A model generated the notes under the pieces. The model searched no databases. It had not been told where the DNA came from and saw only the letters and a program-made list of their open reading frames with translations. From the IMG/VR virus record IMGVR_UViG_3300045806_000063, positions 1 to 64,000 of that record: DNA of 64,000 nucleotides. One strand, given 5' to 3'. This stretch comes from a virus. The position numbers and the translations under genes are program-made. Of the stretch, positions 1 to 64,000 are shown piece after piece (within the stretch, counting starts at the first letter, position 1; every line of letters begins with the position of its first letter).

Positions 1-3
1 GTA

Positions 4-37
4 ATTACTCCTTCCTCGATATCGAGGAAGGAGTAAT
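4..37 (+). terminator. Perfect 34-bp palindrome with downstream T-run
   Basis: Two 17-nt arms are exactly complementary, with the dyad inside GATATC. A run of nine or more T follows at about 50-59. It most likely ends a transcription unit that lies before the window, and an early-type promoter starts right after it. Confidence 0.75.
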
Positions 38-73
38 GATGTATTCTTTATTTTTTTTTCTTTTAAATCGAAA

Positions 74-87
74 ACATATATTATCTG
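74..87 (+). promoter_or_regulatory. Early-type promoter motif ACATATATTATCTG
   Basis: This 14-mer differs at one base from the core of the six long promoter-leader repeats in this window. It sits in AT-rich DNA 38 nt before the ATG at 125. By resemblance to the TATATTAC-like early promoter known from phiKZ, it is inferred to be read by the injected virion RNA polymerase. Confidence 0.55.
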
Positions 88-124
88 AGTGATAGTCCGT
101 AGTTAAATTTATTTGGAGAGGTTT

Positions 125-709
125 ATGATATTAGGTGAAAATTTTGCATTAGAGAACAATGTTCTAGTTTGTACAGATTATGGGAGAAATAGGGTTCTTG
201 AGATATTTAAGAGTGACACTTCTCAGTGGGTGATCAGTAAGTATAAGGGCAATATCCGTGGCATAGGTCGTAATGAAGATACTGTTAACATTATGAGACC
301 TACTGATTATGGCAACCCATACTCTATGGTACGGTTACAGGACGCGCCTCGTGATGAAGAATATAGTAGTAAAGAGGAAAGGGAGAAATGTATAGTTAAA
401 CACCTTTTAACTACACTGGGTAATCCTGAATTCATTGACAGAGTATACAATAGACTACAAGGTAGACCGCTGCAATGCTGTTGTGCCCCAAGGGGATGCC
501 ATGGAGATATACTAGCTTTTATAGCTAATGACTTCCCAGGATTTATGCTTCAGTTTGAAGAATTTATTGAGTTCCTCATTTATCAATCGCGGCATCATAA
601 TTTTAGTGTGGTAGATTCAGATTTAAAATATAAGATATGGAATAGCTATACCAGCCTTTCTAACAAATACCCTCTGCTCAGAATTTCTAATACACTGAGG
701 AATCGTTAA
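125..709 (+). CDS. DUF4326 domain protein
   Basis: This 194-residue protein carries the features of DUF4326, a family of unknown function common in phages. It has an MRPTDYGNP stretch (residues 57-65), a central helical segment ending in NPEF (about 100-103), and the Cys-rich signature QCCCAPRGCHGDIL (117-130). The Cys and His residues suggest metal binding or catalysis. I chose the ATG at 125 rather than the upstream TTG at 113, because GGAGAG at 115-120 would then be a well-spaced ribosome site. It is the first gene of a seven-gene operon behind the motif at 74-87. Its stop codon overlaps the next start (TAATG), so the two are probably translationally coupled. The role is unknown; its position suggests early host takeover. 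Confidence 0.7.
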   Translation: MILGENFALENNVLVCTDYGRNRVLEIFKSDTSQWVISKYKGNIRGIGRNEDTVNIMRPTDYGNPYSMVRLQDAPRDEEYSSKEEREKCIVKHLLTTLGNPEFIDRVYNRLQGRPLQCCCAPRGCHGDILAFIANDFPGFMLQFEEFIEFLIYQSRHHNFSVVDSDLKYKIWNSYTSLSNKYPLLRISNTLRNR

Positions 710-1143
710 TGTGTAAATCATGGAAAGTAAAGATAACGGTATCTGGGTTAGGTATAGTCTTATCCGCTTTATTCATTTATGGATATTTCCATTTGGGATA
801 TATTTGGTACCAGTGGGATACTGATGTTAGCCACTTGGTTCCAAGATGGTTTAAAGGATTAGTCTTGATCTGGGTTTTGGCAATTATATTTTTCATAGGA
901 GGACGTGTGATGACTGAAGAGTCTAAACCGAGAGTTGTATCGTTAGGAGATACCGGTGTATTCTTGTGTCATTGCTGCAAGGTTAATAAGAGTGCTACAT
1001 TCTCAGATGTATATCTTCCCCATGTACACCGTAGGGTGATTGTTGGAATATGTGATAGTTGCGATTCCGTTATAACCATTCCAGAGCAGTCCAATCCGGA
1101 TATTATAGAATATTTAAGTTGTAAAATTAAAACAGGAATATGA
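709..1143 (+). CDS. Small membrane protein with C-terminal Cys4 zinc-ribbon-like motif
   Basis: This 144-residue protein has two predicted membrane helices (about residues 9-29 and 48-66), followed by a soluble tail. The tail holds CHCC near residue 88 and CDSC near residue 116, a two-knuckle spacing typical of a zinc ribbon. The loop between the helices is rich in Tyr and Trp. The start overlaps the previous stop in TAATG, and the next gene begins inside this stop. I do not recognise a family. A membrane-tethered zinc domain in an early phage operon could bind a host envelope or regulatory protein, but that is inference only. Confidence 0.6.
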   Translation: MCKSWKVKITVSGLGIVLSALFIYGYFHLGYIWYQWDTDVSHLVPRWFKGLVLIWVLAIIFFIGGRVMTEESKPRVVSLGDTGVFLCHCCKVNKSATFSDVYLPHVHRRVIVGICDSCDSVITIPEQSNPDIIEYLSCKIKTGI

Positions 1144-1583
1144 TAATGATAAGAATAATAGCCGCAATTCTACTCTACATGACAGAAGGTTTTCTGCTTA
1201 GTGAGCTATCTTCACACTACAGTCATTTGGATGTCGCTGCAATTCTTTTGATGGGTATGGTTTGGATAAATGAAATACTCATTGTCTGGCCTACTACACC
1301 TACTCCGCTGGTACGGCTCTTTAATTGTGATCGTCTGGTATGGCTCTTTAATATCGCAGGCGTTATACTTTTGTATCATTTTTATAATATTGGAGCAGTG
1401 ACACTTTACACATTACAAATCCATCGTAATCACACTGATGTAATCTTCAGTTTTGCACAGCATCCTGGTTTATATACAGTGATATATACATTTACATTCA
1501 TGGGCTTTATTATTATGGTGAAAGAAATAACTAAAGAATGGAGACTAACTAAGAGTATTCAAAAATGGTTCTCCTCTTTGTAA
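1140..1583 (+). CDS. Polytopic membrane protein, unknown
   Basis: This 147-residue protein is strongly hydrophobic, with about four membrane-spanning segments (roughly residues 5-22, 30-50, 65-85 and 110-132) and a basic C-terminus. Its ATG overlaps the previous stop as ATGA; an alternative in-frame ATG lies two codons later. The next gene starts within its last 19 bases. No family is recognised. Its place among several small membrane proteins under an early-type promoter suggests a role at the inner membrane early in infection. Confidence 0.55.
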   Translation: MIMIRIIAAILLYMTEGFLLSELSSHYSHLDVAAILLMGMVWINEILIVWPTTPTPLVRLFNCDRLVWLFNIAGVILLYHFYNIGAVTLYTLQIHRNHTDVIFSFAQHPGLYTVIYTFTFMGFIIMVKEITKEWRLTKSIQKWFSSL

Positions 1584-1807
1584 GACTTGACATTATGATG
1601 ATCTGGTTATTTGTCTGGGGTAAGTATGTAATGCCTTCTGCTTTAACTTTCACTGAGACAATGCTAGATCGTTATGTATGTTTTCACGCCTATGCAAGTG
1701 AGTTACGCTTTCTTGTAATATTTTCTATAATATTCTACACCTGCGTTTTTACGTATGGGTTAGATAAGTTTTTAACTGGAGTAATAATTGGAAGTAATAA
1801 AAGGTAG
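1565..1807 (+). CDS. Small membrane protein, unknown
   Basis: This 80-residue protein has two hydrophobic segments (about residues 8-24 and 47-65). The start overlaps the preceding gene by 19 bases in another frame, and AAAGGTAG at its end provides the ribosome site for the next small gene. The tight packing supports it as a real coupled gene, but no family is recognised. Confidence 0.5.
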   Translation: MVLLFVRLDIMMIWLFVWGKYVMPSALTFTETMLDRYVCFHAYASELRFLVIFSIIFYTCVFTYGLDKFLTGVIIGSNKR

Positions 1808-1808
1808 T

Positions 1809-1958
1809 ATGTATAAGAATGTACAACATGGTACTAATGTTATAGTGACTAATGTTAATGGTAATCAGGTAGCATACCGGGTACTAGGAATAGGAACTAT
1901 TACCAAAGTACCAGTGCAGTATTTTAAACAAAACTTTAAACAAGAGGGTCAGGTATGA
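1809..1958 (+). CDS. 49-residue hypothetical protein
   Basis: This short frame fills what would otherwise be the only gap in the operon. It starts with ATG five bases after an AAAGG ribosome site and ends in a TGA that overlaps the next ATG (ATGA). The product is small, soluble and rich in Val, Asn and Gln, with the sequence NVIVTNVNGNQVAYRVLG near its start, which suggests a short beta-barrel or SH3-like fold. Coupling on both sides is the main evidence that it is a gene. Confidence 0.5.
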   Translation: MYKNVQHGTNVIVTNVNGNQVAYRVLGIGTITKVPVQYFKQNFKQEGQV

Positions 1959-2614
1959 ATGAAATAAATTTATTTGATTTAGGTATCAGTGTACGTGTGT
2001 TAAGTTACGTTCTCGTCCTTGGCGGCGTATTCATACTCCTCGGCTTGGTATTGATACGTAATGTGCGTACAGAAAAAGAATTAGTGGAACTTCAACAGAG
2101 GTTTGATGAATTGGATATAGATCATCAACTAACGATCAAGGAAGTAAATAGCCTGCGAAGTGAAGACCATAGAAAATCGACAATATACGACCGACAGGTT
2201 GCATTGTTTACTCGGCAAAATCAACAGCTTCTGGATGATTTAACTAAACAAAGAAGTGTGTTAAATCATAGTGACGAGTATAAAAATGTCTCGTATTCTA
2301 TACTCTTTAATTTCTTTACGGATATGAAGGAATTACTCTGGGCAGGTGCTCTTGATGTAGCACTTCATCAACCGGATAGATACTTGGATACGGTCACCAA
2401 GTTATTCAATTTAAAAGCTCTCTATGAGAATACCGCATTAAAACTTCGTGATGAATTACGAGGTTCTGATATCCCTAAAATTAACATCATTGGAGAAGTG
2501 GCAGAAACTGGTGAATTATCAACAGCAGACAAGGAAGCCATGCTGCGAAACCTTTTAATCAGTAAACCAGTGTATGGTAAACTGCATCTGACAAATCCGT
2601 CTGACGAGGATTAA
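1955..2614 (+). CDS. Membrane-anchored coiled-coil protein, unknown
   Basis: This 219-residue protein has one N-terminal membrane helix (about residues 13-34), then a charged, heptad-rich stretch (about 38-110) that should form a coiled coil, then a mostly helical C-terminal part. The ATGA overlap couples it to the 49-residue gene before it, and the next gene follows after 3 bases. A single-pass anchor plus coiled coil is also seen in inner-membrane spanins, but the position in an early-type operon and the long C-terminal domain argue against that. Confidence 0.55.
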   Translation: MNEINLFDLGISVRVLSYVLVLGGVFILLGLVLIRNVRTEKELVELQQRFDELDIDHQLTIKEVNSLRSEDHRKSTIYDRQVALFTRQNQQLLDDLTKQRSVLNHSDEYKNVSYSILFNFFTDMKELLWAGALDVALHQPDRYLDTVTKLFNLKALYENTALKLRDELRGSDIPKINIIGEVAETGELSTADKEAMLRNLLISKPVYGKLHLTNPSDED

Positions 2615-2617
2615 GTT

Positions 2618-2950
2618 ATGGAATACTATTACGTAATTGAGGTAAGTATTGCATTAGTTGTGTTCCTTTTAGCTTATGTGATCTACCAATGCTCTATCAA
2701 GGTAAGAAGACTTGAGAAAAGAACGGATCACCTCCGTAACCATGTCAATGAGTTAATAAAGCAGAACAACTACTACTCTGACATAGTAGCTAGATTCGAC
2801 CAGTTTATGAAGGAGACGGATACTGAGATAAGAGAATTAAAGAAACAGGTTTTGCAATTGGATGTAAAATCTTTTCATTTCTTATCTAGGCTTGATGAAA
2901 TTATTTTACCATTCAAGAATATGTGCGACCGCATAAAGCCTAAAAAATAA
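2618..2950 (+). CDS. Small membrane-anchored coiled-coil protein
   Basis: This 110-residue protein is built like its upstream neighbour: one N-terminal membrane helix (about residues 6-24), then a basic and acidic heptad pattern to about residue 95. The similar build suggests the two form a hetero-oligomer or arose as a pair. It is the last gene of the operon and is followed within 10 bases by a perfect palindrome. Confidence 0.55.
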   Translation: MEYYYVIEVSIALVVFLLAYVIYQCSIKVRRLEKRTDHLRNHVNELIKQNNYYSDIVARFDQFMKETDTEIRELKKQVLQLDVKSFHFLSRLDEIILPFKNMCDRIKPKK

Positions 2951-2956
2951 ACCCTT

Positions 2957-2992
2957 GGTATCTTACCGCGCCATATGGCGCGGTAAGATACC
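2957..2992. terminator. Perfect 36-bp palindrome between converging genes
   Basis: Both 18-nt arms match exactly around CCATATGG. It lies between the end of the plus-strand operon and the end of the minus-strand polymerase gene, so it probably ends both transcripts. There is no T-run on the plus side; on the minus side TTTATTTTTT follows. Confidence 0.75.
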
Positions 2993-3000
2993 TTTAGTCA

Positions 3001-4683
3001 TTAAAGCCCTTTTTCTTTTATGAAGTCGGCTAAGTATACATCTAACTTTTCCATTCCAAAACAACTTGCTGCTAAGGATAGAGGGTTAGATATAACTGAA
3101 GTTATGTTAATCCCAAACTCTCTAGTCTCAAATTCAGACATTCCATCTACTAAGCATAATACAAATAGATTTGTTGCTTTTGATACATTCCCCCATATAC
3201 CACCTGAAGGATAAGCACTAGTTAAGTCCTCATCGTAGGCGTATATCGATATGTTTGTGGGCATATCTGGATACTCTTTGAGTACACACAGACCTAATCC
3301 AATCTCTAGCTCTGCGGCCAATGTGACTATCCATCCTTCAGTACTAGGTATGAACTTATCTAAGTCAGTACGCATATTTCTTGAGGTACTACCAATGACC
3401 TTACTGTCTTCTAACATAATGAAATGAAAGTCGGTTGCTAACCTTCTAGGGTTTGATTTAAATTTATCAAAACTAGATGTGTCAGCTTGAGGTCTTATCG
3501 CTTGGGTTATATCTTTAGTCTTTTCTTCTAGCATTAGAGGATAAATGCCATCACCAAACAGATAGACCATATATAAGAGCTTATGCGTTTTCTGCATTAT
3601 CTGATGCCAGAGTCTACCAGTTATCTCTTTAGGTATCTCATCAAAATGCATCTTCCCTAAATCTAAAAACTCATGTAAGATAGCGTCTAAACCATAGCTG
3701 TTCCTTTGCTGCTCACGAGCTCTCATAACTCTGAAGGTAGACATCTGACATAGAAAGTAAAAACTAGCAGGACAATATGCCGTATGCCATCTTTCTGATG
3801 GAGACCGTAACATTCTTTCCCCATTCGATTTCTCTTTAAACCCAGCCTGTCTACGCCATTCGAAATATTTATACTCATCTGGAACAGATGGATCACTAAA
3901 GACATAAGCAGGATCTATGCCTTCTCTATCTAAAGCTTCAATCATTTTATCCATGTCGGCTTCAATATTCCAACATGCTACAAAGTCTGGCTTATGAGAA
4001 TGTAGAGTCTTCATTAAACCAATGATTATCTTCGCTGGACTATCATGGATAGTTAAAGTAAGTTCAATGTTTCTATCTTTTACTAGCTTCCCTAACTTGA
4101 GATTAATTAACTCTCTTACCCTTTCACATGCAGTATCAGCAAGTTCACCTAACCATTTACGACTCATGGCTATATGAACTATATTCTCCATTGATACTAT
4201 CCCTGCAAGGATATCTTCCTTAGGGTTATTCATATCCCATTCAAAGTCTAGAATAGCTATAGTGCTTGTGGTGAAAATCTTACCGTACTTATCAACATAC
4301 TCCTGTTTTAACAGGTCGTTGGAAGTAATATCACTTCCGTATACAAATGGACTTGAATTTACATCAGATAAACCAAAGTCTCTTTTAGGGTTATAGCCGT
4401 TAAGTTCTTTAAATATATTCTGCGCTAACATCCGTTGAGTTGATGTTCGCTTAAACAGTTTATCTATATCTTCGTATTCGCGTTTATCTTTATGGATTTG
4501 ATATTCTGGCTTAGTTATCCAGAATGGTCTTTTATAGTTTTCTACAATTGACAGAGTTCTAATTGATGGTTTGTTTTCTTCATGTATAATCTCTTTGACT
4601 ATTAATGCATCTTTAGATTTATCATACTTTGATTTTACATACGTTGAGAAAACATATTCTCTTTTAATAGCAGGAGTTATCAT
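3001..4683 (-). CDS. Family-B DNA polymerase, N-terminal exonuclease plus motif A fragment
   Basis: This 560-residue protein has the ordered motifs of a proofreading family-B polymerase. Exo I is ILDFEWD with D146 and E148, Exo II is CWNIEADMD (N239, D243 or D245), and Exo III is YLFGD (Y374, D378). Palm motif A is YDEDLTSAYPS at 483-493, with D486 as the likely metal ligand. The chain then ends about 67 residues after motif A. Motif B (fingers) and motif C (DTD) are absent, so it cannot polymerise alone. It is either half of a split polymerase whose second half is encoded elsewhere, or a truncated copy kept for its exonuclease. The start has an AAAGGA ribosome site. The divergent early cassette at 4731 shares its upstream region. 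Confidence 0.8.
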   Translation of the reverse strand: MITPAIKREYVFSTYVKSKYDKSKDALIVKEIIHEENKPSIRTLSIVENYKRPFWITKPEYQIHKDKREYEDIDKLFKRTSTQRMLAQNIFKELNGYNPKRDFGLSDVNSSPFVYGSDITSNDLLKQEYVDKYGKIFTTSTIAILDFEWDMNNPKEDILAGIVSMENIVHIAMSRKWLGELADTACERVRELINLKLGKLVKDRNIELTLTIHDSPAKIIIGLMKTLHSHKPDFVACWNIEADMDKMIEALDREGIDPAYVFSDPSVPDEYKYFEWRRQAGFKEKSNGERMLRSPSERWHTAYCPASFYFLCQMSTFRVMRAREQQRNSYGLDAILHEFLDLGKMHFDEIPKEITGRLWHQIMQKTHKLLYMVYLFGDGIYPLMLEEKTKDITQAIRPQADTSSFDKFKSNPRRLATDFHFIMLEDSKVIGSTSRNMRTDLDKFIPSTEGWIVTLAAELEIGLGLCVLKEYPDMPTNISIYAYDEDLTSAYPSGGIWGNVSKATNLFVLCLVDGMSEFETREFGINITSVISNPLSLAASCFGMEKLDVYLADFIKEKGL

Positions 4684-4730
4684 AGGTTATCCTTTAAGGA
4701 GTCAAACGATAGTCGGTAACCGTGTAATAA

Positions 4731-4830
4731 TATTCAAATAATTTTCAAACATACATTATCTAGATGAGATTACTAAATAGTGATTCTTAAGTAGTCATTC
4801 TTTTAATGACAAATTTGTTAGGAGACGGAA
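4731..4830 (+). repeat. Promoter-leader repeat, copy 1 of 6
   Basis: This is about 100 bp shared almost base for base with copies at 7428, 19603, 26372, 31179 and 36214. Order: an AT-rich block beginning TATTCAAATAATTTTCA, the core ACATACATTATCTA (4749-4762), a conserved leader with GTCATT-CTTTT-AATGAC able to form a 6-bp hairpin, then the ribosome site GGAGA just before the ATG. The core resembles phiKZ early promoters. Unlike the other copies it has no palindrome upstream; it faces the divergent polymerase gene. Confidence 0.85.
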
Positions 4831-5259
4831 ATGAACACAGATCGTAGCACGTCCGCAGTTGTTGGTCAGATCGTCAGTCAGATTGATCTGACCTCATCGG
4901 TGTCAATCTCAGAGCAAGTCGATGCTCTGATTACGGCACAAAGTCCGGCCAAGCTAATGGGTGGTATGATCATGGAGAGCATCAAACCATCTCCGTCATG
5001 GGCAGGAAAGAATGTTCTCTGCCAGGGAGACTGGCCTCTAACAGCCACTCACGCCGTGAGTTGTGTGAGCTACAACCGCGCATTCGGTAATAGGGAATAT
5101 GGCCCGGATGTAACGTTCTTTAACTCTGAGGAGGAGTTAGAGGAATGGATGGTTGAGACTGCTCAATGGCGGGCAGACGGAGACTGGGAAGTCTCCGTGC
5201 ACGCAACGGTCTACGAGTGGGATCTCGGCCCCCGCCCACTGGGGACGCGCTACCCGTAG
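4831..5259 (+). CDS. Early cassette protein, 142 residues, unknown
   Basis: The only gene of the first cassette, it runs from the shared leader to a T-run terminator. The product is soluble and acidic, with a Ser/Thr-rich N-terminus, a middle part rich in Trp, and a C-terminus with several aromatic residues. No family is recognised. Base use differs from the structural genes nearby, being richer in G and C (for example GGCCCGGATGTAACG). The coding strand holds several exact hairpins, at 4864-4893 (9 bp), 4909-4930 (7 bp), 5047-5061 (6 bp) and 5177-5198 (9 bp). Its position suggests an early protein that modifies the host. Confidence 0.65.
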   Translation: MNTDRSTSAVVGQIVSQIDLTSSVSISEQVDALITAQSPAKLMGGMIMESIKPSPSWAGKNVLCQGDWPLTATHAVSCVSYNRAFGNREYGPDVTFFNSEEELEEWMVETAQWRADGDWEVSVHATVYEWDLGPRPLGTRYP

Positions 5260-5264
5260 TCTAT

Positions 5265-5300
5265 AAAAAATAACAGCTTCCACAGTGTTATTTTTTTTTT
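5265..5300 (+). terminator. Intrinsic terminator of cassette 1
   Basis: AATAACA pairs with TGTTATT across a 10-nt loop, extended by flanking A and T runs and leading directly into ten T at 5291-5300. This is a classical hairpin plus U-tract. Confidence 0.8.
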
Positions 5301-5336
5301 ACATTTTATGTTTATTTAATTTGTTAAGGAAATAAC

Positions 5337-5864
5337 ATGCCGTCCAAATCATTAAAGCAGCATAAGTATATGGAGTTTGTAGCCTATGGCAAGGAGAATG
5401 CCACAGAGGCAGAGAAAGCTATGGCTAAAGAGTTCCTAGATGCCGATAAAGCCGCAGGAAGATACCAACTAGGTTATGCGGGGATTGTGGCTATGATAGT
5501 AGAGGAGGATAGTAAGATAGTCCTCCTATGGCATAATAAGGCCGACTGCTGGACATTCCCTACTGGTAAGATTGAGGATGATGAAGCTGACTATGAAGCA
5601 GTAGAACGTGAAGGTAAGGAAGAGCTAGGCATAGAAGTTAAAGGTACTAAAATGCTAGGGTCTATAACTATTGAAGTTAAACCCCATGACAACCTTACGT
5701 TTCATGTATATAAAGTTACCAGTTATAATGAAGAAGTAAAGAATAAAGAGCCTCATAAACACGCAAGGCTCAAAAAGGTGACTAAGGTAGAGTTGAAAGC
5801 TATGGCTAAACAAGACACTGCTTCAGAACTAATTAAACAAGCAATAGAAAAAGGATACCTGTAA
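5337..5864 (+). CDS. Nudix hydrolase
   Basis: This 175-residue protein has a complete Nudix box (GX5EX7REUXEEXGU): G77, E83, R91-E92, E95-E96 and G98, in FPTGKIEDDEADYEAVEREG and the following KEELGI. Nudix enzymes hydrolyse a nucleoside diphosphate linked to another group; the substrate here (modified NTP, ADP-ribose, NAD or capped RNA) cannot be read from sequence. An N-terminal helical extension of about 45 residues precedes the fold. AAGGAAAT is the ribosome site. The stop overlaps the next ATG (TAATG), so it is coupled to the metallopeptidase. A second Nudix gene lies at 19703. Confidence 0.88.
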   Translation: MPSKSLKQHKYMEFVAYGKENATEAEKAMAKEFLDADKAAGRYQLGYAGIVAMIVEEDSKIVLLWHNKADCWTFPTGKIEDDEADYEAVEREGKEELGIEVKGTKMLGSITIEVKPHDNLTFHVYKVTSYNEEVKNKEPHKHARLKKVTKVELKAMAKQDTASELIKQAIEKGYL

Positions 5865-7114
5865 TGTTAGAGTTTAGCATAGGTAATGAAAGTATTGATC
5901 ATCAGATAAATTCTAAATTAGGACCACGACTTGAAGAAGCGATTAGAGAACTTAAAACATCATCTGTTGTATCTGAAACAAAGTTAAATGAATCCCCATT
6001 AGCCAAGGTCATTAAAGAAGAACTCGGGCTCATTGTGGAATTTGTTGCAGATGAGGGATTAGGTGCATGGGTACTAGTTCCAGATCTAAACCATAATAAT
6101 GTTTTAATGAATAAATTTCGTAAGCAATACTTCAAAGATGCAGATAGTTTAGCATTGTTAGAAACAGCAGACTTCCTAGAAGGAACAATAGATCTTAGAA
6201 CTGGTAAAGTGAGTGGTGATTTCGCTAAGGTTAAATCGACTATCGGCCTTGGAAATGAGGTAATAGGTAAAGCTTCAATTTTTACAGTACCTGAAATAAC
6301 TGGTATCCTGTTACATGAAATTGGACATATCGATACATACCTTGAATTACTTGGTAGATTCATAAAAACCAGTAATCTTCTCGATGATGCAGTCAGCAGA
6401 CTGCTTAAAGCCACAACAAAAGAACAGCGTACTGTGATTTTATCTGAAGTAGAAAAAGCTACCAAAACTACCATAGATAAGAAAGATGAGATAGCAGAAA
6501 AAGCAAGGACTGCAGAAGCTTACGCTGTAGTTATTTTAAGTCAAGCTATCAAACAGTCAAAACAAGAACTGGATGTGAATATCTATGATGCCAGAACATG
6601 GGAGCAGTTAGCTGATCAGTTTGCTGCAAGGTATGGTTATGCGGTTCCGTTAGTTACTGGATTAGATAAAATACATAGACTCTACGGGAGTCATCAATAC
6701 CGCTCACCAGGTTGGAATATTTTTTGTGAAATATTTAAACTATTAGGTTTCATTCTTATGGGTCTGTCTAGTTACGGACTTCAGTGGATAGTAATACTAC
6801 TGGCAATAGGTAATCCTATAGCCGAAATGTATGACCCTCCTAAAGATAGATTCAGAAAGATTAAGCAACAGCTTAATGATGCCCTTAAAGATAAGGATTT
6901 ACCAGCTGCTGTGAGACAAAAGCACTTAGATGATTTTAAAATCATCACTGAAGTTATGGATAAAATGTATGATAACGAAACTGTTTATAATTTCATATGG
7001 AGCACCTTATTCCCTTGGGGTAGAAAACAGGCTAAGTCAGTTAGAGAGTTTCAGGAAACTGAAGCACTCTTGAATAATGATCTTTTTGCAGCAGCAGCTT
7101 TAGTAACCGTATAA
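5864..7114 (+). CDS. Membrane-bound M48-like zinc metallopeptidase
   Basis: This 416-residue protein has HEIGH at residues 151-155, matching HExxH, and EQLADQFA at 247-254, matching the downstream ExxAD motif that supplies the third zinc ligand in M48 (HtpX/Ste24-like) peptidases. A hydrophobic stretch at about 288-320 should form one long or two short membrane helices after the catalytic part. The C-terminus is helical. The catalytic set looks complete. It is coupled to the Nudix gene by TAATG, and the tRNAs follow. A membrane protease could process phage or host envelope proteins; the substrate is unknown. Confidence 0.65.
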   Translation: MLEFSIGNESIDHQINSKLGPRLEEAIRELKTSSVVSETKLNESPLAKVIKEELGLIVEFVADEGLGAWVLVPDLNHNNVLMNKFRKQYFKDADSLALLETADFLEGTIDLRTGKVSGDFAKVKSTIGLGNEVIGKASIFTVPEITGILLHEIGHIDTYLELLGRFIKTSNLLDDAVSRLLKATTKEQRTVILSEVEKATKTTIDKKDEIAEKARTAEAYAVVILSQAIKQSKQELDVNIYDARTWEQLADQFAARYGYAVPLVTGLDKIHRLYGSHQYRSPGWNIFCEIFKLLGFILMGLSSYGLQWIVILLAIGNPIAEMYDPPKDRFRKIKQQLNDALKDKDLPAAVRQKHLDDFKIITEVMDKMYDNETVYNFIWSTLFPWGRKQAKSVREFQETEALLNNDLFAAAALVTV

Positions 7115-7182
7115 GTTAGTTGCGCATGAGGTATATTTTATTTAATTGACTTAATCAATCATTTGAGTGAAAGAAAAAACAA

Positions 7183-7259
7183 GGGCCTTTAGCTCAGCTG
7201 GTTAGAGCTTCCGACTCATAATCGGCAGGTCGTAGGTTCAAGTCCTACAAGGCCCACCA
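7183..7259 (+). tRNA. tRNA with CAT anticodon (Met, or Ile2 if lysidine-modified)
   Basis: A 77-nt cloverleaf with encoded CCA. The acceptor GGGCCTT pairs with AAGGCCC, the D-stem is GCTC/GAGC, the anticodon loop is CTCATAA, and the T-arm is GTAGG-TTCAAGT-CCTAC. Pair 27-43 is a T/C mismatch. The sequence alone does not separate elongator Met from tRNA-Ile2. Confidence 0.93.
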
Positions 7260-7267
7260 GTATACAA

Positions 7268-7352
7268 CTGGATGTGATGAAATAGGTAGACATTCGAGAC
7301 TTAAAATCTCGTGGCGCAAGCCGTGCTGGTTCGATTCCAGTCATCCAGACCA
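7268..7352 (+). tRNA. tRNA-Leu (TAA)
   Basis: An 85-nt class-II tRNA with acceptor CTGGATG/CATCCAG and encoded CCA. The anticodon arm is CGAGA-CTTAAAA-TCTCG (TAA), the long variable arm has GGC-GCAA-GCC, and the T-loop is TTCGATT. It begins 8 nt after the first tRNA, so the two are processed from one transcript. It would help read the TTA codons frequent in this genome. Confidence 0.93.
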
Positions 7353-7361
7353 ATTAGAAGA

Positions 7362-7398
7362 TTACACCCAGAGCACCTTTAAGGTGCTCTGGGTGTAA
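7362..7398 (+). terminator. 18-bp stem hairpin after the tRNAs
   Basis: Two 18-nt exact arms surround a single central T in TTTAA. It ends the Nudix-peptidase-tRNA unit and immediately precedes promoter-leader copy 2. It has no T-run. Confidence 0.75.
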
Positions 7399-7427
7399 CT
7401 CTACCGTCAGTTCATTTTAATTAATAG

Positions 7428-7527
7428 ATTCAAATAATTTTCAAACATACATTATCTAGATGAGATTACTAAATGGTTTTCTTAAGTGGTCATTCTTTTA
7501 ATGACAAAGTTGATAGAGGATAAGATT
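7428..7527 (+). repeat. Promoter-leader repeat, copy 2 of 6
   Basis: Same layout as copy 1. In this copy and copy 5 the middle of the leader reads ATGGTTTTCTTAAGT rather than ATAGTGATTCTTAAGT. It ends in AGAGGATAAGATT before the ATG. The frame upstream of the ATG is open, but it runs through the conserved leader, so the start at 7528 is preferred. Confidence 0.85.
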
Positions 7528-8256
7528 ATGAGAAACAATAAAATGAAAAAATTAATAAAGTATATGACATCTGCCATGGCAGATGAGTCGGTTAAGGCTG
7601 AAGCAGTGGAAGCTGCTAAAGCCGTGGAAACCATGGAAGACCTAACTGGCCAGGCTGTAGCTGGTCTTTTGCTCATCTTGAAGGAGGATGTACAAAAGAT
7701 TAAAGTTAAGGTATCCGTGAGGGAGGTGGTACGGATAGCTATGAAGATCGCGGCTATCCAGCCCACTTGGACGCCTGACCTCCAACAGAAAGTAGGAGAG
7801 GTCTTGAGTGGAGTATTTGATGATTCCCTGGCAGAGCGGTTAGGGAGTTATGCGAACGGAGGTACTAATGTACAAGCAACCCTAATGGGTCTGTACGATA
7901 GAATTCTGAAAGACCTGGAAGGAACTATCCCTGATAAGCTCCACGATGGACTGACTGAAGTTAAACCATATCTCATCCCAGCGCTAGTTGCTGCGGATGA
8001 GATAATCACAGAGAACCCAAAAGTGTTAGCAATTCTTTTGGAGAAGTTACAGGCTCCAAAGGTTAAGCCTAAATCTAAACAGTCGGGACTATTCTCACGC
8101 TCCACCCGAACATCCACCTCAGTAGACATCTTCGGTGATGATGAGGATGGTGAGGATGAGCACACTGTAACTAACAAAGGGAGAGGGAAAAACCCCTATG
8201 AGGGTTCAATAAATGGGGCCGGTATCGTATGGGATTTTTACGGTAGACCGGATTAA
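7528..8256 (+). CDS. Early cassette protein, 242 residues, unknown
   Basis: The single gene of cassette 2. The N-terminus is basic, residues 20-170 are mostly helical, and the C-terminus is Ser-rich, then acidic (DIFGDDEDGEDEH), then Gly-rich, ending in aromatic residues. No family is recognised and no membrane segment is seen. The coding strand contains an exact 18-nt palindrome at 7566-7583 and a long hairpin at 7970-8003 (9 bp plus 4 bp with one bulge). The ATG follows AGAGGATAAG, as in the other cassettes. Confidence 0.65.
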   Translation: MRNNKMKKLIKYMTSAMADESVKAEAVEAAKAVETMEDLTGQAVAGLLLILKEDVQKIKVKVSVREVVRIAMKIAAIQPTWTPDLQQKVGEVLSGVFDDSLAERLGSYANGGTNVQATLMGLYDRILKDLEGTIPDKLHDGLTEVKPYLIPALVAADEIITENPKVLAILLEKLQAPKVKPKSKQSGLFSRSTRTSTSVDIFGDDEDGEDEHTVTNKGRGKNPYEGSINGAGIVWDFYGRPD

Positions 8257-8268
8257 GTTGAAATGAAA

Positions 8269-8304
8269 TAGATAGCCACAGTGATAAGTCACTGTGGCTA
8301 TCTA
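8269..8304 (+). terminator. Terminator of cassette 2
   Basis: A 16-bp stem closes a TAAG loop, and a T-rich tract follows with eight T at about 8325-8332. It ends the cassette 2 transcript. Confidence 0.75.
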
Positions 8305-8374
8305 CCTTTACTTTCTATTTCTTATTTTTTTTGTTTTGAATCTTATGTTTAAATTCATCTTAGGGGATAGGGTA

Positions 8375-10627
8375 ATGTTGCGACTAAAATTAAGAGTAAG
8401 TGATAGGCCAGAAATACATCATTCGGGGTTTATCAATGAGTTTCTCGTTGGGAAAAATACAAAAGAGAGAGTAGAGATTTTAGGTATTGTGATAGGTCTT
8501 GGTTTGCCATTAGGATCACACAATCCGGTTGTAAAAGATTATAACGCAGTATGTCAGGAATTTGATATCAAATTCCGTATTGAAATTATTAATTTACTGA
8601 ACAAACTAAAAGAAGGAAATCTAATATTTCCAAATGAGCCAATTTTAAATATAGCCAGATCCGTCTATGCGTGTAGACTTTCTATGGACAAATATAGTTT
8701 AGCTCAGATATTTGTTACTTTTACCCATCTTACTAAAGAGGGTTTACTTGGTACATTTATAAATTATAAAAATACGGAACATGTTACTGATGATTTATTG
8801 TTAAATCGGCTGCATGTTCTAAACCTCACTGTATGGGATCTCATTGACCGTGAAGTTGATATCTTCGATACAAATACTTTTCTAAAGGAACTAGATAAAA
8901 GTATTGATCGTATCAGTGCAGAACCTAGTGTTAGCCCGGACTTTAGTGTTGATGTCCCATTACCACTTTGGAGGAAAGCTATTACAACGGCTCGTGATTC
9001 TTTAGTTAATTTAAAGAATGGACAATTCGATTATATTGATGAGGACTACGCATTGCTACTGGTAATATTCCTGGTAGATGCTTTAAGTAGACAGAATCAG
9101 TCTGATACCATCGCCGTTATTGCATATAGTAAAGTCTTTGTAGAAGCGGTATCTAAATTGCAACTGTATGATCATTATGACAATGCTGAAATACAAATAG
9201 GCTGTGAAGACCTGAATGTGGCTGGGGATGAGGAACTGGTTTTTTTCTCTGATGGAGTCGAGGGCATCCTAGAAGAAAGAAAACTCGACAACCTAGCAAG
9301 AACTATGGTTAACACCATCAAAGAGTTTAAGTCAGACAGTAATGAAATGAAAGAATTACTTGCTAATGAAGAGTTTGTGGGCGTGGAGGATTATAAAGAA
9401 GTAGTGCAGAAAATATTAGCATTACTAATGACCCATATAAATAAGTTAGTGCCAGCATTTGCCATACTGATATTAGGGATAATCGCATATCTTTTAAATA
9501 GAGAAAAGGCCGAACCAATTGCATCGAAAGCCCAGAAAGCATACGATGATAAAGTAGCTACTATTGAAAAGAAATATAGTCACCCGCCTAGTATGGCTTC
9601 GTTAGGCATAAATACTACAGAATCCGCTAAGTCATTATCTGCTATGATTGCAATGTATGGCACTGACCTAGACGTTTATATTTTGTCTGAGAATCCTAAA
9701 TATAAAGTCAGTGCACTTCAAGATACACTGATGGCACATGTAGAAGCTTCACATGAAATCATAAAAGATTTAAATCTAATGGTAGATGAGTATAAGTCAA
9801 TCTGTCAGCAGGTTATGTCTCCTGACTCTATCACTCCGATTATATCAAAAATTGAAGAACTCTACCTAAAGGATGATTTTCATCTACTATCCTATACTCT
9901 ATCGCCACTGTATGATTTTGTGAAGAAGGCAGGTGGACAGACTCCGGCTTCAAGCCCAGCATATGAAAGTGTAACTAAAGTAGTTAATTTTTCATCTGGC
10001 CCAGGTGATGCATTCTGGAGAGGACGAGCGCACTATAACAATGATAAACCAGCTCTTAGCATTGGAGCAACCCTACGGCCATATAGTGGCTTGAATGGCA
10101 AAGGTACACAAAGACATGGGATACTTGAAGATATTAAACGAATGGGTTCTTTTAATATCAGTAAACTTGATAAAGAAAAAGCATCAGTAGAATCTAACAA
10201 GACCGCAGTAGAGCGTATCGTTCGGGATTTGCAAGGTATCTCAACTGCTCTACACCGAACTATCCCTGAAGAAGTACGAAACATGACGGTATGGCCATTG
10301 CCGCCACACGATGCACGAATTAAAGCGAATGAATATTTGTGGAAAAATATTGCTAAGTCTAGAGGAATCTTGAGAGCACATGGTTTGGGTAATTTACCCA
10401 TATTTGATACTGCTGATATTGTCAGTGAACTAATAACTGGGAATACAATGGTATCAAAACTACACGCTATAACGGCAGTAAGTCACTCTGTATTAGATCT
10501 TTGGGAAGTGTTTAAAAGAATAACACAAATTAAAAAGACATATGAAAGACATTACAATATTCTCAGATCTGAACAGGAAGCATATCAGAAAGCATTAGAC
10601 AAATACTACGCCGACGGAGGAGCATAA
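8375..10627 (+). CDS. Large virion or internal-head protein, unknown
   Basis: This 750-residue protein is mostly helical, with one strong membrane-like segment at about residues 356-376 (PAFAILILGIIAYLL). The frame is open further upstream, but those codons run into the terminator stem. AGGGGA at 8362-8367 places the start at ATG 8375. The C-terminal half has long amphipathic helices. No family is recognised with certainty. It stands at the head of a run of head and tail genes, and the next gene follows after 1 base and has a capsid-maturation-type site, so a virion role is likely. The segment FFSDGVEG also contains a Gly-x-Glu site. Confidence 0.5.
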   Translation: MLRLKLRVSDRPEIHHSGFINEFLVGKNTKERVEILGIVIGLGLPLGSHNPVVKDYNAVCQEFDIKFRIEIINLLNKLKEGNLIFPNEPILNIARSVYACRLSMDKYSLAQIFVTFTHLTKEGLLGTFINYKNTEHVTDDLLLNRLHVLNLTVWDLIDREVDIFDTNTFLKELDKSIDRISAEPSVSPDFSVDVPLPLWRKAITTARDSLVNLKNGQFDYIDEDYALLLVIFLVDALSRQNQSDTIAVIAYSKVFVEAVSKLQLYDHYDNAEIQIGCEDLNVAGDEELVFFSDGVEGILEERKLDNLARTMVNTIKEFKSDSNEMKELLANEEFVGVEDYKEVVQKILALLMTHINKLVPAFAILILGIIAYLLNREKAEPIASKAQKAYDDKVATIEKKYSHPPSMASLGINTTESAKSLSAMIAMYGTDLDVYILSENPKYKVSALQDTLMAHVEASHEIIKDLNLMVDEYKSICQQVMSPDSITPIISKIEELYLKDDFHLLSYTLSPLYDFVKKAGGQTPASSPAYESVTKVVNFSSGPGDAFWRGRAHYNNDKPALSIGATLRPYSGLNGKGTQRHGILEDIKRMGSFNISKLDKEKASVESNKTAVERIVRDLQGISTALHRTIPEEVRNMTVWPLPPHDARIKANEYLWKNIAKSRGILRAHGLGNLPIFDTADIVSELITGNTMVSKLHAITAVSHSVLDLWEVFKRITQIKKTYERHYNILRSEQEAYQKALDKYYADGGA

Positions 10628-10628
10628 C

Positions 10629-10976
10629 ATGCGATCAATTCTTGAAGAAGATGAATTAGTACCATGCTTTGGTGTGGAAAGTTTACAGAATCCTAACTTA
10701 AATCATTTAGAGGTTTTAAGTAAATCTAACTCACTCAATTCTAGTTTCTTTGAAGATATTGAAACTATAAAAGATATCAGTCATTTGATTGGTAATGAAG
10801 GCATGTGCATGGTTTTAGCTGAGAAGTTAAATGAAGTTATACCTGGCTTCATTACCGAAGTCAATCCAGTTAACAGTTATACAAGAAAACCTACGGTACT
10901 AAACAAACAGTTAGCTTTAGATAAGATAGATGAGTTTTTAAAAACCTCATTTAAACAAGAAAGATATCAGTTTTAA
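10629..10976 (+). CDS. Small protein with a capsid-maturation-type site
   Basis: This 115-residue protein has FGVES at residues 14-18, the same Gly-x-Glu pattern found in the capsid, portal and internal head proteins here, which would let a prohead protease remove the first 17 residues. The rest is helical and charged. It lies 1 base after the large gene and is followed by a hairpin. A head-packaged or scaffold role is inferred. Confidence 0.5.
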   Translation: MRSILEEDELVPCFGVESLQNPNLNHLEVLSKSNSLNSSFFEDIETIKDISHLIGNEGMCMVLAEKLNEVIPGFITEVNPVNSYTRKPTVLNKQLALDKIDEFLKTSFKQERYQF

Positions 10977-11002
10977 TTAGAGTCTGACTACTACAACTAT
11001 TG

Positions 11003-11039
11003 ATATATCCCTCTCACCCTATGGGTGAGAGGGATATAT
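11003..11039. terminator. 17-bp stem hairpin between converging units
   Basis: Exact 17-nt arms with a 3-nt TAT centre, lying between the ends of genes on opposite strands. It can serve both. There is no clear T-run on either side. Confidence 0.75.
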
Positions 11040-11043
11040 ACTT

Positions 11044-13968
11044 TTAGGTTGAAGATTTATATAACACGGTTATACCCTCGACAATGTCTAAGGTATTATT
11101 AGGCATAACAGCTATTACACTACCTAGGGTAAAAGTCTGTGTATTATCAAGAAGTGTAATAATCGGTGCGTTATTTGGAAGAAAAGAATCAATAGAGAAA
11201 GTGATAGCTTGGGAAGGCAATACCGCTTCAATAGCATCCCCTAAGCCTTCTGTGGTTAACGTAGTGAGGGATAACTGACTACCGACTACACTATTAACGG
11301 CTAAGGTAGTTTGCGCCTGTAGATCGAGATTCGTCATTCCGTCATTATTCATATAGACGGTTATTTGAACATTGATGATTCCTGGCACTTGAGCCGTTAT
11401 GCCATTTCCTAAATTTACATTTAGTAAGAATGATTCTCCTGCAGGAGCATACCATATCTTTGTGTTTTCACTTAACTCATTAGCTATTGACGCTATGTCA
11501 TTTGCCATAAAGCCTAAAATAAAATCAGGAAGAGTTGAAGTATACGCTTTAGTTAAGGTAGCGGTAGCATATGAGTATTTGGCATCTATTAAAGTCACAC
11601 CTATTGTATAACTGATACCATTGGTATAATTAGAGACTGGTATAGCGATTCCATTTATATCTAGAACTGGATCTCCTAAATAGTGTAACATTTTAGGCTG
11701 ACCTGAACTATCTAGTATTGGATCCCCTGCATTGTGCAGGATTGTTAAGTTTATATTTCCTAAATTGTCAATTGTAAATACAGGACCTTCTGGACCTTCC
11801 TCATAAATGGTTACAGGGTAGGTCGCTGGAACATTAGCTCCATAGCTTAAGGTTTCCCCTGCTGTCAGATTTTCAATCACTGGGCAGTATAAGTTTGGTA
11901 GATACTGACCAAAATTTAAAGTGATAGTTTCTTGAGTAGCCCCAATCACTCCAGTAGTCAGATAGTCATGAGGAGTTACATAACTTCCATCAAAGACTGT
12001 TGTCAAACTTACATTACTACCGGGTATAAGGTAGAATAGATTAAACGTAGTAGTTAAAGGAACCATGAGCGGCTCAATGACATTATGCGCAGTTACAAAG
12101 TTTGTTAAGTTTATTTGATTTAAGACATTGATATCAAAATCTGTATCAATAGCAAAATTGAATATAGCTTGGCTAGACTGAACTGTACTACTAGCATTTA
12201 GATATATTGTATTTCCACTAACTGGGTCAGTGTATGATAACTGACATAATACCTCTGACAGATTAGCAGGGATTGAAGTAGTTACTTGTAGATTGAATCC
12301 AGTACTTGAAAAAGTAAGTACAGTGCTCATTGTTGCTAGGTTATAAGTCCTAGCTAGGTTCTGATTTACAAATGTTCTATTAGGAACTGTTGGAGCTTGT
12401 AGGTAATAAGCTCTAGCAACGAAGACAGAGTTACTGTAATCCATTACGTAGTGGAATGGAGAATTTAAATAAGTGTTAGTGTTTAATGCATTGCATAAAT
12501 TTAGCCCAGTTAAAGAGTTTATTGCATTAGTTTGGTTATCAGTTAAGACTGATACACTTCCAGATTGTAACTGATAAAGTGCCGACGGTAAGATCGTAGA
12601 TCGTTCAGATGCATGACTTATAAGTGTGAGTGAATTCAGATTATCTAACGAGTAGTTGGAAGGATTAAATAATACAGATGCGTTTAATGCCAAAGGCGAT
12701 GCACTGATTCCGTTTGCAGTATCTGGTGGAAGATTTTGAACTGCTAAATACGTTCTAGTACTCACATTGTTATAAAGGATTTCTGCCGCATAGCCTTTAG
12801 CTGATAATGCCGATATGATATCGGTAGGACGTATAGGTGCTTGAGCAGCGTTGTACCTATAGATTACCTTATTATACAGTTCCGTGAATGTGAGAGGATT
12901 TGCTCCTCCAGTTAAAGCTGTTACTGCTGAAATAAGAATATCATTGATTGATGCAAATGCAGCTACGCCAACATTAGTCTCAATATTTGTTTGATCAAAG
13001 TTAGTCCATGTAGCGCTAAAGTTTTGATAAGACACTTGTGTCAGATCTATATCCAGTGCACCTTGTGTCGTAAAGACGTCTAACCTTATATTAGACCCTA
13101 CCGTACCGTAGCTCTGGTAGATATCAGGTAGTGTTGCAATTAGATTACCGCCGTTTACACTTAACACCATGGTAGGTGTATTAGTATCATAAACAACTGA
13201 AGAGAAAGTTGTTGCCATAGGAACCCAATTACCGGTAGTACTTAAGTAATAAGCAGCGGCATAACAGTAGTCGTTAGCTAAAGCTATGGTCTGATAAAAT
13301 GAACTGACATTACTTATTGTATAAGTGTTTGTAAAACTAGCTACTTGCACGACAGGTAATTGGATTTGTAAGTAATTGGTATTCTGAAAGTTCACCAATG
13401 AATACGGGATAGCATTATCAGTGAAATTAATTAATGGGTTTGTTATTGAGGTATCATAGTAGACCTGAATAAGATTACCAGGGAGACAGTTTATAACAAC
13501 TGGGTAACCTATTTCTAATGTGATATTATTCACACTAATCTGAGTATCTCTTGGAATGATTACAGTTTTTACATTTGATCCTGATGTTAAAAATGCTGCA
13601 TTATTCAGTAATGTATTATAGGGAATTAGTAACTGTATAGTACATTCACTACCAGTTCCAAACACACCGATGTAGTCATTATCTGACATATGAGTGAACA
13701 GGTCATCTATAGTCTGAGATAGGTAAGGATACTGTTTTCTTGTTAACGCATCAGATTTAGCTATGGCTACAGCAGCAGCACACATTCCTGTCTCTAAGGT
13801 AAAAATCATGGGGTTAGTGGCATCAACAATGTCAGCTCCTCCCAATGCTAAGGTTAAACCATTTATAGCTATCTGTTCAAAGCTACTCGGGTTCATATAA
13901 GCATTGGACATATTAGAAATCATGTACTGTGTCAAAGTAGTGGTATTGGGTGTTGCAACAGTCGGCAT
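11044..13968 (-). CDS. Large beta-rich tail or baseplate protein
   Basis: This 974-residue protein is rich in Thr, Ser, Asn and Leu, with alternating hydrophobic residues typical of beta-structured phage baseplate and fibre proteins. It has no signal peptide or membrane helix. A duplicated short segment near residues 760-785 (HNAGDPILDSSGQPKML and HYLGDPVLDINGIAI) suggests a small internal repeat. AAGGAG lies just before the start. It is transcribed with the next minus-strand gene. Composition matches the tail proteins at 38630, 52981 and 56049, so a baseplate wedge or tail-adaptor role is inferred. Confidence 0.55.
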   Translation of the reverse strand: MPTVATPNTTTLTQYMISNMSNAYMNPSSFEQIAINGLTLALGGADIVDATNPMIFTLETGMCAAAVAIAKSDALTRKQYPYLSQTIDDLFTHMSDNDYIGVFGTGSECTIQLLIPYNTLLNNAAFLTSGSNVKTVIIPRDTQISVNNITLEIGYPVVINCLPGNLIQVYYDTSITNPLINFTDNAIPYSLVNFQNTNYLQIQLPVVQVASFTNTYTISNVSSFYQTIALANDYCYAAAYYLSTTGNWVPMATTFSSVVYDTNTPTMVLSVNGGNLIATLPDIYQSYGTVGSNIRLDVFTTQGALDIDLTQVSYQNFSATWTNFDQTNIETNVGVAAFASINDILISAVTALTGGANPLTFTELYNKVIYRYNAAQAPIRPTDIISALSAKGYAAEILYNNVSTRTYLAVQNLPPDTANGISASPLALNASVLFNPSNYSLDNLNSLTLISHASERSTILPSALYQLQSGSVSVLTDNQTNAINSLTGLNLCNALNTNTYLNSPFHYVMDYSNSVFVARAYYLQAPTVPNRTFVNQNLARTYNLATMSTVLTFSSTGFNLQVTTSIPANLSEVLCQLSYTDPVSGNTIYLNASSTVQSSQAIFNFAIDTDFDINVLNQINLTNFVTAHNVIEPLMVPLTTTFNLFYLIPGSNVSLTTVFDGSYVTPHDYLTTGVIGATQETITLNFGQYLPNLYCPVIENLTAGETLSYGANVPATYPVTIYEEGPEGPVFTIDNLGNINLTILHNAGDPILDSSGQPKMLHYLGDPVLDINGIAIPVSNYTNGISYTIGVTLIDAKYSYATATLTKAYTSTLPDFILGFMANDIASIANELSENTKIWYAPAGESFLLNVNLGNGITAQVPGIINVQITVYMNNDGMTNLDLQAQTTLAVNSVVGSQLSLTTLTTEGLGDAIEAVLPSQAITFSIDSFLPNNAPIITLLDNTQTFTLGSVIAVMPNNTLDIVEGITVLYKSST

Positions 13969-13981
13969 AGCTTACTCCTTA

Positions 13982-15313
13982 TTATTTAATGATAGGTGAG
14001 TTAGCAAAAGTGCCACTAACTTTGTTTACGGTAGGTATTGTACTACCTGCTAAAGTGGGAGTCGCTCCCATACCGGCCACAGAGGTTAATACCATATTGA
14101 TAAGTCCTTCAGTGCCACTGACTGATAATCCGCTAGAGCCTGAACCTAAATTCATAGTACCACTAACAATGTTATTTATGACTTGTAAAACGGTATTGTA
14201 GTAGTATGTATAGCACCACCACTCTAATTCATACGTGTTAGTATTTATATGCGGATAAAGGTTGTAGTTAAATATATTCTTCATATCAAATGGTATGTTT
14301 ACCAAGTTTTGATTTACTTTAGTCATGTTTAAAGTAGTTGTCATAGGAGTATTAGGATTATTAGCCTCTGCTGCTGACAACACTTTCATATCAGGATTAA
14401 ACAGTTCCACAGTTTTATTAAATTCAAACATTAAAATAGGTCTATTTTTTTCAGCACCTACGCAATGAAAGTTAATGCTGACTTTATTGTTTTCATCATT
14501 AAAGACAGAGTTTCTATCATAAGCTGATTTAGCCCCATCTGGATTAGTGGTAGGGAAGCAGTACCCTGTAGCATATATATTCTGTACGTATTTTCTATTT
14601 CTATCCATTACTAAACGGTAGATGCGGGAACAGTAATCCATTTCATTATTTAATAGGAATACTGGAAATGGAGCTAACGTACCTTTTAAGATGTTGAATC
14701 CATAATCTAACCAAGTCCCTATTGATGCGGTAATAAAATCACCATCCATGTTATCAAATTCTGCAGTCAGATCAAACACTCCATTGAACTCCGTACACCC
14801 ATCCATCATAGTTATCTGTTCACCGTATTTACCTTCTGCACTATTGTAAACGTCCATAACTTTATCAGGGAATGCAGACATTCTCTCTAGGAAGTTAGTA
14901 ATAGGCAAAAAGGCACACTTGTCATCGATTAAGTTAGATCTAGATAACACCTTACTAATTGAACCAGGGCTAGTACCGGGAGGACCGTTTACAATAGGCG
15001 CATATAAGTTTTTTATTTCAGCCTGACCAAATAGGTTAGGTGATAGCATACAACGGATGGCATTCCCCATTGAGTTCTCCCTACAGTCAGCTAAGTAGGA
15101 TAAATCAGTAACATTCATCACGTTATCGTATGTTAAATTTAGGCCCGGCTTAGTCATGAACACATAACCTTGGTTATCAGTGTTATGAGTTATGGCAGGC
15201 ATACCTTTCTGTACATTTAGACCATGAAGCATATTGTACGTGGCCGAGCCCATAGGGCCTAAACCAAGTGCCATATTGCTAATATTAAGAAAATCTTCAA
15301 CACTAATTGTCAT
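13982..15313 (-). CDS. Virion structural protein, tail or baseplate type
   Basis: This 443-residue protein carries a stretch, GYVFMTKPGLNLTYDNV near residues 50-65, that resembles an element seen in structural proteins of large myoviruses. A long conserved-looking middle region and a Gly/Ser-rich C-terminus follow. I start it at the ATG at 15313 rather than the in-frame TTG four codons earlier, since GGGG lies at suitable distance. The 25 bp between it and the divergent gene at 15339 must hold both ribosome sites. The exact role is not resolved. Confidence 0.5.
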   Translation of the reverse strand: MTISVEDFLNISNMALGLGPMGSATYNMLHGLNVQKGMPAITHNTDNQGYVFMTKPGLNLTYDNVMNVTDLSYLADCRENSMGNAIRCMLSPNLFGQAEIKNLYAPIVNGPPGTSPGSISKVLSRSNLIDDKCAFLPITNFLERMSAFPDKVMDVYNSAEGKYGEQITMMDGCTEFNGVFDLTAEFDNMDGDFITASIGTWLDYGFNILKGTLAPFPVFLLNNEMDYCSRIYRLVMDRNRKYVQNIYATGYCFPTTNPDGAKSAYDRNSVFNDENNKVSINFHCVGAEKNRPILMFEFNKTVELFNPDMKVLSAAEANNPNTPMTTTLNMTKVNQNLVNIPFDMKNIFNYNLYPHINTNTYELEWWCYTYYYNTVLQVINNIVSGTMNLGSGSSGLSVSGTEGLINMVLTSVAGMGATPTLAGSTIPTVNKVSGTFANSPIIK

Positions 15314-15338
15314 TTGTAACCCCAAAGAAGGAAATATT

Positions 15339-16526
15339 ATGGATGTATTAAGTACACCGATGACGGCAGCTGCCGCTTTAGCGGCAGGTCTTCATAATGC
15401 ACAAAGTAATACGTTAGCGGAGTATACCCGCCCAACAAGACTCGAACCAAGGGCATTGGTTGACAGAAGGTTAATCGATAGATTAACTCCTGAGCAAATG
15501 GTAGCACTGGAACAGACCATGTTATCAGTATATGCTGGTTTGTACATGTGTGCCATCTCCCTTACCTGTAAGGTCGGGAATATATCACCTATGCAAGTGC
15601 TGGGTCAATTCGGAACTAACCGATCTCTAGTGGAAGCTGCAGGGAATTCAGTATACTGGGCATACGAATCTTTATCTAGCGACCTTATGTCCTTGCCTAC
15701 AAGTGCAGAACTAACAACGCATCTTTACAGCTCCTTGCCTGAACCATCTATTGGTATGGAAGGACTTGGAAACATTGCTGAGGAAACATTAAAAGTCCAT
15801 GAACGTAATGGCGTGAACACAGCTACTGGAGGAATAAAAGAAAGTTTTGACTCGGATAAAACGATACACAATATCGTCGATGAGTCTAATCTGGTAGTTG
15901 GTAAGATTTTAAATATCCCTATCACTAGCGGCAATACTACTGTAACTATCCAAACTACAGTTACGCTAAGACCTATGTCAGTTCAAGGTCCAGATTTAGT
16001 CACTATATTTAAGCACAATAGCAGAGACGTATCATTTAGTGCTAGATGGCACCAAGCGAGATCTGGAGAAATTGCATGGGGTAAAGATTGGTTATGCAAT
16101 ATGGATCTCTTTGAAGAGTACAGAAAGGGACTGTATGCTGATAAAACTGGCATCTTAATGAACTTAAAAAGTACCAGATCCAAAAACATCTGGGCAGCTA
16201 TTATAAGTGGTAAGGCTTCTCCTAATGCTATATCTGCAATGACATTCATGTCCAAAGAAACAGCCATGAATGTTCAGCAGGAAACTGGTTATAAATTCTC
16301 ACACTTCAGTGACAGAGAAAAGTTATTTGAAGGAACTTCAATGGCCTGGTTTATCGTCGTGGATACCGTTAGGGAGTCATTCACCATTTATAGTCGTGGT
16401 ATAGAGGATGAAGTAGATCAAACATTCCATCATATCAAAGGTAATGCCAAAAACCCTAAAGGTGTGGATATTAACGCGGTTATAGATGCCTATAAAGCTG
16501 GCAATGTATCCAATATGTTAAATTAA
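15339..16526 (+). CDS. Probable internal head protein with propeptide
   Basis: This 395-residue protein has SIGMEGLG at residues 137-144. Cleavage after E141 would match the Gly-x-Glu specificity of phiKZ-type prohead protease and leave a mature protein of about 254 residues. The N-terminal part is Ala-rich and helical, as in capsid-packaged propeptides. The start follows GAAGGAAAT, and an open frame further upstream belongs to the opposite strand gene. The four genes from 15339 to 19551 run in one direction and look like head assembly genes. Confidence 0.55.
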   Translation: MDVLSTPMTAAAALAAGLHNAQSNTLAEYTRPTRLEPRALVDRRLIDRLTPEQMVALEQTMLSVYAGLYMCAISLTCKVGNISPMQVLGQFGTNRSLVEAAGNSVYWAYESLSSDLMSLPTSAELTTHLYSSLPEPSIGMEGLGNIAEETLKVHERNGVNTATGGIKESFDSDKTIHNIVDESNLVVGKILNIPITSGNTTVTIQTTVTLRPMSVQGPDLVTIFKHNSRDVSFSARWHQARSGEIAWGKDWLCNMDLFEEYRKGLYADKTGILMNLKSTRSKNIWAAIISGKASPNAISAMTFMSKETAMNVQQETGYKFSHFSDREKLFEGTSMAWFIVVDTVRESFTIYSRGIEDEVDQTFHHIKGNAKNPKGVDINAVIDAYKAGNVSNMLN

Positions 16527-16532
16527 GGAGCT

Positions 16533-17432
16533 ATGATGAATTTTAGTATGCAAGGGTATTTCCAGTCCTTAAAAGCAATCATTGGTAAGTCAGAAATACA
16601 AGAACGGTTTGAATTTAATTTAGGCATCATTGAGAATAGAACAATCCCAATGTTTGATGCTGCCGCTGAAACTAATATTGAAAGCGCTACAGATAGACTA
16701 GTGTTTAATCAATTCAAAGCAGAGTTTAAGCACAAAGATAAACAAGTAATTGATATTCTGGCTGATACAATGGCTCAGTTAGTTGAAAATCAAGATTCAA
16801 TTACTAAAACCATTAAGGCTGAATTTAATAAGGATAACCCAAAGTTAATTTCAGATTACTATAAGTTGAATATCTTAAAGTATCTGGAAGCTATTAACTT
16901 CCTATCAGAATATGCTACCTCATGGATTTCAGTAGTGGTAGCTGAAACATCAAAAGATCATAAGTTTATAACTCTTCCAGATATATCAGAGTCAAGATCT
17001 TTCGTAACTAAGTACGATAACATTTCCCAGATTATTCAAATCTGTACTGTTTTGGATCAGCCATTTGAGGATTTCTTAAAAGAGATCAAATCCTTAGAGG
17101 GACACACATACACCGAGTATGATTGGAAGGCTAATCCTGAAGCCACACAAAAGAAAGTGGATGCTTTTAAATCTGGACTCATCCCAGTCGCCTGGGATCC
17201 TTTATTCCACTTGGGTATTATGTTAGCTACATGGCAAGCTACTCGTGATGCTAAAGATCTCCATGAATATGAACGTTTACAGTTTATGTTACAGGGAATT
17301 CAGGATAAACGGGAGAATGCAACTGATCCAACAGTGATAGCTCAATTAGATAAACAGATTGAGTATCGTTCCAATCAAATCAATATTTTACAGATTAAAT
17401 TGGAAAAACTAGAAAAAAGGTACGGAGTATGA
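16533..17432 (+). CDS. Helical virion-operon protein, unknown
   Basis: This 299-residue protein is almost wholly helical, acidic in the middle, and ends in a coiled coil (about residues 255-297). A strong AAGGAG precedes two possible ATG starts one codon apart. It lies 6 bases after the internal head protein, and its end overlaps the next gene (ATGA). The family is not recognised; a head or tail assembly role is inferred from context. Confidence 0.5.
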   Translation: MMNFSMQGYFQSLKAIIGKSEIQERFEFNLGIIENRTIPMFDAAAETNIESATDRLVFNQFKAEFKHKDKQVIDILADTMAQLVENQDSITKTIKAEFNKDNPKLISDYYKLNILKYLEAINFLSEYATSWISVVVAETSKDHKFITLPDISESRSFVTKYDNISQIIQICTVLDQPFEDFLKEIKSLEGHTYTEYDWKANPEATQKKVDAFKSGLIPVAWDPLFHLGIMLATWQATRDAKDLHEYERLQFMLQGIQDKRENATDPTVIAQLDKQIEYRSNQINILQIKLEKLEKRYGV

Positions 17433-18070
17433 TTAGCGGCGACAAAGAAGAATGCTTTAGAATTCATGAGATCTATAATAGATCTATTAAAGCATTTGAT
17501 AATACAGGATTCACATCTAATTTCGATTTGATAGATATAATCGATTTAAATAAGCTGGTATCTACGTACCATGTGAAAGTTCCTGGACTTGAAACGAGTA
17601 TCCTTTATTGGAAATTTCTTGATTCTTGGATTCAGTTTATGAATACAGGAAAATGGGTAATACTCCCAAGAATGTGGTTTGACACTGTGGTAAGTTCCAA
17701 ATACACAGATCCGTTACAAGAGTATCAAGTAAATACAGAATACAATTCTTATTTACAAAAAAGAAAAGCTATGTGCCAGTCTTTAAACTTATGTCATTTA
17801 CCAATTAATGATAGTCTGGTTAAATTACACTGGTTAAGAGCTAAAGGCGAAGAGGCTTCTTTCGTATCAGTGCCGCATATAGTTATGCGGATGTATCTAT
17901 CAGTTAACGATCTAGAAATAGAAGGTGTAAGAAATAGAGCGTATGCGGAACATGCTAGCTCCTTTAATGCAGCTGACCAGTCTATCTGGCCAACTGAAGG
18001 TGGAACTAAGATGGAGACTCTAGATAATCAGCTAAAACAACCAATATTAAGACATCAGAAGTTTATTTGA
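17429..18070 (+). CDS. Virion-operon protein, unknown
   Basis: This 213-residue soluble protein is rich in Tyr, Trp and Leu. It starts in an ATGA overlap with the preceding gene, which argues for translational coupling. No motif is recognised. In this position tail completion or head-tail connector proteins are common in myoviruses, but nothing in the sequence confirms it. Confidence 0.45.
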   Translation: MISGDKEECFRIHEIYNRSIKAFDNTGFTSNFDLIDIIDLNKLVSTYHVKVPGLETSILYWKFLDSWIQFMNTGKWVILPRMWFDTVVSSKYTDPLQEYQVNTEYNSYLQKRKAMCQSLNLCHLPINDSLVKLHWLRAKGEEASFVSVPHIVMRMYLSVNDLEIEGVRNRAYAEHASSFNAADQSIWPTEGGTKMETLDNQLKQPILRHQKFI

Positions 18071-18090
18071 GTATGGTTTATGAGAAAATG

Positions 18091-18102
18091 TATTATATGT
18101 AC
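18091..18102 (+). promoter_or_regulatory. Late-type promoter candidate TATTATATGTAC
   Basis: In a 95-bp AT-rich gap, this motif contains TATATG and resembles elements ahead of the capsid operon (28275) and fibre genes (60805, 63916). In phiKZ, late promoters carry a conserved TATG. It would drive the abundant-looking internal protein at 18166. Confidence 0.45.
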
Positions 18103-18165
18103 TTTTAAGTACGTGAATTAATATATTAATTTTTTGCATGTAAAAAAGAAATAAGGAATTCAAAA

Positions 18166-19551
18166 ATGAGAAGTTTAAATTTTGGTCTTTTAAGCGATGA
18201 TGAAGTAGAAGTAGGAATCCCTGAAGGTGATATTCTGGAAGTGGTACCTGATGAACAGTTGGATGATCATGCGCCTGAAGAAAGTGATGATATCGCAATA
18301 GCTGAAATCGGTGAAGTGGCTGAAGGTCTGGAATCTTTGCGTAGCCAGATCGAAAACATGGCAGCTGCTGGTTCGATTAATGCTGACGTATCCAAACTGA
18401 TTGGTATTTCTGTTGCTCTGGCTGAACGTAATGCGCGTGGTAAAGGAACTTTTAACCAAGCTATCGCTGCCGCCAATGAAGGTGAAGGTAATTTTGGTTT
18501 GGAAAGTTTTAATAACAAATCATCAAGCGCAGCTTACGCCTCATATGCCATGTTGGGTATTGGATCTACTATCAGCTCGATAGTAAAAAGAATCATGGAG
18601 TTCTGTCGTAAATGGTTCAATAAAGCAGCCACCTGGTGGAACAAAGTACTGTCTGGTGCAGCTTTCGCAAAGCGTAAAGCTCTGAGCGTAGTTGCGGATG
18701 CTAAAAAACTCACGGAGAGTGCAACCGGAACTGTTGAGATAGGTCCTACTGAGCATAATTCGTTGTCAGTAGAAGGCGCGTTTAAACCTAAAGATGCAGT
18801 GGCGCTCAATTTAGCCGCAATTAAAGGTCTGAAACCAGGTGAACTGAAAGGGAAACTGGAGGACATTTATAACGGTGTAGCTAAAATTAGTTTTGAGACT
18901 AAACAGGATGTCAAGAATGCAACAAAAGGATTAATACTGTCTGAAAGTGGCAAAAGACAGGTGCAAGATCTACCTAGAATCGAGTCTTGGTTTAAGAATG
19001 CAAAGGAGTACCTCGGATTCGGAGATGCCCCAGATCCCAAATCGAAAGATACTGCTACCAAGAAGTCTCTGAAAAAGAGTAATTTATCAGGTAATCAGGA
19101 AGTAGTGTTAGAATTTGAAGGTGTTGAGATTGAAGGCAATGTTTACTTAAAACGCATAACTGCACGTATTGAGGCCCGTGCAAACGGCAAAAATACTGAG
19201 ACTACTCAGACTGCACCAATTTTAACGAAAAGTGAAATTGAAGCTATAGGTGAAGTATGTATCAATGCTGCGAATGTACTGATTACCGCCAAGAACGAAT
19301 ATCGCGAAGCTATGCAACTGATTGGCGATGTTGAAAGCAAGCTGAAAGTAGTGGCTAAGAAATTAGAAGGTGGTTCAATTGCGGCAGGTCATGAAGATGT
19401 TGCAAGACTCGTCACTGGCATTGTTACTAGCGCAGCGTCCACAATTACCGCTCCATATACTGTATCGAAATTGGTTCAAAATATTACACTGACCAGTGTG
19501 AATTCGGCATTGAACTATTGCCGTAAAAGTATTAACAAGCATAAAGGTTAG
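18166..19551 (+). CDS. Probable internal head protein with cleaved propeptide
   Basis: This 461-residue protein starts with an acidic propeptide-like region and has two Gly-x-Glu sites: EGLES (about residue 53) and FGLESF (about 109-114). Cleavage at the second would give a mature protein of about 349 residues that starts with a hydrophobic, amphipathic segment and a KWFNKAATWWNKV stretch. The remainder is helical and basic. Codons are richer in G and C at third positions than neighbours (CTG, GCT, CGT), as in the capsid gene, which suggests high expression. The build matches head proteins that are packaged and ejected with the DNA. Confidence 0.55.
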   Translation: MRSLNFGLLSDDEVEVGIPEGDILEVVPDEQLDDHAPEESDDIAIAEIGEVAEGLESLRSQIENMAAAGSINADVSKLIGISVALAERNARGKGTFNQAIAAANEGEGNFGLESFNNKSSSAAYASYAMLGIGSTISSIVKRIMEFCRKWFNKAATWWNKVLSGAAFAKRKALSVVADAKKLTESATGTVEIGPTEHNSLSVEGAFKPKDAVALNLAAIKGLKPGELKGKLEDIYNGVAKISFETKQDVKNATKGLILSESGKRQVQDLPRIESWFKNAKEYLGFGDAPDPKSKDTATKKSLKKSNLSGNQEVVLEFEGVEIEGNVYLKRITARIEARANGKNTETTQTAPILTKSEIEAIGEVCINAANVLITAKNEYREAMQLIGDVESKLKVVAKKLEGGSIAAGHEDVARLVTGIVTSAASTITAPYTVSKLVQNITLTSVNSALNYCRKSINKHKG

Positions 19552-19556
19552 TTAAA

Positions 19557-19592
19557 TGAGATACCGGAGCACCTAGGTGCTCCGGTATCTCA
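19557..19592 (+). terminator. Perfect 36-bp palindrome
   Basis: The arms match exactly around CCTAGG. It follows the internal head protein by 5 bases and precedes promoter-leader copy 3 by 10 bases. It has no T-run. Confidence 0.75.
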
Positions 19593-19602
19593 AATATGTT
19601 AT

Positions 19603-19702
19603 TATTCAAATAATTTTCAAACATATATCATCTAGATGAGATTACTAAATAGTGATTCTTAAGTAGTCATTCTTTTAATAGCAAATTAGATTGGAGAATG
19701 AA
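19603..19702 (+). repeat. Promoter-leader repeat, copy 3 of 6
   Basis: Core ACATATATCATCTA at 19620-19633; leader ending in TTGGAGAATGAA before the ATG. The second hairpin arm reads AATAGC here, as in copy 4, instead of AATGAC. Confidence 0.85.
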
Positions 19703-20155
19703 ATGACTACGAATAATAAAATTATAAACGTCAATGTAGCAATGTTGGCGATAGTAAATGCACAGAAAGAGGTACTGTTATTAAATCACATTAAAGGAAA
19801 TCTTTGGGGATTTCCTGGAGGTAAAGTGGATCCCGGGGATACATATGCAGATACAGTCATTAGGGAAACACATGAAGAACTAGGGGTAGTCATCGGTAGT
19901 CGAAACATTTGTAAGATTTGTGATGTTGTATGTCAGTCCGCATATGACGGCGGTGGTACGTATAACACCCGCATATATGAGTTGCTTACTCCAAATAAGT
20001 ATAAACTATCTATTGGCGAACCGCATAAACATAATGAGATGAAATATTTCTCATTGTCAGACATTGGTGAGTTAGAAAAGAAAGGTCTATTACGTGTTAG
20101 TGCAAAAACAGTAATTGCGGCAGTCGTTAAGGCAGAGCCGTTGTTAATTAAGTAG
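19703..20155 (+). CDS. Nudix hydrolase, early cassette
   Basis: This 150-residue compact Nudix domain has the box at residues 40-62: G40, then R54-E55, E58-E59 and G61. The first Glu of the consensus is Asp (D46), a change tolerated in some members. The preceding WGFPGGK is typical of MutT-like enzymes. It hydrolyses nucleoside diphosphate derivatives of unknown identity. I start at ATG 19703 after GGAG; a TTG four codons earlier is less likely because it lies in the conserved leader. An exact 7-bp hairpin lies in the coding strand at 19796-19815. With the gene at 5337, this makes two Nudix enzymes in units with early features. Confidence 0.88.
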   Translation: MTTNNKIINVNVAMLAIVNAQKEVLLLNHIKGNLWGFPGGKVDPGDTYADTVIRETHEELGVVIGSRNICKICDVVCQSAYDGGGTYNTRIYELLTPNKYKLSIGEPHKHNEMKYFSLSDIGELEKKGLLRVSAKTVIAAVVKAEPLLIK

Positions 20156-20177
20156 TAAAGACCAGATAGTGTAGTAT

Positions 20178-20222
20178 TCCAGGAATGATCACTTGATCAT
20201 TCCTGGATCTATTTTTTTTTTA
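20178..20222 (+). terminator. Terminator of Nudix cassette
   Basis: Exact 14-nt arms (20178-20207) around a short centre are followed by about ten T from 20212. Classical intrinsic form. Confidence 0.85.
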
Positions 20223-20260
20223 ATCAAAATCATATAGCTCACTAAAGGGGAGAATCTATA

Positions 20261-21799
20261 ATGACATTTTTAACAGTTCCAATGCACGGTACCAACAATA
20301 CCATCACTCAGTCAGTAGTGAAATCGGTATGCGAAGAGCTAATGTTTTCCACATCAATGGATACAATTAAGAACATTATCTACACACAGAGAGCAGGTAA
20401 GAATCAACAAAAACAAAATAATGCAATTCATCAGCCTTTACGGTTAGAATCAGATGAATACATTAAAGTGGAATATGAACTCTCTTTGAATAAAGATCAG
20501 ATGGATAATGATAAATATATAAGGGACTACTTACCTATCTTTGATAGAAAGGTATTGGGTATCAAGCTTACACCAATGTGTAATAAATCCACAATTGAAA
20601 TGCAGGTTACATTTAGGTCAAAGAGTTATGATAAGTTAGTCTTATGGCTATATGCGTTTAATAGAGCTAATATAAATGCAGCGCCTGCTCAAATGCATAG
20701 CGTCCTCTACAACATTACTATCCCTGATGATATTCAGAGATATCTCTTTACTGTTTATGAGTTATCGGAAAAGGTTGAAGGATATAATGACAGTTACTTA
20801 GAGTTCTTATCTAAGGGGTTTGTGGAAGGTTCTGGATACAAAACTAATGCTAATGGTGATGTAAGTAAGTTAGTCGTATCAGTTAGGAACAATGGCACCT
20901 TAGGAGGCTTTAGCACACTACCTCCTGACAAACCAACTACTAGCTTATCTCCACCTATTAGTGAGATTACATTTACTTATAGTGTAAATTTTGATCATCC
21001 TACGGCAATACTATTAGAGTACCAGAAGGTAATCCATAATCAGTTAGTGCCAATGGATTATCTATACAGGTATGCTGATAGAAGACTGCATGACGACCCA
21101 ATGAAAGGGAAGCGCACTATAAGTGCCGAGGTCTATGAAGCTACTTTAAATCTCTTTGGTGTTAAAGCTTATCCTGAACGTTTAATTAATGAGACAGATG
21201 GATGGCAGCCTAAATGCAGTCAGTCAGGTTATAAGTTAGATAGCATAACACCTATTAGAATTGACACAGAGGCATTAACCGACGTGTTAGATATGACAGA
21301 TTTAATATCAGGTATGTATCCTGATTGGTTAGTTCAGCTAATGATAAGCTCTAGTACGGACGTGTTAGCTGTTCAGAGATGGTTCTATTTTTTAACCTTA
21401 TTTGAGGTGAGTGAATCAGATGTTACAGTGCCGCTAGAAATAACCCCTGAAGGCCATTTAAACACCCTTAGAGACATGAATCCACGATGCAGGTACTACC
21501 TATGCATCTATAAGAATTACCGGTTTAATACCATCGATTTAGTACCTTATAGAAAGAATCCTCCAGTCCTAAGATTAATCTTGAGCATGTATACTGATAA
21601 GATACATTTAAAGACAATAGGTGGTGACAGTTATGTCACAAACGACAGTCTTTTGCAGATGGTCAACGTAATCGCTAAACTATTAATACCTCAGATAGGC
21701 GGTGATAATTACTTCTCCAGAACACCGTTGCAAGCTACCCTATCTGCTGACTCTGGCCCTTATACTGTTACAGGAAATAATTATGCCAAAATTCGATGA
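20261..21799 (+). CDS. Tail or baseplate protein, unknown
   Basis: This 512-residue protein has mixed alpha and beta character, is rich in Tyr, Leu and Asp, and has no membrane segment. It is the first gene of a five-gene operon (20261-26320) between the Nudix cassette and the palindrome at 26330; AAGGGGAG is its ribosome site. The next gene starts 17 bases before its end. Operon mates look like baseplate proteins, so the same is inferred here. Confidence 0.45.
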   Translation: MTFLTVPMHGTNNTITQSVVKSVCEELMFSTSMDTIKNIIYTQRAGKNQQKQNNAIHQPLRLESDEYIKVEYELSLNKDQMDNDKYIRDYLPIFDRKVLGIKLTPMCNKSTIEMQVTFRSKSYDKLVLWLYAFNRANINAAPAQMHSVLYNITIPDDIQRYLFTVYELSEKVEGYNDSYLEFLSKGFVEGSGYKTNANGDVSKLVVSVRNNGTLGGFSTLPPDKPTTSLSPPISEITFTYSVNFDHPTAILLEYQKVIHNQLVPMDYLYRYADRRLHDDPMKGKRTISAEVYEATLNLFGVKAYPERLINETDGWQPKCSQSGYKLDSITPIRIDTEALTDVLDMTDLISGMYPDWLVQLMISSSTDVLAVQRWFYFLTLFEVSESDVTVPLEITPEGHLNTLRDMNPRCRYYLCIYKNYRFNTIDLVPYRKNPPVLRLILSMYTDKIHLKTIGGDSYVTNDSLLQMVNVIAKLLIPQIGGDNYFSRTPLQATLSADSGPYTVTGNNYAKIR

Positions 21800-23294
21800 A
21801 CCCAAAATAAAAGCTAAACCTTTTAATCCAGGTACACAAGTACTACCACTACCACCAGCTGAACCTAATTCAAAAATAGACTATGATTTCGATACAGCTA
21901 GTGTGTATCGGGATTTTCAGTATAGTGGTGGCATAGCCATTGGTATATCAGGGTCTCCTGACAGTGTAACGTATTACTCTCTCATTAGTAGACCTGATGA
22001 CTTAGTAATGAATGCTGCAGATTTAGATGACGGTACGATAAAACAGTTTAGACGGATTAATAATTTTGAAATTCGAGTAACTGAAAATCCCACACAAACT
22101 ATCGATGATTCTCAGAACTTAGCCACTGTTCAAGGTACAGCTAATCTGTACCCTGTACTAACTCCAAAGATTGGTGATATATTAGTTAAAGCGATTAATA
22201 CTGGAAGAGGAAACTGGGGTATATTCCAAGTAGTAGAAGTGCAAAGACTTTCTCAATATGAGGAACCTGCATGGACTATCAACTTCCAGCAAGTAGACTA
22301 TAGTAATACTGCTAGAGATCCAGAATCTGACAAGTATGTGGTATTTGAATTTGACTTTGAAGTAGAGAATCTTCAAACTGGACAAAATCCACTAATACCT
22401 TCAATTACTACTGAAAAAAACCAAAATAAGAAAGAGCTTCTTAACGAGTTAATCCAATTATATTACAACACCTTTTACGATTCTGAGAAAGGTACCTTTA
22501 TAGTTCCTACTACAGCTTCTGGCACAGTGTACGATCCGCATGTCGTAAAGTTCTGGAATAGTATCATCGATCATAGCAAATACCATATCTTAAAAAGACC
22601 ACACGAGTACCCGATGGAAAATGTTTATGATAGAAAAGGTTATCTCACTATCTATGACGTTTACTTAGGTCAAACTCCAGGTCTTGTTAATAACGTAATG
22701 AAAGTAATGGTAAAGCTCTCTACTTCATTCTTTTCGGCAGAATATCTAAAACAAACCCTTCAAGGTTCGTTAATTGATTATGTAATTAATCCACATACCA
22801 GTCATAGCGCTGGAAAGACATCAATGTTTCCTGACGAAGAAATTAAGGGTGAGGTAAAGTGGGTATCACACGGTAAGGAACTGGTATGGGTAGATAGAGT
22901 TGATGATGGCCACGATCCACTCATTGCGCCTATAGTTGTTCCATGGACAGGGACTGCAACTGAACCAGTGCATGAACACACAGAACCGCATCCAGAGCAT
23001 CCAGAAACACATGAGAAGCATAAAGATCATAAGGATAAACATCATAGCACCACGTACGCTTCTATCGGCCCTATGATGGCATATCCATTCACTGAAAATT
23101 ATGTATTTAGTTCTCAGTTTTATAAAGGTGTTCCTACTAGTCTTTTAGAGGTTTTAGTCACTAACGTAATAAATAAAAGAACAGTACTATTAAAAGATGT
23201 TTATGTAGCTCTAGCAGTTCTGAAAAAAGATAAACTGTTAGCTCAGTACTATCAACTTCCTTTTATAATATCTCTGTTACAGGTGGCTAGATGA
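21783..23294 (+). CDS. Baseplate or tail protein with His-rich segment
   Basis: This 503-residue protein starts at ATG 21783 with AGGA upstream, although the frame is open for 27 more codons inside the previous gene. The N-terminus is Pro-rich. Near residues 395-422 a segment holds many His with Glu and Lys (PVHEHTEPHPEHPETHEKHK and on), then a short structured C-terminus. The His-rich segment could bind metal or act as a flexible linker. The stop overlaps the next start (ATGA). Context suggests a baseplate part. Confidence 0.5.
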   Translation: MPKFDEPKIKAKPFNPGTQVLPLPPAEPNSKIDYDFDTASVYRDFQYSGGIAIGISGSPDSVTYYSLISRPDDLVMNAADLDDGTIKQFRRINNFEIRVTENPTQTIDDSQNLATVQGTANLYPVLTPKIGDILVKAINTGRGNWGIFQVVEVQRLSQYEEPAWTINFQQVDYSNTARDPESDKYVVFEFDFEVENLQTGQNPLIPSITTEKNQNKKELLNELIQLYYNTFYDSEKGTFIVPTTASGTVYDPHVVKFWNSIIDHSKYHILKRPHEYPMENVYDRKGYLTIYDVYLGQTPGLVNNVMKVMVKLSTSFFSAEYLKQTLQGSLIDYVINPHTSHSAGKTSMFPDEEIKGEVKWVSHGKELVWVDRVDDGHDPLIAPIVVPWTGTATEPVHEHTEPHPEHPETHEKHKDHKDKHHSTTYASIGPMMAYPFTENYVFSSQFYKGVPTSLLEVLVTNVINKRTVLLKDVYVALAVLKKDKLLAQYYQLPFIISLLQVAR

Positions 23295-23959
23295 CACAAC
23301 GTGAAACACTAAAAGTACAAGAGCAGTTAGAGTCTATACGTCAAATTCTTTTCAAAAAACCATACCGATGCATCTGTGATATAGCTTCACTTGCAATAAT
23401 TCAAAAACTACCTGAGATGGATATACCTGAGGGTGATTTCATAGAGACGGTAGGCCGTCATGGGTTTAACATGGGGGTAGTCCGTACTGAAGTTAACAAC
23501 ATTAAAGAGTTAATGGAAATGCAAATGGGATGGTCTAGGGATTTAGCAGGTTACGAGTATCTTCAACATGTAGGTCAAGATACTGGAGATTACAGAGGTT
23601 TAACAACTGTTTCAATTGCTGAAATAGTAGCAGGCTGCGGTAGTGTAGAAATAACATCCATTCCTGATGTTAGAGAAATGTTTTTTAACATCACTAAATA
23701 TATAGAGTTAATTAAACGCTATGAGTCTTTGGATTTGCATTATAAAAAACCACCAGATGAAGACCTTAATGCTTTAATGAATCTTACCTTACTATTTGAA
23801 AAGATTTTAGTAAGAACCAAATCCACTAAAGATAAGGAAAGAAAACCTTTAGGATTTTTACGTAAATCAGCAGCTGGCATAATCATTAAAAAAGAAGAAG
23901 TAGAAAAAACAACATACATCAGAGACAATAACGATAACCCTTATAGGTTTAAGATATGA
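23291..23959 (+). CDS. Tail-operon protein, unknown
   Basis: This 222-residue helical protein has a basic C-terminal third and starts in an ATGA overlap; the following gene overlaps its end the same way. No family is recognised. Strict coupling to both neighbours suggests it is made in fixed ratio with them, as for a baseplate sub-complex. Confidence 0.45.
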   Translation: MTQRETLKVQEQLESIRQILFKKPYRCICDIASLAIIQKLPEMDIPEGDFIETVGRHGFNMGVVRTEVNNIKELMEMQMGWSRDLAGYEYLQHVGQDTGDYRGLTTVSIAEIVAGCGSVEITSIPDVREMFFNITKYIELIKRYESLDLHYKKPPDEDLNALMNLTLLFEKILVRTKSTKDKERKPLGFLRKSAAGIIIKKEEVEKTTYIRDNNDNPYRFKI

Positions 23960-25305
23960 TTTTAAATGATGATCTTTTTCTCAGTGAGTTACTAAACCTA
24001 AGTTCCAATACACAGAACCCTGTTAACTTTGTCTGGTCTGCTGAATTCATTGATTCTGATAACAACGTCATACCTGTTCACAATGTTTTACGTCTAGATA
24101 TAGCTTCTGATTATGTAACTTCAGTAAGTGATGTTTATCATATTACTGTTGATATGTTTAAATCTGATTACATGAATCTTTTAACGGTTAATAGACGTAT
24201 GTTATCTATCAGGGTAACAAAAAAGCAAGCATCGTTTACTGGAGTTATACCTGATCATTCTATCACGACTAGTAAAATGTATGACGTATATCTATCTGAT
24301 AACACTTCTGAGTCCGTAGAGACGCGTATAGGCGGTTTAACAGGTACTTCAGTGGATAACCTAGGTGAACTAAAACAAGTAACAGCTCAATTAGTTGAAA
24401 AAGGATTTTCTGAATTTAGGAACTGGTACTGCACCCCTTCAGTCTACAGTAACTGCAGTCCTACTTCCTTAATACAAAGTTTCCTTTCAACACCTATGAA
24501 GAGCCTTAACCAGAATATGAAGGTAGGCTTTAATGTAACTATGTACCCTGCTGATAATAAAGAAAAGTTTTATCAACGACTTATTCCAGAAGGCATTCTC
24601 TTATCAGAGTTTCCAAAATGGTTTCAGAAGAATAGAGGGGTATATGGTAACGGAATCAATGCATATCTTTTTAATGGAATGTGGTTTGTTTATCCTCCAT
24701 ATAACGTGATGCGATACCCTACTGATAAGAAAAGGTTAACGATTGTAAATGTTCCTATGAACGAAATGGTTGGAAACCCTAATAGCTATTACCTTAAGCC
24801 TGATAGCGATGAGTTGTATATTTACGCTACAGGAACTACTAAACACGTCGATACCTCTGACAGAAATATTAACAAGGTAGGTACGGGGTTTAGAGCTGTC
24901 AACTCCAATAATTTATTGGATACCTTTGTACAAAAGAAGAATGGTATTTTAACTATACCTCCTGGTCAAAACTCAATGGATGTTACTTTTGATAATAGAC
25001 CCACTGATACAGATAGGATAAATAATTCAAGACCGATTACAGGGAATAGATATCAAGAAGCATCTAGGATTACCAAGGCTATGACTAATATCGTAGTTGT
25101 TAATTGGGAATATTCGAATATTGATTTACTATATCCTGCGCAGCCCTTAAAACTATTGTACAAGTATAACGGAGTCCCATATGTCCTATATGGTATTTTA
25201 GGAGGTGCACAAACGACTGTGATGACTCCACAGAAGTCAATCACAGATAACAGATACAAAAGTACCACGACACTTATTCTGATAACAGAACGTGTAACCA
25301 GATAA
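23956..25305 (+). CDS. Baseplate hub-like structural protein
   Basis: This 449-residue protein is beta-rich in its first half. Around residues 215-255 it has a Trp/Tyr/Pro-rich stretch (FPKWFQKNRGVYGNGINAYL, then WFVYPPY) reminiscent of hub domains of contractile tails, where a two-barrel domain grips the spike. The C-terminal part is again beta-rich. The hub assignment rests on overall character and operon context, not on a clear signature. Confidence 0.4.
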   Translation: MILNDDLFLSELLNLSSNTQNPVNFVWSAEFIDSDNNVIPVHNVLRLDIASDYVTSVSDVYHITVDMFKSDYMNLLTVNRRMLSIRVTKKQASFTGVIPDHSITTSKMYDVYLSDNTSESVETRIGGLTGTSVDNLGELKQVTAQLVEKGFSEFRNWYCTPSVYSNCSPTSLIQSFLSTPMKSLNQNMKVGFNVTMYPADNKEKFYQRLIPEGILLSEFPKWFQKNRGVYGNGINAYLFNGMWFVYPPYNVMRYPTDKKRLTIVNVPMNEMVGNPNSYYLKPDSDELYIYATGTTKHVDTSDRNINKVGTGFRAVNSNNLLDTFVQKKNGILTIPPGQNSMDVTFDNRPTDTDRINNSRPITGNRYQEASRITKAMTNIVVVNWEYSNIDLLYPAQPLKLLYKYNGVPYVLYGILGGAQTTVMTPQKSITDNRYKSTTTLILITERVTR

Positions 25306-25330
25306 CCCAACAACTTAAAGGCATAATACC

Positions 25331-26320
25331 GTGAACACTACAATTAACATTGATCCTCAAATTCTTACACTTGAAAAGTTGGAAGAAAAAGCCAATAATA
25401 ATTACGGCATTTTGGAACCGCATGACGTAGTAAAGAATAACATTCTTCGTCATGCGGGGTTCCGTATATTTGATGGTAAATTAATCAGATATCTGATCGG
25501 TACAAATGTTCTTACCAAAGAACTTTTGGCGTCAGTTAGGAAAGATTTGTTTATAGAAAAAACAAATCTTTCTGAAGAGACCTGTGCGGTTTTAACAGAA
25601 CTGCCATTTTTCTTAGTCCATGAATTTTTGGATGTATTAGGTATCTTATTTAGAGACTCCGATTTATTCAAACACTTCACCAAAGCGCCAGTGTACCGTG
25701 AAGCGAATGGTGATAAGTTAAAACGATACAGTATCAATTTCAAAGACTGGCATCGGGCTTACATCGTTTTAGGTGGAGATTTCGTACTGAAACGAGTAAT
25801 GAAAGAAAAGGATCTGAAACATCTTGTCAGTATAGTACATGGATTGTTAGAGCATTCGGATAACGTGTTTAATGGCATTGAATACTCTATTGATTCGGAA
25901 TACGTACTGTCTCGTACTCCGGCAGTCAGTCACGCTGAACTTTGCATATCTGAAATTATCAAAGATATAAGCAATGATGAACTTTCATATGAATCTGAAT
26001 GGATGTTACGTGAACAGCATGGAATTTCTCAATACAAGTACCCGTATCTCTTGTGTGCTAAACGAAATGTTGGGACTTCATCTGAACCTAAGCTTGCAGT
26101 AAAAGCAGTCTATAGTGATTTTAAATCTTTGCATAAAGACTTCGCTAAGCATTCTAATCGCTCTTTCGCGATCATTAACTTAGGAGCAGGGTTAAACCAA
26201 TACCTGAATGATAATGAAGATGAAGCCATAATAGCAGCAATTAGTAATGGACTAAATGTGTCAATTGATGATTTGCTTTCAGTTAGTGTATTACGTTCTA
26301 TTACAAAAGTGAAAATTTAA
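25331..26320 (+). CDS. Tail-operon protein, unknown
   Basis: This 329-residue, largely helical, charged protein starts with GTG at 25331, nine bases after AAAGG. It is the last gene of the operon and ends 9 bases before a perfect 40-bp palindrome. No motif is recognised. Confidence 0.45.
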   Translation: MNTTINIDPQILTLEKLEEKANNNYGILEPHDVVKNNILRHAGFRIFDGKLIRYLIGTNVLTKELLASVRKDLFIEKTNLSEETCAVLTELPFFLVHEFLDVLGILFRDSDLFKHFTKAPVYREANGDKLKRYSINFKDWHRAYIVLGGDFVLKRVMKEKDLKHLVSIVHGLLEHSDNVFNGIEYSIDSEYVLSRTPAVSHAELCISEIIKDISNDELSYESEWMLREQHGISQYKYPYLLCAKRNVGTSSEPKLAVKAVYSDFKSLHKDFAKHSNRSFAIINLGAGLNQYLNDNEDEAIIAAISNGLNVSIDDLLSVSVLRSITKVKI

Positions 26321-26329
26321 CATTACATA

Positions 26330-26369
26330 GCCTATCCCTCCATTCGACTAGTCGAATGGAGGGATAGGC
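26330..26369 (+). terminator. Perfect 40-bp palindrome
   Basis: Two exact 20-nt arms meet at ACTAGT. It ends the tail operon, touches the start of promoter-leader copy 4, and has no T-run. Confidence 0.78.
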
Positions 26370-26371
26370 AT

Positions 26372-26473
26372 TATTCAAATAATTTTCATTTATATATCAT
26401 CTAGATGAGATTACTAAATAGTGATTCTTAAGTAGTCATTCTTTTAATAGCAAATTAGATTGGAGATAAGATT
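26372..26473 (+). repeat. Promoter-leader repeat, copy 4 of 6
   Basis: Same architecture as the other copies. Here and in copy 6 the block before the core reads TTTTCATTTATATATCATC rather than TTTTCAAACATACATTATC. It ends in TGGAGATAAGATT before the ATG. Confidence 0.85.
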
Positions 26474-26671
26474 ATGAGTACAGTAGCTAAAGGGCATGAA
26501 TCACCATTATCTGGCTTTGCGATATGCCAGAAGTATGGTATTTCGGCGAAACGCTTCGCCGAAATAATCACTGAACCGAAATTCCATTTCCCTAAGTCTG
26601 TGGCACAGGGCCCATACGGCGGGTTATGGGACCAACAAGAAGTTGATGAATGGATCCATATGAAATGGTAA
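26474..26671 (+). CDS. AlpA/excisionase-like small DNA-binding protein
   Basis: This 65-residue protein has the layout of AlpA or MerR-type mini DNA-binding domains. A helix-turn-helix (ICQKYGISAKRFAEII, about residues 17-32) is followed by a short wing with FPKSV, and a C-terminal LWDQQEVDEWI that matches the usual rW..eEv..Wi ending. Such proteins are small transcription regulators or recombination directionality factors. As the sole gene of an early cassette next to the DnaB-like gene, a regulatory role is inferred. The helix region is encoded by an exact 12-bp hairpin at 26539-26566. Confidence 0.65.
   Translation: MSTVAKGHESPLSGFAICQKYGISAKRFAEIITEPKFHFPKSVAQGPYGGLWDQQEVDEWIHMKW
26539..26566 (+). 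other. 12-bp perfect hairpin inside the AlpA-like gene
   Basis: TATTTCGGCGAA pairs exactly with TTCGCCGAAATA across a 4-nt ACGC loop, wholly inside coding sequence. No T-run follows, so simple termination is unlikely. Confidence 0.75.
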
Positions 26672-26677
26672 GTCACC

Positions 26678-26730
26678 GGAGCAGTATGCGATTAATCGCA
26701 TACTGCTCCAACCTCTTTATTTTTTTTTTT
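26678..26730. terminator. Perfect 32-bp palindrome plus T-run
   Basis: Exact arms at 26678-26709 meet at ATTAAT, then CTCTTTA and about twelve T. It ends the AlpA-like cassette, and lies just past the end of the converging minus-strand helicase gene, whose stop codon lies near the T-run. Confidence 0.85.
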
Positions 26731-28249
26731 AATCTTTCCAGAGATTTAAAGATTTAGGATCTGAAGCATTAGGTAAACTATATAATGCTCTTGATACACC
26801 ACCGTAGTCAGGTGTAACTCCACCTTTACTTAACTCATAGTAGAAGTCACGTTTATTCATAGGAGTATCATCATGGTCACGGTGCTTACCTCTTGATACA
26901 CACCAATAGGATTTACCATCTATGTGTTTATGGACATTTGATAAAATCTCTACATCCAATTCGTTAAATAGATTTTTAGAATCTGCATACCAGCTACCTC
27001 CTTCAAACTCCCGAGTACAGGTACCAGATCTCTCTTGTGCTACTTTCTTAGCCTCGCCATTTAATTGAGCCCCGGTGCAGAAGAGGATACCTTTAGGGTA
27101 ACAATAGTTACGGATTATATCGCATGTCATAGGAAGTTTTAAGTCTTCCCGTGGTGCTGGTGTATGTTTTGCAATCTTTGTAACATAATCAAAGGTACAG
27201 ACATGAATTTCGTATCCTAATGCTTCATAATAGTCAAAAACCTTTAATAGGTCAAAAACAGTAAACCTATTTGGATTAAATGATAATAGAGCAAACGAAT
27301 AACCATTTACCGCATAGTAGTCCATTAGGTAGTCGGTAGCGACATCTAGATCGATTTTAGATATAGGTAATTTTATACCGGTGGAATTATAATAAGTCCT
27401 TTGATACAAAACCTTAGTATCTTGATCATGAGTAGTCTCAGTGGTAATTCTGAGCATCATTGGTTTTCTAGTAGGGTTCCATAACCATGGTTTATTAAAC
27501 CGTGGAAAGTTAGAACCTATATCTAAAAGGTGACCAGTCTTATAACCGAAAGATACAGCACCAACTAAGTAGAACCATCCTCTTAACAGACCTGAACCGC
27601 CTAAGGCTTCATTTAATCCAATGATACCTGTATTTAGCATACCGTCAGAACTGTACATCTCTACAGATTTAGATAAGGCTTTCTTAATGGATTCCTTATC
27701 TGTAAAATCTACCATCCCAGTTAACCCAGGTAACTCCTCCAATGACATAGTCGAGTTTAAGTCAGTTAACTCAGCTATCATCTCATTAATAAATGGATTT
27801 AACTCTACATACTCACCACTGTATGATACAATGGCATTAGCTTTCTGTATAGTCTTTGTGATCTTTTCTCGTTTACCAATATATCGAAGTTCAGACATTA
27901 TCGAATTAATACGAGCTTCTAACTTATCAAGATCTATTTCGCTCGGTAATAGTTTTTCTATAATCCCTAAGTATTCAGGATTATCCATACAGTTAAGTCG
28001 TACTCTATTTATAATTTCTTCAGAGTTATGTTTAATATCTATCGTGCATAATAACCAATCTGAGGTATCTCTCAATCCCTCTATCATGTATTCTTCACTC
28101 CCTAGTCCTCTAGTAGCTCTAGGGTCTACTTTGATGTTACTTAGTGTTTTTTTTATCTCATCAAATATATGTTCTTTAGTAGAACTACTATGACTACTAA
28201 GGTACAAAACTGTAATAACTTTCAGTAGTCTAATTACTTCATTTTCCAT
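26729..28249 (-). CDS. DnaB-family replicative helicase-like ATPase
   Basis: This 506-residue protein has an N-terminal helical half and a C-terminal RecA-like half laid out as in DnaB. NTGIIGLNEALGGSGLLRG (206-224) matches the entry to the core. GAVSFGYKT (230-238) sits at Walker A but lacks the canonical GKT glycine order. YEIHVCTFDYV (346-356) sits at Walker B, and CTGAQLNGEAKK (391-402) matches the SQLNR-type motif. The degenerate P-loop means ATPase activity is uncertain. The minus-strand start has AAAGGA upstream. Its neighbours are an AlpA-like gene and, divergently, the capsid operon. Confidence 0.6.
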   Translation of the reverse strand: MENEVIRLLKVITVLYLSSHSSSTKEHIFDEIKKTLSNIKVDPRATRGLGSEEYMIEGLRDTSDWLLCTIDIKHNSEEIINRVRLNCMDNPEYLGIIEKLLPSEIDLDKLEARINSIMSELRYIGKREKITKTIQKANAIVSYSGEYVELNPFINEMIAELTDLNSTMSLEELPGLTGMVDFTDKESIKKALSKSVEMYSSDGMLNTGIIGLNEALGGSGLLRGWFYLVGAVSFGYKTGHLLDIGSNFPRFNKPWLWNPTRKPMMLRITTETTHDQDTKVLYQRTYYNSTGIKLPISKIDLDVATDYLMDYYAVNGYSFALLSFNPNRFTVFDLLKVFDYYEALGYEIHVCTFDYVTKIAKHTPAPREDLKLPMTCDIIRNYCYPKGILFCTGAQLNGEAKKVAQERSGTCTREFEGGSWYADSKNLFNELDVEILSNVHKHIDGKSYWCVSRGKHRDHDDTPMNKRDFYYELSKGGVTPDYGGVSRALYSLPNASDPKSLNLWKD

Positions 28250-28274
28250 TGTATATCCTTTTATTTATTGCAAT

Positions 28275-28287
28275 AGATATGTACATT
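28275..28287 (+). promoter_or_regulatory. Late-type promoter candidate AGATATGTACATT
   Basis: It lies in the 78-bp gap between the divergent helicase gene and the capsid operon. It shares ATATGTAC with the candidate at 18091 ahead of the internal head protein. Confidence 0.4.
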
Positions 28288-28327
28288 ACTTTAATATTCA
28301 CTAATCATGTTAATGGAGTCAAATGAT

Positions 28328-28801
28328 GTGAGCAAAGCAATTTATTTAAACGGAGTAGAGGTTACGCTCATTGAACAACAGGGTATTAATCTTAAAACCT
28401 TATCATGGTTAAAGTTAAGTGGATTATTAAACCGTGCTGATTATTTAGTTATACTCGAAAGAACACAACGCGTTACCAAAATAGGAGGGTTTCTAAGAGA
28501 CCTTGGTTTGAGAATAGTAGAAGGGTGTGGATCGTTAAATGCAACTGAAACCTTAACTGATCAATCACCTATTCTGTTAGAGGAAGGTTTTATTGTAAAT
28601 GCTGTAATGGGAGCCGACAATACATTAGTGTTATGGCCTGAAGCTGGTGAATATAAGACTATTCATGATATGTATAAATATTCAAGACTGAACATCTTGA
28701 AAGCAATGAGTACTGTGATGATGTTTAATGAAGTAAAACAATCAGAAATTTTTAAAGCTGCATTCATAGCAGAAGGAATAAACGATGTCGATTTTAGGTA
28801 A
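28328..28801 (+). CDS. Small protein coupled to the capsid gene, unknown
   Basis: This is about 157 residues from a GTG start at 28328, chosen because GGAG at 28315-28318 is well spaced; ATG codons at 28307 and 28313 lack one. The product is soluble and mixed alpha/beta. It overlaps the capsid start by 17 bases, so its translation probably feeds the capsid gene. It could be a capsid partner or a completion protein; no signature is seen. Confidence 0.45.
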   Translation: MSKAIYLNGVEVTLIEQQGINLKTLSWLKLSGLLNRADYLVILERTQRVTKIGGFLRDLGLRIVEGCGSLNATETLTDQSPILLEEGFIVNAVMGADNTLVLWPEAGEYKTIHDMYKYSRLNILKAMSTVMMFNEVKQSEIFKAAFIAEGINDVDFR

Positions 28802-31109
28802 TAAATCTCAATCAAGCATGGGTCGTCAAGCAAAAGAGGCCCTGAAAGCAATTCTCTTGACCCAGACCTCAACCTTTGGTAAGGATGATGTACACGCATA
28901 TCTGGGCCTGGAGTCACTTACCAGCAAAACCAACGAAAAATTATTGATTGACTCTACCAGTCATATCAGTTCATTGCTGAGATCCTCTCCTGAAATTAAT
29001 GCTTATGTGGATCTGATAGCTAAAGGTTGCAAAGGCGTTTATGTCGGTAAAGGTGAAGCTGACACTGCTTTTGGAATGGAAAAGTTACAACAAGACTGGA
29101 AAACTGACACATATGACCGATTAGCAATTTCGGTAATGGCTCAGATGAACCCAGCAAAAACCGTTATGAACTACAACAACATGTGTCCTACTGACACATC
29201 TGCATTAGGCGGCAATTACCATATCCTGAATACTGGCGCTGGTACTTTAGCTTCCTTGTCAAACCCCAAATATTCTCAAGGTTGGGGCTTGGAGTCTTTT
29301 GACCCAGCTACTCATATGGACTTCATTGCGGCTTCCGCATTGATCAACGTAACTGCTACTGTTCCAGGCGCATTTGAAGAAGTATTCTTCCAAGGCATCA
29401 GCTTGCCACCAGGGCAGTCTGGTTTTGACGTAATGGTACAAGTGCCAAAAATCTTGGTTACACGTTTCAGAAACGTGTCATCTGGCGCTGCATGGGATGA
29501 AGAAAAGATTAGCATCGTTCAAGCGGCTTATGATCCATCAATCTTAAGCTCTAACAGTATCAATATCATCCCTATCGTTATTGATGATACCAATCCTCCA
29601 CAACTGGTACCTCAATCAGTTGTTCCTGCCTGGACTGTGAATGTATTGGGTACTGACGTTGAAACCAGACCTATCTTGTTTGGCCCTGAAGTAGGCTTGA
29701 TAGAACTATCCACATTTGGTGCTATTCTGAATAATGGCCAAATGGATGCTACAGATGCACTGTATACTAATGTTGGTGTTCAGGATGTATTTTTCCAAAT
29801 TGACATCAGTGTGGGTACTGCTGGCGTAGGCGATGGCGTCGTAACAACTTCCGCTGTGCTGAAGAATAACGTCACCAGCATAGTTGGTACCTTGCTGCAA
29901 CAAAAGCAAATCGGTCGTGCACAATCATTGCAAACAGTGACCAAAGTTCCTTTATTTGTCACTGAAAACTCCATTCCAGTATCAGGTGCTACCCAAGCTG
30001 AACTGTCAGGCGTTATACAAGCGGCCTTAGGTTTGTCAGCCAGCACTCCTTTTAATCTGAGAGGTGTTTTCACACTGACATCAGAAGCTGATACTGAGAT
30101 TGGCTCAATGATGTGTGGCCAGCTCAACCCTTCCCTCCAAGCGGTTACCGGTACCACTACCTCAGGTATGGAAACTCAGCCAGTGTACAATCTGGCAGCT
30201 CTGAATGGCGGCGCTGGTGCTAGCAAAATTGTCACCACCATTACACCGATTGGCTGGTATCCAAATGCTCGTCGTACCAACTCCAACTTACGTGTCAATG
30301 GTACCATTATTGATGCTAACAACATCGTTAATTACCGGTTACCAATTAACGTATTCCCTCCATTCACTGCACGTACTCCAATTAACCAAACTGATCAAAT
30401 CACATTTGAAACATTGGGTAATGTTACCGCACTTTGGGTATCAGGTCAATGCGTTGATAAATTGATCGAAATGGAAAACTGGCTGGAAACAGTATCTGGT
30501 ACTCCAATGGGTGTAGGTACCATGACTAACCAATGTCCTATCATGGGTGGTGAGTATGTCATTCCAACTCTGCGTACTGATTTGGTTAACATCTATGACC
30601 TGGTTGATAACTGGCAGTCTAAAGATCTGTTGGCTAACATCAGAGCACAATTCCAAGTAACACTGATGTATGCCTCTGCCCAGTTGTACATGGACTCAGG
30701 TTACAGCTCAGCTCTGCAGATGTTACTGCAGGACTTGGACGCATATGAAACTATCGTGGTTACCGATCCATTGATTGCTCAGTTCATGATGGAAGCTGGC
30801 GATATTCGTACTATGGGTGACAACCGTAAATACGTATTCTGCAAAACGAATAATAACAACATTCGTGGCAAAATCTATTACTCTTTCCGTCTGGTTGGCA
30901 GTAGCGATCTGGTACATCCAATGTCTTTCGGTTGCCGTCTCCAGTCACCGAACATCACTTATGAAGTAGTGCCAATGAACCGTGGCGGCGCTAACATCCG
31001 TGAGATTCAATCGATGCCACGTGTGGTACCGTTTGTTAACTTGCCTGTTTTGGGCGTAATCAACGTTGAAGGTTTGTCACAGTTCGCGACTACTGCAGCA
31101 CAACATTAA
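28785..31109 (+). CDS. Major capsid protein (phiKZ gp120-like)
   Basis: A 774-residue protein, close to the length of the phiKZ capsid precursor. The first 170 residues look like a propeptide and contain three Gly-x-Glu sites: YLGLES (39-44), FGMEK (96-100) and WGLESF (167-172). Cleavage after E170 would leave a mature shell protein beginning SFDPATH, at nearly the position where the phiKZ protein is cut. The remainder is beta-rich, as expected for a large HK97-fold capsid. Codon use is clearly biased (CTG, ACC, GGC, CGT), which marks very high expression. A palindrome follows 20 bases after the stop. Identity rests on remembered similarity and layout. Confidence 0.75.
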   Translation: MSILGNKSQSSMGRQAKEALKAILLTQTSTFGKDDVHAYLGLESLTSKTNEKLLIDSTSHISSLLRSSPEINAYVDLIAKGCKGVYVGKGEADTAFGMEKLQQDWKTDTYDRLAISVMAQMNPAKTVMNYNNMCPTDTSALGGNYHILNTGAGTLASLSNPKYSQGWGLESFDPATHMDFIAASALINVTATVPGAFEEVFFQGISLPPGQSGFDVMVQVPKILVTRFRNVSSGAAWDEEKISIVQAAYDPSILSSNSINIIPIVIDDTNPPQLVPQSVVPAWTVNVLGTDVETRPILFGPEVGLIELSTFGAILNNGQMDATDALYTNVGVQDVFFQIDISVGTAGVGDGVVTTSAVLKNNVTSIVGTLLQQKQIGRAQSLQTVTKVPLFVTENSIPVSGATQAELSGVIQAALGLSASTPFNLRGVFTLTSEADTEIGSMMCGQLNPSLQAVTGTTTSGMETQPVYNLAALNGGAGASKIVTTITPIGWYPNARRTNSNLRVNGTIIDANNIVNYRLPINVFPPFTARTPINQTDQITFETLGNVTALWVSGQCVDKLIEMENWLETVSGTPMGVGTMTNQCPIMGGEYVIPTLRTDLVNIYDLVDNWQSKDLLANIRAQFQVTLMYASAQLYMDSGYSSALQMLLQDLDAYETIVVTDPLIAQFMMEAGDIRTMGDNRKYVFCKTNNNNIRGKIYYSFRLVGSSDLVHPMSFGCRLQSPNITYEVVPMNRGGANIREIQSMPRVVPFVNLPVLGVINVEGLSQFATTAAQH

Positions 31110-31129
31110 TCGTTAGTGTTTAATTAGAT

Positions 31130-31167
31130 GTCATCCACCCTCACACCTAGGTGTGAGGGTGGATGAC
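31130..31167 (+). terminator. Perfect 38-bp palindrome after the capsid gene
   Basis: Exact 19-nt arms meet at CCTAGG. It ends the capsid operon and lies 11 bases before promoter-leader copy 5. It has no T-run. Confidence 0.78.
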
Positions 31168-31178
31168 TCTATTACTGC

Positions 31179-31279
31179 TATTCAAATAATTTTCAAACAT
31201 ACATTATCTAGATGAGATTACTAAATGGTTTTCTTAAGTAGTCATTCTTTTAATGACAAAGTTGATAGAGGATAAGATT
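31179..31279 (+). repeat. Promoter-leader repeat, copy 5 of 6
   Basis: Almost identical to copy 2, including the ATGGTTTTCTTAAGT middle, the AATGACAAAGTTGATAGAGG stretch and the AGAGGATAAGATT ribosome region. The frame is open through the leader, as in copies 2 and 6, but the ATG after the ribosome site is preferred. Confidence 0.85.
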
Positions 31280-31891
31280 ATGAACACATACAAAAATATC
31301 TGGGCAATGATTCAGGTGTACACACTCGTACTGCTCGGAGCAGTACGTGCAGTATGGCTGAAAAAGCACAATAAACCAGTAAGACTTGACCAGCTGTTAA
31401 AGCTGGCGTTGCTAAAGGCCATTACACATGACCTCACTACCTTCTGGAAAAGCCCAGAAGGTAGTGAGGTGAATGTTCCAGCCATAGAGCGTTCAGCGGA
31501 TAGCTGGAATGCCAGCTGGGTACAGGCCCTACAAGCGGCAGGCTCCGCAGAGAATAGTCTGGTGGGGGCTAGCATTAAGTTAGCCGACTATCTTGCCGAC
31601 TACTCTACCCATAAGTTGGTCACTTATGGGGAGCTGCAGTACAATCTTAACAATGCAGTGCGGAGGTGTACGCTGGCTAATAAGGCCGAGTTTGATGCTA
31701 TGGGAATGGATATGAGAGTGGTACGACTACCCCACGTCTTATTCCTGGCGTATGTTGAACACCTCAAACAGTCCAGAGATTTCTTCTGGGCCCATGGGGT
31801 GTTGAAGCAAGTAAGTTCTGCGGCGAAGTCCGTGGAGTATCAGCTGTACTTATCTCCTGAACAGAGAGGTACGACTGTAGTAGGTTTATAA
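31280..31891 (+). CDS. Early cassette protein, 203 residues, unknown
   Basis: This single-gene cassette directly after the capsid operon encodes a helical protein with a hydrophobic N-terminal segment (about residues 8-27) followed by basic residues, which may anchor it to the membrane. No family is recognised. The coding strand is unusually rich in exact hairpins: 31327-31347, 31390-31406, 31431-31470 (17 bp), 31502-31517 and 31608-31630. Base use is more GC-rich than the tail genes, as in cassettes 1, 2 and 6. Confidence 0.65.
   Translation: MNTYKNIWAMIQVYTLVLLGAVRAVWLKKHNKPVRLDQLLKLALLKAITHDLTTFWKSPEGSEVNVPAIERSADSWNASWVQALQAAGSAENSLVGASIKLADYLADYSTHKLVTYGELQYNLNNAVRRCTLANKAEFDAMGMDMRVVRLPHVLFLAYVEHLKQSRDFFWAHGVLKQVSSAAKSVEYQLYLSPEQRGTTVVGL
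31431..31470 (+). other. 17-bp perfect hairpin inside a coding sequence
   Basis: Seventeen bases beginning ACCTCACTACCTTC pair without mismatch with a downstream copy across a 6-nt AAAAGC loop, all within the gene at 31280. This is as strong as the terminators in the window but has no T-run and lies mid-gene. Confidence 0.85.
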
Positions 31892-31908
31892 ACCTATTAC
31901 CATATGGC

Positions 31909-31946
31909 AGATAGAGACATTAATGTCTCTATCTATTTTTTTTTTC
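31909..31946 (+). terminator. Perfect 26-bp palindrome plus T-run
   Basis: AGATAGAGACATT meets its exact complement at 31909-31934, followed by eleven T. It ends cassette 5. A further 16-bp palindrome (31881-31896) overlaps the stop codon of the gene before it. Confidence 0.85.
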
Positions 31947-31960
31947 ATCTATCTTTGAAA

Positions 31961-31974
31961 CATATATTATCTAT
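31961..31974 (+). promoter_or_regulatory. Early-type promoter motif ACATATATTATCTA
   Basis: Exact match to the core also found at 43649, here without the long conserved leader. It lies 27 nt before the ATG at 32001 and just after the cassette 5 terminator. Confidence 0.55.
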
Positions 31975-32000
31975 AGGCATTACAGCATAAAAGGAAAAAT

Positions 32001-33068
32001 ATGTTAACTTCTAAAATATCAAAAGACAATAAAGGTATAAAGAGAGAGTATAAAGGTTTGCAGGTAACGACTACTTTTATTAATTACTCTAAGTACCATT
32101 TGGTGATATGTTTTAGGGATGGATGTTATTCAGTTTTATCGCCATCCGATAAAGACCCTTATCAGGATATTTTAATGGTAGGGCACCAAAAATCAAATCT
32201 TAAAGATGGTATTTTAACCGTAGATGGAGTTGAAGATGAAAGACTTATGCACATTAAAGAAAAGCTAAAAGTTAATCATCGGCATGTTGAATGGGAGGAG
32301 TCAATAGATATCAGTTCGTTAGCGGATACAAGGGGGGGAAAGTATATTTATGATTTAGATATCTACATTGGTATTGTGGATAATTTAGATTTTGAACATT
32401 TTCATCCGTTTTCCTTTCAGCATATAACGAACAGAGAATTGAATCCTGGGGTAGAATTTGACCCAAAGACACAAATAAGCTTTACTATAAAAATTGTAGA
32501 TAATGAGTTACCTGGTGTAGATTACTATACAGTAATTAATGATGACATAGTGCATTTAAAAAGCGAACTATCATCGTTTCGCAATAGTGGTTTATACGTT
32601 ATTGGGGTACCAGAGTTAGATACTGTTAAAACAAATAAAATGAGGAAGACAGATAAATACAGTATACCGCAAGCTTTAGAAGGTGTAAGTAAGTTTAAGT
32701 TATTCAAATCAATTGCCGATGCTACTATTTACCTTAATGAAAGAGGTACTTTAGCCTCGGTTAGTAAGCTTGAACTATCAAGGCAGGAGACAAAGAACCT
32801 TGAGATGAAGAAAGCATTGGAACAGTTACAGCATGAGAATGCTTTAATAAATGCAAACAGGTCTAAGACCGAGAATGAACTCAAGTCATATCAGGAGGAA
32901 TATGAGAGAGACTTACAAAATAGGAAGCAGGACTTTGAATTACGAATACAGAAACTAAAAGAGGAAGCAGCTATTGAAACTCAAGTAAATAAGTCTAATG
33001 TTGAGACACTAAAAGTAATAGGAGGAGGTTTAGCTTTGGGCGTATTACTCTTGAAAATATTTTTATAA
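32001..33068 (+). CDS. Tail-anchored coiled-coil membrane protein, unknown
   Basis: This 355-residue protein has a soluble mixed alpha/beta part (1-235), a long charged coiled coil (about 245-325), and a single C-terminal membrane helix (about 336-354) that would anchor it with the bulk in the cytoplasm. The start has AAAAGGAAA upstream. It is the first gene after an early-type promoter and precedes the RNA-polymerase-like gene by 52 bp. The build suggests a membrane-tethering or scaffold protein acting inside the infected cell, but no family is recognised. Confidence 0.55.
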   Translation: MLTSKISKDNKGIKREYKGLQVTTTFINYSKYHLVICFRDGCYSVLSPSDKDPYQDILMVGHQKSNLKDGILTVDGVEDERLMHIKEKLKVNHRHVEWEESIDISSLADTRGGKYIYDLDIYIGIVDNLDFEHFHPFSFQHITNRELNPGVEFDPKTQISFTIKIVDNELPGVDYYTVINDDIVHLKSELSSFRNSGLYVIGVPELDTVKTNKMRKTDKYSIPQALEGVSKFKLFKSIADATIYLNERGTLASVSKLELSRQETKNLEMKKALEQLQHENALINANRSKTENELKSYQEEYERDLQNRKQDFELRIQKLKEEAAIETQVNKSNVETLKVIGGGLALGVLLLKIFL

Positions 33069-33120
33069 TATACAGCCACTATTAATGATGTGATATAACC
33101 TATGTCAGTTTGGAGGCTAG

Positions 33121-34737
33121 ATGTCAAAAGTAGATTTAAACATGCAAAAATGGCTTAATGCCAGAACCCCAAAATTAAATAGAGGTATAGTGGAAGGGTT
33201 ATCACATTTACACTCCCCTAATATCGAAAAATTAATTGAGAGATTATGGGTATGTTCTAGTAAAGGATATCCTCCAGGAATCACGTATGAGGGAGGAAGG
33301 AGATGTACGGCTAAGGAAAGCTTTCTTGAAGTAACAAAATCAAATGCCCCGAATAGAGCATTCGAAATGTCGACATCTGACATGTATTTAATGCGGTATG
33401 ATTTCGCATTTCATGGAGTCCCTCTTAGTCCTAGACATATATTCCTGCCATTCATTAGACCAGGTGGTCTTTTCACTGTCAGAGATACTCAGTATATGGT
33501 AACTCCTGTGATTTCAGGCAGGATCTTTAATATTGAACATGGGGAGATTTATTTACCATCTACTCGATTAAGGATGGGGTTCTGGCAAAAGGAGGTATCG
33601 TGTATTCTTAATGATAGAGAGATCAATAGATCCTCTGTTGGTGGGTATTTGTACTATATACATCCTGATACAAAACGGTCTAAACTAAACCCCTTACTGG
33701 TTCATTATCTTTTAGCTAAGTTCGGTATCGTAGATACTCTTAAGTTTTATGGAGTAAATGCGAAATTAGGCTATCAGGAATTGGATGAATTAGATAAGTC
33801 TGAGTGGTTCGTGTTTAGAAGTAAACAGATGGCAATAAAAAATAGATCAGCTAAGGAGTATCCTCCTACTGAGCTTAGGATTGCTATTTCTAAAGACAGT
33901 TATTATGTCTTGATCTGTGATATCATTGCTAGTATTTTCTATATACTGGATAATGTACTTTGTAATACCTCGGACATTGCTGAATTAGTAAATCCTAATT
34001 ACTGGTTACGGCTACTATACTTCTTCATATTCAAAGAGACTTGTAGTGAAAATAAAATGGTCGAGAAAATGACTAAACATATGGAGTCAATGGAATCGAC
34101 CATTGATGAAATTACAATTGATGGCTTCAAAAGAGCTAATCTAAATTGTACAACAGTGTTTGAGTTATTTAGATTCTTAACAATTAATTTCAATGACCTA
34201 TGCATCCATTACGACTATGGGACTATGTATGATCTTGAGATTAGAACTATTGAACCATTGACTTTCGGTATACGGAAAGACATTACAAATGCGATGTATC
34301 GCTTGCAGAAAATTCCACCTAATAATTTAACTGCAGCTAAAATTAATTTTGTATTATCCCATTCTATTGACCGAGATACAATCCTGTCAGTTAAAGGACA
34401 TGGAGAGCTAGAACCAAGCAGCATTGCATCCACCTGTATGCTCTATGGACCAACTGCTGACATAATAACCTACAGTAAAGCCACTTCATCTGGAGGGGAT
34501 TCACTTACTGATTTAAATGATCCTAACCTATTAATGCATTATAGTCTACTAGAGGTAAGCAGTTATAATGCCTGCACTGGTAAGGAGTTGTCTGGGAGAG
34601 GACTATTAAATCCTCATCAGTCATTTGTACATGGTAATGTTACCAGTCCATCTAAGAAACATGCAGAAAAGTTAGCATTGTTAAATGATCAATTAACTCA
34701 ACACAAAAGAAAACATGAGGCAAAAGAATGCTTATAG
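33121..34737 (+). CDS. Candidate RNA polymerase beta N-terminal-like subunit (phiKZ gp123-like)
   Basis: This 538-residue protein has a strong GGAGG ribosome site. Around residues 107-165 it has FLPFIRPGGLFTVRDTQYMV and then PVISGRIFNIEHGEIYLPS. This recalls the part of bacterial beta subunits where the chain states that a strand is held in place (GxFIxNGxERVxxSQ). In phiKZ a subunit of the non-virion RNA polymerase, gp123, corresponds to the beta N-terminus and is encoded shortly after the capsid gene; the position here matches. No catalytic motif is expected in this part. The call rests on weak similarity plus gene order. Confidence 0.45.
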   Translation: MSKVDLNMQKWLNARTPKLNRGIVEGLSHLHSPNIEKLIERLWVCSSKGYPPGITYEGGRRCTAKESFLEVTKSNAPNRAFEMSTSDMYLMRYDFAFHGVPLSPRHIFLPFIRPGGLFTVRDTQYMVTPVISGRIFNIEHGEIYLPSTRLRMGFWQKEVSCILNDREINRSSVGGYLYYIHPDTKRSKLNPLLVHYLLAKFGIVDTLKFYGVNAKLGYQELDELDKSEWFVFRSKQMAIKNRSAKEYPPTELRIAISKDSYYVLICDIIASIFYILDNVLCNTSDIAELVNPNYWLRLLYFFIFKETCSENKMVEKMTKHMESMESTIDEITIDGFKRANLNCTTVFELFRFLTINFNDLCIHYDYGTMYDLEIRTIEPLTFGIRKDITNAMYRLQKIPPNNLTAAKINFVLSHSIDRDTILSVKGHGELEPSSIASTCMLYGPTADIITYSKATSSGGDSLTDLNDPNLLMHYSLLEVSSYNACTGKELSGRGLLNPHQSFVHGNVTSPSKKHAEKLALLNDQLTQHKRKHEAKECL

Positions 34738-36149
34738 GAGACACTCGTGGTAGAGGTAGTATGAGAGGTACTGTTGAACAAGAAACAGACATTGAACAAG
34801 AGATTTTTGATAATGTCTGCGAAGACTTTAAAGTATCTTCAATGGAGAGAAGACAATTTCAATTACTAGCAGATAAGGAGTATCAAAAACTATTCGATTT
34901 AATATCTCCGTATATTAATGAGAGTAAATGGATAGATCTTGTTAGGATTATAATGCTCAATCTATTAGGGGAAACAATACCGGCCCTTTATGATAAAGAA
35001 TCTAATGACTATGAGCCAGACATCTATACAGCAATGGCAGATCTTGAGAAACTTGTCGATAAGATATCCAACCCAGAACCAGCCAGAAGAGATCTTCGCC
35101 CATCCAACACAGATAGAGGAAGATCATCTCCGTCTACTTTTAGAGGCGGTAGCAGAAATTCGGGCAGAAGAACACAGTCTGCATCAATTAACAATACCCG
35201 GAGAAATAACGACATGTTTGACCCAGACGACCATAGAACACAAGGAGAAACAATTCGGCAGAATACTCCTCCGTTCAAAGCAGGAAAGAATGTAACTGAA
35301 GTAGTAGTTGAAAAACTGATACCAGTAACAGTGCCTGGAATGGTGGATCGTACTGCTGCATTTGATCCTACCATCAGAACTGGGTTAAATGGTGGTGAAT
35401 CCATTGAGTGTTATCAACTGTGTGATATTGGAAGTAACTTTGGCGATTATCCAGTTCTGTATAAGCATTGGGTGGAAGAAAGAATGGCCTATGGTCTTCT
35501 TTCGGTAGATGAGCCAAGTGTGACAGCTATTGAGAACATTTTTAATGAACTTGGAGAAGTAGCTACGATTGATAGACTAGTAGCTTTAATAAAGGAATTA
35601 CAAAGTCATGGAAAGTTGGAGACGGTTTATTGGTTATCCAACCGAATATCTGCACTAGTGTTAGATTATCTTGACACTAAATTTGAAATGCGTGATCAAG
35701 AGTCGTTTCCTCTACTCACTCGTCCAGACGACTGTATAGAGTACTTAAAGGATGCAAATATTCTGGACCAGGTTTCAAAGCTAGTTACTGTGTTTATAAA
35801 TAAGTTATTCTCGAACTGGTATTTCTTCAGATGCGAAACACATGAAGAAGACACAGTTAGTGCTGAGGATAAACTGTCGATTGACACAGTGGTGGTGTTA
35901 AGATATACGGTACCGATTCTAATTCTGCCGTATATCACAAGCTATCAAAGAATATCGAAGACGTTCAAGATACTAACCTCATCAGTAGAGGAAAATGTAG
36001 CAAATTTCTTAGTTCAGAAAGCTTTTGTTAAGATACCCCCTACTGAACATGAGTTATACATTTGTGATAAATCCTATAACCTGTACAAGACTACACGGTG
36101 GATTGATGAGAAGGTCGAAAATATGGAACATGCTATTGTAAAAGCTTAA
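34728..36149 (+). CDS. Protein with disordered Arg/Ser-rich linker, unknown
   Basis: This 473-residue protein has a helical N-terminal domain (about 15-105), an Arg/Ser/Asn/Gly-rich disordered segment (about 115-165), and a helical C-terminal domain (about 215-470). The basic linker could bind nucleic acid. The start overlaps the preceding RNA-polymerase-like gene by 10 bases, with GAGG 7 bases upstream. Coupling suggests the two products work together. An alternative start at 34761 would remove 11 residues. Confidence 0.45.
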   Translation: MLIGDTRGRGSMRGTVEQETDIEQEIFDNVCEDFKVSSMERRQFQLLADKEYQKLFDLISPYINESKWIDLVRIIMLNLLGETIPALYDKESNDYEPDIYTAMADLEKLVDKISNPEPARRDLRPSNTDRGRSSPSTFRGGSRNSGRRTQSASINNTRRNNDMFDPDDHRTQGETIRQNTPPFKAGKNVTEVVVEKLIPVTVPGMVDRTAAFDPTIRTGLNGGESIECYQLCDIGSNFGDYPVLYKHWVEERMAYGLLSVDEPSVTAIENIFNELGEVATIDRLVALIKELQSHGKLETVYWLSNRISALVLDYLDTKFEMRDQESFPLLTRPDDCIEYLKDANILDQVSKLVTVFINKLFSNWYFFRCETHEEDTVSAEDKLSIDTVVVLRYTVPILILPYITSYQRISKTFKILTSSVEENVANFLVQKAFVKIPPTEHELYICDKSYNLYKTTRWIDEKVENMEHAIVKA

Positions 36150-36170
36150 GGAGGTAGCTTAGTTAAGGTA

Positions 36171-36205
36171 AGTGATGGATTCGGCATAGTGCCGAATCCA
36201 TCACT
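36171..36205 (+). terminator. 16-bp stem hairpin
   Basis: Exact 16-nt arms surround TAG. It ends the 32001-36149 unit just before promoter-leader copy 6. It has no T-run. Confidence 0.75.
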
Positions 36206-36213
36206 ATTACCGT

Positions 36214-36314
36214 TATTCAAATAATTTTCATTTATATATCATCTAGATGAGATTACTAAATAGTTTTCTTAAGTAGTCATTCTTTTAATGACAAAATTGA
36301 TAGAGGATAGGATT
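36214..36314 (+). repeat. Promoter-leader repeat, copy 6 of 6
   Basis: The core block reads as in copy 4 (TTTATATATCATCTA), while the downstream leader (AATGACAAAATTGATAGAGG) reads as in copies 2 and 5. Copy 6 is therefore a mosaic of two sub-types. Confidence 0.85.
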
Positions 36315-36860
36315 ATGAACATAGCTGAATTGAGAGATGTCGTTCGTGCCGTTGCAATTGCAGAGACGCAGGCTGATGCCCCCCTGACCTTATACTCCAA
36401 AAATGGGAGTATGGGAGAAGATGACCAAACGGTAACCGTAGATGTATACGGAAAACCGGGTCCAGAAGGAGAAGACAATCCAGCGATCTTCAGCGGAAAA
36501 CCGGACTGCGTAGGGTATGACGCGCGTAGCAATTACGCGCATACTGAGCCATATATAGTGGCCCCCACAGGAAGTATCCATAACTGGGTACAGGATAACT
36601 ATCCAACAGCATTCTGGTACTTGGTGAATTTCAGTACATGGAAACGTTGGGATAGGAATCCTCAGGAACGATGCACTACAGGTGCTTCATTTCGGGTTCA
36701 AGCCGGTATGGCTTCAATCTTTACACTCATTTCGGTGGAGGAGTTCATAGCTACGAATGGCGACACCACCACAGTCAAAATCACCGCAGGTATTGACTGT
36801 GACTGCAGCATCACAGCTGAGACCGTGTATGCAGATAACAACACTTCTAAGACCGATTAA
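36315..36860 (+). CDS. Early cassette protein, 181 residues, unknown
   Basis: The single gene of cassette 6. The product is soluble and acidic, with a Gly/Pro-rich segment at about residues 45-70, a Trp-rich middle (about 88-112) and a beta-rich C-terminal third with a Cys-x-Cys pair (CDCS). No family is recognised. Hairpins in the coding strand include 36392-36412 and GCGCGTA/TACGCGC at 36522-36540. The ATG follows AGAGGATAGG. Confidence 0.65.
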   Translation: MNIAELRDVVRAVAIAETQADAPLTLYSKNGSMGEDDQTVTVDVYGKPGPEGEDNPAIFSGKPDCVGYDARSNYAHTEPYIVAPTGSIHNWVQDNYPTAFWYLVNFSTWKRWDRNPQERCTTGASFRVQAGMASIFTLISVEEFIATNGDTTTVKITAGIDCDCSITAETVYADNNTSKTD

Positions 36861-36874
36861 CATCTAAATAACTC

Positions 36875-36914
36875 TCCAGTACCAGACTACCCATATGGGT
36901 AGTCTGGTACTGGA
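36875..36914. terminator. Perfect 40-bp palindrome between converging genes
   Basis: Exact 20-nt arms meet at CCATATGG. On the plus side a T-rich tract with eight T follows at about 36936-36943. It lies between cassette 6 and a minus-strand gene that ends at 36923. Confidence 0.82.
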
Positions 36915-36922
36915 ATCATCTA

Positions 36923-37198
36923 CTATTCTTTATTATCTTTTTTTGCACTTTCAGTTAATGATTTTGACATCCAAATTAACCGTCTTTGGGTTTTCTTATA
37001 CTTAAGACATCCCATTATGTTCTTATAGGTGGATATGGCTTGTGATATTGTAACCAGTAATCCGATGATCCACTTTATTGCTGTTTCAATATCACAGTAA
37101 TAGTGGGTATCTTTCAGTGTCGAGTATATGGTTTTGATATAGACAATAACATTACCTATAGCTCCATTTATGATGAGTTCATTAACTGGCGGCTCCAT
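36923..37198 (-). CDS. Small membrane protein, unknown
   Basis: This 91-residue protein has a membrane-like helix at about 40-60 and a basic C-terminus (KYKKTQRR). GGAGA precedes the start. It is the last gene of a minus-strand run with the resolvase and two tail proteins. Size and charge would fit a holin-like protein, but only one clear helix is seen and the endolysin is far away. Confidence 0.45.
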   Translation of the reverse strand: MEPPVNELIINGAIGNVIVYIKTIYSTLKDTHYYCDIETAIKWIIGLLVTISQAISTYKNIMGCLKYKKTQRRLIWMSKSLTESAKKDNKE

Positions 37199-37207
37199 TG
37201 GAATCTC

Positions 37208-37759
37208 CTATTGGATTGCATTTAGCATATCACAGATACAAAGTCCCACCGCGATAGCATCTACGCTATCTGGACCTAAGTCATTTAAATTGATCGAATC
37301 ATAATATAAAGATCTTTTTTTAATGGCCTCCAACATTAATGATTTATCGCCAGAGTTTCCTTTTACTTTTAAATTTGATTTAACTATTGCAGCTGGTATC
37401 TTTTCAAAATAGATACCCGGGTTAATAGTTAAAGCACAGTTTTGTATAATTCCCACTATGGCCATTAATGGCCCATATGCAGCAGGGAATTTAGGATTCC
37501 AGTAAGGGATTTCAGACCCTACTACAAGAGGGGTGTACTCCTCGAATAGTTCAGTTATTTTTTTGCAGATAAACGCATGTTTAGCAGCAGTAGAGCCATT
37601 GTTATTCAGTAAGTATGCGAAAGGTTTCAGTTCCTTACTTAGTTCATACGTGGCAGCGTATAGAAGGCTAATCTCACCTAAGTGATTAAGGTTGAGAATA
37701 GCCATACCGCACTTGGTTGTGCCAGGGTCTATCGCTAATATGTTAATAGACTCTATCAC
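37208..37759 (-). CDS. RuvC-like Holliday junction resolvase
   Basis: This 183-residue protein has the RuvC signature: AIDPGTTKCG with D11, VVGSEIP with E83, a VKSNLKVKGNSGDKS stretch (126-140) that matches the DNA-binding basic region, and GPDSVDAIAVGL with D164 and D167. These four acidic residues form the metal site that cleaves four-way junctions. It begins with GTG directly after the stop of the upstream gene, without a clear ribosome site, so it is probably translated by coupling. A phage resolvase clears branched DNA before packaging. Confidence 0.85.
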   Translation of the reverse strand: MIESINILAIDPGTTKCGMAILNLNHLGEISLLYAATYELSKELKPFAYLLNNNGSTAAKHAFICKKITELFEEYTPLVVGSEIPYWNPKFPAAYGPLMAIVGIIQNCALTINPGIYFEKIPAAIVKSNLKVKGNSGDKSLMLEAIKKRSLYYDSINLNDLGPDSVDAIAVGLCICDMLNAIQ

Positions 37760-38620
37760 TTAACTGTTGCTAGTAAATAGTGGTTGAGTGGAACCAATTG
37801 ACATGTTAATGTCAAATGCTAAACTTGGATTAGCATTTAAGTTTTGGTTTAAGGTTAAGAAGTTAACAATCTGTGCACACTGTATTTCAGTGTAAGTGAC
37901 TGTCGATCCACCATAAACATATGAAGAAGTAACATCAAAGCCTGACACAATTGCAGCTTCATTAATTACAGCAGTATTGGCATCACCATATAACAAGGTA
38001 CACGCATTAATAATACCGGTAACATCAGCCTGTGTAATAGCAATTGATGTTGGTATGGTTGTACTGATATGATGACCACTAGCTATATTGGTTCTAACTG
38101 AACTAGCAGTGATCATGTTAGGTGTTTGATTAGCCGAAGAAGGAGTAAATGTAGCCTGATTCGTAATAGCATTTGATGCCACTGTAAAGGTAGTAAACTC
38201 TACTGACATAGGCGCCCAAGTGATTACCTTTAAGTAATAGCATACAGAAGGAACTCCACCGATAGTAGCTGGTATTCTCAGCCTATAATTAGCCTGCTCT
38301 GCTAATGAAAGATCAGCATTAGCAGGTACTACCAGCCATGGTATTTGAGATGCTAAAGCAGCATCATCACAGGTATGAACCAGCTGAGCTGTAAAGGATG
38401 ATCCAAACACAGATTGCTGTCCACCATTACCTATTGCTAAGTAACCTAATGTCGGATATAGAGTAGCAGGTACAGCAGGATTTGGGGTAGGTGGAGAAGC
38501 ATATGGTATTCCCCATTTCTCATTTAAGGTAGTACCGCTATCAGCAGTAAAAGTCAGATTGAAGTTTTTTAACAAAGCTAATTTCTGACCATAGATCGTA
38601 GGGAAAGATGAAGTTATCAT
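37760..38620 (-). CDS. Beta-rich tail structural protein
   Basis: This 286-residue protein is rich in Thr, Ala, Ser and Asn, with alternating hydrophobic residues and no membrane segment. AAGG lies upstream of the ATG. It sits 9 bases after the 727-residue tail protein and touches the resolvase start. The composition is typical of baseplate or tail-fibre attachment proteins; the exact part is not known. Confidence 0.5.
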   Translation of the reverse strand: MITSSFPTIYGQKLALLKNFNLTFTADSGTTLNEKWGIPYASPPTPNPAVPATLYPTLGYLAIGNGGQQSVFGSSFTAQLVHTCDDAALASQIPWLVVPANADLSLAEQANYRLRIPATIGGVPSVCYYLKVITWAPMSVEFTTFTVASNAITNQATFTPSSANQTPNMITASSVRTNIASGHHISTTIPTSIAITQADVTGIINACTLLYGDANTAVINEAAIVSGFDVTSSYVYGGSTVTYTEIQCAQIVNFLTLNQNLNANPSLAFDINMSIGSTQPLFTSNS

Positions 38621-38629
38621 TATAGAACC

Positions 38630-40798
38630 TTATATTGTAGCATTAAAGAATGTATCAGTGTTAGTCATTGGGTAAGTGCCAGTAGCAGATACACCACACT
38701 GAAAGAAAAATGAAGTATTAATGAATTCAAATGACGATGCAAGAATTGACTCCTCTCCATCAATACCTATATCGATAGAAGGATTATCAACTGTAGCTGA
38801 ACTGCTAATGACTGAAATAGGTATTTCTGATTCTAATAAGTAATCCAAAAATATATCCATTCCAGCATAAGAGATGGTAGATAATTGAGGATCCATCGGA
38901 ATGTTATAATTGGTAGAAGGACCTGCTATGAAGGTCACTGTGTAACTACAGATCTGAGTCAAGATATCCAGCATATTCGAATAAGGAGACTGGAGTGTAG
39001 AAGTCTCTAATTGAATGCCCATAAAGTTATTAGCTATCTGGGTTATGATTTCATTAAATGTATGAGCAGTCCAAGATTCTGGAGATAACCCTAACCTTAC
39101 GAAAAAATCATTATAGTTAGCATCTGACACACAAGCGTTAGTCTGACCACTATAAAAGGCTTGAACCAAAGATGTTAATTCTGACCTACCATGCATGTCT
39201 GATTCATTATTGATTACCATCAGATGTGTTATTTTATTACCAACGACATTACCGATATGACTGGTAAAATCAGATAGTGATAAAATATTTTGAGGCAGGG
39301 TTTGATTACTGCTAATAACTGAATAAGGGTTACTGGTGTCATTTCTAAGAAAAGAGCTTTCTAACTTACTGGTAAGCTGAGATTGAGAATAAAGCGGTGA
39401 CAGCATTATATCAGTAGTAGTGACACTAGGTATAGGTATACCTGTTAAATGCTCACTAAACGATGCTACGTTCGCAGAATCATACACCCATGTCCCTTGT
39501 AACACAGCTGAAGCATAAATATAAAGAGCAGCTGCATCTGAAGCAGTAATTATGAAGTTATTTGAGTTAACATCTGCTAGGTCTAAAGCTATCTTGTATT
39601 TTATAAATCCATTAGTAGCTAGATAAAACCACTGATTTATTTGTTCCATAGTTTGATCAATCAAGTCCACCAAGATATTATTTACTACATCCCCTAAAAT
39701 TACACCGGTGATAATATCATTAGGTTGAGATGTTTCAATCCCGGCTATTAGCGACTCGATATCTATATTGGTATTAGATGAATTCCTTAGACCTGAAGGA
39801 GTTAATAAGTTAACAAATTCTGCAGGAGTTAATTGAGTTGCTAACTCTAGATCAATAATACTTTCCCCATATGGGTATTGGATAATTTTTATATCAGGAG
39901 TAAGACCCTCTAAGGTTCCAGCATTAAGCTTAGTTAAAGCACTTCCCATGCTTTTCTGAACTGAGAAGGAGTATAGCTGTAAATTAAAAGGTAAGCAAAA
40001 CTTTTCATTCAGCAGATTAAGTACTAAACTAGTACCAGAATTTGCAATCATATAGTCAATATTACGATACAGGAATAATGCCTGATCGTAACTGATTATG
40101 TTTTTATGCTTTGCTAAATCAAAATAACCACTTAGGTAACTCCAGACATGCCATTGATGCACGTATATGGTATGACAGTTCTCTAATCTGATATTCACTA
40201 CCTCCATTACCAGAGCTAATGTGGTAAGCCCTTTAAGTACTGCAGGATAGTACACGTCTGTAACAGCATAGTTGCCATTATCATATCTGGAGACGAAGTT
40301 ATTTAAAAACTGTTGTAACTTTGGAATAAGGTTTACTTCGTTGGGGTCGATATAATTCTTATTGTAAAAAAGAATCTGACAATCCCCAGCGGCAATAGCA
40401 GTCACTGTATCCACAGGGTTAATGACTCCATAGAGTAGAGTCCTCTGTGTTGGGTACTGCGCTAGTAGGTCAGTGAAACTAGTGCCTAATGTTTGGAAGT
40501 CTGCTAAGGTCATTGGGTTAGCTGCAAGACTGGTAACTGTAAACGGTATCAGCTGTCCAGTATCCAATGAATAAACGCTGATATTAGTTGGGTCACTGTT
40601 CTCTGGCTTTGACCCAATATAGGGTTGTCCAGATAAGTTCAGATAATATTTCCATAGACTAGGGTCCTGACTAATGACCTCACCAGACCTGTACAGATAG
40701 GTATTCATCGCCGAAGCAGTGTATAAGGAGCTTATTACGAAGCTGTTTACAAAACTCAGGATATCGATAATGTAAGACTTATACGCATTCGATAACAT
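38630..40798 (-). CDS. Large tail or baseplate protein
   Basis: This is about 723 residues from the ATG at 40798, chosen because GGA lies 7-8 bases upstream; an ATG at 40810 is possible but lacks a ribosome site. The protein is rich in Ser, Asn, Leu and Tyr. A segment with TLADFQTLGTSFTDLLAQYP followed by TQRTL near residue 105 resembles TILEFITAFNTAYPQSQTRT in the protein at 52981, so the two may be paralogous baseplate parts. It is divergent from the portal gene with only about 30 bp between. Confidence 0.5.
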   Translation of the reverse strand: MLSNAYKSYIIDILSFVNSFVISSLYTASAMNTYLYRSGEVISQDPSLWKYYLNLSGQPYIGSKPENSDPTNISVYSLDTGQLIPFTVTSLAANPMTLADFQTLGTSFTDLLAQYPTQRTLLYGVINPVDTVTAIAAGDCQILFYNKNYIDPNEVNLIPKLQQFLNNFVSRYDNGNYAVTDVYYPAVLKGLTTLALVMEVVNIRLENCHTIYVHQWHVWSYLSGYFDLAKHKNIISYDQALFLYRNIDYMIANSGTSLVLNLLNEKFCLPFNLQLYSFSVQKSMGSALTKLNAGTLEGLTPDIKIIQYPYGESIIDLELATQLTPAEFVNLLTPSGLRNSSNTNIDIESLIAGIETSQPNDIITGVILGDVVNNILVDLIDQTMEQINQWFYLATNGFIKYKIALDLADVNSNNFIITASDAAALYIYASAVLQGTWVYDSANVASFSEHLTGIPIPSVTTTDIMLSPLYSQSQLTSKLESSFLRNDTSNPYSVISSNQTLPQNILSLSDFTSHIGNVVGNKITHLMVINNESDMHGRSELTSLVQAFYSGQTNACVSDANYNDFFVRLGLSPESWTAHTFNEIITQIANNFMGIQLETSTLQSPYSNMLDILTQICSYTVTFIAGPSTNYNIPMDPQLSTISYAGMDIFLDYLLESEIPISVISSSATVDNPSIDIGIDGEESILASSFEFINTSFFFQCGVSATGTYPMTNTDTFFNATI

Positions 40799-40830
40799 AT
40801 TTTTTTCCATCAATTAAATTAGAGGGTTAC

Positions 40831-43632
40831 ATGGCCAAAACACCAGTGCGGATTAGATCAGCTTCATCTGATAACTCACCATCCACAAAAGAAGCATTAA
40901 AACGATGGGATGTTATAAAGATCCCAGTAGGCGATCTAGTTACCCCAGACCAGACCAGACATATAGTCAATGATGTTTTAGCAGCCCATCCTCACTTAAA
41001 TGCTATGGCACAAAAACATGCCGAGCAATATGAGGATTCAGAACAAATATACAAACTATGCCCTGACCTTGAGAAGGCAACAGATACGCTGGTAAGCAAC
41101 ATATTATCCCCGACCGATCTAAAGCAAGGGGATTTAAGTATAGGTATTCATCCTGACGCTCCAGCTGAAATGTCTGAGATGGTTAGGAAACATTTCAGTA
41201 CGGATGAAGGATATAACCTAAATAAGAATCTAGCCGAAACTATTAAAACTGCATTAGTTAAAGTCGGTGCGGATGTCAGGATTCCAATTCCGCCCAGTGC
41301 TATCAGCAATGTCATACATCAGAATACTTACGGACTTGAGTCTCTAGGTTCTACTTTGAGCATGACAGATGGTGACGATTTACAGTTACCCCTTATAGGT
41401 TACGTTGGTACTGGTAATATGTATAAGGATGGCCCTATAGCGTCTACAGGGCTAGAGAGTGCACTGAGTGATATGGGGAAAGCTCTTATTGATGGAGATA
41501 ACGACAAACGTAAAAAAGAGATTAGATCAGTAAATAAGGTTCTGCAGGATGAACGAGAAGCTCTATTGAAAAATGCTGGAGAAAAGCCATTAGTAGAGAT
41601 TACTGATAACCCAGGGTATTTAATTTACGGTCAGTTAAAAACTAACATTTCTGAATACAATCTTGATAACCTATCAGCTAATGCCTGGGGATTGGAATCT
41701 AATACTCCGACTAAATTAAATAACTCACCAGGGAATAAAACTGGTGATTTAAAAGAATATCGGGATCATACAGTAAAGCTACTACCTTATATCAAGTTAA
41801 TGTTTGATAGAAAGGATAGTGAAGAAAATAACCCAATTGTACTACATCCTGTAGCTTCTGCAGTAATACCTGTTCTTAATCCATCCACTAGGAAGCCTGT
41901 AGGTTTCTATCTGTTAACTGACGTAGATGGACATCCGTTACGGCCACATATGTACATGAACAGATTCAGACAGTTGTCAGAACGTCTGGATAGGAATGTT
42001 CGAGAACAGTCATCTAATGTCAGTTATTCTTTTGGTGTATCATACCCTAGTACTAATAACTTTGCAAGCACTGAACGTAGTAATGCTGCAATTTTATTAT
42101 CAGCCTATGAAGAGCTGATGGAAGAGGAATTAAGATCTGCTATTTTAAAGGGTAAAACCGGGATGGTGGTAGATATAGCTAAGGTAGATGCTGTATATCG
42201 GATGATGTTTGCTAGACAGTTAGCTAAACAAAGGACTAGAATTATCTATATCTCTGCAGAGAAAGTAAATTACTGGGCATATAACTATACTGAGGAGGGG
42301 GTAGGTGAATCCCTTATTGAAAAGACTAAGATCTACTCTTCATTAAGAGCTACATTGATGTATGCTAATTTAATGGGAGCTATAAAGTCTGCCATTAATA
42401 GAACGCTTGTCACAGTTACCCTAGATGATAACGAGGTAGACCCTAGAGGTACTGTTGAACTGTTATTGAATGAGATGGCAGGACTGATGTCTAATGGTTA
42501 CCCATTCGGTAAATATCAAAATGCCGATATCGTTGATAGCTTATTAAAATCAGGTACACAAGTACAAGTAAATGGGGGTAAATACCCTAACACTAAAGTT
42601 GAATTGGTAGATAGTAAACGCGATGTAACCCCTCCATCCCAAGAACTCCAAGACTATCTTAAAGAAATCCAATACCAAGGTTTTGGTGTATCGCTAGAAT
42701 TGATAGAAAAAGCTAGCAGTATAGATTTTGCAGCAGAGATAGATTCGATAAATTTAATGCAGTCTAAACTCATGGATGCTAAACGCATTATCACTTGTGT
42801 GGAAGCTGCAGATTTCATTAAGAAATATTTACGCTGTGGTGGTAAGTTTTATAATGAATTAAAAGCTACACTAGAGTCAAATAAGTCAAAACTAACTATG
42901 GATGAGTTTATAGCTGCATTAACAGTTATACTCCCTACAGCAGATGCGGCTAGACATGATGCGCAGTATAAAGCATATCAAGCCTATGTAACGTTTATAA
43001 CTGATGCTATTTCAGCAGTGGTATCTGAAACTGAATTAACTGGAATGATGAAAGGTGATAACATACCGAACCAGATAGCTGCATTAAAAGAAATATATAT
43101 CAATGAATTAAAACGAAGATATCTTAAATCAAGAAATATACTCCCTGAACTATTTGATTTAATAAACGACGTTGATGGAGCAGGGAAATCAGCCATCGAG
43201 GAACATATCAAAACTATGGCAGAAGCAGTTGGAACCTATTCTAGATATGCAGCAAAAGCTGAACATACTCAGGATGAAAAAGATAAAGCACAGGAAGATC
43301 TGCTTAACCCACCACCTCCTGAAGAAACTGACGAAGGTGTCGATAATGGAGATGGAGGTGAGAACCCTGATGAAACCACTCCAGATGACGGAAGCACTGA
43401 TGATATGGGTGGCGGAGATGAAGAACTGCCAGACTTAGGAGATGAGGGAGAGACTCCAGACGATGGTACTACGGATGAAGAAACTCCTGCCGATGAAGGA
43501 ACTCCACCAGAGGAAATTACCTCTGATGAAACAACCACAGGCAATGATGAAGATGAAGAGGAAGCAGAAACACCTGAGAAACCTGCTAAGGGTGCCGACA
43601 AGGATATTGATAAAGGTAATAAGAAAGATTAA
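40831..43632 (+). CDS. Portal protein
   Basis: This 933-residue protein begins with an N-terminal acidic region containing ILSPTDL and has a central part with RIIYISAEKVNYWAYNYTEE and then GVGESLIEKTKIYSSLRATL, which matches the layout of myovirus portal proteins (a strand before a flexible Tyr-rich stretch, then long stem helices). Three Gly-x-Glu sites, YGLES (about 167), TGLES (about 207) and WGLES (about 287), indicate prohead processing. The last 110 residues are extremely acidic with many Pro and Gly. AGAGGG precedes the ATG. The portal forms the ring through which DNA is packaged and which joins head to tail. Confidence 0.65.
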   Translation: MAKTPVRIRSASSDNSPSTKEALKRWDVIKIPVGDLVTPDQTRHIVNDVLAAHPHLNAMAQKHAEQYEDSEQIYKLCPDLEKATDTLVSNILSPTDLKQGDLSIGIHPDAPAEMSEMVRKHFSTDEGYNLNKNLAETIKTALVKVGADVRIPIPPSAISNVIHQNTYGLESLGSTLSMTDGDDLQLPLIGYVGTGNMYKDGPIASTGLESALSDMGKALIDGDNDKRKKEIRSVNKVLQDEREALLKNAGEKPLVEITDNPGYLIYGQLKTNISEYNLDNLSANAWGLESNTPTKLNNSPGNKTGDLKEYRDHTVKLLPYIKLMFDRKDSEENNPIVLHPVASAVIPVLNPSTRKPVGFYLLTDVDGHPLRPHMYMNRFRQLSERLDRNVREQSSNVSYSFGVSYPSTNNFASTERSNAAILLSAYEELMEEELRSAILKGKTGMVVDIAKVDAVYRMMFARQLAKQRTRIIYISAEKVNYWAYNYTEEGVGESLIEKTKIYSSLRATLMYANLMGAIKSAINRTLVTVTLDDNEVDPRGTVELLLNEMAGLMSNGYPFGKYQNADIVDSLLKSGTQVQVNGGKYPNTKVELVDSKRDVTPPSQELQDYLKEIQYQGFGVSLELIEKASSIDFAAEIDSINLMQSKLMDAKRIITCVEAADFIKKYLRCGGKFYNELKATLESNKSKLTMDEFIAALTVILPTADAARHDAQYKAYQAYVTFITDAISAVVSETELTGMMKGDNIPNQIAALKEIYINELKRRYLKSRNILPELFDLINDVDGAGKSAIEEHIKTMAEAVGTYSRYAAKAEHTQDEKDKAQEDLLNPPPPEETDEGVDNGDGGENPDETTPDDGSTDDMGGGDEELPDLGDEGETPDDGTTDEETPADEGTPPEEITSDETTTGNDEDEEEAETPEKPAKGADKDIDKGNKKD

Positions 43633-43648
43633 CTCTAGGTAATTTAAA

Positions 43649-43662
43649 ACATATATTATCTA
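43649..43662 (+). promoter_or_regulatory. Early-type promoter motif ACATATATTATCTA
   Basis: Exact match to the motif at 31961. It lies 120 nt before the endolysin start, so the leader is long. The leader includes a possible 8-bp hairpin (GGGGGAAG with CTTCCTCC, 43732-43759). The 150-bp gap holds no supported gene. Confidence 0.5.
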
Positions 43663-43782
43663 TAAGCTGTAGTACCTAACCTATCATATTAGAGGTGATG
43701 TATCATGTAAAAATAAAGGTTCGAAATAATCTGGGGGAAGCTATATGCCACTTCCTCCTTTGTCTATCACAGAGGTATAAAA

Positions 43783-44382
43783 ATGAAGATACTGCTATTA
43801 GCATTGTTAATTTTACTCAGTCCTAACTTATGGGCTAGTAAAGTTAACAATTCGGGTACTGTATTTAATGATTACAAAAGTGTCATTAAGACCCAAAAGT
43901 ACGATTCACTATTTAAGAAACATGAGGGAAAAGTACACCCTCATTTAAATCGTCACATGTTAAAGGCGATGGCTATAGTTGAATCCCGTCTAAACCCTAA
44001 AGCTGTTTCAAAGGAACATGCTAGAGGACTAATGCAAATTACACCTAGTACTTGGCGTTTAATAGTCAAACAAGACAAATCAATACCCATACGTGGGTAC
44101 TTTGATCCTAACTATTCTATATTAGCAGCAGTGACGCTACTACATATTGAATTAAACACTTTAGAGCATTTGCCTAATGGGCCTAATAAAGTGGATGTCT
44201 TGCTGGCTGCATACAACGCGGGAGGAGGGAATGTATCAAAAGCGATGGATAAATGTAACTCCAGGGCCTTCATGGCATTTAAACGCTGTTTACCGTCTGT
44301 GACAGGGAAGTCAAATGCTAAACAGACTGTTAACTATGTACAGGCTGTTAATGCAGTTTACAATGAACTAAGAAAAGAATAA
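43783..44382 (+). CDS. Exported lytic transglycosylase (endolysin), SLT family
   Basis: This 199-residue protein carries the SLT signatures: E67 in VESRLNP, GLMQITPSTW (82-91) and AYNAG (143-147). It cuts peptidoglycan between MurNAc and GlcNAc to give anhydro ends. The first 18 residues form a Sec signal (MKILLLALLILLSPNLWA), with likely cleavage before Ser19. It can thus reach the periplasm without a holin, or be held there until timed release. phiKZ also uses an SLT-type endolysin. The gene starts a short unit behind an early-type promoter motif. Confidence 0.85.
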   Translation: MKILLLALLILLSPNLWASKVNNSGTVFNDYKSVIKTQKYDSLFKKHEGKVHPHLNRHMLKAMAIVESRLNPKAVSKEHARGLMQITPSTWRLIVKQDKSIPIRGYFDPNYSILAAVTLLHIELNTLEHLPNGPNKVDVLLAAYNAGGGNVSKAMDKCNSRAFMAFKRCLPSVTGKSNAKQTVNYVQAVNAVYNELRKE

Positions 44383-44408
44383 CCCACTTACTTATAGGCT
44401 ATTAACAA

Positions 44409-44639
44409 ATGGACAATTATACACTAACCCTCAGTAATGTATTTACTCAGCTTCTTATCGAGGCTTTGAACAAAGCTCCACTGCCTCGCATCTATACAGG
44501 ACCTTTGTTGCAGGAGTTATATCAACAAATTGGTTTACAGGAGCAGGCATACAAACAGACACTGGCTGATGAACTTGCTAAGAAACAGCAAGAAGCTGCA
44601 GAAGATGCTCAACAAAAACAAATGCTCCTAGATCAGTAA
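44409..44639 (+). CDS. Small helical protein, possibly truncated by in-frame TAA
   Basis: This 76-residue protein ends in a Gln/Glu/Lys-rich helix (residues 50-76). After the TAA at 44637-44639 the same frame stays open for 53 codons to another TAA at 44799-44801. That extension is acidic and protein-like, with PEPEPDVP and a helical, Trp-containing end. The gene may be a longer protein split by a nonsense codon, or may use readthrough. It follows the endolysin by 26 bases; a lysis-related role is possible but no membrane helix is present. Confidence 0.5.
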   Translation: MDNYTLTLSNVFTQLLIEALNKAPLPRIYTGPLLQELYQQIGLQEQAYKQTLADELAKKQQEAAEDAQQKQMLLDQ

Positions 44640-44801
44640 TTAGTTAGAGATCCAGAGCCTGAACCTGATGTACCAAGAACTGCACTAGATGCAGCGCTGG
44701 ATGACATACGAGCTGAAATGGCTCAGAAATATGATGCTGGGTTTGAAACAAAACAGGACTTTAGATTTGCCATATGGGCTCGCCTTAACGATACGATCTA
44801 A
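44640..44801 (+). pseudogene. In-frame extension after the TAA of the 44409 gene
   Basis: Fifty-three codons stay open in the same frame after the TAA, ending at TAA 44799-44801. There is no good start codon with a ribosome site near its beginning. It looks like the former C-terminal part of the gene at 44409, unless readthrough joins them. Confidence 0.4.
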
Positions 44802-44815
44802 AAATTACGTCATAT

Positions 44816-44871
44816 ATCACCTTACCCTGCTAGCAGGGTAAGGTGATTGTTAAGTGGTTATTTTTTTTTTA
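44816..44871 (+). terminator. Perfect 32-bp palindrome plus T-run
   Basis: Arms at 44816-44847 meet at GCTAGC and are followed by ten T at about 44862-44871. It ends the endolysin unit and lies just past the converging fibre gene, whose stop is at 44877. Confidence 0.85.
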
Positions 44872-44876
44872 GTTCA

Positions 44877-47456
44877 TTATGGCCGTAAGTAGTATGGTAT
44901 CAGTATATCAGTTCCATTCAAGTTAAACACTAGGTAATTTTCTGGAGTAGCAGGAAGAGCAGCACTAGTACCAGCGGCAGCAGCCGTAGCAGTACTTGAA
45001 CCTATAGATAGTCCGCCGCCAGCCATTACTACTGTTCCTGATGGCATCTCTACGATTAAGTTTCTAGACAATGTAATCGTACCATCCACTGCTGGAACAT
45101 TTTGTACAATGGAGAGAATTGACGTATTCTCAGGCACTCCTAATCCTTTAACAGGGAGGTTATTAGTAAGACCAGTTACATCAGTTACAGTTATTACATT
45201 TTGTTCACTAGCGGCGTTAGAGTTCGTAGTTATGTTTATTGCCGCAGCTACTGGAGCCGTAGCAGATTGTACTACCACTTGATTTGAAAATAAGCCATTT
45301 CCTAATAAATATAACCATCCTTGTCCTGTAGTAGGACCGCCTCCTGCTGCTGCTAAGAGTACGTCGTAGGTAGGATTGCCACTACTATAGAATGCAATGG
45401 CTGGGTTACTAGCTACGCTATGAGACCCGATATTCATGGTGGCTCCAGCTCCATTTAGATTAAAAGCATTAACCCCTGCATAATCCAGAATGACTCCAGA
45501 ACTATTTACATTAAATGCTCCAGGTATAGTTATTCCCTCACAGACAATATTTCCGCTAGTAATAAATGAACCGTCAGTTAGGAATCCTGCAACTGTAGAA
45601 TTAGTTGATAAATCAACTATGTTAATAGCCCCACGACTTACCCCATCTACAACCTCAGTACCAAAGTCAATCCCAGCACCATGTGAGACTCCTGCTGATG
45701 AAGTAGCAGAACTTGAAATACGGGAAGTAACTACATTGTTATTATCGTACCATTCCATAGCATGATTTCTACCAAATGCAATTGCTGTTCCTCTACCGTT
45801 ATCAAAGCCATTAGTTCCAGCGATAGCAAAGTTAGAAAAGATGATACCTTTATCAAAATTAGAAGTAGGTGTAGGTTTTCCATCGTTAGAGTTAATATGG
45901 AGTGCGGCGGAGGCAGTTCCTACATTGTAATGGTCTGCTAATTCTCCGCCGGAAGCTAATGCTAAACCCACAGTCATTCCATTGGATATCATTGCAAATG
46001 GATAGATTGGTACAGTGTTACCCATATTGGCTATATCTAACTCTGCTACGAGTAGTCCTCCGCCTACGTATGGGTCTCTGACTGCGCTACCATAATAAAC
46101 CCATCCGTCTGGTGTTTCTCCAAGATAAGCATAGATGTTAGCTCCATCTGGAATTATAGCGGTCAGATCACTAGATAATGTAATTGATACGTCTGGCTCT
46201 ATTGCAATTATTTTAGCATTGCCTTGTATTCCAGGACCGCCCACACCTTGTCCAACTGATACCCCTACTGTGCTGGTAACTGCTATCACCGGCTGCCCTG
46301 AAGCTGCTTCAATGCTAGTAGTCAGAGTAATGTCACCACCCCCTTCGGCTCCTAAGTTATTATTCCAAAAGAAACCAGAATAAGGGATGTTAGCAGTACC
46401 TGGATTATCAGGAGCGCCAGCTGATTGAGATCCAGAAAATATACCAATTTGGTTAATAGAACCTAGGACATTAAAGGCGCTAGCTTCAGGAAGATATGCG
46501 TATGGTTTAATTGTTGATCCGCCGCTGGTATAACTGTAAGCAGTATCAACCCAGGTGTTAGTTAGAGCTCCAAACTTTACAATTTTATCATGCTGTGAAA
46601 ATCCCCCTGCACCAGTAAAGAATACCCCATCTTCAATTAACCAGGTAGTATTTGTTCCAGCTACCGCACTATTTAAATGATAAGTTCCTGGAGATACAAG
46701 AACAAAACTATTACTTACTGTACTATTAGCAAAAGCTGTATCTGATGCAGTTACGCCACTTGGGTCCGCTCCTCGTGTGATTGGATTAACAGTGTATGGA
46801 GTATTAGAATCCAGATTGCCTAACACTGAATTCAGATTAGCAATTTGTGTTTTAAGAGTGTTTATATCAGATACATTAGTTGCTTGGATGTTAGCTAGGT
46901 TATTAAGTTTATTTGCTAAAAACATACCTGACTGCACTGGAGCACGTCTACCAGTCAAAGCATCTTCTACCTTTTGTAAAGCTGTAGTAACAGCAGTGAC
47001 ACCATCCAGATCCATAATAGAGTGTGGATGATTTGGCACTGGAGGATATTGCTGAGGTCTGTTAACTGTATTAAAGAAATCTATATCGGTAGGAGGAACA
47101 GAAAGCAATTGCAGAATCTGCAATGCTAGAGCATCTGAGTTACCTTCTGGTCCACCTACTGCTTGATAAGTCAGAGCAACATTACCTGATAAGGTAGGGT
47201 TGATTATCTTTATCCCAGTATATGCAGGTCGTCCAGTTAAACGATTTACACTAGCACTGTAACCTATTAAGATGTAGTCTACTCCTAGTGTCAGAAGCGT
47301 GCTAGATGGCAATGATACTACCACCATCGAATCCCTATAGAACAGTCCTTGTTCAGTGATTATAGCAGCTCCTGGACTTAAAATAACCGCATGTATCTCA
47401 TTAGGAACTAGATTACTTATCGCAGCCCCTGTATTATCAAATGGTAATAAAATCAT
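44877..47456 (-). CDS. Tail fibre or spike with beta-helix, adaptor-domain family
   Basis: This 859-residue protein has an N-terminal domain (about 1-115), shared with genes at 47564, 51965 and 62319, that includes FYRDS, an LGVDYIL stretch and TYQAVGG. This probably docks it on the virion. The middle (about 215-300) resembles a pectate-lyase-type right-handed beta-helix (ADPSGVTASDTAF, then VSPGTYHLNS). Two repeats of about 60 residues (near 370-435 and 750-815) share VIxVT and a buried ITLSxxL strand. The protein should bind or degrade surface glycans. Several Ala-Thr-rich segments look like trimer stalks. Confidence 0.7.
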   Translation of the reverse strand: MILLPFDNTGAAISNLVPNEIHAVILSPGAAIITEQGLFYRDSMVVVSLPSSTLLTLGVDYILIGYSASVNRLTGRPAYTGIKIINPTLSGNVALTYQAVGGPEGNSDALALQILQLLSVPPTDIDFFNTVNRPQQYPPVPNHPHSIMDLDGVTAVTTALQKVEDALTGRRAPVQSGMFLANKLNNLANIQATNVSDINTLKTQIANLNSVLGNLDSNTPYTVNPITRGADPSGVTASDTAFANSTVSNSFVLVSPGTYHLNSAVAGTNTTWLIEDGVFFTGAGGFSQHDKIVKFGALTNTWVDTAYSYTSGGSTIKPYAYLPEASAFNVLGSINQIGIFSGSQSAGAPDNPGTANIPYSGFFWNNNLGAEGGGDITLTTSIEAASGQPVIAVTSTVGVSVGQGVGGPGIQGNAKIIAIEPDVSITLSSDLTAIIPDGANIYAYLGETPDGWVYYGSAVRDPYVGGGLLVAELDIANMGNTVPIYPFAMISNGMTVGLALASGGELADHYNVGTASAALHINSNDGKPTPTSNFDKGIIFSNFAIAGTNGFDNGRGTAIAFGRNHAMEWYDNNNVVTSRISSSATSSAGVSHGAGIDFGTEVVDGVSRGAINIVDLSTNSTVAGFLTDGSFITSGNIVCEGITIPGAFNVNSSGVILDYAGVNAFNLNGAGATMNIGSHSVASNPAIAFYSSGNPTYDVLLAAAGGGPTTGQGWLYLLGNGLFSNQVVVQSATAPVAAAINITTNSNAASEQNVITVTDVTGLTNNLPVKGLGVPENTSILSIVQNVPAVDGTITLSRNLIVEMPSGTVVMAGGGLSIGSSTATAAAAGTSAALPATPENYLVFNLNGTDILIPYYLRP

Positions 47457-47518
47457 TATACTCTCCCTTAGAGCAATTAATAAATCGTTAACATATTTAT
47501 TTCAAGCATTTTATACCT

Positions 47519-47554
47519 TATCATCCTCTGGCATATATATGCCAGAGGATGATA
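47519..47554 (-). terminator. Perfect 36-bp palindrome
   Basis: Exact arms meet in ATATAT. It lies between two minus-strand fibre genes, just after the end of the 47564 gene. No T-run follows in the minus direction. Confidence 0.75.
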
Positions 47555-47563
47555 TCATTAATA

Positions 47564-49639
47564 TTAAAAATCTCTATCTACAGACACGGTGTAACTCCAG
47601 TCGGCCATACTGGTAACGGCCGATGCAATGCCGGTTAGCTTATTTACCACTCCTAATATACTAGGAGGGCTGGATACATCAATTCTAGAAACATAAGCCG
47701 AATATGGACTGGTATAATCAGCTGCCACCTTAGATGCTTGTATGTAAGAGGTGTTTGTGGTGGCGGTAAACGTAAATACATAACCAGTTATACCAAACGA
47801 GATAGTGATAGCCCCACCAGATAGATCACTGGCATCTATGGCTGTACCTACCATAATTGTAGTTGAGTTACCTTCCGGTATTCCAGTTGCCGTAGTGTCA
47901 ATGGCAACTGTATAGGTTATTCCTGGGACGGTTGTTAAAGCTTGATAAATTGCAGTAGTTGATGTACTACCGGCGAATGAAGCGTCTAATCCTACAGCGT
48001 TTCCCGGCGCTGGGGACATTGATAGCATAGAGATATGGGCGGAAGTGGTATCTCCTGTTAATGCATAGTTCCAATTGAGTGGGAAGATTATACTACCGAC
48101 ACCTGTCGAATCAGTAAAGATATGATTCGCTACAAGGTTATTTGTTTCAGGACTTAAACCAGAAATATTAAATCCCACTTGTAAACTATCATACCATAAT
48201 GCTGCAGGTAGCCATATAGGGGTCAAGGTTGCTCCACTCAGTTGGGTATAACATAGTAGTGGATTACTGACAACATCACCAGAAGAGTAACCACTTTCAG
48301 CATTAATGCAAGTCATGGATAGTTGCACATTTAAATTGCTATATCCTAAATTATGAGTTAGCGTCGCTGTAACACTAGTTGGTTCCCCTACAACTGGCAC
48401 AGATTCAAATGTTCCAGCGATAGCATAAGTGAGTACAGAATCTATTGTAGTAGGACCTACTGTAACTTCACCTACACATATACTGGGTTTTGTCACGACT
48501 CCATCTAAATACCAGAGTCCAGAAGTTGCAACGTATAACATCTGTCCAGCGGTAGTGGTACTAGGGGTGCCTGACTTGATATAGATTGGGGATAAATCAA
48601 AGCTACTATATAACAAAGTCCCATCAGTCGCTATCTGAACAAAAAGATACTTATGAGAATTTAGATCAGTTAGAGTCCAAGCCGTATCCACATCCGCAGA
48701 TATTGTAATGACTTTATTAATGGCTCCGTGATAATTATAGCCATCGGGAATCGATAATGTTAAAGGAACTTCAGTACCATAAATACCAATATTAAGACTA
48801 GCTGATTTAAATAGAAAAGGCAGTCCTGTATTACTATCCCCTAGACCATTTAACACTATGCAGCGTTTATTGGAACTAGAGTAAGGGTTTGCACCTAATA
48901 ATCCACTATCAGTTATCGCTGTATTTAATGCCGTAACAGTAGTGACAGCAGTTGATAATTCATCTACCGTTAACCCTGCCTGAGCCATGGACACTAACCA
49001 GTTTTGAAAACTACTATTTAACACACTGTAAGTAGATTCAAGATTCTGATATGCAGTAGCTAACTCTCTAACTACTCCATTCGGAGCTGTCATATTGTTA
49101 CCAATCGCTTCTAACTGTTTACCTAATACGAACACGTTAGCAGTTTGTGACAACAGATCTGTGATTTTTTGATTAGCTGTTACAGCCCCATCACCAACCA
49201 GACCTTGCCAGATTGTTAAATTGGCTGTATCAAAACTACCTAATGCTAAAATCTCTTCTAACAGTACAGTGTCTTTCACTCCACCTACGGCTTGGTAAGT
49301 AACGGTAACACTAGTCCATGCAGTTCTATTTTGTAATAGAAAGTAGGTATATGCTTCAAGTCCACACAGATTAAAGATAATAGCAAATACTGGAGACAAC
49401 ATATAGTCAGCGCCATAGACTAATTCGCGAGTAGCCCCACCTACTGTCTCTACGCCAGTTATAGTTAAGCCTAAAGCATAGAAAGGGCCGTTAGCAGTAA
49501 ATATAGCTGCAGATCCAGATACTGGCGTAGTTTCATCTACTACCTTATTAGCTACATTCGTTCCAGTTGAATCAAACGTGTATGTAATAGTACCAGCCAT
49601 TACTCCACTGGCAAAATACCCATCTAAAATATCACTCAT
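47564..49639 (-). CDS. Tail fibre with adaptor domain
   Basis: This 691-residue protein has an N-terminal region closest to the protein at 62319. Both have GPFY, GLT(I/V)TGV, a (G/L)DY segment, SVTxTYQAVG and then LLxEIxxLGxFDxxNLTxWxGLVGD. Here they span about residues 50-165. Coiled-coil and beta-rich parts follow. The C-terminal third (about 520-690) resembles a carbohydrate-binding jelly roll. A GAGGATAATGAA ribosome region precedes the ATG. It probably attaches through the shared N-terminal domain and binds a surface glycan. Confidence 0.65.
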   Translation of the reverse strand: MSDILDGYFASGVMAGTITYTFDSTGTNVANKVVDETTPVSGSAAIFTANGPFYALGLTITGVETVGGATRELVYGADYMLSPVFAIIFNLCGLEAYTYFLLQNRTAWTSVTVTYQAVGGVKDTVLLEEILALGSFDTANLTIWQGLVGDGAVTANQKITDLLSQTANVFVLGKQLEAIGNNMTAPNGVVRELATAYQNLESTYSVLNSSFQNWLVSMAQAGLTVDELSTAVTTVTALNTAITDSGLLGANPYSSSNKRCIVLNGLGDSNTGLPFLFKSASLNIGIYGTEVPLTLSIPDGYNYHGAINKVITISADVDTAWTLTDLNSHKYLFVQIATDGTLLYSSFDLSPIYIKSGTPSTTTAGQMLYVATSGLWYLDGVVTKPSICVGEVTVGPTTIDSVLTYAIAGTFESVPVVGEPTSVTATLTHNLGYSNLNVQLSMTCINAESGYSSGDVVSNPLLCYTQLSGATLTPIWLPAALWYDSLQVGFNISGLSPETNNLVANHIFTDSTGVGSIIFPLNWNYALTGDTTSAHISMLSMSPAPGNAVGLDASFAGSTSTTAIYQALTTVPGITYTVAIDTTATGIPEGNSTTIMVGTAIDASDLSGGAITISFGITGYVFTFTATTNTSYIQASKVAADYTSPYSAYVSRIDVSSPPSILGVVNKLTGIASAVTSMADWSYTVSVDRDF

Positions 49640-49652
49640 TTCATTATCCTCA

Positions 49653-50627
49653 TTATTTATATCTGATGCAGAAAGTTACTTGAAGACCAGCTGCTAAGTT
49701 TTGAGTACTGGTAGGGCCGTCTGTAGTGGGGGTGGCTGGAGTAAGAGTTGTCAAGCAATTCGTCGTCCCACCGCTTTGAGGCTGAAGGCCACCCGCTAAC
49801 TGGTAGCTATGCTCGTGAGCCATTACGGCCCCGTCGGTGGGGGTACCAATAGTCCCACCTGTAAGAATTTGCACTAGTGACAATCCAGGAGTAGCAACAG
49901 GTAGTTTAAAATTGGTAATCCCATCACCGCCATAAGCATTACCAATTTTGGCAAATAATAAAGGGTAATCTGCAATCAAAAGAGAAGTTGCTGCTGTTGT
50001 TGGTAGTGCTAGAAAGCCGTCAGGAGCTACAGTGCCAAGGTATTGAATAATTTCCGCAACAGGGTTAGGAGGACTCACTCCAGAGGCAGGATTTAACAAT
50101 ATCCAATTACCATTTCTATGCTGCAGAATCATCTGGAACCCAGCACCAAAAATATCCCCTGGCACTAAAGCTTGACCAGCTCCCTTCAATATTACTTCCG
50201 GAGTAGTTTCAGGTAACTGAAAAGTTGGAATACTCGTAAGGTTTGCAGCTATTGCTTGAATTATTAGAGTGGTACATCCAGAAGCTACACTGTTAAGGTT
50301 AACAGGAAGAGTTCCAATAATGGCATCAGAGCTTCCAGTAGCTACTCCTACACTAAAACTCCCTTCTTGTATAGCTAACTTAAGGTTATCAGCGGTAGCG
50401 GTTATTGTAGCTAAAGCATCTGCAGTCTGTGTAGCAGACATATATTCTCCAGCTAATATCCCTGTCTGATCGAATATAGTTTTCCATCCATTAGTTAGTG
50501 TAGTTAAAACATTCACTTTATTATTGAGTGCAGCCACTCCACTAATGTAACGCTTTACCGTCTCTACATTAGTTTTACTTAATTCTATTAGATCATTGAT
50601 CTTATCTAAAACTTGTCCGTTTATCAT
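49653..50627 (-). CDS. Tail collar domain fibre protein
   Basis: This 324-residue protein has a phage tail collar (microcystin-dependent-protein type) domain at about 192-260. It includes IQYLGTVAPDGFLALPTTAA, YPLLFAKIGNAYGGDGITNFKLP and the PVA(T) ending typical of the family. A coiled N-terminal part (1-90) with many Thr, Asn and Leu precedes it, and the C-terminus has HEHSYQL, as in short tail fibre tips. It lacks the TYQAVGG domain of its neighbours. It probably forms a trimeric receptor-binding tip. Confidence 0.75.
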   Translation of the reverse strand: MINGQVLDKINDLIELSKTNVETVKRYISGVAALNNKVNVLTTLTNGWKTIFDQTGILAGEYMSATQTADALATITATADNLKLAIQEGSFSVGVATGSSDAIIGTLPVNLNSVASGCTTLIIQAIAANLTSIPTFQLPETTPEVILKGAGQALVPGDIFGAGFQMILQHRNGNWILLNPASGVSPPNPVAEIIQYLGTVAPDGFLALPTTAATSLLIADYPLLFAKIGNAYGGDGITNFKLPVATPGLSLVQILTGGTIGTPTDGAVMAHEHSYQLAGGLQPQSGGTTNCLTTLTPATPTTDGPTSTQNLAAGLQVTFCIRYK

Positions 50628-50656
50628 AATTGTTTACTCGGCAAAAGAAAAATAAG

Positions 50657-50686
50657 ATATAAAGGTAACTAATGTTACCTTTATAT
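50657..50686 (-). terminator. 13-bp stem hairpin with TAAT loop
   Basis: ATATAAAGGTAAC pairs exactly with GTTACCTTTATAT. It lies 20 bases after the end of the minus-strand gene at 50706 and before the start of the next. Confidence 0.65.
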
Positions 50687-50705
50687 ACTTTAGCAATGGT
50701 TTGAT

Positions 50706-51947
50706 TTACGGAGCAGTAGATCCATTGTAATTGATTGGTATTGTAATATTTATACCATTCATTACAGCGCTAATATAACCAGTATGCTCCGTGGCTGGGG
50801 CCGTAGTGTAAGCATCTGATAGTACCAGGAATCCACCAGCCCCATTACCGATATGAACAGCTCCGCTATTATCTACCTGGAACAGGGCTGAAGTTGTATC
50901 GTTTCTAAGCAGTGTTAAGAAATTACCAGAAGGACTTGAATCAGAACTCCTTACGCCAACATACATGTCTCCTTCAGCAGGGGTTCCAGTTTGTGGAATT
51001 TGTGAAACTAAGATCCCGGTGGTAAAAGTATTCAAGTAAGTTCCAGTAGGGCTATTAGTTGGACCAATAACTACCCCAGTTGCACTAGAGGCAATTGTAA
51101 TTCCATTAATGGCATTCTTGATATTTACACCCGTGGTAAATGGACGAGTACCATCAATGCCAATTGCTTGAGCCGAACTAACGGCTCCGGTTCCATAAAT
51201 GTGGACTGGAGCATCATTAGTAGTAGCAGTGCTGTTAGTTGTATGAACTATATCGATGCCATAGAGTTTACCAGTAGTACCAGTGTCTGACTCTGAGAGA
51301 ATCTTTACTGCAGAAAGCCCGCCATATGTAGGTGAGTTTACTGCACTCTCTAAATGTGCACTGTAGACCACAACGCTATCCCACCCAGTCTTTCCCGCTA
51401 GCTGGGTAAAGTCATAAGCTACTCCAGTAAAACCGCCAGCAGTAGGACGTACCCCGGAAGGTGCAAAGTTAGCCAAAGTTGATAATGGTTGGATGTTAAC
51501 AGCTAACAAATCCCTAGGCCATGTAGTGCTCGTGAATGTGGCAGTGGGATCGATATCAAAGATTACATTGTCAGCAGCAAATGTAGATTCAGGAGTAGCA
51601 TTAATAACCCAACTACCAGCAGGTATTCGAATATTCCCTCCCCAAGTACCAAGTCCTCCAACTGCATTCAGCAAAGCTCCATCTGAATAACATCCACTTA
51701 ACCCAGTAGTGCAATTTGGTATACCGCCCCAGTCGATAATACTCGTACCGTATTTAAAATTAGCTTCATCTACAGCCCCTGCGGTAGCTGTAAAGTTAGT
51801 GTTAAGCTGACTGATAGTCAGTCCAGGTCCACCGGATGATACAGTATGAATCTCGGGTGACACGTAAGTTGGAGCGGCAGTAACAACTGCTGATGTAAAC
51901 GTCAGTGCAGCTACCATTAATAGTCTTGAAATTTTACTATTCTTCAT
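50706..51947 (-). CDS. Fibre-like beta-helix protein with Sec signal peptide
   Basis: This 413-residue protein starts with a textbook Sec signal: basic MKNSKISR, hydrophobic LLMVAALTFTSAVV, then a cleavage-like TAA-AP at about residue 25. The mature part is fibre-like: a GPGLTISQLNTNF motif (about 40-52), a pectate-lyase-like segment (GGNIRIPAGSWVINA) and a C-terminal FLTLLRNDTTSALFQVDNSG element. The protein at 60903 shares all these parts, including the signal. Tail fibres do not normally carry signals, so this one may be exported. Alternatively the hydrophobic helix anchors it in the virion. GAGGAAAT is the ribosome site. The adaptor-type gene at 51965 lies directly upstream in the unit. 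Confidence 0.65.
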   Translation of the reverse strand: MKNSKISRLLMVAALTFTSAVVTAAPTYVSPEIHTVSSGGPGLTISQLNTNFTATAGAVDEANFKYGTSIIDWGGIPNCTTGLSGCYSDGALLNAVGGLGTWGGNIRIPAGSWVINATPESTFAADNVIFDIDPTATFTSTTWPRDLLAVNIQPLSTLANFAPSGVRPTAGGFTGVAYDFTQLAGKTGWDSVVVYSAHLESAVNSPTYGGLSAVKILSESDTGTTGKLYGIDIVHTTNSTATTNDAPVHIYGTGAVSSAQAIGIDGTRPFTTGVNIKNAINGITIASSATGVVIGPTNSPTGTYLNTFTTGILVSQIPQTGTPAEGDMYVGVRSSDSSPSGNFLTLLRNDTTSALFQVDNSGAVHIGNGAGGFLVLSDAYTTAPATEHTGYISAVMNGINITIPINYNGSTAP

Positions 51948-51964
51948 TTTTTATTTCCTCTTTA

Positions 51965-52927
51965 TTAAAAGCCAATGGCATAATAGGTTACTCTTCTACT
52001 TCCTGTATAACTAGGGTCTAAAGTTATACTCACGTTTACATTGTAATCCTTAGGGGCAGACCATCTGATGGTGTCAAGGGTAGGAGGGACTTCTGGATCA
52101 TCTGCAGCTATAGTGCAGAAGACACTTAAGCATTTATTTGGAAAGTTCTTCCCTACAAACAAAAGCGTGTTAGGGATATTAACATTCTTAAATTTGTAAC
52201 TACCATGCTTGATAGTAAAACCATTTAAAGGTATCTCGTAATGGTCTATGTTTGGAACTGGAGTTACACCTGGCAAACGATTTTCTAAGTTTAAAATCAT
52301 TTCAGCAAATGCACTATTATTACTGTTTACTGAGGACATCAGGTTCAGTAGTGGTAACATTGTAGAGTTAGCCCAGAAACCAGATAAGCCACCAATATCA
52401 TCAATAGAGACATCTTGTCTAGTCCTTACTGCAGTCGATAAGTACATTAAGGCCTGGCAGATGATAGGGTATTCAGTCATGGCACTAGCCATTAATGAAT
52501 GGGGAGTTGGTGGAAAGCTAGTAGGAGCAGTACTCCAGTCAATAGCCATATACTCATCAACTGTATCTAACAGTCCATCTGCTATTATTGTAGCTTTATC
52601 AACCACATATTCACCACCCACGGTTTGGTAGTTTATATAGTAGCCTCCTACTGAATTACGAGGAAGCATGTTAATGGCACCATATACATCCAGACCGATA
52701 GCATCACTAGCTTGCGCCCAGTGTAATGATAAGGTGTAATGAACGTTTTCAGTTAAAGTAGCTCCGTTACTGGCGACTATACTTAACCCTTTTCTATAAA
52801 AGGGCGATGCATTAGGTGAGAATAAGTATGATTTTGATGGATCTGTCGCAGTGATCGTATGATACTCGTTAGGTATGAAGTTATCAGGCAGCTCGCCTGT
52901 AGGATCAAAAATATACGTACCTGGCAT
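51965..52927 (-). CDS. Short adaptor-domain fibre protein
   Basis: This 320-residue protein has the shared N-terminal domain (about 1-115: FDPTGELPDNFIPNEYHTI, FYRKGLSI, YQTVGGEY). A helical middle follows, and a short beta-rich C-terminus with GFTIKHGSYKF. It is much shorter than its family mates and has no receptor-binding domain of its own, so it may serve as a fibre base to which another chain binds. It is the first gene of the minus-strand fibre run, with TGAGGAAC upstream of the ATG. Confidence 0.6.
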   Translation of the reverse strand: MPGTYIFDPTGELPDNFIPNEYHTITATDPSKSYLFSPNASPFYRKGLSIVASNGATLTENVHYTLSLHWAQASDAIGLDVYGAINMLPRNSVGGYYINYQTVGGEYVVDKATIIADGLLDTVDEYMAIDWSTAPTSFPPTPHSLMASAMTEYPIICQALMYLSTAVRTRQDVSIDDIGGLSGFWANSTMLPLLNLMSSVNSNNSAFAEMILNLENRLPGVTPVPNIDHYEIPLNGFTIKHGSYKFKNVNIPNTLLFVGKNFPNKCLSVFCTIAADDPEVPPTLDTIRWSAPKDYNVNVSITLDPSYTGSRRVTYYAIGF

Positions 52928-52948
52928 GGTTGTTCCTCAGTTTAAAAT

Positions 52949-52961
52949 TTAACATATGATG
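52949..52961 (+). promoter_or_regulatory. Late-type promoter candidate TTAACATATGATG
   Basis: It lies in the 53-bp gap between the divergent fibre and tail genes and contains CATATG with TATG. It could serve the plus-strand unit that starts at 52981. Confidence 0.35.
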
Positions 52962-52980
52962 ATTTCGTAGGGGTATATAA

Positions 52981-54174
52981 ATGATTAATGAAATCTTAGC
53001 CAGAAAGGCTAACCAGTGGATTGCACTGAACACAGATGACACAATTGCTACAGCTCTTTCTTATAATAGGGTATTTATTTCCATAACTGATCCTGTAACA
53101 CTTCTGCTATCCCAATACGATCTATTACAGTTCTCAACTATTAATTCAGTTAGTTCAAGTTTAACTATTCTTGAATTTATTACAGCTTTTAACACAGCTT
53201 ATCCTCAGTCTCAGACAAGGACACTATCCTTAGCATCTCAGAAGGTTATTAACTACTACACTCTATGGGACTATGGGTTAGTAGCCAATCGTATTAACCC
53301 TTCTAATCTAGCACTTTCTCCTAATCCAAATAATTTACCTGACCTCAGCATTACAATAAGTAATAATCTCTGGGGTAATGTTAATGGATTCCAAAATAAT
53401 CTATTGTTCTTAATTAATGGAGTTATAGCTCCTGAGACATATCTACCTAGTTCAATTCTGATACGACACGGTTCTTTACTAATTGATACTAATCCGCAGC
53501 AGACTATTGGAGTGTTAGACTTTACTGCATTAGGTGGTTATACCAGACAGTACTTTACAGCTAGTGATATCGCTCAGTTTTCCAGCACTAACACATCTGC
53601 AACTTACCACATTACACTAGCTACTCCTTTAACCGGATCTCCTGTATTAGTATTAAACGGTAGAGTTCATCTATTTGAAGATATTTTTAAAGTAATAAAC
53701 CCTACCACCTTAGCAGTTACACTAAGTTATGAAATGGTAGTTAAGGAAGCGTTTACAGCAGAACCATCTTTACTGAACTGGATGAGTAGAGTCGATGCAG
53801 AGTCAACAGGGTTCAACGTAGGAACCTTTAATGCTATTAATTACCTCACTCAACTTAGCTCCTTCCTTATAACTGTAAATGGAGCATTAAGTTATACAGA
53901 CGTTCCAGTTATAGATACAGGGTTAGGAAATGCTAGATTGACTTTTTCTGACATTACAGATATTATATTTCTTTCTGATGGAACAATCGGTTACTATGTG
54001 GTAAATGAAATGCTTTCAGATTTCAATACAGTTTTGTCTGTATCAGACCCACTGACTAGCAATCTACTTGCTGATACCGAAGTTATCACTAGCAATGCAG
54101 TAGTCTCCTCACAGCCTTTAAACTCAATCAAAAAATCTAACCCTATTCAGTGCAAACACCTTTATATATTGTAA
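52981..54174 (+). CDS. Tail or baseplate structural protein
   Basis: This 397-residue, beta-rich protein is abundant in Leu, Thr, Ser and Asn. A segment near residues 58-82 (TILEFITAFNTAYPQSQTRT) resembles one in the 38630 protein. AGGGGTATA precedes the ATG. No membrane segment or enzyme motif is seen. It is inferred to belong to the same family of baseplate or fibre-attachment proteins. Confidence 0.45.
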   Translation: MINEILARKANQWIALNTDDTIATALSYNRVFISITDPVTLLLSQYDLLQFSTINSVSSSLTILEFITAFNTAYPQSQTRTLSLASQKVINYYTLWDYGLVANRINPSNLALSPNPNNLPDLSITISNNLWGNVNGFQNNLLFLINGVIAPETYLPSSILIRHGSLLIDTNPQQTIGVLDFTALGGYTRQYFTASDIAQFSSTNTSATYHITLATPLTGSPVLVLNGRVHLFEDIFKVINPTTLAVTLSYEMVVKEAFTAEPSLLNWMSRVDAESTGFNVGTFNAINYLTQLSSFLITVNGALSYTDVPVIDTGLGNARLTFSDITDIIFLSDGTIGYYVVNEMLSDFNTVLSVSDPLTSNLLADTEVITSNAVVSSQPLNSIKKSNPIQCKHLYIL

Positions 54175-54221
54175 ATTATGACTATTAAACATCTTGTAGT
54201 CAATACACCAACGGATTTATT

Positions 54222-56045
54222 ATGTCTACTATCGTAAAAATTACATGGTCTAAAAAAGAAGGATATGAATGTAGCTCCGCTGGAGATATGAGATTTTCAG
54301 CATTTGGCGCTATCATGCCTGATGGAAGAACCTTAGAGCAACATTATCAGTGCGATGTTAAAGGATATGAACCAGGTGGTACTAACTGGAAATTAGGTAA
54401 AGGAAAACCACCACTTGATAAATCTACAAAGCCATTTCCTGCGTATCTAAATCTTTGGAAAATCTGGGCTAACTTACCTGGTAACATTGAGTTATTAGAA
54501 GAACTATATTTGTTAGCTTTGAAAAATGGTAACAGGTTAAGTGATAAGTTTGCAACCGGTCCGGTAAATCAAGCTCACACTTTATCAGTTATCATAAATG
54601 ACCTAAAGAAAGAAGTCAAGACTAAGATTACCGCCACCATCTATACTGATGGTTCCGCTAATCCCAATCCAGGCCCTGCAGGTTATGGCTTTGCTGCAAC
54701 TGATTCAACTGGTAAGAAATACTTAGGCCATGGCCCTACAGCACTACATTCAACCAATAACGTATCTGAGTTATTAGGGGTAGCGTACGGTATTTTGCAG
54801 TTAAGAAATAACATACCAACCTTATCGAACATTAATTTATTTTCAGACAGTAAATATGTTTTAAACAATCTGAAGTATTTTGATAACTGGAAAGCAAATG
54901 GATTTCTTAAAAGTGATGGACAGCCTGTAGCTAACAAAGAAGTATGGGAGTATCTTGACAGTGTGTTAACCTCGGTTAAGTCTTCTGGGGTTACAATTAA
55001 GATGGACTGGGTGAAAGGACACAATGGTAATGAAGGTAATGAGTTAGCTGATAAACAAGCTGACCTAGGAAGACTTGTAGCTTTAGAGAATAAAGTAGAT
55101 TTGAAGTTTGGTTTAACTGAATTGCATAACTTAACTGTTATACCGTTTATTAAGCTAACTCCGACTGATAAAGTTGCAGAAGCTGTCAACCCTCTGATGT
55201 GTGCTAAACGATGGTTCTTCATTACAGGATCTCCTGATCATATTCAGGATAGACCATATTACTTCGGAGCTAATTACGAAGATAAGAAAGATGAAAATAA
55301 TCGTAACTTAGGTAAACGAACCCCAGATACCATGTACACGATGTTAAAGCCTAAAGAGAGAATCAAACCATTAGATGATCTCCGAGCTGAATTTGAGTAT
55401 AAGTATAATGATGGCGCCTACCCTATTATCTGCGATCTAAAAAAGATAACGACCAGTAAAGTGTGGACTGACTTATCCGCTGGAGTACGTGAGAATGTAG
55501 AATTCTTAGGAGATCTCTTAGTCACCAAAAGTATTGCGGGGAGTGAGTCTGTTAGTTTAGGAAATTTACATTTCCCACCTAAGTTAGCTTTTAGAGTACC
55601 AAATGAAATAACACGAGCTAATGACTATATAACTGACTATGAAACACATGCTCACCAGAACTTGTCTCCACAAGAGTGTTCAATACTCTTCTTCGATATA
55701 ACTGATAAGATATACAGTTCTGATGCTAAAGGTAAAGTCTCTATGCAGAAAGAATTTACTGTCAGTGAGAAGTATATTGATATCGCACTTTCAATACCGT
55801 ACTATGAAAAGGGAGAAGTGCGTCTACCTGTTACTGATGATGTAATTCGTTTAACTGCGAACTTATCTATGCCTGGTCGTACTTGTTTTTCATCACTGAT
55901 TAAAGTATCTAAAGAGAAACCTAAAGTGACACTAATAGTTTACGATAGCTGTGAGCGTAGTTGTAGGGTGGCTGTGATCGTTGAATTTAATGGGGATATA
56001 GCTTGCTATTTTGCAAGTGATTCCGACTTCATAATAAAGAGGTAA
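54222..56045 (+). CDS. RNase HI domain fused to two extra domains
   Basis: This 607-residue protein has a complete RNase HI domain at about 137-288, with D143 (YTDGSANPNPGPAGYGF), E183 (NVSELLG), D209 (FSDSKYV), H267 (KGHNG) and D277 (ELADKQA). It would cut RNA in RNA-DNA hybrids, for example primers. The N-terminal domain (1-125) has GDMRFSAFGA and QCDVKGYEPGG, a pattern I recall from unassigned phage proteins. The C-terminal 310 residues are unassigned. A typical RNase HI has about 155 residues, so this is a long fusion. It is oddly placed among tail genes. Confidence 0.8.
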   Translation: MSTIVKITWSKKEGYECSSAGDMRFSAFGAIMPDGRTLEQHYQCDVKGYEPGGTNWKLGKGKPPLDKSTKPFPAYLNLWKIWANLPGNIELLEELYLLALKNGNRLSDKFATGPVNQAHTLSVIINDLKKEVKTKITATIYTDGSANPNPGPAGYGFAATDSTGKKYLGHGPTALHSTNNVSELLGVAYGILQLRNNIPTLSNINLFSDSKYVLNNLKYFDNWKANGFLKSDGQPVANKEVWEYLDSVLTSVKSSGVTIKMDWVKGHNGNEGNELADKQADLGRLVALENKVDLKFGLTELHNLTVIPFIKLTPTDKVAEAVNPLMCAKRWFFITGSPDHIQDRPYYFGANYEDKKDENNRNLGKRTPDTMYTMLKPKERIKPLDDLRAEFEYKYNDGAYPIICDLKKITTSKVWTDLSAGVRENVEFLGDLLVTKSIAGSESVSLGNLHFPPKLAFRVPNEITRANDYITDYETHAHQNLSPQECSILFFDITDKIYSSDAKGKVSMQKEFTVSEKYIDIALSIPYYEKGEVRLPVTDDVIRLTANLSMPGRTCFSSLIKVSKEKPKVTLIVYDSCERSCRVAVIVEFNGDIACYFASDSDFIIKR

Positions 56046-56048
56046 TAA

Positions 56049-57302
56049 ATGTCTACAATATATGGTTTTCTGCAAGATAACTATTTTCTTAATGGTTCAA
56101 GCACACCTAATCCGGTGGGACAGATCAGTAATAAGAGTCTTACCTACGCTCCTACTGGTATATTTACAGCGGCTAACAGTGCCGCTGACTTATATATTTT
56201 CAATCCTAATCTGGTATCAGCTTTAGTTTCATCTACGGCATTAGAGCAGTTAGCTACTGCTCTAAGCGTGATTCCTAATTATCCTGTTGGACTATCATCA
56301 GTCCTGAATGATATTGTCGGTATTCTTGGTGCAGGGTTTACGAATATATCGATTGGAGCATTAGTATATAACCCAACCGATGCTAAGAACTATCCATCCT
56401 CTATCTCTTTTACATATACAAATGGAGGGGTAAGTCAGAATTACCAGATATGGCTTGCTGATACGAATTTTCAAAATGAATACCCTAGTGGGGTTATAAC
56501 TGTACTAACCCCAATAGCCAATCTATCTCACCTATACAGTAACTTCGCATTATGTAATGCCGCTATTGGAGCTTTAACTCCACTGAGTATGTCACAGTTA
56601 ATTGAAGCTCAGCAAGAAGCAGCTCCTCTAGAGAAAACTGTTATCTACTTTACAACTTTCCGGGTATTTAATGTTACAAACTCTAGTCAGTGGTTTGACT
56701 TACCAGTAGCGTATATTTGCAATGGTGGCACTTTATTTTGTAACACTGCTAGTTGTAAGGCTGCCTTCATTAATGCCTTACTAACAGAGTCTCTCTTCAC
56801 TCTACAGCAATGGGAAGTGATCATTCCGACACTGGTACCAACTAACAAGTTTTACGTTATACCTAATTTATCAAATGAAGCAATAGCTGTAGGGACTCCA
56901 ATCCAAAGTCCAACCATAAATCTCAGTACTACTTCATTAGCTACTCTACAGACTACTTACTTTCCAGATTATGGATCGTCAGTAGATGCCTTAATTGATT
57001 ATACGGTAGCTCTTTATAACTCAATAGGGTTATTCATATTACCGTGTAACTCAAATCTAACATCGGCTACCTTCCATGATACATTTGGTGATTACTTTTT
57101 AGTATCAACTAATGACGTAATCATTAACAGGATGTCAGTAAACACTCAACAGATGGTTACTCTCTTAACTAATATGCTTGTTTTAATTACCACTACCAAT
57201 GTCTTGGTAACATTACCGGCTGGATACTCTATTGAAGTCAGAAATGGTTTTAACTATCTAGTAGGTAATGTGGGTACCACTACATTATCTGTTCTTATCT
57301 AA
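56049..57302 (+). CDS. Tail or baseplate structural protein
   Basis: This 417-residue, beta-rich protein starts 3 bases after the RNase H gene, with AAGAGG as ribosome site. Its composition (Thr, Ser, Asn, Leu) matches the tail proteins at 11044, 38630 and 52981. No signature is recognised. Confidence 0.45.
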   Translation: MSTIYGFLQDNYFLNGSSTPNPVGQISNKSLTYAPTGIFTAANSAADLYIFNPNLVSALVSSTALEQLATALSVIPNYPVGLSSVLNDIVGILGAGFTNISIGALVYNPTDAKNYPSSISFTYTNGGVSQNYQIWLADTNFQNEYPSGVITVLTPIANLSHLYSNFALCNAAIGALTPLSMSQLIEAQQEAAPLEKTVIYFTTFRVFNVTNSSQWFDLPVAYICNGGTLFCNTASCKAAFINALLTESLFTLQQWEVIIPTLVPTNKFYVIPNLSNEAIAVGTPIQSPTINLSTTSLATLQTTYFPDYGSSVDALIDYTVALYNSIGLFILPCNSNLTSATFHDTFGDYFLVSTNDVIINRMSVNTQQMVTLLTNMLVLITTTNVLVTLPAGYSIEVRNGFNYLVGNVGTTTLSVLI

Positions 57303-57314
57303 GGAGAACTTTTT

Positions 57315-57947
57315 ATGTCATTAGCTTTAGCTTTAGGGAGTTATGGCTTATTTACAGCTTTATCTCCATTTGCTATTACTCAAGTAAATTATCAGGTAAC
57401 TCAACTCAATCTAATAAGTGCACTAGTTTCAAATGGAGTTGATGTATTTAATAGCTTTTATGCACCTGCGGGATTACTTCAAGCACAGTTTACTACAGAT
57501 CTGACAAATGGCGCTGCTATAGTGACGCTAGAGTCGGAAAATGGACCAACAGTCAATATCCCCTCAAGTTATCTTTCCACCTCACCAGTGGAGCCTGCGG
57601 TAGCTTATCATGGAGCAATACTATTTGTAGACTTAGGCGATTTACCTGATGCAGTTTCTTTAGATCAGCTAACCTCTGACATAACTGTTATGGCTGAAGG
57701 TGCATTAGGAGTAACTGCTACAGTAACCACAGCGGTTAAACCTGCTAAGAAGCTTTATAGCTATGCAGAATCTTTAGTATTAGAAGCAGAAAGACAAGTA
57801 GCCTTAACAACTTATCTCTCATTTTACTCTGGCAAGGTTGCAGCTGATGCAGAATTAGCTGCAGTAAAACTACAGCTTGGTAAATATGCAGATATAATAA
57901 AATCACAAATAACCCAGATAGAAGCATTGAAAGCTCAACTGCCTTAA
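57315..57947 (+). CDS. Tail-operon protein, unknown
   Basis: This 210-residue protein has a beta-rich first half and a helical, Ala/Leu-rich C-terminus (about 140-208) that may form a coiled coil. AAGGAG precedes the start. It is the last gene of the unit and ends 9 bases before a perfect 40-bp palindrome. Confidence 0.45.
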   Translation: MSLALALGSYGLFTALSPFAITQVNYQVTQLNLISALVSNGVDVFNSFYAPAGLLQAQFTTDLTNGAAIVTLESENGPTVNIPSSYLSTSPVEPAVAYHGAILFVDLGDLPDAVSLDQLTSDITVMAEGALGVTATVTTAVKPAKKLYSYAESLVLEAERQVALTTYLSFYSGKVAADAELAAVKLQLGKYADIIKSQITQIEALKAQLP

Positions 57948-57956
57948 ACTCACCGT

Positions 57957-57996
57957 ATATATTACTCCTTCGCATTAATGCGAAGGAGTAATATAT
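57957..57996 (+). terminator. Perfect 40-bp palindrome
   Basis: Exact 20-nt arms meet at ATTAAT. It ends the 52981-57947 unit. Only a short TTTATTT follows, with no long T-run. Confidence 0.78.
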
Positions 57997-58046
57997 TTAT
58001 TTAGACTTCACCATATATACAGTGTATTTAATTAGAGGAATTAACA

Positions 58047-58880
58047 ATGACAACGACATATAGTAAAGAACAACAAGCTGCGATATTTAAGGGAGTTTCA
58101 TTAGTACAGAAAGCGTATAACAATACACTGTTCACAGATATGAAGTTTGAAATAGATAAGAATTATGGAGACTATTATCATTCCGATACTTCAGTAGCTA
58201 TTCCATTACGAGAAACGATGGGAGCAGGCATTATAACTCATGAAGCAGACGGAAGTACTACTGTAGATATAGTTTACAGAGGCACTGAATTTAACACACC
58301 TTTTGATGTACTGACTGACTTGACAGATGTTTATACTTATTTAAATCATGAAAACTTTAAACCATGTATACTTCGTCGAGATTTAAAACCAGGCGTTCAT
58401 GCAGGCGGTCATAAGAGATGGGCAGATTTAATTAGCGATGGTAAGTTTTACAAAAGTTTAAATATGCATTTACGTGGGCATAAATCACCTGACACGTTAA
58501 GAGTGTATGGGCATTCTATGGGATGCTGGCCGGCAATATTAACAGCACTTGACATTTTTGCATTAAAGGACGCGGTGGCAATACTACCAGGTAAAGTATT
58601 CAATATTGAATGTCACCTATACGCCCCGCCTACTTTCTGCGATTCCGCATTCCTGCAACTAATTAAGTCCATTTTACTACAAATTAGATTTAAGATAACC
58701 TTTATTGTTATAGCTCTTGAACATGACATAGTGCCAGATCTTCCATTGGATTTTAAACAAGCATACCCAGTTACCAGGATACCTAGTGAAGGATGGATTA
58801 TGGAAGAATTGAAACATCATTCAATTGATAGTTATCCAGAAGCACTGAAGAAATACTTTGAAATAGAATTAACATCTTAA
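58047..58880 (+). CDS. Class-3 lipase-like alpha/beta hydrolase
   Basis: This 277-residue protein has the class-3 lipase layout. YRGTE (78-82) and HAGGH (118-122) match the oxyanion and lid region, GHSMG (155-159) is the nucleophile elbow with S157, YAPPTFCDSAF (192-202) follows, HDIVPDLP holds D227, and HH at 257-258 supplies the base. The triad is thus S157-D227-H258. No signal peptide is seen, so it either acts from within on the inner membrane or is carried in the virion. AGAGGAATTA precedes the ATG. Spanin-like genes follow downstream, which suggests a part in lysis or envelope damage. Confidence 0.75.
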   Translation: MTTTYSKEQQAAIFKGVSLVQKAYNNTLFTDMKFEIDKNYGDYYHSDTSVAIPLRETMGAGIITHEADGSTTVDIVYRGTEFNTPFDVLTDLTDVYTYLNHENFKPCILRRDLKPGVHAGGHKRWADLISDGKFYKSLNMHLRGHKSPDTLRVYGHSMGCWPAILTALDIFALKDAVAILPGKVFNIECHLYAPPTFCDSAFLQLIKSILLQIRFKITFIVIALEHDIVPDLPLDFKQAYPVTRIPSEGWIMEELKHHSIDSYPEALKKYFEIELTS

Positions 58881-58952
58881 ATTTAATTATAGTTACTAGT
58901 TCTATAATGTGACTGATAATAGTCATCACTTAACCTCACATAGGAAATACAA

Positions 58953-59420
58953 ATGTCTTCACATTCTGCAAAACAACTGGTCTCGGCCAAATTCTCATTT
59001 ATTGTTTCATTAGTGGTAGCTGCAGCAGCATCCTTTACTCAACTTGACGGTACAATCCTGGCAGTTCAACCAACTGATACTTTTGAATCTTTTGTCCAAA
59101 AACTGCAAGCTTCCGTAACCGTATTGCCACAACCACTGCAAGCTTATCTGGATGATGATTCCGGCACTCTGGTTACTGTACCTTATGGCGCTACTGTTGG
59201 TGACGTGGTCGTTTGGGCCGATGATGCCATCCCAGCAGTTGCTGCAGCCGGTACCACTTTCTTTACTGCAGCTGAATGGGCTACTCTGATTGAACCAGGT
59301 TCTGAAGTTGATTCAGCTGCTGTCGCTGCAGTAGCTGACACTGCACCTGTGGCCGATACCGCTCCTGTGTCTGAAGGTTTTGACACTGCACCTGTGGCCG
59401 ATACCGCCCCTGTAGCTTAA
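58953..59420 (+). CDS. Small abundant protein with repeated Ala-Pro tail
   Basis: This 155-residue protein has a Ser/Lys N-terminus, a hydrophobic segment (about 14-27) and a mixed middle. Its tail repeats DTAPVADTAPV twice, separated by SEGF. Codon use (CTG, ACT, GTA, GCC) is like that of the capsid gene, so high expression is likely. The sequence suggests a small virion decoration or tail-surface protein with a flexible tail. The first 30 residues might instead be a membrane anchor. Confidence 0.5.
   Translation: MSSHSAKQLVSAKFSFIVSLVVAAAASFTQLDGTILAVQPTDTFESFVQKLQASVTVLPQPLQAYLDDDSGTLVTVPYGATVGDVVVWADDAIPAVAAAGTTFFTAAEWATLIEPGSEVDSAAVAAVADTAPVADTAPVSEGFDTAPVADTAPVA
59337..59419 (+). repeat. 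Two direct copies of a 31-bp coding repeat
   Basis: Two near-exact copies of GACACTGCACCTGTGGCCGA plus TACCGCNCCTGT lie at about 59338 and 59386, separated by 17 bases. They encode the duplicated DTAPVADTAPV tail. Confidence 0.8.
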
Positions 59421-59435
59421 TCTTTATTCGGCCAG

Positions 59436-59765
59436 GTGACTTCACTTAGCACCAAAACTATTACCCCCAGCATTAATGCTGGGGGTAATACCCAAGGTAC
59501 CTCAACTGCTTCTCCAAATGTAGATCAAAATAATATAACCGAAGTAGGTCAGTTAGCTACGGTAGCAGTTAATGCAGCAACTGATGCTGGTACTGGTAAT
59601 ATTATTGGTGCAGGCTTTAATGGCTTTGCTGCATTAGTGATAGCTGCTGAATTAGTTGAGCAGAATATAAGAGTAATGGAAGCGCATCATGAAATTGAAA
59701 AAACAATTAATAATGAGACTAACGATCAGCTTGATGCTGATCTTGCAAGGTTGCGGGAGCTTTAA
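59436..59765 (+). CDS. Possible inner-membrane spanin-like protein
   Basis: This 109-residue frame from a GTG has a hydrophobic segment at about 53-72 (NIIGAGFNGFAALVIAAELV) and then a charged helix ending ADLARLREL, as in i-spanins. A lipoprotein gene is embedded in its 3' part in the +1 frame, the classic Rz/Rz1 arrangement. Against this, the segment is weak, lies in mid-protein, and a perfect 32-bp palindrome lies inside its first codons. The true start could therefore be later. Confidence 0.4.
   Translation: MTSLSTKTITPSINAGGNTQGTSTASPNVDQNNITEVGQLATVAVNAATDAGTGNIIGAGFNGFAALVIAAELVEQNIRVMEAHHEIEKTINNETNDQLDADLARLREL
59459..59490 (+). terminator. Perfect 32-bp palindrome overlapping a reading frame
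   Basis: Exact arms meet at ATTAAT, 38 bases after the end of the abundant small gene. It probably trims or ends that transcript, yet it also lies inside the frame from 59436. No T-run. Confidence 0.65.
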
Positions 59766-59898
59766 TTGTAACAACGGTTTTATCATTCCTTCTAAGAGTG
59801 TTACAGACGGAATGCTGATTGACGAAAAGAGAAGCTTAGACATTCGGGCTCAGGAATTTAAAAATGACTGCCCTTCTGGAAAATTTATCACCTTATAA
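59689..59898 (+). CDS. Small lipoprotein, outer-membrane spanin-like
   Basis: This 69-residue protein has a basic start (MKLKKQ), a hydrophobic stretch (LTISLMLIL) and the lipobox LQGC, with Cys22 as the likely lipidated residue. The mature part is about 48 residues, the usual length of o-spanins, with two further Cys. It starts inside the 59436 frame (+1) and runs past its end. O-spanins link the outer membrane to the i-spanin in the final step of lysis of Gram-negative cells. Confidence 0.55.
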   Translation: MKLKKQLIMRLTISLMLILQGCGSFNCNNGFIIPSKSVTDGMLIDEKRSLDIRAQEFKNDCPSGKFITL

Positions 59899-59908
59899 GG
59901 AAAACATA

Positions 59909-60262
59909 ATGAACAAAATTACTACTGTATTATTTTTCACCGTCATTGCATTTATGATGATGGCTTGTTCAACTACACCAGTCACACCTCAGGTGATTGA
60001 ACAGACCGTTCAGAATGCAGCAAATGACTTTTGTGCATTAGCCCCTACAGTCACTAAGGTGGTTATCACAGTTGAACAAGCCACTGGCGTTGATGCTAAA
60101 ACTCAAAATGCTACTACTAATGCAGCTACTGCTACGGCAGTGGGTTGTACTGCCGTGAACCTCGTATCTACTTTGTCCGGTACTCCTACTACATCTACCA
60201 CTCTGGTAGCTCCATCGTCTGGTACTATTACTGCTGCAGCTCCTGTAACTGTAAAGCCGTAA
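59909..60262 (+). CDS. Small lipoprotein
   Basis: This 117-residue protein starts at ATG 59909 after AAGGAAAA. Signal peptide MNKITTVLFFTVIAFMMMAC ends in a lipobox, with Cys20 to be lipidated. The mature part is Thr/Ala/Val-rich and disordered towards its Thr/Ser/Pro-rich C-terminus. It overlaps the next gene (TAATG). It could be a second spanin, a superinfection-exclusion lipoprotein or another envelope protein. Confidence 0.65.
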   Translation: MNKITTVLFFTVIAFMMMACSTTPVTPQVIEQTVQNAANDFCALAPTVTKVVITVEQATGVDAKTQNATTNAATATAVGCTAVNLVSTLSGTPTTSTTLVAPSSGTITAAAPVTVKP

Positions 60263-60750
60263 TGTCTATCGCCTCGGAGATGGTTCCATATATTGGAACT
60301 AAGGCAGTTAGAGCAGTTCCCATGACCCTAGGTGCATATGAGTTATATCGTGGTGACGGTTTTAAGGTAGATACTCACTACGACGATCCTTTAGCTGCTG
60401 GATATTTGGTTGAGTACGATAATACAAGTAAACCTAATCATACTTCCCATATTGGGTATATTTCTTGGTCACCTAAATCTGTATTTGAGGCAGCTTATTC
60501 CCCCATCTTTGATACTGTGGGATATAGTTGGAGTGCAGCTATCCGACTCATAACTAAATTCCCTAACGAACTTATCATGTTTCACACTGATATGGGTGAA
60601 TTAGAACACATCAAAGCAGCACCTAGTTTAAACAATGGAGCTGTAAGATTCATTCATGCCAAAGGAGTGCATTGGGAATACTATTTAGACATTCCGTTAT
60701 CTGATTTGGCTAGAGTAGATTGGACTGTTAAAAATCGTAAACATTTGTAA
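60262..60750 (+). CDS. DUF2829/Tad2-related phage protein
   Basis: This 162-residue protein starts at ATG 60262, overlapping the previous stop. Residues 18-68 contain VPMTLGAYELYRG, then GYLVEYDNTSKPNHTSHIGY and ISWSPKSVFEAAY. I recall this stretch from phage proteins in which it precedes a DUF2829 domain. The C-terminal part (about 75-157) is diverged but ends SDLARVDWTV, like the usual DLLAxDWxV ending of DUF2829. DUF2829 proteins include Tad2, which sequesters the Thoeris immune signal. Whether this copy binds a nucleotide is unknown. Confidence 0.5.
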   Translation: MSIASEMVPYIGTKAVRAVPMTLGAYELYRGDGFKVDTHYDDPLAAGYLVEYDNTSKPNHTSHIGYISWSPKSVFEAAYSPIFDTVGYSWSAAIRLITKFPNELIMFHTDMGELEHIKAAPSLNNGAVRFIHAKGVHWEYYLDIPLSDLARVDWTVKNRKHL

Positions 60751-60758
60751 TATTACTT

Positions 60759-60796
60759 AGGGGTATCAGGCACTCATGTGAGTGCCTGATACCCCT
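60759..60796 (+). terminator. 18-bp stem hairpin
   Basis: Exact 18-nt arms around TG, 8 bases after the stop of the previous gene. It has no T-run. The following 106-bp gap holds a late-type promoter candidate and otherwise nothing I can support. Confidence 0.75.
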
Positions 60797-60804
60797 GCTT
60801 TCGT

Positions 60805-60818
60805 AATTATATGTTAAT
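60805..60818 (+). promoter_or_regulatory. Late-type promoter candidate AATTATATGTTAAT
   Basis: It shares AATTATATGT with the element at 63916 ahead of another fibre-type gene. Distance to the ATG at 60903 is about 85 nt. Confidence 0.45.
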
Positions 60819-60902
60819 AATCTCATCGGTTAATACCATTCTAAGTACCCTAGTTCGCTGAATATTAATGGGTAATTTTTACATCGACAGATAAGGAATA
60901 AA

Positions 60903-62306
60903 ATGAAAACTATTATACAGGCAATTGGGATAAGCTTACTCCTATTTTCTATTTCAGTATTGGCTACTGGACCATTAACTACTACTCCCACACTTCGTAC
61001 TGTAACGATCGGTGGCGGTGGAGCTGAAACCTTCGGTCCTGGTTTAACAACTGATCAAATTAATGCAAACTTTAACAATATAGCAGCAGTGGCGAATGAT
61101 GCCAATGTTAAAGTGATTAGTGTCACTGACTATGGAGCTATTCCTAATTCTATATCTGACCAATACGGTGCCTTTGCTGCGGCAGTTTCTGCAGTAACTA
61201 CTTCTGGTACTCCTCTGTATGGTGCATCTATTCAAGTACCTTCAGGTAACTATGTATTGTCAGCTGCACCTAACTGGAGCTCAAATAGTATCCAGTGGGT
61301 ATTTGCAAATCATGTTACATTTTCTGGAGTAGGGGCTTCGAGTTTTCCTCGTGCTAATACTAACCCCACTACGATGCCGGTATCTGGAATCTTTAGTCAG
61401 TTTTATGATTCAGTGACTTCACCTAGTGGTGGCGGACCATCTGCATTGACTTCTGAAATATTTCAACCTACCACTGCTACCGGTAATTACATTGCTGGGT
61501 ATTTTGGAGCACAGGGATCGTCTACTGTTAATACTGCATATGTCGGAGGGGTATGGGGACTGAATGTAGTCGCTAACTCACTGGCAGGTATGACTGGAAC
61601 TATAACTGGAGTTGAGATAGATGTTAATACTACTTCTGCGGTATTAACTAACTCTTCTGGATTATCCATACAGGGACTTGGAACGTATAATGCCAGTGAT
61701 GCCATAAAAATAGCTAGAAGCGACTCTAGCTTATGGACATACGGTTTAGATATGTACAATGTTGTAAATGGCATTCTAATCAATCCAACTACTTTAGGTT
61801 TAACTATCGGCTCTCCAGCAGGGGGACAGGGTTCATTAGCTCCGCAGGCTATTACCGTAGAACAGATAAGCAATAATGCAATGAGTGATATACTATTTGC
61901 AAATCGCGCAACTGACGTAGCCCCAGTGGGTAGTTTTTTACGGTTAGCTAATGCTGCTAATAATTTAAATTTATTTAAAGTGGATATAAGTGGTAACTTA
62001 TATGCTGGTAGATTGGCAAGTATCGGAGGACCTACTCCTGCACTGACTAGTTGTGGAACTAGCCCTAGTGTGACTACCGGTAGTGTTGCTAACATGGGTC
62101 AAATAACTTTTGGCACTGGCACCCCTACTAGCTGTACGTTAACATTCCCTGTTGCTTTTGATAGTTCTGCTTTCTGTACAGCAACTCCTGCTTCAGCTTA
62201 TACCGGGACTTATTATTTTAGTACTTCTTCAGCTACAGGGTTTACACTAACTTTAGGTACCGGAACAAATTCAGTTGTATTCAATTACATCTGTTTTGGT
62301 AATTGA
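60903..62306 (+). CDS. Fibre-like beta-helix protein with Sec signal peptide, second copy
   Basis: This 467-residue protein has a Sec-type N-terminus (MKTIIQAIGISLLLFSISV, cleavage-like VLA-TG at about 22). The mature part has GPGLTTDQINANF (about 48-60), DYGAIPN and an IQVPSGNYVLSA beta-helix segment. It also has FLRLANAANNLNLFKVDISG near residue 350 and a small C-terminal beta domain (about 390-467) that could be a tip. It parallels the protein at 50706 along its length but differs in the tip. AAGGAAT is the ribosome site. The adaptor-domain gene at 62319 follows after 12 bases. Confidence 0.65.
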   Translation: MKTIIQAIGISLLLFSISVLATGPLTTTPTLRTVTIGGGGAETFGPGLTTDQINANFNNIAAVANDANVKVISVTDYGAIPNSISDQYGAFAAAVSAVTTSGTPLYGASIQVPSGNYVLSAAPNWSSNSIQWVFANHVTFSGVGASSFPRANTNPTTMPVSGIFSQFYDSVTSPSGGGPSALTSEIFQPTTATGNYIAGYFGAQGSSTVNTAYVGGVWGLNVVANSLAGMTGTITGVEIDVNTTSAVLTNSSGLSIQGLGTYNASDAIKIARSDSSLWTYGLDMYNVVNGILINPTTLGLTIGSPAGGQGSLAPQAITVEQISNNAMSDILFANRATDVAPVGSFLRLANAANNLNLFKVDISGNLYAGRLASIGGPTPALTSCGTSPSVTTGSVANMGQITFGTGTPTSCTLTFPVAFDSSAFCTATPASAYTGTYYFSTSSATGFTLTLGTGTNSVVFNYICFGN

Positions 62307-62318
62307 TAGGAGATTACA

Positions 62319-63080
62319 ATGACCGATTACAGTAGTGATGGGTTTAGCGGCGATGGTTATTTTAAGAATGATGCAATACGTCCCAATGTAACTACCGATA
62401 ACCCGATATTACCAACTGGTTATTTGGCTCCTGGAGTTAATTATCTTCAAGAGCCTACCACCATAGTTTATGACCCAACAGGAGCTTTACTAGGAAACCT
62501 TGTTTTCGGTGAAACTACCAGCCCTGTTACAGAACCCGATATATGGACATTAGAAGGTCCTTTCTATCAGCAAGGTTTAACAGTCACAGGAGTCTTATCT
62601 TCCGGTGGAGCGCCTCAGGAATTGGTTCCTTTCCTTGATTATACCTTCTCTCCTTTATATGGTAAGATGACTGATCAAATTGGACTACCTATTTACAGTT
62701 ACTTATTGTTAACAAATACTTCAAACTGGGCTAGTGTCACCACCACTTATCAAGCTGTAGGTTGTGCAAGGGACGCTATTTTATTACAAGAGATAGTAGA
62801 CCTTGGAACTTTTGATAGAACTAATTTAACAGTCTGGGAAGGGTTAGTAGGTGATAGCATTATTACCACGGATGACATCTTACCTGATGTATTAACAAAT
62901 GGCGAAACTGTTTATATACTGTCAAAGAAATTAAACACGTTAGCTGCTCAGTTACAAGGGCCTAACGTATATAAATCAGGGCTAGAGGCTCTGAAATTAG
63001 ATGTGACTAATGAACTATCTATTCTGCAATCTACAGTTAATAGTTTATCAGCTACAGTGTCGCAATATTTAGTGGTGTAA
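62319..63080 (+). CDS. Adaptor-domain protein of a fibre system
   Basis: This 253-residue protein consists mainly of the shared N-terminal domain: YDPTGALLGNLV, GPFYQQGLTVTGV, LDYTFSP, then TTYQAVGCARDAILLQEIVD and LGTFDRTNLTVWEGLVGD. A short coiled-coil end follows (about 205-252). It is most like the 47564 fibre but lacks that protein's body. Its pairing with a signal-bearing fibre-like protein repeats the 51965/50706 arrangement. GATAGGAGATTA is the ribosome site. Confidence 0.65.
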   Translation: MTDYSSDGFSGDGYFKNDAIRPNVTTDNPILPTGYLAPGVNYLQEPTTIVYDPTGALLGNLVFGETTSPVTEPDIWTLEGPFYQQGLTVTGVLSSGGAPQELVPFLDYTFSPLYGKMTDQIGLPIYSYLLLTNTSNWASVTTTYQAVGCARDAILLQEIVDLGTFDRTNLTVWEGLVGDSIITTDDILPDVLTNGETVYILSKKLNTLAAQLQGPNVYKSGLEALKLDVTNELSILQSTVNSLSATVSQYLVV

Positions 63081-63091
63081 GTTTTAATTCA

Positions 63092-63122
63092 ATATACCTC
63101 ACATGTAATATGTGAGGTATAT
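63092..63122 (+). terminator. 13-bp stem hairpin with GTAAT loop
   Basis: ATATACCTCACAT pairs exactly with ATGTGAGGTATAT. It lies 11 bases after the adaptor gene and 26 bases before the ATPase gene. It has no T-run. Confidence 0.7.
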
Positions 63123-63148
63123 ACACGAATTTAATATGAGGTTAAACA

Positions 63149-63844
63149 ATGATTAAATCAATACGGATGATAGATTTTGCAGATGGACATCCTTTAGTTA
63201 TAGAAAACTTAGGGTTAATAAACTTACTAATATCAGAAAATCATGGATATGGAAAGACGAAACTACTCCGTCATATCCATATGGAATCTAGACCAAGAAT
63301 CAAATATTTTTCAGCACCTTACTTAGATACAATGTTGGTAAGTGTGATTAGTCAGATCGAATACAGTACTGTAAGTTCTGATGTTTTAAATGGATATATT
63401 GATCGAGTTGGACAATTATTTGACTTAAAAATACCCTTAACAGAAACACTACACCAGTGGCAGCGCTCAACTGATTTTGTAAACTTAAGAGTATGCAAAG
63501 TTCTTTTGATGATAATAAGATTAGTGAATAGCCGAGATGGAACTATCATAGTAGATGAAATCGATTATGGTTTGCATTATAGAAGCCAGTTAGCTCTTTG
63601 GGAACTCATTTATGAATTAGCTTTGATTTATAATGTGCAGGTAATTGCTAGTACGATGAACAAAGATAGCCGTATGGCTATGTTGGCTACTGGATTAAAT
63701 GACCCTATGACTGACGCCAAGTATATCATGTTACGTTATAGTAGCACTGAGTCTAATTATGGTAGTCCTATCGCTAGGACATACCCGTTACCTGCTTTTG
63801 ATTGTTTATTAAAGGTATTAGCTTCTGATAGAAACTTTACATAA
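63149..63844 (+). CDS. Small ABC/OLD-type ATPase
   Basis: This 231-residue protein has a P-loop ENHGYGKTKLL (30-40, G replaced by E at the first position), a Walker B with GTIIVDEIDYGLH (131-143) whose DEIDxGLH form is typical of ABC-type and OLD-family ATPases, and VIASTM (165-170) at the usual switch position. There is no clear LSGGE signature, and the chain lacks the long insertions or TOPRIM domain usual in OLD proteins. It sits alone between two hairpins in the fibre locus. Function unknown; an anti-host or inter-phage role is possible. Confidence 0.6.
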   Translation: MIKSIRMIDFADGHPLVIENLGLINLLISENHGYGKTKLLRHIHMESRPRIKYFSAPYLDTMLVSVISQIEYSTVSSDVLNGYIDRVGQLFDLKIPLTETLHQWQRSTDFVNLRVCKVLLMIIRLVNSRDGTIIVDEIDYGLHYRSQLALWELIYELALIYNVQVIASTMNKDSRMAMLATGLNDPMTDAKYIMLRYSSTESNYGSPIARTYPLPAFDCLLKVLASDRNFT

Positions 63845-63858
63845 AACAATATCCATTA

Positions 63859-63895
63859 TAGTACACACCTGTCCATTATGGACAGGTGTGTACTA
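63859..63895 (+). terminator. 17-bp stem hairpin
   Basis: Exact 17-nt arms around TTA, 14 bases after the ATPase stop. It has no T-run. Confidence 0.75.
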
Positions 63896-63915
63896 GTCAT
63901 TAAAATTTATGCCAG

Positions 63916-63928
63916 AATTATATGTCAT
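63916..63928 (+). promoter_or_regulatory. Late-type promoter candidate AATTATATGTCAT
   Basis: Same core as at 60805. It lies 20 nt before the strong ribosome site of the next fibre-type gene. Confidence 0.45.
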
Positions 63929-63947
63929 CTTAACTAGGAGGTGTGTT

Positions 63948-64000
63948 ATGACTTTAGAATTACCATTTAATTTTGACACAGTGGGTAATGTAATACCTAT
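63948..64000 (+). CDS. Start of another probable fibre gene (partial)
   Basis: AGGAGGTG places the start at ATG 63948. The 17 visible residues, beginning MTLELPFNFDTVGNVIP, resemble the N-terminus of the fibre at 44877 (MILLPFDNTGAAISNLVP). A further member of the adaptor-domain fibre family probably continues beyond the window. Confidence 0.5.
   Translation, partial: MTLELPFNFDTVGNVIP

Follow-up and report, generated by a model that had tools for sequence, protein, structure and literature searches.

A shared early promoter and leader ahead of unrelated genes in a distant phiKZ relative: a probable mobile early-expression cassette

Introduction

Why do six unrelated genes, lying apart from one another in a phage genome, begin behind almost the same hundred bases? 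The question is posed by a window of 64,000 nucleotides (the whole stretch analysed, positions 1 to 64,000 of virus record IMGVR_UViG_3300045806_000063), in which an earlier note had described six early-gene cassettes with one promoter-leader. The record is a complete genome of 181 kb; its final 93 bases are identical to its opening 93, and it is taken as circular on that account. Judged by its sequence, the phage is a distant phiKZ relative: PHROG matches include a major head protein, an internal head protein and a polymerase subunit (PHROG 2943, an RNAP subunit), the last with matches in 202 phage records, mostly phiKZ-like, all below 60% identity and about 25% among the matches listed. In a profile search for RNAP subunits, Rpb2_6 matched two ORFs, the better at E 9e-10 and the other below the cut-off, and Rpb1_1 was not detected. 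Phages of the phiKZ type act on their host within the first minutes through early genes transcribed by an injected polymerase. We think it probable that the repeated element described here is a mobile early-expression cassette of a phage of this family.

Results

The element and its units

All six copies in the earlier note were recovered by sequence search (4731, 7428, 19603, 26372, 31179 and 36214), and searching the whole genome, as that note had proposed, added five more (94,899; 105,056; 118,173; 132,352; 149,424), so that six is the count for the window and 11 that for the genome, with 11/11 on the + strand. The genome also has one diverged copy (138,849) and one partial copy, a 3' fragment (139,858). 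Over about 110 columns ending at the start codon the 11 copies share 72-96% pairwise identity, falling into two sub-groups separated by a 1-nt indel; the likeness over some 100 bp is real, but "nearly identical" slightly overstated it. The upstream third of the element is an early promoter and the remainder a 5' leader of about 65 nt. We call units with this element class A. The features of the window are as follows.

4..118 (+): class B, a second composite element; terminator palindrome 4-37, T-run, early promoter core 76-86, different leader
4729..4830 (+): unit 1 promoter-leader; core ATACATTATCT 4751-4761; predicted start ~4766; leader hairpin 4794-4810
4831..5259 (+): unit 1 cargo, 142 aa orphan; GC 0.54; three strong hairpins inside the gene
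5265..5301 (+): unit 1 terminator-like hairpin and T-run
7362..7398 (+): palindrome ahead of unit 2; arms 18; without T-run
7425..7527 (+): unit 2 promoter-leader; core 7447-7457; predicted start ~7462
7528..8256 (+): unit 2 cargo, 242 aa orphan; GC 0.46
8269..8304 (+): unit 2 terminator palindrome, then T8
19557..19592 (+): palindrome ahead of unit 3; arms 18, loop 0
19601..19702 (+): unit 3 promoter-leader; core 19623-19633; predicted start ~19638
19703..20155 (+): unit 3 cargo, Nudix hydrolase, 150 aa; Pfam NUDIX E 1.7e-15
20178..20217 (+): unit 3 terminator palindrome and T10
26330..26369 (+): palindrome ahead of unit 4; arms 20
26370..26473 (+): unit 4 promoter-leader; core 26392-26402; predicted start ~26407
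26474..26671 (+): unit 4 cargo, 65 aa, weak AlpA-like winged-helix candidate; Pfam, below cut-off
26678..26728 (+): unit 4 terminator palindrome and T11
31130..31167 (+): palindrome ahead of unit 5; arms 19
31177..31279 (+): unit 5 promoter-leader; core 31199-31209; predicted start ~31214
31280..31891 (+): unit 5 cargo, 203 aa orphan; GC 0.49; intragenic hairpin arms up to 17 bp
31909..31944 (+): unit 5 terminator palindrome and T10
31962-31972 (+): early promoter core immediately 3' of the unit 5 terminator
36171..36205 (+): palindrome ahead of unit 6; arms 16
36212..36314 (+): unit 6 promoter-leader; core 36234-36244; predicted start ~36249
36315..36860 (+): unit 6 cargo, 181 aa orphan; GC 0.48
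36875..36945 (+): unit 6 terminator palindrome, arms 20; T7 farther downstream
43651..43661 (+): ordinary early promoter core, unrelated leader

This anatomy of early promoter, leader, usually one gene, then palindrome and T-run supports the module that had been proposed, with terminator, promoter, gene and terminator under one common control element. A single gene per unit, as claimed, is the usual case, the apparent exception being a distal unit at 149,445, outside the window, with what seem to be two ORFs. The genes flanking the units are mostly structural, in keeping with the proposed placement between late structural operons, but genes for DNA polymerase, a DnaB-like helicase and RNAP subunits are also among them.

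The putative terminators are as the earlier note had read them: all six window units close with a hairpin and T-run, and a perfect palindrome directly precedes five of the six copies (7362, 19557, 26330, 31130 and 36171). The copy at 4731 is without an upstream palindrome, and the gene upstream of it is divergent. At the end of the units the palindrome or hairpin is accompanied by a T-run of 7 or longer, whereas such a T-run is absent from all eight detected palindromes preceding class A promoters, a contrast that may reflect two polymerases with different terminators or may simply follow from insertion between a palindrome and its T-run. Copies share their palindromes in class B and in G002, one of two relatives introduced below, and do not share them in class A of this genome. 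Other class B copies lie at 105,585, 118,624 and 150,338, and a class B repeat of about 156 bp, its own terminator included, occurs at 150,252 and across the circular junction.

A dispersed repeat in many copies could also be one end of a mobile DNA element (MITE-like, a transposon or a homing element), and a direct repeat of 63 bp (86% identity) lies on either side of the unit at 149,445. A transposon or MITE should have two conserved ends and a target duplication; here the left part alone is shared, the repeat stops at about the start codon, and the terminator sequences vary between copies and therefore provide no common right end. Orientation is identical in all copies, and no recombinase or endonuclease was recognised among the cargoes with profile libraries. 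We regard a mobile DNA element of this sort as very improbable, and the mobility considered below is that of an expression cassette.

The promoter

The core ATAYATYATCT is present in every copy of the element. It occurs 29 times forward and 0 times reverse in this record (a reversed control motif gave 1/0), and as one of the 29 is a duplicate from the circular overlap, the genome has about 28 predicted early promoters, all on one strand. The two relatives have 32 forward and 1 reverse, and strand bias is found in OBP (14 to 2) and N1M2 (16 to 0) too. Core and flanks fit the early promoter consensus published for OBP and N1M2 (PMC7058600), and on this match the upstream third of the element is a phiKZ-family early promoter of the OBP/N1M2 type, known in kind. 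In AR9, phiKZ and phiR1-37 transcription starts 6 nt beyond the conserved element (PMC5312081), and the start here is therefore predicted 15 nt after the first base of the core. Expression early in infection, as the earlier note supposed, gains support from this identity of motif, and we infer it for the element's promoters on that basis.

A sigma-70 promoter reading was dropped, as the cores tested gave no match to promoters of that type. The same result bears on the possibility that the units are classical morons, in which every gene was acquired separately, brought a sigma-70-type promoter and a terminator with it, and is read by the host RNAP. The anatomy, the presence or absence of units between core operons and an atypical GC content would all suit morons, but with no sigma-70-like match on the tested cores and a single common control element bearing the phage's early motif, we consider this origin improbable.

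The leader

Downstream of the promoter, we compared the 55 nt following the predicted start, counting promoter pairs with at least 75% leader identity. There are 55 such pairs here, 1 and 3 in the two relatives, 0/120 in N1M2 and 0/91 in OBP; early genes of this phage outside class A lack the class A leader. A six-pair hairpin upstream of the ribosome-binding site is common to 19 leaders from the three phages, with arms of the forms GTCATT/AATGAC, GCTATT/AATAGC and GCTAAT/ATTAGC. Across these 19 leaders 96.5% of cells are paired, against at most 51% in slid controls, and two-sided changes occur in 3/6 pairs; one pair is broken in four copies of this genome. Because it covaries and persists in relatives, the hairpin is probably functional. 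A second hairpin, at the extreme 5' end, is predicted to be able to form in many leaders. An Rfam scan of the region returned two tRNAs and nothing else.

A functional leader opens an alternative to mobility, since selection on it could keep the copies alike. The units might then be ordinary phiKZ-type early promoters with immobile cargo, the leader being kept by selection, for translation or mRNA stability, or by gene conversion. The covarying and persistent hairpin speaks for this account, as does a promoter usual for this phage group; it does not explain why the leader is shared neither by the other early genes of this phage nor by those sampled in OBP and N1M2. We hold it to be unlikely, though the most serious competitor to a mobile cassette, and its other points come with the comparison of sites.

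Sites in two relatives

The relatives, G001 and G002, are both IMG/VR records with about 50% core protein identity to this phage, and searches with a capsid profile and the RNAP subunit found no relatives beyond them. An exact search of IMG/VR with the leader core gave no match, and a search with CATTTATATATCATCT gave 15 stretches, 2 of them in G001 and the others chance-like. Because only these two relatives were found, both at such distance, donor and recipient cannot be dated.

The core genes flanking all six window copies have the same order in both relatives, so that the sites can be compared directly. Sites 1, 3 and 6 are empty in both. Such empty sites are at odds with immobile cargo, and comparison across related phages, which the earlier note had proposed, thus gives a moron-like presence and absence between adjacent core genes; that part of its likening to phage morons stands. 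In the relatives, site 3 consists of a single palindrome and a T-rich stretch, and their downstream flank picks up again just past the position of the cassette's T-run, as insertion between palindrome and T-run would predict. At site 4 they have another ORF without an early promoter, and at site 5 a different gene with a different early leader, to which no similarity of the unit 5 cargo was found.

Site 2 in both relatives carries a leader from the same family, followed by a cargo that is not clearly similar to the one here (local z 4.3 for one relative, 0.9 for the other), and whether that cargo is a remote orthologue is ambiguous from these scores. Another pair, G000_138849/G002_6561, is orthologous (E 2e-4); some cargoes thus stay put and diverge, this pair and possibly site 2, and positional orthologues of this kind are what immobile cargo would give. 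Both relatives also have a Nudix cargo at another locus, behind a leader of the same family and weakly similar to the Nudix protein here.

Mosaic leaders and a replaced cargo

Among the eleven leaders (110 columns), 154/253 informative site pairs fail the four-gamete test and the minimum number of recombination events, Rm, is 7. Recurrent mutation may lie behind some of these failures; on the pattern as a whole, the leader alleles are best read as recombinant mosaics. One clear case goes further. At G002_94793 the upstream flank is 93% identical to the equivalent site of G001 and the cargoes are unrelated, while the leader is closer to that of G002's own site 2 (0.89) than to the G001 leader at that site (0.76). 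Comparison of these identities points to a leader that was copied in from a different locus, with a cargo unrelated to the G001 one behind it, and such joint replacement tells against cargo that does not move. G002 also has a 153-bp copy (6473-6625 and 56363-56515, 89%) that takes in the palindrome, the promoter with its leader, and the 3' end of the gene adjoining site 2, and the presence of that gene end suggests the direction of copying.

The cargo genes

No similarity to one another was found among the cargoes, which bears out the claim that the six window products are mutually unrelated. Clear family matches are the Nudix hydrolase at 19,703, already named in the earlier note, and a family-2 glycosyltransferase at 132,455. 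The glycosyltransferase is closest to Methylococcales proteins (59%), which makes methanotrophs the first candidates for the host. The cargo at 26,474 does resemble AlpA, as had been proposed, but weakly (E 0.014, 15.7 bits against a Pfam cut-off of 21 bits); a single-sequence structure model of this 65-aa protein was set aside for low confidence (pLDDT 58). The remaining eight, including the four window cargoes previously described as lacking a recognised family, gave no confident family in the libraries searched (NCBIfam for all but 149,527). Searches of GenBank phages with five orphan cargoes and of IMG/VR with four gave no match. Accessory roles in host takeover or counter-defence are speculative for the orphans, for which the earlier note had suggested them, and the Nudix and glycosyltransferase proteins are plausible in such roles but prove nothing.

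The coding sequences themselves are unusual. For the 11 cargoes plus that at 138,849, in statistics covering about three quarters of the genome, median GC is 0.483 against 0.375 (p 3e-7). Perfect hairpins (arms of at least 8, loop of at most 20) number 19 where synonymous-codon shuffling predicts 2.2, about nine-fold, in a count prompted by reading the same class A genes. Other first genes behind early promoters have 5 against 4.5 expected and the rest of the genes 80 against 37, the class A excess over the rest being significant at p 2e-6 and weaker in the relatives (p 0.07 and 0.03). Among early genes, GC-rich, hairpin-enriched coding is thus confined to class A, an observation that is new and unexplained.

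Discussion

On the reading that we prefer, a mobile early-expression cassette, the injected virion RNA polymerase would initiate 15 nt from the first base of ATAYATYATCT and make a short mRNA with the shared structured 5' leader and usually one accessory gene, transcription ending at the cassette's own palindrome and T-run. The upstream palindrome would close the preceding operon, so that core operons on either side of a unit would be left undisturbed. Being almost identical, the leaders would also serve as homology for recombination between loci or between co-infecting relatives, with the result that a cargo is replaced or a control region copied. From the sites compared, the system looks like a plug-in arrangement for swapping early genes, in which units are gained, lost and refilled. 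The common control element would then tag swappable early genes, allowing candidate effectors without homologues to be listed directly.

The excess of internal hairpins, confined to these genes, is a new and testable oddity. A speculative explanation, which we think doubtful, is that leader and hairpin-laden, GC-rich coding together define a special class of early mRNA, the cargoes having been selected or shaped for strong internal hairpins; these might serve, for example, in protection from RNases, in attenuating read-through by the late polymerase, or as sites for a phage RNA-binding protein. If so, the cassette would couple the RNA level with recombination in a single platform through which early effectors are traded.

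The early promoters of phiKZ, OBP and N1M2 resemble those described here in an AT-rich core, TTTYARRYAKATATTATYW, and in strand bias, but the early genes of OBP and N1M2 have no leader in common, unlike the class A units. Phage morons are likewise single extra genes that lie between core genes, bring a promoter and a terminator with them and occur in some relatives but not in others, and differ in that the units here have one common early control element rather than promoters independent of the phage programme. The SAS/ESAS sites of cluster K mycobacteriophages, found at translation starts, consist of a 13-bp repeat and 17-bp inverted repeats; each is conserved along with its gene family, and the role proposed for them is in translation initiation, not as promoters (PMC3203893). 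What they share with the present element is a repeated sequence with inverted repeats preceding a subset of genes.

The PeSLs (promoter early stem-loops) of T4-type phages were reportedly treated by Arbiol in 2010 and Comeau in 2014. In what PMC4503421 says of them, they are repeats that combine an early promoter with a stem-loop terminator, lie between operons and are reported to let related phages shuffle genes. The likeness lies in a dispersed, repeated composite of early promoter and stem-loop terminator and in gene exchange: here too a terminator stem-loop and early promoter recur together between operons, and the mosaic leaders and the one leader-plus-cargo replacement are consistent with recombination that swaps flanking genes. 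The differences are an early promoter of the phiKZ family, which would be read by the phage's polymerase, where T4-type phages use a host sigma-70-type early promoter, and a repeat that includes a structured leader of about 65 nt, in a phiKZ relative. Because the phiKZ-family genes and the promoter class differ from those of T4-type phages, we say that the element works like a PeSL and do not file it as one; the idea of regulatory repeats as recombination sites would thereby extend to a group of phages with their own polymerases.

Palindromes and intragenic hairpins

Near-perfect palindromes lie between genes across the window and mark the end of most operons. A run of at least seven T is present at those 3' of class A units (an early promoter, a shared leader and usually one cargo gene) and absent at those preceding class A promoters. 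Within the class A cargo coding sequences themselves, perfect strong hairpins are about nine times as frequent as expected from synonymous shuffling, an enrichment that the same comparison did not find in other early genes. Examples of such hairpins in class A cargoes are:

Window 31431-31470, perfect hairpin
Window 26539-26566, perfect hairpin
L013 4644-4671 (genome 149643-149670), perfect hairpin

Repeats and individual genes

In the class A unit at genome 149,445, the first cargo has at its end a stretch identical to part of the gene for DNA polymerase, at these positions:

Genome 149736-149771 (L013) and window 3426-3461, sense, 36-bp exact match

Elsewhere, a 54-bp repeat (98% identity) occurs at genome 123760-123813 and 129875-129928, the latter copy within the ORF at 129469-130053, and the relative G002 carries an inverted repeat of about 325 bp (84% identity; 52825-53127 and 144159-144474).

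A second Nudix gene (window 5337-5861), missing from the corresponding site in relatives, lies immediately 3' of unit 1, the class A unit at window 4729-5301, and has no early core promoter motif of its own. One relative's cargo (L037 16360-16890) encodes a metallopeptidase-like HEEGH motif; Pfam gave no match for it. The glycosyltransferase cargo (genome 132455-133591) is closest to Methylococcales proteins (59%), and this resemblance hints that the phage may infect a methanotroph.
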